64,000 nucleotides of DNA, taken from the NCBI GenBank assembly GCA_949152475.1, contig OX424555.1, positions 60,679,977 through 60,743,976 on the forward strand, given 5' to 3'. This document shows positions 1-64,000 of the stretch, in pieces. The stretch is from Terebella lapidaria (Eukaryota; Annelida; Polychaeta; Terebellida; Terebellidae). How positions within the stretch are numbered: the stretch's first letter is position 1; the number at the start of each line of letters is the position of its first letter. A model generated the notes under the pieces. That model was not told the origin of the DNA. It made no database searches and saw only the letters and a program-made list of their open reading frames with translations. The position numbers and the translations under genes were made by a program.

Positions 1-1040
1 TTGTTCAGACCTGACTTGTACAGCTCCCCTCCCCCCCCACTCCCCACCCAGAACTCAGCAAAACACCAACAGACTGGCTGCACAGCACTCAAAACATTCA
101 ACATGCTAGACGAAATTTCAGAAATCCTGCATTACGAAATATTGCCATGATTTTATAGTCCACACTTCGGTAAGCACTCAACAGAAGTTGTTCCATTACT
201 GGCAGAATACCCACTTCATTCAGCATCCAGCCTTTGATTACCCTCCAATAATGTTGATCAAATATTCATTCAGGATAATTGATATTCACTTTTGAATGAT
301 GAAATGATAATTAACCAACTATCAATAATGATCAGTAATGAGAATTCCACGCATATGCAAAAGGGATAAAGTGGTACATTCACATGCCAAAATATCAATA
401 TTGAATAGTCATAAAAAACTCATCAATGTTAACAGCAGCAAGAAAATTCAGGGTACATAATAATGGAAATGCTTTATGTATTTACAAATTTACAGAGAAC
501 TTGAAGAAGTTTCAACCGTTCTCCATGTAAACTCAAATATCTTTTTGTTTTCAGAAAACCAGTGAGTGCATGTGTCCATCAGTGCTTTATCATCTCCCCG
601 GCGGAAATAAAGATACGTAAGGATGCTTGGTCCATCAACAGACTCAAACATTTTACAACTGCACTGTACCAAGAAATGGCATAAAAGATGCATGTACAAA
701 CCAGAACAGTGTTTGATAGTCTGTCTATGATCAACCAAAACTAAGGAGCGTCATTACAATTGTGCTCCAGTAACTAAACATTACCAATGAGTATTTCGTG
801 CATCAACAATCGAGTTTTTAGTACTTTTCGTAAACAAGTAATAAAAGTTAAATATAAAAGTTAAATACTGATGTTCAGTTAAATTCTAGATATTAAGTAA
901 TCACATCATTCACACAAGTGAAGATCACCCCATACCCCAACCTTGACAAAGGTCAATGTTTGTAACATATTATAAATGAGACGGATACAACCAAATCTGT
1001 ACACTTCAGTCTTCAAAATCTGTGCATATTGTGAACTGAC
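1..1040 (-). other. Intron 3 of the Gi-alpha gene (partial)
   Basis: This stretch lies downstream, on the minus strand, of the third coding exon of the Gi-alpha gene. It begins with a good donor (gtcagt read on the minus strand at 1035-1040). I looked for the next Gi-alpha coding exons here and found none, so they must lie beyond the left edge. Nothing else is recognisable; the short open frames are not supported. Confidence 0.6.
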
Positions 1041-4000
1041 CGTTCTGTCCTGTTGTCCGAAGTCGATCTTGAGCTGGCCCATGGCCCGGATTATTGCGAT
1101 CATGCTCTGTATGGCATTGCTGTATACCACGGGACGGTAGTGTAGGCATTCTTCTTGTGAGTAGCCCTTCTCGTGAATAATTCTGTGGATGGTGAACACG
1201 ACAAGGATTTTAGCTCATATTTGGACAATTATATGGAGAATTTGGTCTATTTTAAAGATTTACTTGCTATCCAATTGTTGGCAATATTACTTACTTCATC
1301 TGTTTGACGATTGTACTTTTTCCTGACTCACCCGCACCTGTAACAAACATTCTATATATAGAAACATTCTCATGAGAAAATCAAAATTTCATGTTCAAAA
1401 CATACAATTTTCTCATGACTACTTTACATGTACATTGTATATGGGTATCAATTAAGTTGAGTCTCGAGTATATGGCATGTGATAAGTGGCACTATATCAG
1501 AGCCAGTCTTTTCACAAACATGACAAAGAACAAAAAGTATACATGTATTGAAGCCTGTTTGGTGATTATCATTGCCACCCTCAGTGCCCTGTCTCTACAA
1601 CATCAGAACAGCTATATATAGAAACAGAAATCATTTCTTTGAGAATGAAAAATTTAACAACGGAAATTAAAATCATATTTCGTCTACGATAGGAAGGAGA
1701 ACTGGTCTATAAAAACATTTCGAGATTGATGTTTAGACTGTTTCATGAAACCTGTATTCATGGCCCAGATATATAGCTGGAGGCAACAGACCTATTGAAA
1801 ATCATTAAAATTTGCAGCAGGTGTCAAGCATGACTAACTGAGCTCTATATTTCATACAGAACATATCAGTCTGACACCTGTGACAATATCTAGCAGAATG
1901 AAAGGACTGCCTGTAAGACAGATAAAGTCATTTTTTATAACACAAATTATTTCTGCACACATGCATGATAAATATATGCAATCATTATTATTATCAGAAA
2001 GGTACATGTAAAGAACAAAGAAGTGCAATGAGTTATTAATACACTTGCTAGCCTATGTCAAGACATATTAAATATGCACTTCCATAGATAAGAGGCCAAT
2101 AACTCCGAACCTAAAAACGTATTAATACAGTGAGAGATCAGAGCTTTGCACCTAATCCTTCGTTTCTGGGAAGCGAGCAGAATTTTTCCCTGACGACAAA
2201 AGTCAATAAGTTTGTTAGGAACAAACCAACCACCACAGCACAACGGCACACGATCTGACAGAGTATTTTACACGTTATCAATGTTTGTAAACCTTTAAGC
2301 AACTGCAGTTCAATAGAAATGATTTTCACTTCGACCCGACCTAGTCTGGAATATGATCACAGCTGTGGGAAAATATGCAAGAAATGGGAACTCTTGTGCA
2401 TGCGCCATGCTCGATGATGAGCGCTCCCTCATATATGCCCCCTGTATACAGAATCATGAAAACATATAGCTGTATTGATTCATTCCGGCTGCAGGGCAGG
2501 TTCCACTCGATTTCTGCATGGACGACAGGAAATAGTATATTCCATGCTGGTTCAGCATCACGCTCACCCAGTGTCAATTTGAAATGTAACAATGTAAATT
2601 GTCGAAACTGCATCACATGATATGCACACAAATATGTAGATCTCATGCTGGCAATGTCAATCTATAATAAAGTAGATAGCTGAGAATGAGGAACTGGAGA
2701 AAAAACACATTGCAGGTTTATTGTTTGAATGCAATTACCTACATGCTACAATTTATTTATTTTTGCAGGCTGGCGCCTTATCTAAAGAAGCTAATACCTC
2801 CATCAAATAGATACGTATGCATAGGTTTACTATTGTAGGGTACAGATCTGATATTGTAGGGTACAGATGTAGGGAGAATGATACACGACGAAAAACTTCA
2901 ATCACTGCTATGGAATACACGTGATGTTCGAATACACATCTCCCCCTGCATTTGTTTTGCTCACTTTGGGAATAATGATCATCCGAAGAAGGTCAATGAC
3001 AAATTTGGGATTCCAGAATAGCACTGGGCTCTCTGACATCAAAATTCTGATTAATTGATATTCAGATTAATAGATAAATCTGATTAATTGATATTATTTG
3101 AACCTTCATGGAATTATGCTAGATCTAATGCAGAGCACTCGGTAGGAATTTTCGGAAAGGAGTACCATACCCCTTGGTCTTGAAAAAAGGGGGTAAATTA
3201 GAAAATTTATGGGTAAATTTTAGCTGTACCCCTTGGCTTAGAAAAAAGAGGGGTAGGTTCTGAAATTCATGTAGAATTTTGTAATACAAATAACAGGGAA
3301 TGGAGCATTAGAACACATGTGTGGCGTCAGTACACCATGTCCATGTCACCGAATAGGCTACAGCCAGGTCAATGAAGTATTATATACATGGACGTCTTAT
3401 TAAGTGGTTTGACAAGTATTTTCACAGAAGAAAATATACTTCTGAACAAGTGAAAGTGAAACAGATTTCGGGAGCTCGGCTGTTTTTCGTACAAACACAT
3501 CGACAATGCTGTCTGTCATTCATGATGTGGGCCAAGTTTGCCCCGAAAATTATCGCGACTGAGGCGACACCTAGCGAATATAGCATACTGAATTTGTTTG
3601 ATTCGCCAGGTCGCGCTGCATGTATGGTCTTGTGCACCGCTTTTGATGACGTAGACACAAAGTTTGTTTTCAGTGGCGAAAATAAAGTTTCATGGCTATT
3701 TCTTTGTTATTTTCCCGATGCGTAGCGTACGCACTCACATATAAATCTTTGCGTGAAATGACATAAGATGTGCGTAATTACGCATTCTCCTACGCTATCG
3801 AGTGCACTGTAATGGTTGAATTTAATGTCGGAAAATGTTATTAAATAATAATCATAGAACCATTAAATATTCCAAGTTTGAACTGTGCAAACATATATAT
3901 TCCCAATTGTGCAAATTCCCAAGTATGAGCACAAGTTCAACACTATGCAGTGTATGTACAGCTGCAGGGGAGGGCGTCAGGGAGGGGGGGGGGGCTGGGG

Positions 4001-4214
4001 GCGATGCTGCCGTATCAGCGTATGGCATAGGCCTACTGGTACAACTATTGTGTATTGAGAATGATTAAGATCTCACCCAGGATCTCACGAACTCACCCAG
4101 GAGCAGAAGTTTAACCTCTCTGGAGGCCCGTTCGCCGTCGGCCCGTAGGGATTTGTCTATCTGTTTCGAGCGCTCGTTGGCGGACTTGTCGTCCGTACTG
4201 GCCGCGCATCCCAT
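1041..4214 (-). CDS. GNAI: G protein alpha subunit, Gi class (first three coding exons)
   Basis: The 5' part of a heterotrimeric G-protein alpha subunit, the membrane-bound GTPase that couples receptors to inhibition of adenylyl cyclase. Three exons join in frame: 4097-4214 (118 nt), 1295-1337 (43 nt) and 1041-1182 (142 nt), 101 codons in all. The lengths 118, 43 and 142 nt match what I remember of vertebrate GNAI genes. The protein starts MGCAAS, giving Gly2 for myristoylation and Cys3 for palmitoylation. It then reads [16 protein letters not shown], the P-loop, and continues with [16 protein letters not shown] and [18 protein letters not shown], the start of the helical domain. The N-terminal RSKxID..LRA.GER pattern and the IIRAMGxLKIDFG stretch favour Gi over Go, Gq or Gs. 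The remaining exons are outside the window. The gene is divergent to the ZAR1-like gene. Confidence 0.93.
1338..4096 (-). other. Intron 1 of the Gi-alpha gene
   Basis: A 2.76-kb intron between the exon carrying the start codon and the 43-nt P-loop exon. It has a gtgagt donor at 4091-4096 and an acceptor ending in cag at 1338-1340, both read on the minus strand. It is AT-rich. The 117-codon open frame at 3372-3725 on the plus strand shows no family resemblance and is treated as chance. A C-rich/G-rich run occurs near 3965-4000. Confidence 0.7.
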
Positions 4215-4620
4215 CTTGCTTCGGCGAGATGTCTACTCGTACGAGTAACAAAAATGTCCCCGCCAAATCGCCTTGCCAATTCACTGGCTTATTTCCAACA
4301 ATCGCACACCGTCTATGGCGGTGTGTCAACGACGGTTCGTTCACTAGTATCCCGATTACACCCACAAATACATATTTCTATCCGATCGCCGGCAAATAAG
4401 CGCTTTTTACGGTCTGTTTCGAAGCGCAGCGTCCTTGGATTTGCAAATGCATGAATCAGTTTTCAAACGTCAAATTCCCGGATGTAGCAGGTGCGCGCCA
4501 CAGGTGCGCGCTCGAGCGGAGATAAACATAAACAAACACGACCACGTGGTTTCCATGCCTTTGTGTATTGTGGTACTAAGCTGCAGACATGATCATTTTC
4601 GCTTATGGCGTATATAAAAC
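4215..4620 (-). promoter_or_regulatory. Probable 5' UTR and promoter of the Gi-alpha gene
   Basis: This GC-richer stretch lies immediately upstream of the Gi-alpha start codon on the minus strand, with CpG dinucleotides and GCGCGC-type runs near 4490-4515. That is typical of a broadly expressed promoter. I can name no core element with confidence, so the call rests on position and base composition. Confidence 0.4.
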
Positions 4621-4959
4621 AAAAACAAGAATATTCACACCAAAAAATCGTATCCTTTTCTCACACAGAAATTAACAACCCATCAAACTATCTGGAATGT
4701 TCGACTCAATTAGAATCATAATGTCCAGGAAAATGCAGTATCATGACGTTTCGGCAAATATCAAATACGGTGGACAATGTGTGCTATACGAACACACATT
4801 TGTAAAAAATCTATGCAAAATTATTTTCTAAAATACTAGTACACTCTTCATAATTTTGAAAAGTATCTTCAACGACCGTCCTGACGTCGATTCCAAAGTT
4901 GGAAGTTGATCGAACTGCTTGAACCAGGGAATGACAAAAATTAGCCCAAAGGTGAAGAA

Positions 4960-5809
4960 AGGTTACCGGAGAAATTTATAGTGTTGAGCCACAATCAAAA
5001 TTTCCGTTTTGACCTTTTAGTGAAGGTCAAAATCTAGATCAACATAGAAGTCAATATATGTGCCTTCCTTCTCTTGAGTTTCTACCTTGAGGTGTTTTCT
5101 TATGAACGAAAATTAAATTTTATGAAGGAAACATTTTTTAAATGGCGAATTTTTTTTTGCTGGAAATGGCTCGAAACAGATAGTGACTTGATTTGGGAGA
5201 GAGAAAAAAATGCCGACCCGTCAAAAAATCAAGATGTGCCACGTGCAGAATGGCGATTCAAGCGAAACAAATTTCACAAAGGTATTATAAGGGAAAATGT
5301 CACAAAATCACAAAGGTATATGAGGGATATCTTATGCATGATTTTGAAAAAAAGGGAAATATTTGAACAGATTTTGATAACATGGTTGCCAAAATCCAAA
5401 AATAAGCATTTTTTTTTTTTTTACAAAATGGGTCTTTTTAACCTTTCAAGTTCATTAAAGGTCAAATTCAAGGTCACAACTGAAACCGCAATATATGATT
5501 CCCCACTAGAATGTCATTATTCCAGCTCCATCTTGAAGTATTCTAGGAAACGATTAGTAACTTAATTTGGGACGACTAAAAAATCTCCCACCAACCCGTC
5601 GATCAGCGATTAATGGGCAATGAAACTATAAAATGGCCGCCATTTCTATAAAAAAAACGCAAAAATAAAAAAAAAACCTGAGAAATACACACTAAAATAT
5701 CTTTTAGGCAAAGTTTGCGCTTGACTGCAAACTTTAAAGATGTGGACAGACAACGACGACGGATGCAACACCACGGCAATAGGTTATCGAACCAAATGTT
5801 CGGTAACCT
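4960..5809 (+). mobile_element. Non-autonomous inverted-repeat DNA element, family R, copy 1
   Basis: About 850 bp bounded by AGGTTACCGGA on the left and TTCGGTAACCT on the right, which are inverted copies of each other with one difference. The interior carries the family's signature tracts: several GACCTT/AAGGTC motifs, runs of A, 'aaaatggccgcc' stretches and a CGACGACGG-rich patch near the right end. There is no credible transposase; the 163-codon frame at 5074-5565 is AT-rich and has no recognisable domain. Related copies lie at 9410-10582 and, in reverse, at 36576-38093. Confidence 0.65.
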
Positions 5810-6418
5810 AAAAGATTAATGTAATGTAGGGTTCTTTTAATAAAAAAGAGTTGTCTGTGTAGAGTCCATTCATAAAGATGTACCTATCCAAAATTAATCG
5901 GGCTTTTTCTATCCCCTCTCCCATGAATTCCACATTAGTAGGATGTTTCTTGTACTGATTTATTTGGTAGATACCATGGACCTAGTGCAAAAGTTTTGGG
6001 ATGTTAGTGCACATAATGATACGAATTTTGTATTTGATAAAAAAAAAATTGTACAAAATATAGAAACCATACGTGTCTCGGAATTTATTATGTTGGAAGG
6101 GAAATAGTGGTTTTAACTTTCTAATAATATTCGATCGCTATCACACATACATAACAATAGATGTATTTCTGACCCTATCAATATCGTAACATCTGGGAAA
6201 CAAGAAACTACTCCTGGAATTCCCAACGTGTTTGACAGTTTGTCCATTGCATGATGAGTGGTTACGTAAGAGCAATCGGTTGTAAGTGTAAAACCACAAC
6301 TGCAAAATCAATGTCAAGTCACGCATATATCACACGGAATGACGTCAAACAAGGAAGACATTGAGAGTACATATATATTTTTCACGAAATCAGAAAGGAG
6401 GATCACAATATCTAGAGA
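5810..6418. other. Intergenic, 5' flank of the ZAR1-like gene
   Basis: AT-rich sequence between element R copy 1 and the ZAR1-like start codon. A TATA-like stretch (tacatatatattt) lies about 45 bp upstream of the ATG near 6368-6381 and could serve as a core promoter. Nothing else is supported. Confidence 0.4.
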
Positions 6419-7662
6419 ATGGGACGCGAGGGGAAATCATTCCGAAGGTTCGGACACTATGAGTGCGTTGAATGTGACTGGGAATGGACAAGCGCCTGGA
6501 CGTATTGTCGGAGGATCATAGCACGGTGAGGGTCAGCACTGTTGGCTCGCTGTCGGACTTTCGCCAGTCCGATATCGAGCCAACGAAGAGCCACAACGGG
6601 GCTGGCCAATTGGTAACTGTTGTCAGGATATGAAACACATTTGCGATATGTTAGGTATGAGTAAAATCTATGAACACAGACAATTACATTGTACTTTGTA
6701 TTGATAATGTGATAAGTAAAAACATGGATCTCATGGCTGGTATGGACAGTATCAGTTGATGCGAAACCAAACCTTAGATTGTACAGGGAATTAAAACTTT
6801 ATTTTGGTGTTGAATCTTATGCTTCTAAATGCCGAAATACAAAGATCCTTGTACGATCAATTCAGATGTTCTATTTTAGCTTCACATATAGAAACTGACC
6901 GATATCATAACGCTCTAGATAAAACAACTGACAAAATAAGAACATTGCGTATTGAGGAGATAATTTGTGTATGATAAATCAGTTGAAGATCAGATGCATT
7001 TCACTTTCCTTTTTATGAGAAATAAAGAAACCGTTCCAATCAGTTGAACCTAACAACCTTGACAATAATATTAAACCTCAGATGGAAATGAAGGTAATGT
7101 TGGATTTGAACGATAACTATAACCACTGTGATCATAACACAACGACTGTATGTGCTAACATTTACCATTTTGAAGTCACGGATAAATCATCATGGGCTGG
7201 AAATAAAACATTTTTACAATAGTTTGTACAGTGGTGATAGTTGTAAACGTTTATAGCATCATGTGACTATGATAAATGAAATATATTATATACATGTACC
7301 AAACAATATCTTCCGCTTTCAGAGGGGAAAATGGGAGGCGTCGATTAATATTCAGGCCGCTATATAGGCAAAAATGTCGACACTGTGGGGAGAGCATAGT
7401 GGCCTACAGAACTGAAGAGTTGAAATGCCCCAGGTGCCTGAACAAGTCGAGGCACTGCACGTGTGGATATCATTGTCCAAGCTGTGGCCAATCACCGGAC
7501 GAGTGTATCTGTGAGATCTGCCAAGAATGTGAGGAGCCAGAAGAGTTCTGCTCGTGTGTCCACGGCCAGAAGCCTCACCGACAGGATCTGTGTGAAAGAT
7601 GCCGCAATGGCGTCTCTTGTGCCAGACGTATGCCGAGACGTCAGGGGAACTGTCCGTGTTGA
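6419..7662 (+). CDS. ZAR1-like 3CxxC zinc-finger protein
   Basis: Two exons, 6419-6525 and 7323-7662, join in phase through a gtgagg donor and a ttccgctttcag acceptor to give 148 residues. The family (ZAR1 and ZAR1L) binds RNA in oocytes and controls maternal mRNA translation. Support comes from RFGHYECVECDWEWTSAWTYC, the first CxxC with its W-x-W-x-S-A context, then QKCRHCGESIVAYRTEELKCPRC and the hallmark KPHRQDLCERC near the C-terminus. ATG 6419 is preceded by an in-frame stop six bases upstream and sits in a strong context (aga ATG G). The long unstructured N-terminus of vertebrate ZAR1 is missing. Between the CTC motif and KPHRQDLC there is an extra cysteine-rich segment (about residues 89-121, with CPSC, CICEIC and CSC). 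An upstream exon cannot be ruled out. Confidence 0.82.
6526..7322 (+). other. Intron of the ZAR1-like gene
   Basis: A 797-bp phase-2 intron with a gtgagg donor and a pyrimidine-rich acceptor. It is AT-rich, and I see no repeat or RNA gene in it. Confidence 0.7.
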
Positions 7663-8481
7663 TGAGTGTGTTGGATTACACAATGCATGCATGTACAGTA
7701 CGTACGTGTATTGTCGGACACTCGGTCTTGACCAGACTTTGACGGGAAACAAACTTCTGGTTAAGTTTGGGACTCTACCCAAGCTCAATCAGGATTAACG
7801 TCTGTGCAAATGCTGATTTGATTGACTTCCTAATCACTGGTATTTGCAATCACTGTACATTGTACATGTACATATATGTCGCTTTGGCAGTGAATAATCT
7901 CTGACTGAACTTGATCTTATAAGATGCCAGCCCCATTTATAAGCTGCACACCATGCTCTGGAATGTCGCGCAGCACCAAAGTAATTTGGACCTGGATTTT
8001 GAGTTTTGTAGATAATGTGGCATAATGCCAATGGTCTGAATCAAGATTCTTATTGAAAAAGAAACTCTCAATTGTACATCCTGATTAGGATATCATTACC
8101 TAGGGTTAAAAATAATGATAACCTCACAAATTTCACTAATTCCAAATTTAGGGCTTTCATTTCTCCAACTGTAAAAATAGAGCTGTTCTAACTTCAAGTG
8201 GTCTCATACTTGTATTTACACTAATTAACATACTTATTTGTGATTAATTTCCCCCAAACCCATGACTGTTATACATGTAGATGTACAAGTATGTATCAAG
8301 AATTAAATAGTGTATGATGTATTGTGTATATAATACATGTATTTTGCATTTTATGTACATAACTTGTGAAGCAAAGGCTGTGAATACTTCTGAAAAGATT
8401 TTGTGATTTTGTGTTGTGTATGGTATGGCAATGTAACAAAAGAAACTTTTCTTTAGCTCGACAATTATTTATTCGTTTTAA
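7663..8481. other. Intergenic, 3' flank of the ZAR1-like gene
   Basis: This includes the ZAR1-like 3' UTR, whose end cannot be placed surely. Otherwise AT-rich sequence with no recognisable gene. Short palindromic tacatgta motifs recur (for example around 7855-7870). Confidence 0.4.
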
Positions 8482-8937
8482 GGTCATTCCTGTTCAATTT
8501 TCTGTTTCTCGTCCCAGCGTGCCTAACTTTTTGCGAAATTTTGAGAGAAAAAAACAAACAAGATAAATATGTAATATTATGGAAATAAAAGCGATTTTGA
8601 CACACAAAATTCCGCCAATCTCTGTAGAACTTACCCATATTGGTCTCGCAGTAAAACTCATCCGACTGGCTTGTGTGTATACAAGATGTATCCAGAGTTT
8701 TGAACAGATTGACATTTCAAATTAACAATTCTTACCACAAATAAGTTTCTGAGATTCAATATTAAACTATGATATATTTTCAGATGCCCAAAGACATATG
8801 TCCCCCACCCAAGCATCGTTTGCATCCAGAGAACGGTATATGGTTTTTCATATGAGGATCTGTTCGTTTTTTCCGCTCTCCCTCCTAGCTTTTGATTTTC
8901 CAAAAGACGAGAAACAAAAAATTAAACAGGAGAGGCC
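8482..8937. repeat. Short inverted-repeat element (MITE-like)
   Basis: The sequences at 8482-8513 and 8906-8937 are near-perfect inverted copies over about 30 nt (core TGTTTCTCGTC and its complement GACGAGAAACA). They bound a 456-bp AT-rich interior with no coding capacity. This is the form of a non-autonomous DNA transposon. No clear target-site duplication was identified. Confidence 0.45.
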
Positions 8938-9409
8938 TAACTTTGCATGTAGTTGGCTTGAGGGTACACTTAGCCCCCCCCCCCCAATTTTAAACCAGAG
9001 ATTGTTTGCTCTGAACAAACAATCCAGATTTATGTCACTGTATAACTTTTATTATCTGTGTTGTAAATAAATGAGTACAAACCACCAGTATGAATGGCCT
9101 ATTGATCTGATATTACTGGATCTGATAAGCCCAATGACAGACCCTATACAGATACTATCGTCATAGGACTAAGAAATGTTAACGGAGAAATGTAGAATGT
9201 TGAGCCACAACCATTTGTTTCCCCAAAATTGCCGTTTTGGCCTTTGAAGGTCACTGGTGATCAAATTAAAAGTAACCACTGAAATCACTATGTGAATTGA
9301 CATTTGAATATACCAATATTTAAGCTTTATCCAAGAAGTATTCTAGGAGTTTACTCCACAGTCCACACAACTCCCATTTTTGAAGAAAAATTAGCCCAAG
9401 GGCTAAGAT

Positions 9410-10582
9410 AGGTTACCGGACAATATATAATAGCTATTTTGTCCCGTGGCCTTGAAAATAAGGTCACGGTCAGATTTAAAGTCACGAGAGTATTCAGCAT
9501 ATATGATTCCCTATACGTTCACAATTGATTACTAAGCTGTAAATTCAGTAATAAGAGAGATATAAGTCATTTTATCCTATGACCTTGATGAAATCATGAC
9601 CTTGAAGAAATCAAAAGTCAAGTTAAAGGTCATCAGAATATATATTCAGCATATATCATTTGCTGTATGTCCACAATGGAATCCTAAGTTGTAAATTTGA
9701 TGTTAAACAAGATATTAGCCAAGTTGTCCTGTAAGACATTGAAAATGAGGTCAAAGATCAAATTCAAGGTCACGACAATATTCAGCATATATCATTTCCT
9801 ATATGTCCAAAATTGATTCCTAATTTGTAAAGTTGATAATAAGCGAGATATTAGCCATTCTGTGCTCTGACCTTGAAAATGGGGTCAAAGGTCAAATTCA
9901 AGGTCATCAGAATGTTCAGACTATACCATTTCCTATATGTGCACAATTGATTCTTTAGCTGTAGAGTCGATAATAATAAGCGAGATATTAGCCATTTTGT
10001 GCTCTGACCTTGAAAATGAGGTTAAAGGTCAAACTCAAGGTCATGACAATGATCGGCATATATCGTTTCGTATCTGTCCACAATTGATTCATAGTCTCTA
10101 ATCTCAAAATTAAGTGAAATATCAGGCATAATGTGTCCCATTATAAAGCATAGGAGAATTTAACATGAGAAAGTCCCATTTGGGACTCGTCGAAAAAATG
10201 AAAATGGCCGCTACACACAGACCGGCGATTCAGAGGCAACGAAACTTATACACGTCACAGAGTTATATGAGGGCATTCTTTTGAAACAAAAATCTCAAAA
10301 CTGTCAGACCAGTTTTTGAGAAAATGGCCGCCAAAGTCAGAAATCGGCCGTTTTCGTCGAAAATGGCCGCCATTTTGAAAAAAAAAAATGCGAAAATAAA
10401 AAAAACAACAAAATAATTTTAGGCATTTTTGTGCAAATTTTCAGACAGATTCACTTGTAAACTTTGAAGATAAAAATGTGGACGGACGACGCTGACGCCG
10501 ACGCCGACGCCGACGCCGACGACGACAGGCGTCGGACACATCGCCATGCCAATAGGTTATCGGACCATAGGTTCGGTAACCT
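9410..10582 (+). mobile_element. Non-autonomous inverted-repeat DNA element, family R, copy 2
   Basis: A 1.17-kb element running from AGGTTACCGGA to TTCGGTAACCT. Its left two-thirds is a tandem array, and its right third has 'aaaatggccgcc' tracts followed by a run of GACGCC/GACGAC units ending at the right terminus. No protein is encoded. It is the best-defined copy of the family. Confidence 0.65.
9430..10130 (+). repeat. Tandem array of about 137-bp units rich in AAGGTCA half-sites
   Basis: About five diverged units inside element R copy 2. Each runs from 'ttagccattttgt', through a gaccttgaaaatgaggtca block and 'cagcatatatcatttcctatatgtcc', to 'gataataagcgagata'. Every unit carries GACCTTGA on one side and (T)CAAGGTCA on the other; TCAAGGTCA occurs exactly near 9763, 9897 and 10033. 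Confidence 0.6.
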
Positions 10583-11060
10583 AATAGGTTAATGAAGTCA
10601 AAAATATTTTTCAATGGGCAAAAACAGTTTTCAGCTGAAAATGGATCAAAACAGTGACTTAATCAAACATTTTCGGATCAAATTTATTTTTGCCGATCTG
10701 TCAGAAAATCAAAATGGCAGCCATTGTGCCAAGCGCAGACCGTCGGTTCAAGAACAACGAAACTTATACTTATATACATCACACGGGTACATATGGGGAG
10801 TCCTATGCATCATCTGAATGAATCTAAATGTTACTGACCAGTTTTCAAGAAAATTACTACCAAAGTCCAAAAATTGTTATAAACGCTACCTTGACCTTTC
10901 AAGGTCATCGAAGAGCAAAAGAAGACCACCACTGAAACTGCAATATGGAAATGATTTCCCGTTTGAATTTGTCAATATATAAGTGTTCTAGGCGTTTTCT
11001 CCATACAGCGTCCGTTATGAAGCAAGAGTGGGTGAAATTGTCAGTCCCCCCAAAAATTTT

Positions 11061-12440
11061 CAATGGCGATTTTTCCACAGATTGCCATGCATGAATAGCG
11101 AAAATCTCAGAATTTACGCTTACACATTCCACACCACTACATTGTATTTGAATCCGGAAATTTGAGAAGCCTATGTATTCACGAAAAGTTAACCCTTCCT
11201 GCTAGAACGAATATCTATCCTACACCAAAGTGCTGACCAGAACCCCCAACCAATCCAACAAAAGATACCCCCTCCCCCCTCTCTAAAAACAACCCAAAAT
11301 AGTAACAAGGGCCCTGTAGCTCACGATCAATTTACACCGAATTATTCATCGTAGTCTGTATGATTTCTTGTATATTTATAACACAAGCCTACGCCCTGTC
11401 TTCAAGAGCTTTGTCTCGAAAGACCAATTTATATATTTTGGTCATTACAACATTCAAGCATTCCATCTTAGGTTGAGTTCAAGGTTCCCAAAAAATACAC
11501 CATAATTATCTGATTGTGTGATGTATAGGTCCTATGGTGCATACGTAGACTATAATTAGGCTTCCCCATTTTTATATGAGTAAAATACAGCATATTCACG
11601 AAATTAACAAGCGTTCATAAAGTATATGATTGGCGATTGGAGAATCTACCAGCTCTCCCGTAAGAAGTGAGCGATATCTTTTAAAGTTGAAAGAAAATAA
11701 CACTCGAATTAAAAAAAAATATGACTACATAATATATGTTTAGGATCGTGGGATCGATATTTTTTCACCAAATTTCTTCACCAAGATTTCTACCTTTGGC
11801 AATACCCCAATGTTGAAATTTGGCCCCAAATGAGATCACTGGAAATCACGCAAGTTTTAGTCTGTTTTGTTTTATGATTTGCATGACTATTAGGAATTAT
11901 ATAATATACACCAACTTGATTTCTCACCGAGAACACAAATGAGGGTGAGTTCTTTTCAAATGTGTTCCTTCCAAAGCATTGTGCAATTGGAAAATTGAAT
12001 AATAGGCCTATGCCAACTTGTGTCCAACTTGTGAAATTTAGGCATATTGGAGTAGATTACCAACTTTTTCAGTTTTAGTGGTAGAAATCTGAAATTTGGT
12101 GGAAAAATATGCTTAAATTTGTCAAATAAAATTTCAAATACATGTAAATCCGACGATCCTGAACAATTGGCATTATTGGCAAAAATCATTCTAGATTGTG
12201 TCCTGAACTGGATTTTAGGCCTGAATGTAATCTAGGACTGTAGTGCGACTTAGAAAGGGATCAGGATCATGATTTAAAATTCACAGCAAAAATACAATGT
12301 CCGGACAGCGTTTTAAAAACCAGAGAGAACCCCAGATACCAAGGAAAAACAATTGTATGATTTTCACATTCCAAGTTGTAAGTATGGGCTACCATACACT
12401 TGATCGGGGAAACACCTTTTGTGAGAAAGTCTAGATTCCC
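11061..12440. other. Intergenic, no gene seen
   Basis: AT-rich sequence between the R elements and the HUWE1 promoter. I find no credible coding exon, RNA gene or bounded repeat on either strand. Confidence 0.4.
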
Positions 12441-12444
12441 GTTA

Positions 12445-12519
12445 TGACGTCATTCAGACCATGAGAAGGAGGCTTTTCCATCCGGGTGTCCGGAAGTTTC
12501 CAATATGGCGGCCTGCAGT
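12445..12519 (+). promoter_or_regulatory. Probable HUWE1 core promoter and first non-coding exon
   Basis: A palindromic CRE site TGACGTCA (12445-12452), a pyrimidine tract CTTTTCC (12473-12479), an ETS-type CCGGAAG (12490-12496) and a YY1-type ATGGCGGC (12505-12512) fall within 70 bp. A usable donor (cagt|gtgagg) follows at 12520. The combination is typical of housekeeping TATA-less promoters. A transcript starting at the C of CTTTTCC would have a 5'-TOP-like start, as many snoRNA host genes do. Positions are inferred, not proven. Confidence 0.5.
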
Positions 12520-13508
12520 GTGAGGAAGAATTCGTAAAACGCTACGAATACATTTTGATTTTGTACTGTTTATTTGGTGAAATTCATTGTCAAATATACC
12601 ACATATTTATAGCATATACCTCAATGTAATTGTGTAAGCCCAGTATTTGGACCGTAAATGCTAGAAAGTGGTGTAATTAAATAAATGGACGAACAGACCT
12701 GTGCGTATGTTCTCGTCAATTTTGAATGAATGGCAAAAATGAAAATCCTCCACGATTTTGCAAACTCATGCCATCACAACGTTGGATGAAAACAAATGAA
12801 TCTGAATGAATGCATTATCTTTCTCGTGTTGTAGAGGTTACAGTTTGGAATACAAACATTTCGTTGCAAGTGATAAAACGTGCTTTTCTGCGCATTTTTT
12901 TAGGCCTAAAAACCAACAGATCAAAATCCACGTGATTCTGTCAACTCACAATGTCACTCACTGTGATTAGTGTGAATGTGTTGATTTGGACTTTGCTTGT
13001 GTCGTGAAATTGAAAATTGACCAGTCCCTATTAATTCTGGATTATCGCAGATATTTGATCACCTGTTGTCATGTGTTGAATCGCGAGGGAAACTTTCACT
13101 CTGCTCTGCTGTGATTATCCAGCAATAATAATGAGTTGATGAGTAACACAATGAATAAAAACAATGAATGATAGCTCATAGCTGCAAACAACCTGTGTTG
13201 TGCAAACTATTAAAAAAGTTCTGTGACTTTGAGACTCGACTTCATGAGACCTCCGATATATGTACACAATGATGTGAAATCATTTATAACCTTCTGTATC
13301 ATAGGTCAAGTCTATAGAAGCGTAACAACTGGTATTTTGTACCAGTATTCATAGCACATTGTGGCAGCGAAAGACCATATATATTTTTGGAAAATATCCA
13401 GATTCCTGTATAGATCAATGAGTTATAAATTGATAGATATCTTTTGATTTTGATGAATCAACAAAGATGAATTGAAAATATAAATTTGCTAATATTTTTC
13501 CCTTGCAG

Positions 13509-13612
13509 TGACATCTAAACAGATGTCTAGTTAACATTACAGAGTTGATGTTCGTGTTAGACACGACTTGAACAAAGTATTTCTGCAAACTGAGGCCCTA
13601 TACACAACAGCC
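13509..13612 (+). other. HUWE1 5' UTR part of the first coding exon
   Basis: A pyrimidine-rich acceptor (tatttttcccttgcag) ends at 13508 and is followed by sequence with in-frame stops up to ATG 13613. It fits a 5' UTR spliced from a first exon around 12.47-12.52 kb. Confidence 0.55.
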
Positions 13613-16600
13613 ATGAAGATTGACAGGAGTAAACTGAAAAAGAATGGCTCTGAAGTGGTGAGATAGTGTGTCATAAAACTTCATGGCAATTCTGCAAAAT
13701 ACATGTAGCCTGGTAAATAGCTTTTAATCATTCAGACTAGACAATAGTTTACTGGTAGTGGAAGGTTTATTGGGGTATTATATTTTTATTTTTCAGCCAA
13801 AAGAATGTAAAGTATTGATTGAGAAAATAAAGGCATGCAGTAAAGATGAGTTACTTCTTGAGCTGAAGCAAATAAAGACATGGACTTACGGAAAGGTGAG
13901 CAGTCTTATTTGTATGCAAATAACACCCTAAACAAACAGCAGACGTTAAATAATCCACATCAATCAGTCTTCCAGCTGCCTTTACTAAGCGTGTGTCCTG
14001 ACGTTTGCTATGCCAATTTTAGTGTGAACTGTACCACTGGATTGACGTGTTGGATGTCTTCGACGAGATCTTGGACAAATCATGCAAGAAAGAGAAGGAA
14101 TCACAGTGGTTGCTTCCCTGTGACACTGCAGAGGGTGAACAGATGCTGGACCTCCTCTTGCAGGTAAAAATATGCAGAAAAGAAGGATAAAGATATCATT
14201 CAGGCTTATATTTGAATGTGTTAAAAATGTATCCATTTATTTTGGTGTTCTGGATAATCATAACAACTTAATACACTGAAATTTCGATTTTTGCCAAGGT
14301 GCTATCATTTACGTCACTGCTGATTGAGCACAGCTTCACACGACACCTCTACAACTCTGTCGAGCACCTGACTACTCTGCTGTCGTCCAGTAACATGTCT
14401 GTGGTGCTGGGGGTGCTAAACCTTCTCTACGTGTTCAGGTTGGTAACTGAAGTAGTGAACAAACATTATATGATTTTGATATGCTGTGACTCGTGGTTCA
14501 TAGTGAAAAAGTTCGATATTTTTTGCTGCAGTAAAAGATCCAATTTCATCACTCGACTCACGGCTGAGAAAAAGCAAGAACTCACCACTCGTCTCACTCA
14601 CCTTGCAGAGGTAAGTGCTGGTAGCTGTTGAAGTTTGCCGGCCAAAGTTGTCATCCATGGCTTGACATCTACAGTACATTTACAGTGAATTTGTGTACAT
14701 GATGTTTGTGTACATTTGTTCTCGTGTTGCCACTACAGAGCTGGGGTGGAAAAGACAACGGATTTGGTTTGGCTGAATGCTGCCAGGATTTGCCAATTAC
14801 AGTGAGTTGATAAATCTTTGCTTTCCCATATATGATGCCTCCTCTTATATGTTCCACATGAGTTGTGCATGTAGCTAACTCATGTGTTCTCAAAATTTTT
14901 TCCGACCAGGATTTTCCTTCGAGTGCAACCACTCTGCATTTTGAATACTATGCAGATATCAAAGATGAAAAATCAACCAAAAAGGTAAGTTCTGATCTTC
15001 AAGTGCTTATTCAATGTACACTGATGTACATGGCTTGTTAGATGTTTGATATTGACAAGTATTCTTTTCACAGTCTGCGAGTGTGTTAAGTAGTCTGCAC
15101 ATTGAGAGAGTGGACCAGCGCAAGGAATCTGTGGGAAAACTAATGGAGAATTTAATGCAGGCCAATAGTGTCCCTGAGAGCAAACAGGTTTGTTCTAAAT
15201 CATGTATACATATGCATATCATAAGACATATTTAAGCACTAAAGTGAAAGATTGATTCATTGTATATATCGGAATGATGATTATTAAGTTACTGATGATG
15301 ATGCTAATAATTTTGTGTATAACACTCCAGATGTTACTTTTCACGCACATACGCCTGGCTCATGCCTTCTCATCGTACGAGAAACGGATGCAGTGTGTCC
15401 AAGCGAGATTACAAGCTATCTCCATACTTGGTGAGTATTTCCGTGAAGATTTACATGTATCCCGTTATTCATCACAAAGAGCTTTTGACTTACATGGAGA
15501 TGGAGTTTATTCCCCATTCACTTTACTTTCAGTGTATGCCAATGCCATGACTGACAATGTCAACTCCTTACTGTATAGTGGCTTCATAGAAGAACTTGTT
15601 GATATCCTGGAAATCAAAGACACAAAACTCACAGTAAGTGACTACTTGAAATGGTGCCTTTTTGTTTAAAAAAAGATATACTAGTGCCTGAACTTAATGG
15701 CAGTGTGAAAGCCACATATGGATGTTTTCATGATTGGTTTTCAGGAGATCAAAGCTACTGCCTTGCGTACATTGACCTCCATCATTCACCTTGACAGGAA
15801 TCCCAAGTAAGTAACGTCCAGTGTAAATTGAGTGCTTAGACATTGCAGGCAGATTGAAGGAAGCAATTGTCCTATCCCAGGTCCAGTTTGTCGGAGTCTT
15901 TTTACGTCATTTTCGACGTATTCTGCGAAGCGTTAATATTGACCAAAGAGAAGTTTTCTGACGTATTTTGTGAAACTCGGAACAACTTTTTGGGGCATTT
16001 GGGATAGGTCAATTGGGGGTGTCTTCCAGTATCTGGTACATATAATTATGTAGTTTGCATTATATGTTGCTGTATTCATGATTCGGCAGATTGGCCAACA
16101 TCGTTGATGCCACTGGGGCAGCTTCATACCATGGCTTCTTGCCATCTCTCGTTCGCAGCTGTATACAACACATGACTGGTAAGTACATAATTACTGTATA
16201 CGGTATATGTGTATTTGAAATGATAAAGTAGTATGTCTTGTATTAAATCTTTTCCTTTACATGCAGATACCACCATGGATCCAGTTCTACAGCCATTTGC
16301 GACAGCTTTGTTTTCGTTTCTGTATCACTTGGCTAGCTATGAGAGCGGTAGGTGTCCTGTCCAACTTCCAAAATCTGATACATGTATATCCAGAATTCAA
16401 TGTGTACTGTGTTGTGATCGAATTCGTTAATGAAATTTTTTTTGCTTGTTCAGGTGGGGAAGCACTGGTTTCCTGTGGGATGATGGAGTCTTTGCTGAAA
16501 GTCATCAACTGGTATGGTGATGGCCAAGAACACATTACTGTGAGTACCAATGATGATAACATATCTTCAAATTAGAGAGCTATGTTTGTAAACAAATATA

Positions 16601-16758
16601 AAAAGCCAGATATACTCTTTCACCATTAGAAATCACTCTGATGTTTTCTGCCACAGTTTGTCACGAGGGCTGTCCGAGTAGTGGACTTGATCACTAACCT
16701 GGACATGCAGGCATTCCAGTCTCACACTGGGCTTAATGCTTTCATCAGCAGACTCGAG
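13613..16758 (+). CDS. HUWE1: HUWE1 exons 1-15: N-terminus and DUF908
   Basis: Exons: 13613-13657, 13797-13895, 14023-14163, 14299-14438, 14532-14610, 14739-14801, 14910-14984, 15074-15187, 15331-15430, 15533-15633, 15745-15806, 16090-16178, 16267-16347, 16454-16539, 16657-16758. They code residues 1-459. Recognisable blocks are [68 protein letters not shown] and [12 protein letters not shown], each nearly identical to human. This armadillo-like region forms part of the ring-shaped scaffold that recruits substrates. Introns are 90-280 bp. Confidence 0.93.
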
Positions 16759-19700
16759 GTTTGAGATTCCAACCATCAATAGCTTTTGTGTATTTATCGA
16801 AACACACTTTTGTTTTCCAAAATAATTTGTAGATGTGTATCATGATATTTTGTGCATGTTGCTGTTCGACAGCATGAAGTCAACATCTGCCGGAAGGAGC
16901 AGCCGTTTGTGATACGCCCAAAGCGTAGTGAGTCTGTGATGTCCATGGAGGGGAATCCCGACTCCCCGGCGAGCCTCCCCGAGAAGAGCGGAGACCCAGG
17001 GGGAGGACAGACCCCAAAGGATGCTGCCATGGAGACAGAAGCTCCTACAACCTCTCAAGGCGAGACCGAGCCTAGCGAAGGCGCGTCCACATCGGCAGAG
17101 GTCAAGGTCTTCCCAGAGGTTGACGCCGTCAAAGGTCCTGATGGGAAAGGCCCCCAGTGTTTCCCACAGCGAGGTGCACTTCTCAAGTCGATGTTAAATT
17201 TCTTGAAGAAAGCCATCCCCGATCCAGCGTTCTCCGACAGTATTAGACACTGTGAGTACTTTCCTCATAAATATGTAGCTATTGTCGCTGATGGTCACAA
17301 ATATTCTTGTATGATCTCACCACTGCCATGTTTTTTTTTTCGCACTAGTGATGGAAGGTACTCTGCCGCGTTCGCTGAAGCACATCATCAGCAATGCCGA
17401 GTACTACGGGGCTTCGCTCTTCTTGCTAGGTGAATGTTAAAAACAGAAACATTGAAATGTTAAACTTGAATTCACAGGATGAAGTATCAGAATGAGAAAA
17501 AATCTTGTCGCATTGCTGTGAAGACTAAAACCCTTATTCTGTTCGATTATGAACATTAACGTTTCATTACAGCGACTGATGTTGTTACGGTGTACGTATT
17601 CCAAGAGCCCTCCCTGCTCTCCTCTCTCCAGGATAATGGACTGACCGATGTTGTTCTTCAGGCTCTCCTCGTCAAAGATGTTAGTATCTCTTTCTTCATT
17701 TATTGCTGATCAAATTAATGTGTGTTGGTATATAAGCAGCCTGAGAAGGACGATGTTGTTTACTGTACACATCAGTCTGGTTAAGAAGCTGCCAGATTGA
17801 ACGCGCCTTTGTTAATCCTGTGGGAAGTTGTTTGGGATCATGTGATGGTCCAATCCATGACTTCCCCATGGGAAGCATTGGTACATTTGTACACTTTTAG
17901 TGTGCTTAATGGAATGTATTAAAAAATTTGCAACAGTTTCAGTATATTTTGACTTTAGTATATAAGTGACCTTATATACAAAACCCAACTGAAGCATGTG
18001 ACAGTTCAAGTTAACCTGGTACCAAAAACGAAACCACAATTAAATTGTCTATCATGATTTCGCATGAACTTTTAAAGCAGCACGATAAGGACAATGTTGT
18101 TCTCTATGCACTTTAGTCTGGTTTAAGAAGCTGCCAGATTGAAAGCGCCTTTGTTAATCCTGTGGGAAGTTGTTTGGGATCATGTGATGGTCCGATCCAT
18201 GACTTCCCCATGGGAAGCATTGGTACATTGTTATTATCACTTTTAACTGATTTCTACTTCATAAACCATACTTATCAATTCTGAATAATTGCCTGAAACC
18301 CTTTGACTTGCAGGTCCCCGCCACTCGGGAGGTGCTGGCGTCACTGCCTAACGTCTTCAGTGCGTTATGCCTCAACAACCGTGGACTGGAGGCCTTTGTG
18401 GAGTGCAAACCGTTCAACCGACTCTTCAAAGTGCTGTTGTCTCCTGATTATCTTCCAGCGATGAGACGAAGACGCAGCTCTGATCCTCCTGGTATGTAAT
18501 TGAACTGTGCATGTTAGTGTTTGTAAATATCATACAGCATTGTCGTATCTCCACATTATTGTTGTCTCCTCAATTCTGTGGTCGTTCTATCAATGCAAGA
18601 ACAGAACTTTGCAGTGACTTGCATCGTTGGTCAACTTTGGATCTTCCCCAAAGTTGATCTGGTTTTCAGCTGCAACATTTATATTACATATCTTGAATAT
18701 TGAATATTTTCACTTACATTTACGAATGAATACCAGAATGCATTGCAGTATCTCCATGATACCTCCTTGTGGGTGTTATGGCCGTCAATTCAGTGCGAGA
18801 AAGAAGCAGTGACTTGCATCGTTGGTCAACTTTGGATCTTCCCCGAGGTTGATCTGGTTTTCAGCTGCAACATTTATATTACATACCTTGAATATTGAAT
18901 ATTTTCACTTGCCATAACCAATGAATACCAGAATGCATTGCAGTATATCCATGATATTTCCTTGTGAGTGTTATGGCCGTCAATTCAGTGCGAGAAAGAA
19001 GCAGTGACTTGCATCGTTGGTCAACTTTGGATCTTCCCCAAAGTTGATCTGGTTTTCAGCTGCAACATTCACATGACATATCTTAAATATTGAATTATTT
19101 CACTGACCATTACAAATGAATACCAGAATGCATTGCAGTATCTCCATGATACCTCCTTGTGGGTGTTATGGCCGTCAATTCAGTGCGAGAAAGAAGCAGT
19201 GACTTGCATCGTTGGTCAACTTTGGATCTTCCCCGAGGTTGATCTGGTTTTCAGCTGCAACATTTATATTACATACCTTGAATATTGAATATTTTCACTT
19301 GCCATAACCAATGAATATCAGAATGCATTGCAGTATATCCATGATACCTCCTTGTGGGTGTTATGGCCGTCAATTCAGTGCGAGAAAGAAGCAGTGACTT
19401 GCATCGTTGGTCAACTCTGGATCTTCCCCAAAGTTGATCTGGTTTTCAGCTGCAACATTGAAACTTGTGGTTACTTTTAGATGCTTAAATGATGGGAGGA
19501 GGTTACACTTGTTTCCATGCAGTTTAATGTCATGTCTGACCTTAAGTTTTGAAAGTCGAGAATGTACAGAAAGCATTGTCGTTCATCCTTATGTCTTGTC
19601 AGTGACATTTGTGATTTTGCACCAATGCAAGAGAAAATGCATTCAAAAAGCATCGTTGGTCAATTCTATGCTGCAGGAATTGTCCTGGTATTCCGAATGC

Positions 19701-22700
19701 AACATTCACAATTACACAAGCACATTTATCTAATATAAATTTTGTAACTGTTATAAATGTAGTTTGTGTAATAGGTATACAGATTGTCATGAAGTATAAT
19801 GCTAATTAGTGGACTAAGTTTTGAAAATCGAGAATGTACAGAAAGCATTGTCGTTCATCCTTATGTCTTGTCCGTGACATTTGTGATTTTGCACCAATGC
19901 AAGAGGAAATGCATTCAAAAAGCATCGTTGGTCAATTCTAGGCTGCAGGAATTGTCCTGGTATTCCTAATGCAACATTTACATGTGAATATATTATGCAC
20001 CTATATACAATTGATAAGATGTAACTGTTTTTTACAGGCATGTAGCTGCAGCATAAAAGGGTACTTACTGTAGTGTCAATAGGCATGCATGATGTAGAGG
20101 GATACATTATGCAAGTTTGTGTTTTGCTATGTTACATTGCAAATGATTGTTGACTTGCCAGGTGACACTGCCAGCAGCCTGGGAAGTGCGATGGATGAAC
20201 TGATGAGAAATCAGCCATCACTGAGAACAGAGGCAACCAAAGCCATCATCAAGGTAAAGATTCTTCCAATCCTTCTACAGTGTTATATATTTGTGCCTCC
20301 AATGTTGCTCGGTGATGATTTCCTTGACAAGCATATATCTTATTGTCTGCTATATGGAAGGCATGTGATGATTACTCAACCACCTGAGAGCAACAAGTAC
20401 TGTAAATATAAGGGACTCACCAGTACTGAACAATATTTGCCTGTATCATTTAATCTTTTCGCTGTTGTCTGTAGCTGCTGGAGGAGGTTTGTGCCATGGG
20501 TAGGGATGCCCAGTACATCTGCCAGAAGCCCCAGCCGAAGGTGGATACCACATCTAGCATGTCCTCCAGGAGCAACATCACGGCCGACACGGCGTCCTCG
20601 GACGATGACGACGACGATGACGAGGTTGCCAGCACGCACAGTGGCAGTGTTGCCAAGCAACAGGGAGAGGGCCAGGCCTCCCAGGAAGGGTAAGGGTGGG
20701 AGCTCGGACCGTGCTGGGTGTGAGGACAGAGATGGCAGGGGTTGGGATTAGTAGCTGAGAGGGATGGGGAATCTATGGATAATGTGCTCCTTGATGAAGT
20801 ATTTTGACAAGCATATGTCTGACGGCCTGCTATATGGAAGGCTGTTGAAGTCATCATCACTGTCTGAGAGCAATTGGAAATAATATGTTGCATGTATGTC
20901 TTGCGGGATTGTTGAGTTGATACTCTGTATATATCAGAAGTCAATATCAGAAGTATTATGTATGCATATCAATGATGAGAAAAACGACAAGCATATGTCT
21001 GACTGCCGGCTTAATGGATGGCGGCTGTTGCTAAGTTTTATCTCTGAGACTTTACGTGGGACAATCAGTTAAGTTAACAACCATACATTCGCTCACAATT
21101 TGATGATATCTTGTTGTTCGAGAAGCTCTGCACATTATTGCCACAGAGCAGAATAAACATTGTCAGTATCTGTGATGATAAAACCGACAAGCATATGTCT
21201 TACAACCAGCTTAATGGATGGTGCCTGGTGCTAGGTTTTCTGTCTGATGATACTAGTACAAAAAAACATTATGACTTGAGCATTATATCTCGAGAGATTT
21301 ATGCATTGTTTGATCTCCTGCATGTTCTATGTAGAGTCACATATGGGAATAAATGCAGTGCTAGAGAGAATACGCAAAACATTCAGCACATGTCATCTCT
21401 TGTGTTCTGGAGATTGACTCATAACTGTTTTGCAACATGATCATAACAAATGTAAATGTCTCCTCTCAACATATATCTTTATATTTTATATAACGTATGA
21501 CTTGTTATATTTCAGAACTTCACAGAACACACCAGAAAGAACAGCTATCCCTCTCATGGACTATGTTCTCAATGTTGTAAGTTTCACTGTGAAGTTTTGT
21601 ATAAATGTGTGTAGTTGTGAGAAAAACAGGCAAATTGGCGAAACATTTATGTTCTATTCTTGTGCACTTTACGATCTCCGGTTTGCCCCACTCTCCATGG
21701 CATGCTTGGTATAAAATAAGTGCTAGAACATATTCACTCAACCCCTCAGCACTTGTGTGGTTCTATCTCGTGGCCATATAATTCAAGGGGTTTAGACATT
21801 TGTATTAGTATTGACTCCAATTCCTTGTCCCAGTCTATTTTGTTTCACCATGTACAAATCAAGCTACCATTGTCATAGATGAAGTTCGTGGAAGCAATCC
21901 TCAGCAACAATACGACTGACGATCATTGTCGGGAGTTTGTGTCACAGAAGGGCCTTGCGCCGTTGATGGGAATTCTGGGACTGCCCAATCTGCCCATTGA
22001 CTTCCCACAGAGTCCGTCTTGCCAGGCTGTCGCTGCAGTGTGCAAGTCAATACTGGTGAGGACCGCACTAGCACATACCATGCATAGGGGAGTCTGATGG
22101 AAACTTTGATTGCGATTGTAGTATCATGGAAATCATTTTCTTGTGATCTTGGAACACTTACGTACCTCTCAACGTTCTTGACATGTGATTTGAAGTTAAG
22201 CAGGAATCATCTCCCTGAATGTAACTCTCTGATTTCAGACTCTGTCCCACGAGCCGCAGGTGCTGAAGCAGGGCTTGCTACACCTGAATGACGTACTGCA
22301 GGAGCTGGAGCCCATCCACCGCTTTGTGGAGCCTCCGGGTGGATCTGTGCTGCTTCGTGAACTCGCTAATGTACAGAACGTGGCGGACCCAACCCTCTCG
22401 GCTCAAGCCACTCCACTCCTGCATACCCTCGCCTCGGCACACGCCTACATCACTATGTTCACACACGTCTGTAAAGTCGGTCAGGTCAGTGGTTTTGTCA
22501 ATTTGGTGATAGAGGTGAAACAAAATAAAATTGGGGTCTGTTCATGATCATTTGTATATTGTTTTCTTGCAGGCCGACATCCGCAGTATTTCTATTAACC
22601 ATTGGGGTTCAGATCTCGGTCTACAAGTATTGAAAGGACTTGCTAGATTGTACACCTCCCTGGTGTGGGAAAGTACTATGTTACTGGCATTCTGCAGTGA

Positions 22701-25700
22701 AGATGTGTGGCCGGAAGGCTGTGATTTCGGCAAATCGGACTTGGAAAAGCTACTCAAAAATGTCAAAGACAAGGATGGTAGTGATGAGCCCAGCAACCCC
22801 AGCTCATTGGGGAGTGATAGCAATAGCACAGACACCCAATCACAAAATACACCTTCTCTACAAAGGACTACGGGGGATATGGCCAGTAATGGAGTAAGTG
22901 CTGCAATGGAAAGTTTATCAACATCTGAAAATGTAACGAGCCCCATGGAGGTGGAGGAAGTGGGCAATGTAAGAGAAATTGCCAGTCGTTCAACGTCAGG
23001 GACATCCACAGCATCGGAGTCCAAGGGCTTCTCCAGCGAAACGGACGAGAAAGCCTCAACGAGTACTGCAGATAAAAAGAACAAGCTGTCTCCCAGTCTA
23101 CAAGCGCAGATCAAACAGATCAAGCCCTTACTGTCGGCTACATCACGCCTTGGTCGGGCCCTCGCTGAGCTATTTGGACTGCTCGTCAAGCTGTGTGTGG
23201 GGTCCCCCGTCCGTCAGAGGAGGCTGACACAGGTCACTCCCGCCCCAGTGACACCTACACCAGCAGCACGGGCCGTCGCAAAGACCCTTGGAGATCTGCT
23301 TGCTCAGGGCTTTAGCTGGTCACCTCCTGACTACATCCCAGTACCAAAGCTCAAGTAAGCAATAAAACATGGCAGTTCTGTGAATGTGACATTGCTGGTG
23401 TTGTCCAATACCACTTTGCTCTTCACAAATTGACAAAACTTTTAATTTTCTTCCAGGCTTACATTCTACATCTGTTCTGTTGGCTTCACTGCTCCAATGC
23501 TCTTCGACGACAAGAAATACCCATATCACCTGATGCTGCAGAAATTCCTGTCTTGTAGTGGACAGGAAAACCTCTTTCAGTAAGAATAGATTAAAAAAAC
23601 AATCCAACTGGCTCTTTACTATTTCGCAAATTAGGTGTTGATTATATCTGACACAATTGTCCACATATTGATATTTTCTGTGCCAGGTCTTTCGAGTGGG
23701 CATTGTCTTCCAACGGGAAAGTCCCACTGGAGCAAGGCCTAGAACATCCAGACTTGCCGGGTAAGTTGGAAATTTTTTACTTTGAGCTCGACTTGAGAAA
23801 TTTAAGCTGTACATTCTGTATGGTTACAGACCTGCTTCCAGTATGATGACAAAACCATGACAGTCAATATAAACATCTGATTCTCTGTGATATTGGTTTT
23901 AATTTCTGATGGAAGAGGTCACAATGAACCCATTATATCCCCCAAAATGTGAAATCACACAAAACATTCAACGGCTATTGTTGTATTTTATACAGATGGA
24001 ACAGGTGAGTTTTTGGACTCATGGTTGATGCTGGTGGAAAAGATGGTCAACGTCAAGAACATTCTCGAGACTACCCACACCATGCCCAACAAGTCTTCAC
24101 AGTCGGGATTTGTCCCGTTTGATCCTCTCAAGTATCTCGTACTAACTCACAAGGTAGGTGTCTTTCTGGCATACAAGGAATGGTTATACGCCACTTGAAA
24201 ACTTCAATCAGAATGATGATTATATTCTTGACAAGCATATGTCAGAAATGTGTGATGTTGAGAGTTAGAACTGTACTGACTGATCCAAATTTGTACCTTC
24301 AGTGATTGCATGAATAATGATGTAAAGTTTTGACTAGCACATTATCTGTTTGTACAGATGGCATTCAATGCGGTGATGCATTTGTGGAACAAAGTACCGC
24401 TGAAAGTCTATGGAGGTCACATGTCTGAGTCGATACTGGCCATACTTTGTCACATCATCAAGGGAGAAGCAACAATAAAGGTCAGAAACTCAATTCTAGA
24501 GGATTAGTTTTAACTGCAAAATAATGTGGTGTGACTATAGTGTATTACTATACTTGTTATATGATGACAAACCTATGACAGTCATTATATCATCTGACTG
24601 CTCATGTTGATGGTTTTAATTTCTGATAACAAAGTATTGATATGAATGTTATTGTGTAATAGAACAAATTGACCAGACAAATATCAATCACTGTTATCCT
24701 TAAATATAACTTGAACCCTTTCAAAAGTGATGAAAAACCTATGACAGTCAATATATTCCCACTGACTGCCCATGTTGAAGGTTTTAATTTCTGACAATGA
24801 AACGGTCTTGTGTATTTATGAGTTATCGTATTTATTGCCATACCACTACCTCTATAATAAACTCTTTGGGTAATCTTACCTTGGCATTCAAAGAAGAGGA
24901 GAGAGAAATGAATGTCACAAGAATTTTCTCAAAATTCCTGACATCCATCTCGAACTCGAAATTGAAGGAAATTACTCTCACACATCTCAGATTCCCCGCG
25001 GTGTAGATGTGACGTCACACCGGTCATATGATTGACCTTAACCGCCATTAATTTGCTCCTCCATTGTTGGATGTGCAGCAAGTCTTGCTTTCGGCATTCA
25101 AAGTCGAATTTCTTCACGTCTACGATCGTCTTTAGGCTGTTCTTTGCACAGCTTTTCTTCAGTAGATCGTTCTTTCGTTGTTAGACTAGCTTAGAGTTAG
25201 TGATTTGCGATTTTTTTTTTGGGAGGAAATGGTAAAGCCTCCCCAGGCCCCTTTCCTTCCCCCATTATCGCCCGTTTGTACTTCGATGTTTGATATGTTT
25301 CAGATATGAAGTGCATCGTTTGCAAACACTACCTTCCTAAGTGGGAGGCTCATAACGCCTGCTGGCAGTGTAGGGACACTGTTTATTGCCGTCCTTCAGC
25401 CACCTGTGAGTTATGCGCGGATTGGTCCATCGACGAGTGGAAACTCTGTCTTCAAGGCTTACGGGAGATTCAGGCCCGCAGGTTTGCTGGTTGCCCTACT
25501 CCCCCTTCCCCGTCAGATTCTGATAGCGCCAGGCCGCGTCCCAAGGCGTCTGAGGAACGCAAGCGGCGTTTAGATTTGCAGTTAACCAATGCTGTTTGTG
25601 CTGTAAGTTTTGATTTATCATTGTCATTTTCTTTCAGCCAGGTACGGGTCCCGGGAGCCGCGCGTTCGGCTCTCGGCACCCTAACTTCCCCACAACCTAC

Positions 25701-28700
25701 GGGTTTGTGTGGCTCACTTTTGGCTCCCTCTCTACTGGCCCCTCGTTCTCATGCTTCTCTGGCTGAACGACCTGGGTTTCAGTGTCCGAGTGTGGTTTCG
25801 GGGTCTGCCGGTTCCGTCGGGCTCACGACGGTTCCCTGCGCCCGGGATCCCTCTGGACAGAGAGTGTTGTTTCCCCCTCCGGGTCGGGCACCTGCCCCCG
25901 GAGCTGGGTTTCAACCCCATAGCCAGGGCGGATTTCGGTCCGGGCCCGTGTCGCCAGTGATACGGCCGCCGGCACCCGATTTCCCGTCGGTTACTGGACC
26001 CCAGGCCGTGGCTACCGGAGCCGTGGCCAGTAGGGGCCGGGAGCCAAGGGCCATGAGCCGTCCAAACCCATGGGTTCCTGGAGTTTCCATGTCTCCACGG
26101 TTTCCACAGTTTCCTTTTTCTGATTCGCCCTGTGTGTTTCAGATCGCCGAGGATATCAAGGACGATTCCCCTCTTACGGCCCTGCCCTCCGGTTTCGTCG
26201 CCTCCAGCCAGGGTATGTTGTCCTTCGCCCAGTTGGCGGACCAAGGGTCTTCCCGTGCGTCGGAGCCGTCCAGTGTTCCTGTCCAGGGGAGCTCTTCCAC
26301 GACGTCAGAGCAGCGCCTTAGGGGCGAGCTTCAGTCTTTTCGGGAAGAGATGTTAGGCCAGTGGCAGCAGTTTCTGGCGAGGTTCACGCCTCCACAGCCG
26401 CCACCGCCCCCGTCTTCCCCTCTGCCTAGGGAAGAGCCGTCTTCAGATGAGGAACCTTCCCTACAGGTCTCTCAGTCGGCTGACCAGCCGTTACCTGGCC
26501 CGTCAGGCCTCACGCTTCCGCGAAAGCGTAAGGCGGACCCGGACCAGGAGGCGGACCAGCCCGAGTCCGACGACCCTCTCTCTTGGGGGGAGAAGTTGGA
26601 TTTTGTGAAGAGGGTCCTCCCGGGTTTGTGGCCCGAAGAGCATGCTCCGGCCCCAGTCAAGAAGGTGGCTCGTTCGATGATCTCTTCTGAGATAGAGCAC
26701 CCCCGGCCGTCGAAGGACGCCTTACGGTTCCCTCTGTCACAGGGAGTTCGCGGCTCCATGCAGGAGCGCATGGACGAGACCATCAGGTCCAACAAGTCGG
26801 CGATTGGCGCGTATCCTGCTCGCCCGTCTGTCAACGACTACTATACGTCGTCGGAGTTGGACGACAAGCCTACAGCTTTGAGGAGGCATCACCCCCATTA
26901 CGCCTTTTTCAAGGAGCCTAAGGCCGTGGAGATCCCATGGGCGGCCTTGGCGGAGCTGCAGCACACGTTTCGAGTGGGGCTGGCCACGGATTCGGCCATG
27001 GACTGGCTGTCGATGGCTACGAGACGGGCCATTCTTCAGTGCCGTGACCAGGTCCTGGACAACCCTGACGTCGACCGGGATGATTTGGCAGAAGCCTTAT
27101 TGAGCTGCGCTTCATTGGTCACCTCCATTGGCAAAGGTGTGGGTGACAAGGTGGCCCTGGACTCCCACTCACTCTGGGTGTCCGAGTTGTGGCGGCGTGA
27201 CGCCTTCCTCTCATCCCTCAAGTTCGAGGTTCCGGACCAGCTCATGACAGACATGAGAGTTCTCCACCCCGTTATCCCCTCTTCCGGAGCCCCTACTTCA
27301 CTTCTACTCCCTGACCGTTCTGCGGAGTTGCGGGAGGTGAAGAAGGAGGCCGACGAGAAGGCCGCGAAGTCCTCTACTTCCAATGCCCTCCTGAGCCAGT
27401 CGAAGTCTCTGGAACGCCTCACACAACAGATGGTTTCGGCCTTTAAGAAGCCCCAGTCTGCAGTTCAGCAGTCTCAGCCTCAGCAACAGCCGACTCGTGG
27501 CCGTGGTAGAGCGAGAGGCAGGGCCTCAGGGTTGCCCTTTCGCGGGGCCTCTGCCGGCAGCACCCGAGGAGACCGTGGTCGTGGCCGAGGCCGAGGACGC
27601 GGAGAGGCTCCCAAGCCCGCAGGGGAAAAGAAACCGGGTACGTATAGCTTCGGATTCCGGGCCGGATCCTTCGCTCGAGTGTCGAGAAGAGCTGCATGGT
27701 CAGCTCGTTTCGGTCGATATTCCTTCCTCAGACGAGCCCGTAGGAGCTCGTTTAATTCTGTTTTGGAAAGAGTGGGAGCGGCTCGGGGCTTGCCCCTGGG
27801 TCGTCTCGACGCTCCGTCGAGGATTCGGCCTGAAATTCGAGAAATTGCCACCGTTATCGCCCGTCCCAAGGGGTTTCACTCTTCCAAACGATCCAGAACG
27901 CCGCCGTGTTCTCCACGAGGAGATAACGGCGATGATCGAGAAACAAGCGATAGAACCTGCTCCCGGGGACACTCCCGGGTTCTACAGCGTGTTGTTTGTG
28001 GTTCCCAAAGCGTCGGGGGGTTGGAGACCAGTGATAGATCTTTCTCCGTTGAACAAGTTCTTAATAGTGCCGACGTTTTCCATGGAAACGCCGGAGCAAG
28101 TTCGTTCAGTCATGCCTCGCGATTCGTGGGTGGTAACGATCGATCTCAAAGATGCCTATTTCCATATTCCAATGAAACCTGCAGTTCGCAAATACCTGAG
28201 ATTTCTCTATCTCGGCCGCGTATGGCAGTTTCGGGCGCTCCCGTTCGGATTATCGACAGCGCCGTGGATTTTCACCATGGTGGCTCGGGAAGTCCAGATT
28301 CTCGCCCACAAGCGGGGGATTTTTATCCACCAATATCTCGACGATTGGCTAATCCGGCACCATTGTCGCGAAACGCTGATCGTCCAAGCACAGTTTGTGG
28401 TAAATCTATGCTCACGGATGGGGTTCAAAATCAACCAAAAAAAGTCCGACTTGTCACCGCGTCGAGACTTCGTCTTCTTGGGGTATCGTTATCAGACTAC
28501 CTCAGAGACTGTGTTGCCGACGCTGGATCGTCAGTCAAAATTATCCGTGCTGTCAGAAGGCTTCCTTCGTCGCATTCCACAGACGGCCAGACGCTGGCAG
28601 TCCCTTCTCGGGATGCTGGCGTCCACGGAAAAGTTAGTTCCGTTGGGCCGCCTGCACATGCGGCCTATTCAGCGGCATCTACACTCTCAATGGTCCCAGG

Positions 28701-31700
28701 TCACGGGAGACAGATCCCAGCTCGTGCAGGTCTCTCCGGAAGTCGTTTCCCATCTGCAATGGTGGCTGGATCCCGTCAATCTGCTCCGAGGGTCGTCATT
28801 CCGCCGGCCGCTTCCATCCAGGCACGTATTTACGGATGCCAGTATGGACGGCTGGGGCGCTCACTGGGACGACAGCGAGGTCTCGGGCACCTGGTCTTCG
28901 TCTCAGCAGGAATGGCACATAAACCTGTTGGAACTGGAGGCCGTGTTCTTGGCTCTCAGGCATTGGGAAACACATTTCCTCAATCAGGCTGTGTTGGTGG
29001 CCACCGACAACTCCACCGTTGTCGCTTACATCAACAAGCAGGGCGGTACGAAGTCCCAGTCGCTGTGCCAGGCCGCTATCGACCTCCTGCTCTGGTGTCA
29101 CGACCGGGGTATTTCGCTTTTCGCGAGGCATATCCCTGGTCATATGAATGTTTGGGCGGACCGCCTCTCCCGGAGGGGCCAGGTCCAGGCCATGGAGTGG
29201 AGTCTTGCCCCCAGGGTATTCCAATCTCTCTGCGGCCTATGGGGCACGCCGATGGTCGATTTGTTTGCGACCCGGTGGAACCACAAACTTCCTTCGTTTG
29301 TGTCTCCCATTCCCGATCCCACGGCCATGTCAGTGGATGCGATGTCGACGTCCTGGGAGGGCATGTACGCGTATGCTTACCCCCCAGCGGTGTTGTTGGA
29401 CGAGGTGATCGCCAAGTTTCGGACTCACCAGTGTCGCCTCCTGCTGATTGCTCCGTGTCTACCGCAGAGGTCGTGGTTCCCGGACCTTCTGGAGTTGATA
29501 GTAGACTTCCCTCGTCAGCTTCCGGATCAGTGGGACCTCCTCAAACAACCTCGCTCCAGCATGTTTCATCAGGCTCCCGCAAGTCTGAAGCTTCATGCCT
29601 GGATATTGTCGAGCGATGTTTCCGAAAGAAGGGATTTTCAAGGGAGGTGTCCGCTAGGATCGCCCGATCAAATCGAAAATCTTCTTTGGCAGTCTACCAA
29701 TCGAAGTGGACTTCCTTCTGTGCTTGGTGTCGTCGCCGGAAGGTTAGTCCTTTCAGAGTCGATGCTCCCCTAATTTCCGAATTTCTTCTCGAAAAGTTCA
29801 ATGAAGGGCGAGCTCCATCCACGATCGCGGGTTACCGTACGGCTATCGCGAAGACTCTAAAACCCAAACTTGGGATCGATTTTGGTCATGATCAAGGTTT
29901 GACTGCGTTGATTAATAGTTTCGAGATCGAAAGACCGAAAGCTAGGAACCCGGTTCCTGAGTGGGATCTATCGCTTGTTCTCAACGTCTTAAGAAAAGAT
30001 CCGTTCGAACCCCTTGAGCGGGCCTCACTAAAGTTGCTGACGTTTAAGACGGTCTTCCTTTTGGCTCTGGCTTCCGGGAAGCGACGGAGTGAGCTTCACG
30101 CTCTGTCCTTTTCCAAAGTTAAGTGGAAGTCGGATGGCTCCTCGGTTCTCCTCGGAGTCATTCCCTCCTTTCTGGCCAAAACTCAATTAGCAGGTACGCC
30201 ATTATTGAGCTTTTCCATTCCCGCCCTGACTCCTTCTCTGGGGCCGGGCCTGGAGGAAGACGCGAAGCTTTGTCCCGTGCGAGCCCTCCGCATCTACGTT
30301 AATCGTACGCGTGAGCTGCATCTCGGCAAGCGTTTGCTTTTCGTGTCCTATCTTAAGGATTTTCCAAATGATATCCGTCCTGCTACGATCTCATCTTGGA
30401 TCAAGAAGTGTGTTAGATTTTGCTATGAAAAGTCACAGGCGAAAAAATCCACAGGTTTCAGAGTCAAAGCGCATGATGTGAGGGCTCTCGCGGCTTCACT
30501 TGCCTTTACAAATAAAGTGTCTCTGAATGATGTCATGTCTGCCTGTACCTGGAAATCTCATAACACATTCACTTCTTTCTATCTCAGGGAGTTAGCTTGG
30601 GAGGATGACTCCGGCCTCCAGCTTGGACGACTGGTGGCGGCGGAGCGTGTAGTCCAGCTGTAGATACCTGTAAATAGATCAGCACGCCTCTGTACAGATG
30701 CACCTGAGGTCGACTCCCAGGGGAGTTGCTCCTCTTCTTTGGCGAGGGAAATTTTTGTTCTTCTGCAAGAGGAAAGTCACCTCTGCAGAGCCCCTGCTCG
30801 TCTCCATGCATCTGAAGGTAATTCAGGCGTGTATTATGGTATAGTTGTAAATATCCTGTAAATATGTATTTTCGACTTAAAATTATAATTTAAAAGTAAA
30901 ACACAATATTTACTACTTTCAATGGATATTTCCTACTCTCACACATCGGTGATGAAATTCCCGGGAGAGGGTTAAACCCACCTCCTTTGGTTATTCTGAT
31001 ATAACCCAAAGAGTTTATTATAGAGGTAGTGGTATGGCAATAAATAGGAAGTTTTAACTTGTTTAAAACCAGTATTTATTACATACCTACCTCTATAATA
31101 AACACGATTATTCTCCCTCCCGCCTCCCCTGCCTTAACCAGGTGGGCAAATTAATGGCGGTTAAGGTCAATCATATGACCGGTGTGACGTCACATCTACA
31201 CCGCGGGGAATCTGAGATGTGTGAGAGTAATTTCCTTCAATTTCGAGTTCGAGATGGATGTCAGGAATTTTGAGAAAATTCTTGTGACATTCATTTCTCT
31301 CTCCTCTTCTTTGAATGCCAAGGTAAGATTACCCAAAGAGTTTATTATAGAGGTAGGTATGTAATAAATACTGGTTTTAAACAAGTTAAAACTTCCTATT
31401 GGCCCTAATAGAAGCACATGCCGTAGCAGAAGAGTGCCTCTTTTGCACAAAAAAAAAATGCTTCTTAACTTTCCCTATTTATAGCAATGTCTTCATTATA
31501 GCAATATTGTTTTGAACATCATATCTAGGCTAACTTTACCAAATCAACATAAACACTATTATATTATATCAATGATTTTCAAAAAATGTCTTGTGAAATT
31601 TTTACACAGTCTGATGTTCAGTGTCTTTCATTAGGGCGCCGCTCTTCTATTAGGACCAATACGGTGTATGAAAAATGTTGTTCTCACAATTCTACAATGT

Positions 31701-34700
31701 AGTCCTTCAACAATTTATCAGTACATCAAATGATGAAAAACCTATGACAGTCAATATATTTCTTCTGACTGCCCATGTTGAAGGTTTTAATTTCTGATGA
31801 TTAAACTGTTTGGATTTGTACATGTATAACTTTCCTGAAAAATATGTGTTCTCATAATCTTCAAAATGATGGAAATGATTCAAATCGTCAAAACATCAAA
31901 TGATGAAAAACCTATGACAGTCAATATATTTCTTCTGACTGCCCATGTTGAAGGTTTTAATTTCTGATGATTAAACTGTTTGGATTTGTACATGTATAAC
32001 TTTCCTGAAAAAATATGTGTTCTCATAGTCTTCAAAATGATGGAAATGATTCGAATCGTCAAAACATCAAATGATGAAAAACCTATGACAGTCAATATAT
32101 TTCTTCTGACTGCCCATGTTGAAGGTTTTAATTTCTGATGATGCCTCTTGCTGCAATTCACATGTATGTTTCATACAATGACAAACCAAACTCACCTACA
32201 TGTCGCCATTCACAGGAAAAGCTTGAGAAGGAACGACCCAAGACGACCCCGGGTACTAGCACTCCTGTCAACTCCGCCAACAGTACAACCAGCACCAGTG
32301 GTGGGCCTGGTGCCACCACACCAGTCAGTGGGGTGGTTCCTGCACCGGTGGTGCCAGCCGACCCAGCGCCACCAGACGAACCCGAGGTCAACCAAGAACA
32401 CCTGCAACAGGTGAGACTCCTCTCATATCTTTCAGCTCAGGAGGTGTTCTTCGAGCCAAAATGTAGGAAAATTCATCTCTGCAATGCAAGTTCATTGAGG
32501 AATTTCATGTCCACAGCTGATGGACATGGGCTTCCCGAGGGAGCACTGTCGATACTCGCTGCTGAATACCAGCAGTCTGGAGCAGGCGACCGAGTATATT
32601 CTGACACATCCGCCCGCCCCTCCCTCCACTCTCAGTCAGGTAAGTGTGGCAGGTGTCTGAGCAGGCACGGTCAGTTCTTCACGCTTTGGCTTTTCTTCCT
32701 TTGCAATTCATGCTTCTCTGGGTGTAAGCTGAAGTGGATGCCCACTGTGTCATACCCCAGATTTTCTGCTCAAGTAAAACAAGAACCTGTGTAATTACCA
32801 TTCAGGGTGTAGATTTGGAGCTGTCTGAGATGGATCAGATGATGAGGGCGATAGCGATGTCCCTTGGGGAGAACATTCTTGTGTCCTCTGATGAGGTAAT
32901 TATCATCTTCACTGGCTCTTTCTCTTCACCCTCTAACCATCCACAATAAGAAGATAGATAAAATAATCGTAGGATATTTTTCAAAAACTTTGCAACGAAA
33001 CTTGAACTTGTTTTCGCAGCAAAAGGCAAAAGAAGAAGAGAAGAAAAAGAAGGAAGATGATGTAGATAAAGACAAGCAAGCAGAGATTGAGCCACTTGGG
33101 AAAGATGTTCTTGATGCATTTACAGAAACAATGACAAGTGGTGAGTGTCTCAAATTGATACTTTGAACAACAGTTAATTGCAAAGTGCTGTTGATGACTG
33201 CATCTACTGGTAATGTGTTGCAATTGATATACAGGCTATTTTGTAAGGTTGTTTTGTTTGTGACTCGCAGGCTGTATGCAGCTGATAGATCACCTGCCAG
33301 GCGCTGTATACCGAGTGTGTGAGCTGGTCGTCGTAATCGCTAACAGGAATGGCGAGTCTTGGAGAGACGAGTTCTTGACAGGACTCCTGGCTGAGGTATT
33401 GTGGATATATTCATGGTCTTTTCAGTTAGATACAGTCAGAGATTGTCTTTGGGATTATGTACCGTTTGCAAAGTCAACATGTGGCTGCTCTTGTAAAAGA
33501 ATAAAGTAGAATGAAATGTGTTTGATTCTGTAGATTGCGGAGCTGTGTTTGCACCTGATGGATGCTGCCGCACCGATGACCTCCTCGGACACTCGGACTG
33601 TGGCAGAGTGGGCCGGTCAATTGACCTCCATGGAACAGTCCGCCAAACTTGCTGTTAGATTACATCTACTCAGTCTCCTCTTTGAGGTATTGGTTGTACA
33701 TTGCTGCTACTTTGTAAGGAGAGATCTCCATACTGATTGTCTGTGGTGATCAAACTGTTCTGATGCTTACCTTGCCTCGCCCTGTAGGAGCTGAAGATGC
33801 CATGTGCAGTGAGTGTCGAGGAGTCTGGTGTTTTGGATCTTCTGGTTCGTTTGCTGGATACCAGCCAGCAGTGCCTCACAGCATCCAAGGAAGCTCCAAC
33901 ACCAAAGTATGCCGGAGTATAGACTTACTAAATGTTACAAAGAAGATGTCAAGACCAATTTGTGTTGTGATAATGGTGATTATATGTATATAATGATTCA
34001 TGTTTCTTCTTCAAGATGGATCGCACCTGTGCTTTTGTTGCTGGATCAGTATGAGAGGATGTCCGTGTCTTCAAAACGAATGGCTGACTTGGATAAATTA
34101 GTGGTAAAGATATTTCTGTATTACAATGTTATACTGTCAAGATGTAGACATGTAATTTCAAAGGAAAAGTTGGAATATGTGAAAATCTATTGTCTTTATT
34201 GTGACAGGGGAAGACTCACGTGTGGAAGTGGTTTGATGATCGCACAGGACGGTGGAGTACCTACGCCTCTAGCAATAACAAGACTATAGACGACTCATTC
34301 ATGGCTGGAGACACTGTTATCAGGTTGGGATTCCTACTTTCTAATGTGTATGTGAACATTTGTTCATATACAGTTGATTTGGATCTATCTAGCAATGTCG
34401 TTACAACAACTGTTCTGTACCTTCAGATTCACTGCTGGTCGAAGAAGATACACAGTGCATTTCAACACCATGGTTCAGGTGGCTATCACAACAAATAAGT
34501 TTACTCTATTGAATGCTGACTTGTATGTTTCTTCAGATTACTAGCAATTACATGTCCTAGCAAAATTTTTACCCAGAATCCAGTGTTTATTCATGTGTTT
34601 TCTTGCTGACAGATCAATGAGGAGACCGGGAATCGTCGTCCCATCATGCTCTCTCTGCCAGCCAAGGATGAGCCTAAGGATCAGGACAAGAAGGACAAGG

Positions 34701-37700
34701 GCAAGAGTAGCAGCAAAGTCGGTCAGGGCCTGGACCTGGAGTTCCTGCTGTCTGCCGATGGGCCCAAACCTAAAGGTGACTTTTGGGTTGAAAAATTCCT
34801 TCCAGGTTCCCTTGCCATTGGCAGTTCTGTGTTTGAGATTGTTTGGGTGGAAATGTTTGTGCATTGTGCAATGTGGTTGCTTTGATAGAAAGTGCAACAG
34901 AAGCAGAGGAGGACAAGATTGAGGAAAAACCAGAGGAGACTCCTGCTGAACCAGAGAAGGTCCTCAAAGGTCTCATGCCAGACCAGATTGGTGCTATTAT
35001 TAGGTATGCAATGGAACACTATGATTACTAGAAATACAAGACTTGAGGATATCTTGAACTTGAAGGATGTTTACCAAGACAAGCATATATCAGATCAAAT
35101 TGTGATCGATACTTCTGGTCTGACAAGTTCAAATACGTCAATATCACATACAAATTGAGCCACATGTCTTCCATGGTAGCTTGAATGCCCTATTTTCCAT
35201 TCTGCAGGTCGACGGTGGGCTTGATCAGTCTGCCTGTTGCTCCAGACACCCTGCACGCTGTGATGCGGCTGACCCTGCGGCTGACCAGGGAGAACCAGTT
35301 TGCGCTGATGTTCGCTGAGCTGGGGGGCCCCAAGCTGCTCCTCTCTCTGACCCAGGCTTCCTTCTTTCAAGGCGTCGTGTCTCTCAGCACTCTTATCCTC
35401 AGGCACATTCTCGAGGACTGCAACTCTCTGAAGTACACCATGGAAAAGGTCATTGTTCTCATCTTGTTCTTTTGCTAGATCCTCTAGTCTTGGTACATTG
35501 GGATGTTTGTGAGTATTGAAACTTCAAGCAGCTTGAGAAGGACGATGTTGTTTGCTGTACACGTTAGTCTGGTTAAGAAGCTGCCAGATTGAAAGCGCCT
35601 TTGTTAATCCTGTGGGAAGTTGTTTGGGATCATGTGATGGTCTAATCCATGACTTCCCCATGGGAAGCATTGGTACATTTGTATACTTTTATTAGGAAGA
35701 GCAGAGCTCTTCCTCTATGATGTTGGTTTTTTTTGGATTTTGGAGAATTTTCCTTTGTTTACATTTCTGAAAGTCCGACTTGGAGCCAGAGCAGACCATT
35801 CAATTGTGGCTAATTAGGAGGGCCCGGGGCCAGTTGGAAAGAATATGACACCCGTGTACCCAAGTATGGTTACTGTAATAAGTTATAAGCAATAATAGCC
35901 ACAGGAGACGTGTGTTCCGACCGTTTATTTTTTTTGTGTGTCACCGTTTCATCACCCATCACCACTCCCGTTTTGATCTTCTCTGAAACAGGGCTTTCTT
36001 GTATCAAATGCACTCAAAATTTTGCATAAACATTCCACACTACATAGATAGTACATAAGCTATTGCAAAAATGGAAAAACGCTTGATACGGCAACATAAT
36101 AATTGAAAACTTGTGGCAAGTGCTGGTATGTCCAGTAGGCCAAATGCAAATGAGTGTGGCCCCTTCCTAGTGGTTCGCGAGGCAGCCAGCCACACTCGAC
36201 CCGCTTCATCCCCATTCTGCACCACCTAACCCCCCCCCCCTCCCATCCAACTACGACCCAATCGTGATAAATGAAAGCTGGCCCGCACCCGGGTAAAAAT
36301 CAGGTCTGCTGAATGGTCCGATGAGTTTTCTGACTTTTCTCGCATGAATATATCGCTAAACTATCTGCAAGATCGCAATCGGCGATTACCGATGGATTTC
36401 AGAAATAAGATCCACCTCGAGAGATCATAATATGCCGATGACAACACGTTCACTTTCTTCATGCCTCCCCCCTCCTCTTCCACCTAAACATCGCGGTGAG
36501 CGTGCCTCATAGCCTAATGAATAATTAGGCATCCCGATTGAAAATCGGGAGGCCTTATGTTTTTGTCTGTTTTTTAGGTTACCGGACCTTTGGTCCGATA
36601 ACCTATTGGCATGGCGTTGCGTCCGTCGTCCGTCCGTCCGTCCGTCCGTCCGTCCGTCCGTCCGTCCGTCCGGCGTTAACATTTTTATCTTTAAAGTTAA
36701 CGATCAAATCTTTCTGAAATTTTGCACAAAAATGCCTAAAAATATTTTGAGAAGGAGGTATTTTTTTGTTTTTTGATTTTCGCATTTTTTTCAAAATGGC
36801 GGCCGTTTTTGTCGAAAAACGCTCAATTTTGGACTTTGACGGCCATTTTCTCAAAAACTGTCTGATCAGTTTTGAGTTTTTGGTTTCAAAAGATTCCCCT
36901 CATATACCTCTGTGATATGTATAAGTTTGGTTGCCCTAAATCTGCCGGTTTTCGTGTGGCGGCCATTTTGAATTTTTGGCGGGTCGGCGAAAAAAAATTT
37001 TTTCGCCCCAGATCGCATTACTATCCATTTTGGGCCATTTCTAGAGCACAAAAAAATTTTCACCCTTTGAAAAAAATTTTGGACTTAGAAAATTTTCGGC
37101 ACTTTTTCCCTTCATAATGGGAGCTGTCCGGACTGTACTCATAGAACGCTTGAAGATAGAGCTTAGAAATTGGCACTTTCAAATGGGAAGTCATATATGG
37201 CGACTTGTGTGGTGACCTTGAATTTGACCTTGGATGACCTTGAAAGGTCAAAACAGCCATTTTTGGGTCGAAAAACGCTCAAATTTGCACCTGGTCTGTA
37301 TTTTCTCAAAAACTCTCTGATCAGTTTTGAGATTTTTGCTTAAAAAGATTCCTCTTATATACCTCTGCGACGTGTATAAGTTTTGTTGCCCTTGAATCGC
37401 CGATCTCAGTGGGGCGGCCATTTTGAATTTTTGACGAGTCGGCGAAAAAAAAAATTTTCGCCCCAAATAACATTACTATCCATTTTGGGCCATTTCTAGG
37501 CAAAAAAAAATTTTCACCCTTTGAAAAAAATTTTGGACTTAGAAAATTTTCGGCACTTTTTCCTTCATAATGGGAGCTGTCAGGACTGTACTCATAGAAC
37601 GCTTGAAGATAGAGCTTAGAAATTGGCACTTTCAAATCGGAAGTCATATATGGCGACTTGTGTGGTGACCTTGAATTTGACCTTGGATGACCTTGAAAGG

Positions 37701-40700
37701 TCAAAACAGCCATTTTGGGGTCAAAAAATGCCCAGATTTGCCTTTGTAGATGAAATGCTTGCAGATAGAGCTCCTGTTTGCATTATGAACATATAGGAAG
37801 ACATATATGGCACAACTAATGATAACCTTGAACTTGACGTCAGATGACCTTGAGTGCCAAATGTCTGACTTGGAATGTGTAAATTGACCTGAGCGGCCTA
37901 AACGATTCCACCTAACATATAGAATATCAAATGCCGCACACATACATGTAATGGTTACATCGAAGTTCATACGGATGACCTTGATTGGTAAATCCCAAGG
38001 TCATATGTTTACACTGCGAACCTTGATTGGTAAATCTCAAGGTCTGTTACCTGCCAATGCTGCCATGGCCAAACCAAAATTGTCCGGTAACCTATCTTAG
38101 CCTTTGGGCTAATTTTTTTTTTTTTTTTTTTTTTTTTCTTCTGCCGTTCGGTTTCCGGATCATAACTCTTGAACGCCTTAATCTATCTTTCCGAAATTTT
38201 CACAGCTCATCCGAAATACTTTGCTCCTAACCCCTATTGTTTTTCGTCGAGACCCGAAATCCAAGATGGCCGCCAGCGGCCATTTTGGAAAAAAATATCG
38301 GGCGATTCCTGTCAATGTCATAATTTGATTCAGGCAATTTCCAGGGGGAAAAAATTTTTTGGGTGTATTTTTTTTTGGACTCAGAATTTTTCCCTCACCT
38401 GCCCCCATGCAGATGTAATACTGTGACTGAGCCATGCTACTGTATTCACTGACTGCAGCCTGCATGTCCAGCATGAGGCTAGGCTCTGCCCTCTCAGCCA
38501 GTGCAGTATATGAGAGCCCTGCTCAGTAATGCCTGTGATAAGGCAATACCCCCCCCCCCTCTCCCTCCCCCACCTCCACTGTCAGCCAGTCTAATCTGCA
38601 TATGAATGTAGCAATGTATCAGTGACTTGTATGCACTGCCCCTCTTCCCCCCCCCCCCCCCCCCCCTTCTCCTGTCCCCTCACCCCAGTTTACTATACTA
38701 ACACCAACAAGTTGGAACAATGCCCTCCTTCCCTTTCTAAAGAAAACAATAGGTGGTTATATAATGATGACCCAAACTGAAGATAACAGCTTTGAAGGTC
38801 TGCCTGGGCCTTGGTTGCCGGTCAATTGTTCATTGTATTCAGTTAAAACAGCACTGTGTTTATCTGGATGAAACTACATGCATTGTTTTGTTTTCTAGCT
38901 GTATTTCACATGCAGTGACCAAATTATCATTGTTTTACTTAGTCAGAACCCAGAATAATTTCCTTTTTGCTTGTATTATGAATGTCTGTCATGTCTGTAC
39001 ATTTAATACCTATTGAGATTAAAACAAATATCTCATGGACATTTGTCTAGTGAGCAACTGCTATAATTTGAACTCTCACTCCCACCTGTGTTCAATAATC
39101 CTGGTATATGTATTATAATAACAGTCAAGTTTCACCATTAGAAAAGAAAAGAAAAATTGGGGGATGCCACAAAGCCTATAGGCTTTTATGTCTAGTTAAT
39201 GAGATGACATCACGAGATACTGTTAATACAAAAATAAATCAATTGATCATAGCTTATCAATCATCTTTTAAAATCAATGATTTGTTGGTTGAGTCATGTT
39301 TCAATTGCTCGATTATTTTGTGCATGATAGGTTACTAGTAATTGGAATCGTACACAAATGATCAAAGCAAAACTCGCCAGTCGAGTTCGTAATGCAGCAA
39401 TCTGAATCACATCATCACGTTTGTCACAAAATGACAGTTCTCATCATAATGGACGGCACATCTTTCCTGTAGGGGCCTACTGCATGCTTCAAGAGCGCCA
39501 TCTGTTGAATGTCACGTATGATCAGATAGGCCTGTTGTTGCTACACCACTATTATTGGTTGCATGGGAATCGTGATGTGGCATTCTGAGCTGTGACATTG
39601 TTTAGACAATTGTTTAGACAATTAACAAGACATATAGCATGTCTACTGATGGAGATCAAAAATAAACCGATGGGTAAATACTAATTAGGTCTATTATTGA
39701 CCACAGTAAATTTAATTAAGATATAAAACATTTATTATTGGGCACAATAATGTAAAGGTTCTGTCCACTACATATTTCATGACTGTAACCGAATCGGTTA
39801 ACATTAACTTTACTAGTTGTGTCTACTAGGGCCTATTGACCACAATAAAAAATAGTTAGGACATGAAACATTGACTATTAGGTTCAAGATAAAGGTTCTG
39901 GTAAATATTAATTTGATGCTTGTAGTAGTTATGGTCATAATATGAAAATAAGTTAACATCGATTTTTGCTAGTTGAATCTATTAATAGTTGGGGGGGGGT
40001 TGTGACTTTTGGGGGGGGGGGGGTGATAGGGCTACGGGAGATACACTCCAGCAGTCGTCAGTCACTGGAGAACATCTAGTTTGGAAGATGGGACTAGATG
40101 GAATGAGTACCTTAATAATGGTATCAATCAATTTATATTAGGCCAAATCAACAATAAGCAAATGATTGGCCAGTACAATATCATGGGCTACAGTTACAAT
40201 ATGGCCACAACATATATGTACCGAATAGGATACGAATAGGTTTTGAACTAGTTCTGTGCAAACATTTTCAAAGCTCTTCCTATGAGGCCAGTGGCCCTTG
40301 TATGTTTACTCACGTACACCATAGAGAAGGCCTGTGTTTTGTGAAACTAGGTTGTGTTTGATAAATTGCAAGAGACTCCCAAGAGTTTTAGTGTTGTGGT
40401 ACATTGGTACCCAACTGAACCATGTAATATTTCAAGTTGAAACTTTGATAAAAAACAAAACTACACTGAAATTAATTGGATTTCAATTGAACATCAGCAG
40501 CCTGAGAAGGACGATGTTGTTTGCTGTACACATCAGTCTGGTTAAGAAGCTGCCAGATTGAAAGCGCCTTTGTTAATCCTGTGGGAAGTTGTTTGGGATC
40601 ATGTGATGGTCCGATCCATGACTTCCCCATGGGAAGCATTGGTACATTTGTACACTTATATATGTTTACTGCAGTACACCATATACTAGTAGAAGGTCTG

Positions 40701-43700
40701 TGTTTTGTGAAACTAGGTAAAATTTTAAGAGTGTTCTAGTGTTGTGACGGTGACATTGTACATATGGTACCCAACTGAACCATGTAATATTTCAAGTTGG
40801 AACTTTGATCAAAAACAAAACTACAATAAAACAATTGGATTCCAATCGAACATCAGCAGCCTGAGAAGGACGATGTTGTTTGCTGTACACATTAGTCTGG
40901 TTAAGAAGCTGCCAGATTGAAAGCGCCTTTGTTAATCCTGTGGGAAGTTGTTTGGGATCATGTGATGGTCCGATCCATGACTTCCCCATGGGAAGCATTG
41001 GTACATTTTGTACAGTACTGAATAAACACCATTGTATTCAATACACATCACTATGATATTAATGATTTTCCCTCTTATTGTTTATAGGTGATCCGGACGG
41101 CCTCAGCAGGGACGGGATCCAGCATGAGTGGGGTAGCGAGGGGCAGTATGGGCTCCAAGGAGTTCAACTATGTCATGCGAGTGCTCGGGCCGGCAGTCTG
41201 TCGTGCTCCAGGGGTATTCACGCAGGTCGGCAAAAACATACTCCGAATCACACTGCCACCTTCCGCCAAAAGAGGTCAGTGTACATTTAAAGAACGAATC
41301 TTCAGCTGTAATTACCAATACTTATCCAAACATATCTTGATAGTTGAACATTTAAACTTCCATGATCATGGAATACAGATCTAAATCTTAGATCTAAAAC
41401 AGTTACCTCACAACAAAATATATGTCTTTGCTGGGATCTAGCAAGTACAACCAGTCATGATATTACAGATGAGGATGACGCACGTCTGACCAATCCCAGC
41501 ACGCCCCAGCTGTTGGAGTGTGTGCCCAGCAAACAGCTGTCCATCCCAGCTGTACCAGCAGGTGTCAGGGACGTCATCTCCGAGCTTCTCAATGTCCTAG
41601 CCAACAAACACAGCTACAAGGATGAAGGTAGTGCAAACCTATGTTAGTGCACATGTATACGATTGATGTCTTTGAACAAAATCAAATGAACTGATGTGTT
41701 TTCAAAGCCATTACAAGTTGTAGGACAGCTAATAACACTGAAATTGTGTTAGACCAGTATTACTTTTGAACAAGAACGATATACTTTTCGTGGTTCAGCG
41801 GTGACGGTGGCCAACTCTGAGGGTCAAGTGGACAACCGGAGCCTGACGGAGGCGGTGCAGGATGTCGTCAACACGGTGATGGGGGAGATCAGTCAGCGGC
41901 AACCAGGCCCGGGTCAGGAGACTAACCCAGTCTTTCAGCGTATCCAGGAGGCCAGTGAAAGTCTGGTGGGTATATGGCTTGGGATGGAGATTAATTCAAT
42001 AGAGTTTGTTTGATTTGACTGCTAAAAAAATTAGTGGACATTTTCATAATGAACCAAAACAGTCGTCTACATGTAGTAGGATTGAGTGGATAATGTTTCA
42101 GCTGATTTCTTGAGTTCTTGTATTTATTGGGGCTTTTATTCACACATTTCTATTTGGATTAGTGGCAAACTGGTTAATTTTTTCCAGCCACCATCGGAGG
42201 AGAATTCACAAGGCCCCAGTTCTAACAACTTGGAGACTGAGAACTCATCCAAAAAAGAGGAACTGACTGCAGAAGAGAAAGAAGCCAAGGAAGCCAAGGC
42301 AAAAGAAGAAACTAAAAAGAAGCAGCCATTGTTCTCCAAGTCTGTGGTTATGAGGTTGTTAGCTGAACTTGTTCGCTCCTATGCTGGGTGTGCCATGCTG
42401 ATAACACAGCATCAATACCATGCAGGCCAAACAGAACTAGTCTCTGAGGTTAGTGGGAGTATATTCTCAAGTTCAAAATGTTGATATCTTTCCTTGACGA
42501 GATGTTTGGCAAGTTGTTGTTCGGAAATATACTGAATGTACAAATATTTATGTCCACACTTTGACCTCTATAATAAACACTTTGGGTAATCTTCTCATAA
42601 GATTCATATCTTTCAATTCCAAATGCGTAAAATACTTCTAAACTATTCTGCAGGACTGCAGCATGCTGGGGTTTGTGTTGGACCATCTGCTGCCCCAGGT
42701 TCAGGACGCTGGAGACAAGGACTGCCCTGCATTATCCCGGGTGCTCGTTGCCAGTCTGGCCGCCTGTAACCACAGCCCCGAGGCACAGACCTCTCTCGCC
42801 ACCGAGATCAAGGCTGCCCTCCAGCGGGCCCTCGCCATGCCAGAGAGCGCAGAGAAACACACGCGGATCCAAGCCATGACGGGAATCATCAGCACAGTCA
42901 TTGAAGCCTGTCCAGTGCCTGGCCACGTCCAGAACCAAATGTTCAGAGGCCAACAGCAAACAGGCAACATGAACAACATGGTCAAGATCATGCTGAAGAA
43001 GGGACTTGTCACTGACTTGGCCAGGATAACCCACAGCTTAGACTTATCAAGCCCCAACATGGCGAATACTGTGAATGCGGCTCTCAAGCCCTTGGAGACG
43101 CTGTCAAGGATAGTGAACCAGCCACAGACTGTCAACACCAAGCAGGGTGGCAAGAAAGGTGCTGGAAACTTGGCGGTGTCGGGAACTAGTGTCATCACTG
43201 CGGGGGTCACTTCTGGCAACCATTCACAGCAGGGCGGCAATGAGAACAGTGCTCCTCCAGGTTTGTGCTTCAATCACCTCTCGAGTTAGCATAAGTTTAG
43301 TGTTGTATTTGTAAAATAAAACAGGACGCTGCTGAACACTGAGTATCCCTTTGGGACTACATATACTTGCAGAAGTTCAAGGAAATGCCATTGTCATCGC
43401 ACAAGCACCACCCACTCAGGCAGGTGAGGCTCTGCACATCGAGGATGTGACGGACAGTCATAGTCAGGACGAGGGCTTGGAGGAAACGGAGCCATCCAGC
43501 ACTGTTGAACCAGTGTCTGCCATGACTTTGCAAGAGATGGCTGTGAGTTAGCTTTATACACAATATGCCACATCTGTAAATAGTTGTAGCCTCACATGAA
43601 CTTACAGACATGTTTAGCATTACAGGTAAATTTTCCAGTGACACCTAGATGTGTGAAATATTCAGTTAAGTGTTGTGTTGTGTTTTGGTGAAAATTTTGA

Positions 43701-46700
43701 TTTTGTGATAAGTTTGCACATTTTCTTGATCCTACATTTTCCACTGCACCTTTTCTGTTGGTTTCTCTTTGTTTGCACGTTGCTTTAACACTTGCATTCA
43801 TAGGATGATTTGGATGATGTTCTCGATGAATTGTTGCAGAGGCGAGACTCCGAGAACGCTGAGGAACAAGTTCTCGGAGAAATCATAATGGACACTGGTA
43901 TGTCGGAAATAAAAACTGTCAAGCAACACATGTAGCTTGCTACCACTCATACAGTGTCATTCATACAGATTCGAGAAAATTGGAACTTATGTGATTTTAT
44001 TCTCGCAGCAGAGCACGCGAGACATGGCAGTGACCATGACGATGTGGTGGAGGTCATCAATGTGGAAGTGGAAACTGAAGAAATGGATCATCACGACTCA
44101 GCGATGATGACTCAAGACATATCAGACACGACAGACGAGGAGGATCATGCCGATCAAGGTACATCCTGACGCAGAAATAATAGTCAACTGACCTTACAGT
44201 TACTCTCAGTTGCATGTGAAGTTATGATGTGATGTTTTGTTTCTACAGATGACCACGACCATGAAGAAGAGAATGCTTCAGAGGGCGAGGATGATCATGA
44301 TGAGGATGATGAAGATGAGGATGAAGATGAGGATGATGAAGATGATGCAGCAGAAGATGATGAAGATGATGTGAGGAATTTATAGAACAGTTTTAACAAA
44401 CTTGCCCCATGTATCGCTCAGTAATAAATGTAAAAATTGTTGTACCCCTCAATTGTCTTTTCAGGGGTCAGACTCTGAGATGGATGGGGATGATGATGAA
44501 TTCCATGATGTGGATGATGATTTCTATCGACTAAATGAAGATGATGATTTCTTCGTTCATTTGGAAGAAATGTTGCCACCAGGTACACGAACGATAAATC
44601 TTTATGATATGTCCTGTTTCCAAAACTTGAATGAATGGCTGAAATAATGTATTCGATGCTTCTCAATAGTCGTGTCTATAGCCCATGTCCATGTTTTTTC
44701 AGGTCATGTGAGGGCCTGTCAGTTGCCCATAGCAGTGCATGACACTGAACATGGTAATGAATTCACAGGTCTGTGATGGTGGCTTCCAGATCTTGTGCAA
44801 TCTTTAATGCCTAAGTTTCCCCAGATGAAATTCGCCGTCCATGCAGTTATTATGTTGTACAGTACTCTACATCGTTCCAGGTCCGTCAGTGCCTCCAGCT
44901 CCAAGCAATGTCAGCGCGGCTCACCCACTGCTAGTGCGACACCCAGAGCCCCACGCCATGTCGGGCTCGATGGCGGCAAGAATACACCGCGCCGGGCGGC
45001 CACAGAGAGGGACATACAGGTACAACCCCAACACCCAGACTCTCCACGTGCACTACAACAGCACAGGCAACCGGCCGCCAAACCCTCCTGCCATCTTACA
45101 GAGGTATGTCCTCATTGGTATTCATGAGTGAAATTGTCAACAACATTGTGGCTGGTTTTTCTCCTGCTATGCATGATATGTTTGCTAGCAGGATTATTCC
45201 CCAGCCAAAAGTAATCTTTGGTTTGGAAATTATAAAATTGTGTACGCTTCAAGTGCTACACTTTGATTTCTGACCAGTACATGTTTGTTCCTCACTGCTG
45301 ATACACATGTACGACACATTTTGACCGATTCATCTGGTGGTATACATGTCACAATATACATGGAATCTTTACCTTACAGGCTTCTGGGATCCAGTGCAGC
45401 GAGTGATGTGTTACAACTCACTAACAACCTGACGAGTGCCAGTCAGGGCAGGTTCAACCTCATACACAGTGACGAGCTGAGGTTCTTCTCAAGAGGTGGC
45501 GATGATGACCAGTTTGAAGAACTCTTCCAGGTATGATGTGTTGCTTACCTAAGCCTACTTTCAACACAACATTAACCCGACAATCTGACATATCATTCTA
45601 CATGTGTAGACATTGTCATGGGATGTATTCACTGTTCACAGGATCCTTTGTTTGACAACGATGGCTCTAACTCGGGAGTGTTATCAAGTGTGCCCTCGGC
45701 TCTCCAGCGGTGGACGGAAGAGGCTCGTGTACTTGACGGGGACAGCATGCATGCTGCTATAACAGGTATTACAAACATAGACTCTGCTTTTCTGCGCTAT
45801 ATGTGGGCTATGTGGTACAGTGGTCCCCCTCAGATAAGACCCCCCCCCCCCCTCCCTTCCCTTTATGAAGACTTTCTCCTCTTTAATGACTTTTTCCTAT
45901 GATGCTAGGATGACTTTAACATGTAAATGAATCTCTCTAATAAGATTCCCCCTTAGATGAGACCTCAATTTTGTGGCACAAGGGTAGGTCTTATTTTAGG
46001 GGGACCACTGTATATATGTAAATGCGCTCGAATATGAAAATCATACATGTAAAGTGTTGGAATTTGGATACGCCTAAACAAAAGACCAGTGCAGGTGTGT
46101 GTACTTGTATATATTCCTCATGGTCACCTTGTAACAAGTCTATTTTTTTTCAAAAATCTTGCAATAACTCTATTGGACTTTTCTACATAACACTTCCTCT
46201 CGTGACAGTACTGAAGCCGGAGATCAATCAGGAGCTGGAGCGACACCGGGACAAGATGCTGGCTGAACGGCGTGAGCAGAGAAAGAAAACGGCGGAGGAG
46301 GAGGCGGCCCGCAAGGAGAAGGAGCGGGAAAAGCGGCAGGAGAGCAGCGAGGCCAAGGCCATGGACCAGGGCGAGTCCTCGGCCACTGTCGACAGCACAG
46401 AGGGAACAGCTGCAGACGACGAGGATGAGGCCAACAAAACCATTGAGTGGCAGGTCAGCAGTGCCTTGTGTGTGCAGAAGTCAGGGTTTTGAAAGAGCTG
46501 ATATTTGGTCACTTGATGAAAGTTTTCATGTAGTAGTCATCCAGATGCCATGTCCTTTCCAGGTGTGGCGAGAGAATGCTGCGTCTTCAACATCCTCCGA
46601 GTCACAACCTGGGTCGTCAGCGTCTAATGCGTCAGCCCCCCTGGCAGTGAGCACAACACCGGTCCAGGAAACAGCAAGCACGGAGATCACACCTGCTGGA

Positions 46701-49700
46701 GGGTCGCCCAGTATTGCAGAGATGGCTGTCGCAGACACAGCCGAGATACAGACTAACAGTGTGCAAACACCAGCAGACGGGTCCACCACAGGTACAAGTG
46801 CTACATGTATATCCACTGTTCTTGAGGATTGTATTGTCCTCGCGTCTTAAATATTGTGAACTATATGGTCATACCAAGACATTCATGTTTGCTAACAAAT
46901 AGAACCAACAAACTGATTGCTAACAAAATTTTTATGTGTTTAGCAGGCAATGTACCGGAATCGGCTCCACCGACATCGGAGATACCGCCTCCAATGGAAG
47001 CTCCACCTCCTCCAGTTCAGGATCTCAGCTCTTCTTCATCTCTCACTTACCCTGCCGCTCAGTCCAACTCCCCAGATGTCAGAGCTCCTCTCCAGGCTGT
47101 TGACATGGTGCCCCAGACCCCAGCAGTGTCTGACCCTGTGGGCTCTCGGGTTCAGGCCCCTGCCCCACTGGACACACCCATGATCCCAGCAGGAGCCATG
47201 CAGCTTTCCATGGAGACACCTGCTCAACCTCTTCCAATGGTCACTCCCTCAGCACCAATGGGGAGCAGGTATGTTCAGACTATATAGGAAAACCATTTTG
47301 CGTTGGATTGCAAAAAACGATGGTCTGTCATTGATGTAATGTTGTATGATGGAACTTATAGGAGAAACAGTGATCCTGGTTTGGGTTGCTGTTGTCATAG
47401 TGACTGACCTGAGTTCTTTAATCCTTCACTCTAGGTTTATGAGGTCACACCCAGAGTCTCCCTTAGATATGCCAACGCCAATGGTCTCCAGCACGGCTTC
47501 CCATGTGCCATCAGACCCTAACTCAGAGCGTCTCCTGTCCGACTTGGCACGGATCAACGAAGTGGCAGAAATGCTGGAGTATCCCGCCTCTGGGTATGAC
47601 TTATCGTGTTTGGTCTCCTGATATGAAATGTGACATGATGCAAGCTTAATCCATTCTCTGAGTGCATGTCCTGCTCCTGATACCTCCCGCCTCGGTGGTG
47701 TGATGAGTTGCTGTTCTCTTCTCAGAGCAGTCAAGGTTTTCTTGACTGTGACTGTGGAGGGTCCAGTTCTCTGGTCGTGTCAGGGATCGGACTCTCTCCT
47801 TGTGTCAACCTCGTGGTGACCAGGGCGAGCTTGGACGATTGTTATCTGTCTGATCACATTTCAGCTGTACAAGACATTAAAAAATGTTCATCAAAAGCAC
47901 TTAAATGTTAGTAATGACCATAAAAATCCAAAAGCATGTATTTATGTCCACACTTTGACCTCTATAATAAACACTTTGGGTAATCTTACCTGGCTTTCAA
48001 ATAAGAGGGTAATCATGCCATTAAGAATTTTTTAATGGCAAACTCTCTAAAACTGGTCGTTCTATGCCCCTCAGATCTCAGTCGTTCATAACGGTTTCTT
48101 GACGAAACCGGACTGAGTCAGTGGTCACTTTGAGACATTTCTTGACGAAACTGTTCCACCGGAACCGCCATTACCTTTGTCCCTGGTTTTCGCGCCAGTT
48201 CAAAGGATCTTACTTCTAGGCTTTCTTTAGGAGTTTATCATCGTTTCCTTGGATTACGATCGTTTTCCTACGGATTTTCTTCACTATTTTAGCGTACATT
48301 GTACAGCTACAGTAGTTTAGAGTACTTTTAGTCTAGTTTTTTGTGAGGAGGTGGTAAAATCCTCATAGGATAGTTAGCTTCCTCCATTATCGCCCGTTGC
48401 TTTGTTCATGTTGGAATTTTCCAGATGAAGTGCGTCGGGTGTAAACAGTTTCTTCCGAAGTGGGAGCTGCACCATAATTGTTGGGCGTGTCGCTCCCTGT
48501 GTCGACCTACGGCCTGTTGTGGGATGTGTGCGTCATGGTCGGTAGATGACTGGTCTGACTACTTGCGTGGTCTTCGCGCGGTGCAACAGGACAGGTTGGC
48601 TAAGCCCCTCCCTCCCGCTCCCAGCCCCTCTGCTAGTTCAAGCAGCAAGTCTCGATACAAGCAGGCCGCGCAGAAGCGGGAAGAGCAGGATGTACTTTTG
48701 CTTCGTCTTATCTCTGCTGTAAGTTCTGACTTGTCATTGTCTTTCAGCGATCCCCGGTTCCCGGGAACCGGTCCGCCGGTTCCCGGGAACCAGTACTATG
48801 CCTTTAGTACCACGAGTTCTTCGTGCCTAGCCTTGTGCTTGGCTTCGGTTAGCTCTTACCCAGTTCCGCCATTGGAGACCCGGGCGAGGGGCCGAGACAT
48901 GCCCATTGACCCCGGTTATCCGGCATTGAGCTCCGTTCAGAGGCGTCTCACGGTGTCCACTACCCGTGAGTTCAACTCTGTTAACGTCTCAATTTGTGGA
49001 CTGTGGACCGTCGGCGCCGGGGGGTCGCAAGCCCCCCCGGGCCGCACTGTTCACGCGGGTTTGGCCCTCGGAGGGCAGGCGTCCGTGGCTACGGCTGCGG
49101 GGCCTGCGCCTGCCAAGGTTTCTGGGCCTTGTGTCCCGGTTCCCGGGAGCCGTGCTGCGGCTCCTAGGGACCTAGGGTCGGGTCCCGGGACCCGGGTCTC
49201 GGCTCCCGGGAGCCGGGATTCGGTTCCCGGGAGCCGGGCCTCGGTTCCTGAGAGCCAGTTTTCGGCCTTCCTTTCGCCTCGGATTTTTACCGCGGGGTTT
49301 GGATGCCGTGGCCCGCCTCCTGTTCGGAGCTCTGTGCCGGATGCGCCCGTGTATCCGTTATCTCCTCGGGTTTTAGTTAACCGGCCTCCGGTGTGCATGG
49401 CACCAAGGAGTCGTGTTGCTACTTCTCAGTCTATGCTACGTAAGAAGTTGGTGACTTTCGATTCTAATGTGGTTTATTTTCCACAGGTCGCAGAGGATTT
49501 CGAGGGGGGCGAGGTCCCGCCTGTCCCTCTCCAGCCGGCTGTTTCGTCCGTCACGGATTCTGTTCCCCGGTCGGACTCGGTAGCTCAGGCGTCTCCAGCT
49601 CCACCGTCTGTTTCGGCTTCTGCCTCTGGCTCGCCGGTGTCTACGGCATTCAAGACTCCGTTGTCCACGATACCGGGAGTTTCCTCTCATTTCCTTTCCC

Positions 49701-52700
49701 GTGGGGAGTTTCACGCGGAGATGCTGGCAATGAAGAACGATTTCTTGGCCCGTCTGGAGAACCTTCTTCCTCAGAGGTCTCCTAGGGTTCCGGACATCCA
49801 GCGTGTCCAGCCTCCCTCCGTGGCCTCTTCCGTGGGGGATTCTGACGAGGTCCCGTATCTACCTCGAGAGGAGGGCATTGTTCCGTTGCCTGGTCCGTCA
49901 GGGCTCGTTCGTCCCAAGCGCCAGCGTCAGGATGATGTTGCTTCTCAGGAGGGCGAGGACTCCGGGAATGCCTACGATATGCCCTGGGCCGACAAGTTGG
50001 CCTTTGTGCGCAGAATCACTGGCGAGGAATGGCCGGATGTTCATGCGGATTCTCCTCCGCCAGCGAAGCGCGCCCGGTCTTTCACGGAGCGTGATCTCCA
50101 TCAGCCTAAGGTGCCTAGGGATGTCTTACGTTTCCCGTTGGCCCCAGGGGTTAGAAACTCAGCGGCGGCCAGGGTTGAGGAGGCTTCCAAGCGCGGTCGT
50201 CCTCAACTAGGAGCGGTTCCGGCGAGGCCCAAGATTGCGGATTTTTACTCCTCGTCCATGTTGGAGGCCGAGCCGTCCAAGCTTCAGGACCATGATTCTT
50301 TCCCGCAGCCCAAGTCATTGTCTGTGCCATGGAATCAGCTGTCTGACTGGCAATCGTCCGTACGGCTTGGGGTGGCAGTGGATTCCTCCATGGATTGGCT
50401 TGTCCATGCTCTGACCGTTTCCATGAAGGCTTGTCATGAGCAGGTTATGGAAAACGAGGATTTGGACAGGTCCGAGTTAGCAGACGTTATCCATGGGTCC
50501 GTCAGCCTTCTACAGTCCTTGGGGAGGGCCGTGGCGGATAAGGTGTCCTTGGACACGTACCTCTGGTGGGCTTCAGAGCTGTGGCGCAGGGACGCGGTCC
50601 TTCAGCGGCTCGATGTCAAGTTGCCGGAGCAGCTGTTGGCCAGGCTACGTCACCACCCCGTCTTATCGGAGGAGGGTCCTGCTTCCCCTTTCCTTTTCCC
50701 GGCGGACGTGCACCGGGAGTTGGATGAGTTGAAGACCCGTAAGGAGGAGCGGGAGCGTACGAAGGCCTCTATGGATGCTTCCCTCCAACAGTCCAAAGCT
50801 ATGGAGCGTTGGTCTAAAATGCTTTTACAGCAGCAGCAGCAGCGCAAGCGTCCCCAGCAGCAGCAGCAGCCGCAGGGGGCCTCAGACTCCTCGTCGACAG
50901 CCCGCGGTAGGGGTCGAGCCCTTGACCGGCCCTTTCGCAAGGCCCCTGCAGGCACGCAACGAGGGGGGCAGAGTGGACGTGGTCGCGGCCGTGGACGTCC
51001 AACCAGCCCATCCAAGTCCGCAGGGGCGAAGAAATCAGGTAATTCCCTCGTCTCGGGATCCGGCTCCGTCACGTACGGCCGTGTCTCCAAGTCAACTCGG
51101 CTCCGTCAATATCTTAGATATAAGCGAGCCCGTAGGTGCGCGTCTAAACGGTTTTTGGACTCGCTGGCGCGATCTAGGAGCCAGTCCTCGGATTGTCGCG
51201 ACCTTACGTCGCGGGTTCGGTCTGAAATTTGTTCAGTTCCCGCCCTTGACGCTCACTCCAAGGGTTTTTTCCCTTCCCCACGACCCCGAAAGGCGTCAAG
51301 CCTTGGTAGACGAAATTTCGGCCATGATTCAAAAGCGAGCGGTAGAACCGGTGCGGGGCAACTCTCCCGGGTTTTACAGTATTCTCTTCGTGGTTCCGAA
51401 GGCCTCAGGCGGGTGGAGACCGGTCATAGACTTGTCCGCCCTCAATCGCTACCTCCATATACCGACTTTCACCATGGAGACTCCAGAAGTGGTTCGGTCG
51501 GCCATGCCTCTGGGGGCATGGGTCGTGACGATCGACCTGAAGGATGCGTACTTCCACGTTCCCATGAGAAGATCGATCAGGAAGTACCTCAGGTTCTTCT
51601 ACCAGGGGCAAGTGTGGCAGTTCAGGGCTCTGCCGTTCGGCCTGTCCACAGCCCCATGGATTTTCACCATGTGCGTCAGGGAGCTTCAGGTGCTGGCCCA
51701 TCGCAATGGCATTGTGCTGTACCAGTATCTGGACGACTGGTTGATAAGACACGAGTGTCCCGAAACCTTGATTCGTCAAGCCCAGTGGGTGGTGGATCTT
51801 TGCCAGTCTATGGGCTTCAAGATCAACCAAAAAAAGTCAGACTTATCTCCTCGGCGAGACTTCGTCTTTCTGGGCTATCGATTTCGGACTATCTCCGGAT
51901 CTGTTATCCCAACCGAGGAGCGTCAGTCAAAATTATCAGGGCAGTCCCGCGGCTTCTTAGACCGGATTCCGCAGCCCGCCTCGCGCTGGCAGTCTCTCAT
52001 CGGCACCCTGGCCTCGACGGAGAAGATGGTTCCGTTAGGCCGTCTTCACATGAGATCTCTCCAGTTGCATCTGCATGCCAATTGGTCGCAGGCATCCGGG
52101 GACATGTCTCAGCTAGTGTCGGTGCCCGACCAGGTGGTCCGCGATCTTCGATGGTGGTTGGACCCCAGCAATCTGTTTCGCGGGGCGCCGTTCCGGCTGC
52201 CTCCTCCCTCCAGGCATCTCTTTACGGATGCCAGTATGGAGGGATGGGGGGCTCATTGGGACTCGCAGGAGATTTCCGGACTATGGTCTCTTTCGCAGCG
52301 GGACGAGCATATCAACGTCCTGGAGATGCGAGCTGTGTTCCTAGCGTTACGGCACTGGGAACGCCAGTTTTCCGATCAGGTAGTTCTGTTGGCCTCGGAC
52401 AATTCTACTGTCGTGGCCTACGTGAACAAGCAGGGAGGTACCAAGTCAGCGTCCCTGTGTCTGCTCACGGTAGAACTCCTTTCATGGTGTTCCGCTCGTC
52501 GCATTTCCCTCAGGGCTCGTCACATTCCGGGTCATATGAATGTGTGGGCCGACCGCCTGTCTCGACGGGGCCAAATTCAGCCCACGGAGTGGTCTTTGGC
52601 TCCCGAGGTTTTCCAGGGTCTTTGCAACCTTTGGGGCAGGCCGTCAGTAGACTTGTTCGCGACCAGGTGGAATGCCAAGCTTCCCACGTTCGTTTCGCCG

Positions 52701-55700
52701 ATTCCGGACGAGCAGGCGTGGGAAGTCGATGCGATGTCGGTGGATTGGAACGGGTGGTTTGTGTATGCCTACCCTCCAACAGTGCTTCTGGACAGAGTCT
52801 TGGTCAAGCTCAAGTCTCATCACGCCAGGATGATTCTCATCGCACCCTTCCTTCCTCAGAAGCCGTGGTTTCCGGATCTGTTGGATTTGTTAATAGACAA
52901 TCCGGTGCCTCTTCCGGATCGGGCGGACCTTCTGAAGCAGCCCAGGTCGGACGTATTTCATCAGGCTCCGAGCGCTCTAAAGCTTCACGCGTGGCCCTTG
53001 TCGAGCGATGTTATCGAAAGAAGGGCTTTTCACGAGAAGTGTCAGCCAGGATCGCCCGAACTAATAGACGGTCTTCTCTGGCAGTCTATGAATCCAAGTG
53101 GACTAGATTCTGTGCTTGGTGTCATGGCCGGAAAGTTAGTCCGTTCGCAGTCTCGGCTCCTTTGATTTCGGAGTTTCTCCTCGAGAAGTTTAAGGAGGGT
53201 AGAGCTCCTTCTACGCTGGCGGGTTATCGGACCGCTATTGCTAAGACAATTAAGCCCAAGACCGGAGTCGATTTTGGGCAGGATGCCAGCCTTTCGGCGT
53301 TGCTGAATAGCTTCGCGGTGGAAAGGCCGAAAACGAGGAACCCGGTTCCCGCTTGGGATCTATCGCTCGTTCTAAATTGCCTTTTGTCTGGTCCTTTCGA
53401 GCCCTTGGAGAGAGCGTCACTTAAGTTTTTAACTCTTAAGACCGTTTTCCTCCTCGCCCTTGCTTCGGGGAAGAGGCGTAGTGAGCTGCACGCTCTCGAT
53501 TTTTCCAAAGTCCAGTGGAAGGAAGATGGCTCCGCGGTCAGACTCGGGGTTATCCCTTCTTTTTTGGCTAAGACGCAATTGGCTCACACCCCGTCTCTTG
53601 CCTTCTCGATCCCGTCCCTAACCTCTTCGCTGGGGCCGGGCTTGGAGGAGGATGCTAAGCTATGTCCCGTTAGAGCTCTTCGCATCTACGTCAATCGCAC
53701 GAGGGAGCTTCATGTTGGGAAACGCTTGCTGTTCGTTGCCTTTAAGAAGGGTTTTCAGAATGATATTAGGGCGGCGACCATCTCTTCTTGGGTTAAGAAA
53801 TGCGTGCTGTTCTGCTACGAGAAATCTCAGACTAAAACGTCGGGCTCCTTTCGTGCTAAGGCGCATGATGTAAGAGCACTAGCGTCGTCTCTTGCGTTCA
53901 TGAATAATGTTGCCTTGTCCGATGTCATGGAGGCCTGTACATGGGCCTCAAACAATACCTTTGTTTCCTTCTACTGTAGGGAACTGACGTGGCAGGACGA
54001 CGCCGGCTATCACTTGGGACCCGTGATAGCCGCGCAGCATGAGGTCCATCTGTAAATGATGTATATAGGAGCAGCACTTGTACATACGCACCAGTTGGAC
54101 TATTCGTTTCGGAGGCCGGTTGTCCCTCTTATTTGGGTGGAAATTTTAAGTTGTCCCGCCGCCAGCAGGACAACTGCGGGGGAGCCTCCTCAACGACTAC
54201 ACTCTCTTAACCAGGTACCATTCAGTTTAAGTTATTGATTCTTCTCGCACGCTTAAATAAACCTAATTTATATTACTAGTCGGTCTTAAACAACCCTCCT
54301 GGGTTTACTCGCGTGTGGGAGTTTCTCGCATTCTTAATTAATAAACTCTCGAATCCATAAACCACTGAATAAGTGCGTTCTATGCCTCCATGATGACTCA
54401 GTGAGGGAGTATGGTTAGCCCACCTCCTTTGGGTATTCTGTATTTACCCAAAGTGTTTATTATAGAGGTCAAAGTGTGGACATAAATAGGAAGTTTTAAC
54501 CTGTTAAAACCAGTATTTATTACACACTTACCTCTATAATAAACACGGCGAGTTTCCCTCCCGCCTCCCCTGCCTAACTAGTAGGGGACAAAGTAATGGC
54601 GGTTCCGGTGGAACAGTTTCGTCAAGAAATGTCTCAAAGTGACCACTGACTCAGTCCGGTTTCGTCAAGAAACCGTTATGAACGACTGAGATCTGAGGGG
54701 CATAGAACGACCAGTTTTAGAGAGTTTGCCATTAAAAAATTCTTAATGGCATGATTACCCTCTTATTTGAAAGCCAGGTAAGATTACCCAAAGTGTTTAT
54801 TATAGAGGTAAGTGTGTAATAAATACTGGTTTTAACAGGTTAAAACTTCCTGTTTTGTTATTTGCATGTCACTTGCAGGCAGGAAAAAGCTCAGCAAAGT
54901 GTGCAGGGAACTTCCACAACAGGAAACCAGCTGCCCGAGGCAAACCCTTCAGCCACAGGAGAGCCTTCAACTTCAGCACCAACTGGGAGAATCACGCCAG
55001 AGCAGCCTTCGGATATAACCAGCTCAGATGCTGTGACCATCAATTCTTCTTCTGGTGTGTAAAGTTCAGCATTACAGCGTGCCTGACACAAAATTAGTAT
55101 AGTCTGATACGAGATATGACCAAAAATAGATATGACTAAAAATATATATATACCTGTTGTTTCAATGCAGGCAATAGTTCCGAAACTCCCAGTGTGGCTG
55201 AGGCAGCAGAGGCACCATCAGGCCCAGATGTGCCCACAACAGCAACAGAGAGTGCCGTCACAACATCAGGCTCAATGGAATTCAGGTACGGTAATGTCAA
55301 AAGATGATTCAGTTAAAAACATTTCTCATAGAAAAAAAAATTATTTGACAGCTGAAACTTCCACTGTTTTTTTCTTGCACTGCAGGACTCCACCACGATC
55401 AAATTACAGGCGTGGCGAACAGAATAACAATATGTTTGGAGGTAAGTTGTTTGTGTAGATTCATAATGGTATACAGATGTATTTGGGTATGTATCTGGGC
55501 AGTGTCTCAATACCACATTGAAATATCAATGCGCCACTTCCTCAGATATGGAGTTGCCTGATGGAGTGGACCCATCGTTCTTGGCGGCGTTACCAGACAA
55601 CATTCGGCAAGAGGTGATCGCAGAACAGCTGCGACTACAGCGGATCCAGCAGCGTGCTCAACAGCAGCAACAACAGGCCGAGAGTCTGGGGGTCACTGAG

Positions 55701-58700
55701 GTCAATCCAGAGTTCCTGGCGGCCTTGCCTCCTAACATACAAGAAGAGGTCAGGATGTGTTAAAATGCAAAATTGTACTTTGTCATTTATGCACATGTGA
55801 ATGTGCAAGTCGTTTATGAAGATGCTTTTGTTCTGTACAGGTGCTAGCTCAGCAGAGAGCAGAACAGGCTCGACTCTCCACGAACACGACACAGCCCGAC
55901 CCTGAGAGTAACCTGGACCCATCGTCTTTCATCCAGTCACTACCGCCGACGCTTCGACAGCAAGTCCTCGCAGACATGGACGACTCGATGGTGGCTGTGC
56001 TTCCTGCAGACCTCGCCGCGGAGGCCAATGTCCTACGACGAGATTTCGAGGAGCGGAATCGTCGTCTCCTTGTCCAGGACAGACTATCAGGTGCTGGCCT
56101 GCTCTCAGGCATTCTCCGCCATCCAGGTGACTAGGTTCCATTGTACTCAAGGGCGGCATGCTAGTGGTGGTTTGTGAGGGAGGCAGCAGTCCGCGCGAGT
56201 GTAGTGACTGGTCCATGATGTGAATGCCCAAAAACCTTTCTGGTGGTGGAAGCATTGATCTTTGAATGGCAGGAGGAATAAGCTTGGCTACATACTAGTA
56301 CTTCATTTCTCTGATTCTAGCTTGCTTTGGAGAGATTGGAATGAACGAATGCTTTAGGCCAATTCCTTGTATAGTATAGGCTAAATCGGGCTGAGAAACT
56401 GTGTGGGACAATGAGATTAGGCATGATATGAAACTCGCCAACAGAGCAGGTTCCCAGGCCAAGAATTGAATCCATGATTTGTTGGTCTGAAGCCTAGTAC
56501 TATGCTTACCGTATTTATTCAATTAGTTCGAACAGCTGAAAATAATTAAATTTTGAAATGTTCGAATTATTAGATTCACGATAAAATCGTCCGTCAAAAC
56601 GAAAAAAAATCCCAAACCCAGATCGATCATGCTATGGCAGATAAGCCTACGCGGGTTGACAGATGCCGCTCGTGCTGGTTGGTTAGGGCCTGTGCGATTG
56701 ATAGGTTAATTGCAGACAACTAGCATTTTAAAAAAAAACTTGAATAACTGGCTTCTAAATCGCCGGGTAACTGTAATTTATAATCTCGCATTGATGCTAG
56801 ATTCTAGTCATATTGCAAGTGAAATCGAGTCACTCGACTCGGAAAATCTTCAATGGCCCGCAAACCGCCTGGCACTATGAGGTCCGCGCTTTTTGTCATA
56901 TACCCTAGCATTGGAAGGCCTAATCGCGATCACTGCCACCTGGCGAATATATCGCTGATTACTCATTTCGTAGTGCTGCCACCTGGCGAGTTGTATGTTT
57001 TGGCAGCTGAGAAGTTGATTTCGTTCGTTGTTTCAATCGATATTTCGATCGTAAATTTGACTGTTCGAACTAAACGAGTCAATTTGAAAATTATTTTCTT
57101 GAATAATTTTTGGTGTTCGAATTATTAGAGTGTTCGAACTAATTGAATAAATACGGTATATTCACTCTTTCTTGTCAATATATTCATTCTTTCTTGTCAT
57201 GTGATTTTGACCTTGCTGCTTGGGCCAATTGAGAATGAATTACAGATTTGTGGCAAAAACTCGACATGTTTGAAGAAAAGATCAATTGGATAATGTTTTA
57301 TGATGAAATCTTCGAATCTTCTCTGAAAATATGTTTGTATGTTGTCTGTTTGATTGTATGCATTTTGGTTATGGTGATGGTTGTGGGTGGATTATTTCAA
57401 TAGTTTTGTATCACTTTTGATTTTGCTAAGTTCACTGTCCGCATAGTGCTATGCGTAATGCTGTCAATGCTCTCCACAGGCTTGTATGGACGACTGGGAA
57501 CAACACGGTACGCTATCCGTACTCCCCCGTCCCGGAGCAGTCATTGGGCATGGCCATACCGCAACCAGACACAGAGCACCTCCAACCCTAACACCGTCAA
57601 GCTTCGTGGGCGCCACCTTCTCGACCAGGAGGCTCTGACTTGTCTGCTCGTCTTGTTATTCGTCGATGAGCCAAAGTTGAACACAACACGGTTACACCGG
57701 GTGTTGAGGAATCTTTGTTACCATGCTCCAACACGGACTTGGGTCATTCGAGCATTGCTGGCTATGCTACAAAAGACAGGGGAGTGTAGTACGTCAGACT
57801 CAACAGCCAGAACATTACACTTGTCTGAGCAGATGGCCGTGGAAAGTTCTGACAAGGGTAAAAATTGTGAAAAGTCAAAGTGTAAACAAAAGTCTAGCGG
57901 ACAGTCAACAAGTGGTAACCAATCTGAACCAGAAATATTAGAGGTGGAAATGAATGTACCAAAGATAGAGAACCGGACACTAACGCCACCAACTTGGTTG
58001 TCTATCAGTCTGGATGCAGCCCTTGGGTGTCGTGCCAATGTCTTCCACATTTCTAGGAATACCCCAAGTCCAACAACTAATAGTGCTTCGGGTGCCATCA
58101 GTAAAAGACATGGATCATTCACATCATCACCCACAAGTGTCACCATCCACCCTCAGGCATCGCCCCTGGTCTGTAGACATGTGCTAGACACTCTCATATC
58201 TCTGGCTAAAAGTTTCCCAAGTCAGTTCCTTCCTCAGTCCAAGGCCAAAGAAGCTGGCTGCTCAGGGTCGAGTGAATCCAGCAAGGACAGTGATAACAAA
58301 CCGGTGTCAGACTCTCAAGAGCCTCCAGATCTAACAAAGACTCCCAGTAGTGCTCCAGTGTCCAGCTCTCAGTCAAGCAGTCAGCAGAGCTCCACCGCTG
58401 CGTCACAGGACATGGACTTCTGGGATATTCTAGTCAGGTTGGACAGCTTGAGTGGAGTGGGACGCAAAGGGAAAACATTCCAGAGGGCACATGGTTCGCA
58501 CCCACCGTCGCAGGCGACGGCTGACTCTTCCGCGACAACCTTCGAGGACTCGCCACTGGGGCAGTTGATGATGATGCTTGCGCACCCAGTGCTGAGGCGC
58601 AGTCAGCTGCTGACGGATAGACTGCTGCGGCTCTTAGGCCTTGTGTCCATCTCGCTTCCTGACCTCTCCCAGCAGAAATCTGCAGCTCAGACACCTGTCA

Positions 58701-61700
58701 GCTCTGTCTCCTCTACCGCCCCCACCACAGTCACTACCACAGCCACCACAGGTCAGTGTCAATTTAGTGTGTTACAGCATGGGACTCTTCCGTGTGGAAC
58801 GCATTGCTGTGTTTGGAAATATCTCTGCTGATGATATGAGAATATGCAACAGAGGGTATAAAACCATGATATATACTACACCTTGCTACATGATGTTCAC
58901 TCATGTATATAATTTCTCTCATAGCGGCTTCGAGTTCCACAACCACTACTACATCAATGACAAGCACAGCTACTGTGACCACACCATCACCTGCACCGTC
59001 CAATACAGTACAGGCCACATCAGCTGCTGAAGTGGTGTCTGACAGTCGGCCAACAGCTGCTACTGCTGATACAGACTCGGACTCAGCCGGAGAGGCAGAG
59101 GAGACAGTGCTACAGAACCAACTACAGCTCGCTGTTGAGGTAGGCGCTAGGAGGTATAAGAGATTTGGAAGAGAGACTTCACTTTCGCCTATATTTCCAT
59201 CATCTTCCATTTCGTTCCATGGACCACTGTATTCCTGGGTATATTGGCGGCTAGGTGCAGTATTGTAGTTTGACGTTCACAGAGACAATTGTTCGTTACA
59301 TCAGTTAGAGTTTGCTTGCATTCATAAATCCATGTCTTAGTAATATAAATAGTAATCATGAATCCTGAAAGATGCCACCAGCCGCCAGGAGTGCCACCAG
59401 TTCAAAATTCAAAGTGGTGCAGATGAAGTTGAGTCTCTTTATTCCAAGCTCTGTGCAGGTATTATGACCACGGTGTTTCATGACAGATTCATACTGGGAT
59501 TTGTGGACTATTCAGTATATGTAAAATGTTATTACAGATTTTGTCTGTCAATCTTCAGAGCATATGATGAACTCTGCAAAATTGCCGGCCATATTTGTTT
59601 TTCGAAACAGTGATGGATTTTCACCTTGGAGAACTGATTGCTCTGTGTTGAATGTAGACTTTGTACTGGGATTTCTGCAATATCTAGTAGGCCTATGTGT
59701 AAAGTGTTATTACAGGATTTGTCAATCTTCAGAGCGTATGATGAACTCTGCAAAATTGCAGTCCATATTTGTTTTTCGAAACAGTGATGGATTTTCACCT
59801 TGGAGAACTGATAGCTCTGTGTTGAATGAAGATCTTGTAGTACTGCAAATCTGCAATTCATTTTCTCAGTGAGCTGGGTCGTTTTACAATGTGATTGACA
59901 TCCCTTGTGTGTCACAGGTGCTGACATCCAAGTCCTGCTCGGAGGAAGGCCTTGAGGATGCCACCAACCTGTTGCTGCAGCTTTCTCGTGCCAACAACGC
60001 AACGCGCGACACCATACTCACCCTGCTGCTGGGAGGCGCCAGGCAACTCGGCCTCGTCGTTTGTACACATATCAGGTCGGTGTTTGATTCTGTTTCGGCT
60101 TTCGAAGGAGGCAGTGTTTCGATTCTCTGCTCATTGTTTTAACTATATGGGAGCAAGTTTCGGTGCAAGAAAAAATGGGAGTGTTGTCTTGACTTTCACC
60201 AGGAGTCTTCTGGCCGAGCTGAAGGAACTGAATGCTGCTGCAGAGAGCCAGAAGGAGAAGGAGGAGGAGCTTGAGGAAGTGACTCCTGCCGCATCACAGG
60301 TCAAGGGCATGATGGTAGACAGGTATGGAAGAGACTCAAAGTTTGGTGGTGTTTATTCTAGGCAGGGGAAAGTCAGAGTTTGTATGATGAGTTTTGCAGA
60401 ACTTGCATCCCATATTTGTGTCCACACACAGTGATGGATTTTCACCTTGGAGAACTGAAAGCTCTGAATTCCTTACCCCAAATTGCCCACATAAAATGCC
60501 TTTGACTTGCCACCTGACATAATCCCTTGCTGTTTCTAGGTTCCAGGGTGGCACGGTGGTGGTGCACGCCACTGCCAAGGTGAAGGCAGGTGCCGGGAGA
60601 GAGCTTCAGCTGCCCTCGATGACTCTGCTCACCTCCAAGACATCCAGTCAACAGTTCCTCCTGCGCATACTCAAGGTCATTATCCAGCTCAGGGAGGCTG
60701 CTCGCAACTCAAGCAGGAAGGACAAAGTCGGTAAGTTGATCCATCGTGGCAGTGGGAATAAAACATGTAGTCTGTTGAATTTTGACATTGAGTACTCTGT
60801 GACGAACACAATTGACAGTCATTATAGTTGTCAGAATTGTCCATGTAGACCGTTTTAATTTCTGAGAGTACATCAGATCTTACCACCATGTTTAATCGTG
60901 GATAACATATGATGACAACACCTAACTAAGGTGATGTATGTTGTAGGCCGCGATTTTTCAAACCTGTCGGAGGCGATGGAGATTCTGACAGCCGGCGCAG
61001 AGGCCATCATCGAGATGGTTGGCCAGCGTTCTGGTATCAGGGATCTAGAGTCAAGACCCAGTGCCTCGCAGGCTGCCCGCTCTGTGTTGCGACAGGGCTT
61101 GCTGAGCACTGCAGCCCCTGCTGCAACACCTGGAGCACCTACTGCAGCATCTGGAGCACCTGCTGCGGCATCTGGAGCACCTGCTGGTACACCTGCAGCG
61201 CCCTCTGCTGGCAACAGTACAACAGGTGGTCCCTCAGCCAGTAGTAACCAGGCGGCTGACACCGACAGGGCTGAGACTCCCATGGATATTGACCAGCCTG
61301 GTAAGTGTAACACACTTGAGTCATGGTTGATAGGAAGCAGCATAACATACTAGAGTTGGTTCCATCTCAAAGTGATTGCTACTTTGACCAACAACCTCAT
61401 TTTCCTGCTGCAGGTCCATCCACCTCCACGACTTCTGACAAGGATACCAAGGATGACAAAAAAGTTGTAGAGCTGAGTCTGCCAAGGGTCAGTGAGCAGT
61501 TACAGCTGGATGAGCTGTGGGACACCCTGGGCGAGTGCCTGACGGAGCTAGCTAAAACACCTGACCACCACGCTGTTCTTGTACTGCAGCCTGCTGTTGA
61601 GGCCTTCTTCCTCATTCACGCAGGTATATAAGATACAATAGTGGATGTGATATACCATATAACACCAAACTTGGAAGCACACAAAATGTATAAGAATTTC

Positions 61701-63841: not shown

Positions 63842-64000
63842 TTTGCTGATCAGTGGGCACAAGTACAGTCGGTGTCATCAGCGCACAAGGATTGATCATA
63901 CATCAAAAACTAACCCAGTATACCCATGTGGCTTATGGCTGCCACTACGTGCAATTAACCCGTATCAGTTACTATGGAGAGCAGATGGTATCAGTTACTA
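63842..64000 (+). other. Start of the HUWE1 3' UTR
   Basis: The 159 bp after the stop codon contain no AATAAA-type signal. The 3' UTR continues past the right edge. Confidence 0.5.

Follow-up and report, generated by a model that had tools for sequence, protein, structure and literature searches.

HUWE1 of Terebella lapidaria as a probable multi-family host gene for intronic small nucleolar RNAs

Judged from its anatomy, the HUWE1 gene of the annelid Terebella lapidaria in all likelihood serves as a host for small nucleolar RNAs (snoRNAs) encoded in its introns. In the window, by which we mean the whole 64,000-nt stretch of DNA analysed, 28 repeated blocks of five families lie in 12 introns between positions 17736 and 60871, every one in sense orientation on the + (coding) strand, as the initial annotation had described them. 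Its broader claim, that HUWE1 acts as a multi-family snoRNA host, is strongly supported by box motifs, compensating changes in stems, guide–target matches, location on the sense strand alone and distance from the 3' splice site. That introns can encode guide RNAs is well known; our literature search found no description of HUWE1 as a snoRNA host, and the gene is very probably a new host, of an already known kind, in this animal.

Host gene and candidate RNAs

The exon list used for the gene model contains 68 exons, some of them adjusted by eye, and exons further 5' lie outside the modelled part. Chains to human HUWE1 found with phmmer reach 1031 bits (E 0) and 623 bits (E 3.3e-186), with a third chain at E 2.4e-49, and the exons flanking the 12 RNA-bearing introns align with the human protein in the same comparison. 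These introns measure, in order, 634, 1670, 221, 826, 235, 204, 7735, 204, 5639, 778, 217 and 216 nt, the last length having been adjusted by one base by eye; six hold a single RNA, and the other six hold two, seven, three, five, three and two. The window as a whole is repeat-rich, with two DIRS-like retrotransposons and unrelated tandem arrays, and a retrotransposon inside the 7735-nt intron has Db and Dc on its 5' side and Dd on its 3' side.

Sixteen units are of box C/D type (six U27, seven D, three E) and 12 of H/ACA type (five A, seven B and C together; Table 1). Searches with guide or 3'-end words of the five families, allowing 2 to 4 mismatches, recovered on the + strand the 28 copies and two weak chance matches (at 35757 and 363), and on the - strand nothing beyond two weak chance matches. 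An Rfam search, proposed in the initial annotation as a check, came out negative at the gathering score for every unit, the best matches being SNORA75 at 39 of the 80 bits needed and SNORD27 at 36.7 of 52.

Table 1. Positions in the window of the modelled HUWE1 gene and of the candidate RNAs in its introns
Feature	Position	Strand	Intron	Characteristics
HUWE1 orthologue, modelled part (proposed host)	14132..63646	+		dynamic-programming gene model and phmmer to human HUWE1
A1	17736..17888	+	17680-18313	unit 91-97% identical to other A copies, 60-nt flanks 43-55%
A2	18077..18230	+	17680-18313	H/ACA-like
B1	18537..18680	+	18492-20161	pocket for 18S ACCA-U-A-AACGAUGC; 15 nt to ACA; H box
B2	18740..18875	+	18492-20161	195-nt tandem unit; pocket as B1; H box
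B3	18935..19070	+	18492-20161	pocket as B1; z -3.81; H box
B4	19130..19265	+	18492-20161	pocket as B1; H box
B5	19325..19460	+	18492-20161	pocket as B1; H box
C1	19573..19707	+	18492-20161	diverged B paralogue; pocket as B1; 16 nt to ACA; H box; weak Rfam SNORA75/SNORA35, below gathering
C2	19845..19979	+	18492-20161	diverged B paralogue; pocket as B1; H box; weak Rfam SNORA50, below gathering
U27a	20303..20395	+	20254-20474	SNORD27 type; C GTGATGA, D CTGA; 8-bp stem TGTTGCTC/GAGCAACA; 87 nt to 3' splice site
U27b	20785..20872	+	20690-21515	C box TTGATGA; 5-bp stem; 648 nt to 3' splice site
U27c	20969..21049	+	20690-21515	stem nearly gone (2 bp); Rfam SNORD27 36.7 bits, E 0.011, below gathering
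U27d	21165..21254	+	20690-21515	6-bp stem AGTATC/GATACT; 268 nt to 3' splice site
Da	23835..23915	+	23761-23995	6-bp stem CTTCCA/TGGAAG; 86 nt to 3' splice site
U27e	24207..24284	+	24154-24357	5-bp stem ATCAG/CTGAT; 78 nt to 3' splice site
Db	24554..24632	+	24481-32215	5' of retrotransposon; 6-bp stem TTGTTA/TAACAA
Dc	24719..24802	+	24481-32215	5' of retrotransposon; 5-bp stem, set back 3 nt on both sides
Dd	31725..31801	+	24481-32215	3' of retrotransposon; 4-bp stem; 418 nt to 3' splice site
De	31895..31971	+	24481-32215	tandem copy; 4-bp stem; 248 nt to 3' splice site
Df	32065..32143	+	24481-32215	tandem copy nearest 3' splice site (77 nt); 5-bp stem CATCA/TGATG
U27f	35054..35132	+	35004-35207	degenerate C box AGGATGT; 9-bp stem TTGAACTTG/CAAGTTCAA; 84 nt to 3' splice site
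A3	35531..35680	+	35449-41087	H/ACA-like
A4	40497..40649	+	35449-41087	z -3.52, 0 of 200 shuffles
A5	40856..41008	+	35449-41087	H/ACA-like
Ea	59556..59645	+	59140-59917	U39/U55-type guide; 7-bp stem; Rfam Afu_294 and snoZ101, below gathering
Eb	59730..59819	+	59140-59917	6-bp stem; 106 nt to 3' splice site
Ec	60373..60467	+	60323-60539	9-bp stem; 81 nt to 3' splice site
Dg	60792..60871	+	60731-60946	C GTGACGA; 6-bp stem GTACTC/GAGTAC; 81 nt to 3' splice site

Box C/D candidates

Sixteen units had initially been credited with C/D boxes and terminal stems, a description that holds for the D box (CTGA in 16/16, with 60-77 nt from C start to D end) and, in 15 of the 16, for a covarying stem of at least four contiguous pairs; it fails for the stem of U27c (at 20972), which has two pairs, and for the C box of three units, which read TTGATGA, AGGATGT and GTGACGA, the other 13 matching RUGAUGA exactly. 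Folding energy was unremarkable in the five of these RNAs that were folded (z -0.50 to -2.07).

The terminal stems diverge in sequence yet remain complementary. Across all 16 candidates, true stem pairs scored 13.9 on average and swapped pairs 6.9, a result equalled by none of 20,000 permutations, either in the full set or in the 13-member set, and in the U27 family the true pairing was the single best of 720. The boxes were chosen by eye in this first test; in a repeat in which any CTGA 45-115 nt downstream could serve as D box, the scores were 13.9 against 7.0, again with 0 of 20,000 permutations in both sets and with the true U27 pairing the best of 720. A strict scan of both strands for C box, D box and stem returned nine sites on the + strand and none on the - strand, all nine among the 16 candidates, and a relaxed scan of 67 introns returned ten and none, with nine of the ten among the candidates.

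The reference window for the distance of C/D RNAs to the 3' splice site is 60-90 nt, and in seven of the nine C/D introns the copy nearest that site ends 77-87 nt before it, the nearest copies in the remaining two being U27d (268 nt) and Eb (106 nt); random placement put at least seven of nine within 60-90 nt in 18 of 100,000 trials.

As to targets, in all six U27 copies the guide GACAAGCATAT(G/A)T precedes a D'-like box, and SNORD27 matches span the Rfam model in three of the six, all below gathering. The likely target, in the presumed 5' end sequence of 18S, is Am27 (U27/snR74 family); vertebrate U27 resides in the non-coding UHG/SNHG1 gene. In all three family E copies the 3' guide TTTTCACCTTGGAGA forms a 15-bp duplex with LSU rRNA and places the target C at +5, five nucleotides from the D box, and Rfam matches are weak (Z101 in one copy, Afu_294 in three). 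The target is likely LSU Cm2791 of human numbering (U39/U55 type), the paired C being equated with Cm2791/Cm1850 via the Rfam family rather than by position numbering. For family D no convincing single target emerged, the guide of all seven copies fitting more than one place with G-U pairs.

H/ACA-type candidates

The hairpin–hinge–hairpin–ACA layout first assigned to 12 units stands for families B and C, where the ANANNA hinge box and the ACA are present in 7/7 copies, and needs amending for family A, where the ACA is present in 5/5 copies and ANANNA (A.A..A) in none of the five hinges.

The B/C pocket pairs perfectly (8+4) with 18S, as represented by a mouse primer sequence, at 15-16 nt from the ACA in all seven copies, inside the range of 14-16 nt that is usual for such a pocket around its target U. 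In the rRNA references the pocket finds, besides the exact mouse primer, one site at no more than one mismatch (0.005 expected in shuffles); a general pocket scan did not pick up this target, as the Rfam consensus for 18S carries a mismatch at one position of the site. It was first recognised in metazoan 18S, and the mouse primer sequence then confirmed it. The target is likely the 18S uridine of ACCA-U-AAACGAUGC (in ACCAUAAACGAUGC), which is perhaps the snR31/ACA8 site (psi996/psi999). The consensus fold of the seven aligned sequences consists of two hairpins, and 7 of its 37 predicted pairs show changes on both sides; at the base of the 3' hairpin only two of five pairs hold across all seven copies in this MAFFT alignment, with a small covariation term (-1.15). 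Among the three H/ACA copies tested for folding energy, C1 was unremarkable (z -1.07).

Family A forms the 3' hairpin in 5/5 minimum-energy folds, A4 being the sole copy of the family tested against shuffles. A pocket scan of A4, the one A copy scanned, gave no convincing match in the rRNA references used, which were an incomplete set.

Proposed mechanism and alternative explanations

In the reading that we favour, HUWE1 pre-mRNA would be spliced and the released introns debranched and trimmed, with bound core proteins, which for the C/D type would be fibrillarin, Nop56/58 and 15.5K, shielding the RNA units; the RNAs so expressed would guide rRNA modification. Within HUWE1 the set probably grew through copies arising in several introns and through tandem duplication within introns.

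The units might instead be mostly dead snoRNA-derived copies, retroposed or tandem-amplified, for which HUWE1 introns served as a landing and amplification site and of which one or a few work. In the C/D and A families, units in different introns are 0.55-0.97 identical against 0.39-0.61 for their 60-nt flanks (random 60-mers, 0.48, sd 0.04), and identity does not extend past the ends of the RNAs unless the copies are tandem neighbours, a pattern expected from unit-wise copying as well as from selection. The A copies are 89-99% identical with unrelated flanks, except upstream of A4 and A5, the terminal stem of U27c is nearly lost, and stems are weaker in copies away from the 3' splice site (11.1 against 16.1 for the nearest; 142 of 11,440 exact permutations, P 0.012, post hoc). 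Against wholesale decay, diverged copies still pair in their stems through compensating changes, the guide words GACAAGCATAT (6/6 U27 copies) and GTTTTAATTT (7/7 D copies) are invariant while the rest of the unit drifts, a word search at two mismatches finds no decayed copies, and the nearest copies hold their narrow spacing to the splice site. We consider this alternative unlikely but not negligible. Single weak members, such as U27c, could be products of chance or decay.

An elaboration of the host-gene reading, which seems to us distinctly doubtful, would give HUWE1 in this lineage a dual output, namely rRNA-modification guides in graded dose and the ligase that removes unassembled ribosomal proteins. 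Multi-copy introns would act as a register in which efficient release is confined to the C/D copy some 80 nt upstream of the 3' splice site, the others drifting or serving as spares. The inference in the initial annotation that hosting these RNAs links such a ligase to ribosome production draws no support from the present analysis.

A function of the elements in cis, in the splicing or expression of HUWE1 and not in guiding rRNA, is very unlikely; confinement to introns and to the sense strand would suit such a role, and the review PMC11028025 describes host-splicing effects of intronic snoRNAs, but three families carry conserved guides that match rRNA at canonical spacing, which cis action would not need. 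Chance, or ordinary repeats such as transposon fragments and coding repeats that resemble snoRNAs, can be set aside almost with certainty in spite of the many repeats in the window, given the stem permutations, the empty antisense strand of the strict scan, the splice-site spacing and the rRNA complementarity.

If the RNAs are expressed, a large ubiquitin ligase gene joins the list of snoRNA hosts and offers a dense record of snoRNA spread within one gene, and disruption of HUWE1 introns in such species could change rRNA modification. With so many diverged copies, the needs of intronic processing, including stem strength, splice-site distance and number per intron, become testable in one animal.

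Comparison with known systems

At the level of single guides, SNORD27/U27 and yeast snR74 (RF00086) direct modification of 18S Am27/Am28 (target in Table 1 of PMC3511168), and the U27 copies described here share the SNORD27 guide and a D'-like box but reside in HUWE1, as six diverged copies. Family E resembles SNORD39/SNORD55 (U39/U55) and plant snoR15/Z101 (RF00358), listed in the same table for LSU Cm2791 (human)/Cm1850 (Arabidopsis), in having the target C at the fifth nucleotide from the D box of the 3' guide, and differs in its host gene. The 3' hairpin pocket of B and C, with its 8+4 pairs and its spacing to the ACA, is like that of the snR31/ACA8/snoR5 type guides grouped in a table of PMC2780460 (18S psi996 in Neurospora), from which the present family differs in occupying one intron with seven copies.

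At the level of the host, the survey in PMC3511168 argues that broad expression is the main requirement for a host and is sufficient, and that snoRNAs drift between hosts; one snoRNA per intron is described in PMC11028025 as a predominant rule only. As in the Drosophila clusters (Uhg genes; lola, Arpc2, dom) and the vertebrate JOSD3-type host (PMC13228274, PMC4430873, PMC2653536), a single gene carries several snoRNAs spread over many of its introns; unlike the Uhg genes, described there with one snoRNA in each intron, HUWE1 holds two to seven in 6/12 introns. Copies in neighbouring introns recall the cis-duplication of snoRNAs within host genes treated in PMC2653536 and PMC3412847, from which the present case differs in scale, a single protein-coding gene here having 28 copies of five families spread over 12 introns.

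Probable host gene and arrangement of the candidate RNAs

A large HUWE1 gene runs along the + strand of the window; a dynamic-programming model gave 65 exons, some others were placed by eye, and the modelling covered the gene downstream of its 5' part. Spliced pieces matched human HUWE1 chains in phmmer (1031 bits, E 0; 623 bits, E 3.3e-186; E 2.4e-49), and these alignments span the junctions of all 12 snoRNA-bearing introns. The 28 blocks that the initial annotation had assigned to the coding strand were all located there by family anchors, and a search with one word per family at 2 to 4 mismatches returned the same 28 copies together with weak matches at 363 and 35757 on the + strand and two matches on the - strand. 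The set comprises the box C/D families U27 (SNORD27 type, 6 copies), D (7) and E (U39/U55-type guide, 3) and the H/ACA families A (5) and B (5, together with 2 copies of its diverged form C). Half of the introns (6/12) hold a single RNA, and the other six hold two to seven.

A possible 29th C/D RNA, in the A3-A5 intron, is present as a single copy and left out of the count of 28. Diverged direct and inverted repeat families gave no sign of kinship with the snoRNAs.

Candidate snoRNA introns in gene order, and other positioned features
Feature	Coordinates	Contents or description
snoRNA-bearing intron 1		A1, A2
snoRNA-bearing intron 2		B1-B5, C1, C2
snoRNA-bearing intron 3		U27a
snoRNA-bearing intron 4		U27b, U27c, U27d
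snoRNA-bearing intron 5		Da
snoRNA-bearing intron 6		U27e
snoRNA-bearing intron 7	24481-32215	Db-Df
snoRNA-bearing intron 8		U27f
snoRNA-bearing intron 9	35449-41087	A3-A5
snoRNA-bearing intron 10		Ea, Eb
snoRNA-bearing intron 11		Ec
snoRNA-bearing intron 12		Dg
Possible 29th C/D RNA	39518-39588	terminal stem of 9 bp; boxes ATGATCA (C) and CTGA (D)
Diverged repeat families	5400-10600; 36570-38120	tandem units of 137 and 453 nt; longest arms 193 nt, 76%
First DIRS-like element	about 24826-31400	inverted repeats 211 nt, 100% complementary
Second DIRS-like element	about 47939-54860	inverted repeats 235 nt, 97% complementary
Predicted HUWE1 exon	44249-44370	
Repeat around this exon	44287-44377	GATGATGA-rich, mimics C boxes

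Terminal stems and unit boundaries

For each box C/D copy the terminal stem was scored by how well the 14 nt leading into the C box pair with the 14 nt that follow the D box. Across the 16 C/D copies the mean score was 13.9 for true pairs vs 6.9 for swapped ones, and none of 20,000 permutations reached the observed sum, either with all 16 copies or with the 13 left when the near-duplicates De, Df and Eb were omitted. Boxes were picked by eye in this test; leaving the D box free in a repeat gave 13.9 vs 7.0 with unchanged permutation outcomes. Of 720 pairings in the U27 family (six copies), the true one was the single best. Stems differ yet stay complementary (TGTTGCTC/GAGCAACA, AGTATC/GATACT, ATCAG/CTGAT, TTGAACTTG/CAAGTTCAA). 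The initial annotation's sixteen RNAs with C/D boxes and terminal stems are borne out, except that U27c has a 2-bp stem and one C box, at 35064, is degenerate. Folding of five C/D RNAs gave unremarkable z scores, between -0.50 and -2.07; these, like the U27c stem and the degenerate C box, speak against the snoRNA reading.

A strict scan of both strands, requiring an exact C box, a D box and a stem that reaches 5 bp and score 12, found nine sites on the + strand, all within the 16 candidates, and none on the - strand; a relaxed scan of 67 introns found ten on the + strand, nine of them already known, and none on the - strand.

In the C/D and A families, to which the comparison was confined, copies from different introns are 0.55-0.97 identical within the unit and 0.39-0.61 in the 60-nt flanks, where random 60-mers give 0.48 (sd 0.04, maximum of 200 0.59); only neighbours sharing an intron have more similar flanks, with identities of up to 0.95. 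Identity that ends at the RNA ends is compatible with selection acting on the RNA as well as with copying of just the unit, and the terminal stems argue for selection, at least in the diverged copies.

Spacing to the 3' splice site

Measured from the end of its D box, the copy nearest the 3' splice site lies 87, 268, 86, 78, 77, 84, 106, 81 and 81 nt away from that site in the nine C/D introns. Seven of them fall at 60-90 nt, which we take as the reference window for this distance, an outcome equalled in 18 of 100,000 random placements; among the six short single-copy introns the spacing has an sd of 3.1, matched by 2 of 100,000. Placements were uniform, with 6,550 nt of transposon removed from the 7.7-kb intron. 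Distance to the 3' splice site is described as important for snoRNA processing (PMC2780460). In a post hoc comparison, chosen after the data were seen, copies not nearest the splice site had a lower stem mean than the nearest ones (11.1, n=7, vs 16.1, n=9; 142/11,440 permutations), which suggests, and does no more than suggest, weaker constraint on misplaced copies.

Predicted targets of the box C/D families

Target references were Rfam consensus lines and rDNA from two records, L001 and L002; the divergent L001 rDNA gave poor matches only. Both records are titled bacterial MAGs and contain eukaryotic rDNA (LSU, SSU), presumably through contamination; two eukaryotic rRNA words had no match in viral_contigs.

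With L002 as reference, TTTTCACCTTGGAGA of family E pairs over 15 bp (one G-U) with LSU TCTCCAAGGTGAAGA in 3/3 copies, the target C standing fifth from the D box in each. Judged by Rfam family and not by numbering, this C would be the Cm1850/Cm2791 site, which Table 1 of PMC3511168 gives for the plant relative RF00358 (Cm1850) and human U55/U39 (Cm2791). In the U27 family, GACAAGCATAT is present in 6/6 copies, three of which match Rfam SNORD27 under gathering, and the likely target is Am27, near the 5' end of 18S. The same table lists Am27 for SNORD27 (PMC3511168).

Family D is left without an assigned target. Ahead of its D box, an unchanging GTTTTAATTT forms 9 bp with L002 LSU AATTAAAAC, and GACTGTT, just upstream in the LSU, might pair with GACAGTC, likewise invariant in D. 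Other sites involving G-U pairs score equally or better; if D guides rRNA, the predicted Nm would be the U of AAUUAAAAC. Identification of D as U31 was rejected, as no matching guide was seen by eye and RF00089 was absent among Rfam hits to E 1, and with it fell the idea that the set reproduces the vertebrate U27-U31 UHG cluster. The Rfam name snoR31_Z110_Z27 denotes a plant family, for which Table 1 of PMC3511168 gives LSU Um2641.

Structure and likely targets of the H/ACA families

All seven B and C copies have a 3' hairpin with GCATCGTT directly 5' and TGGT directly 3' of the apical stem, the pocket lying 15 nt (B) or 16 nt (C) from the ACA. The likely pseudouridine predicted from this pocket is the U of ACCAUAAACGAUGC, a site first recognised in metazoan 18S and, by numbering, perhaps psi996. 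The implied target ACCA-U-N-AACGATGC is exact in mouse 18S primer sequence (PMC10127747; also PMC10374281), and psi996 is grouped with snR31, snoR5 and ACA8 in a Neurospora table (PMC2780460). The Rfam 18S consensus carries this target with a single mismatch, and no other site in the rRNA references comes as close, 0.005 such sites being expected in shuffles; because of this mismatch, a general H/ACA pocket scan did not list it. Neither family A nor the 5' hairpins in B and C gave a convincing match in that scan.

Compensating changes separate B from C, with at least one at 7 of 37 pairs of an alignment fold whose covariation term is small and whose basal 3' stem is partly misaligned. Against the snoRNA reading, 28 of 200 shuffles folded as well as C1 or better. 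The hairpin-hinge-hairpin-ACA layout claimed for twelve RNAs holds for B and C, with an ANANNA hinge box in 7/7. Family A combines an ACA with a 3' hairpin that is strong (A4 z -3.52, 0/200 shuffles) but lacks the hinge box (0/5).

Comparison with Rfam

The Rfam check brought no candidate to gathering score, a point against the snoRNA reading. The threshold was set aside as sole arbiter, guides and stems being specific despite this. Matches of C1/C2 to SNORA75, SNORA35 and SNORA50 were taken as shape matches only, and the MIR6450 and sR2/sR52 hits fall in the second retrotransposon and an acidic coding repeat; the GATGATGA-rich repeat accounts for the weak archaeal C/D hits (sR2, sR52).

Intronic retrotransposons

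Two related DIRS-like retrotransposons lie in HUWE1 introns. In both, the frame for reverse transcriptase (RVT_1 E 2.2e-21 and 3.1e-22, with a weak RNase H match in the first) overlaps a long frame of 1788/1892 aa, the end of which is similar to tyrosine recombinases. Aligned over 1465 positions, the two long frames share 47% identity; that of the first element matches a PHROG integrase (E 1.5e-06), and Pfam Phage_integrase is under cut-off in both. The first element stands between Db/Dc on its 5' side and Dd/De/Df on its 3' side, so it inserted either into an intron that already held snoRNAs, dividing it, or between copies standing in tandem.

Proposed processing and place among known hosts

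The candidate RNAs would be freed from HUWE1 introns after splicing, the freed introns then being trimmed back to the protected RNA unit, a route described for intronic snoRNAs (PMC11028025). A putative coupling of HUWE1 hosting to ribosomal-protein quality control, as the initial annotation proposed, is possible.

One snoRNA per intron is given as the predominant rule in animals (PMC11028025) and is seen in Drosophila Uhg genes (PMC4430873), whereas HUWE1 here breaks it in 6/12 introns. There are precedents for hosts of multiple snoRNAs, for copies spread over several introns of a single gene and for the turnover of hosts: snoRNA clusters are reported in lola, Arpc2 and dom (PMC13228274) and cis-duplication both for vertebrates and for sponges (PMC2653536, PMC3412847), and the constrained-drift view holds broad expression to be the main need for a host (PMC3511168). 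Since such hosts are known, and no report of HUWE1 as a snoRNA host was found among the literature matches listed, as judged by title and start of abstract, HUWE1 would add a new host gene, and a large expansion of snoRNA families, to a mechanism that is already known.
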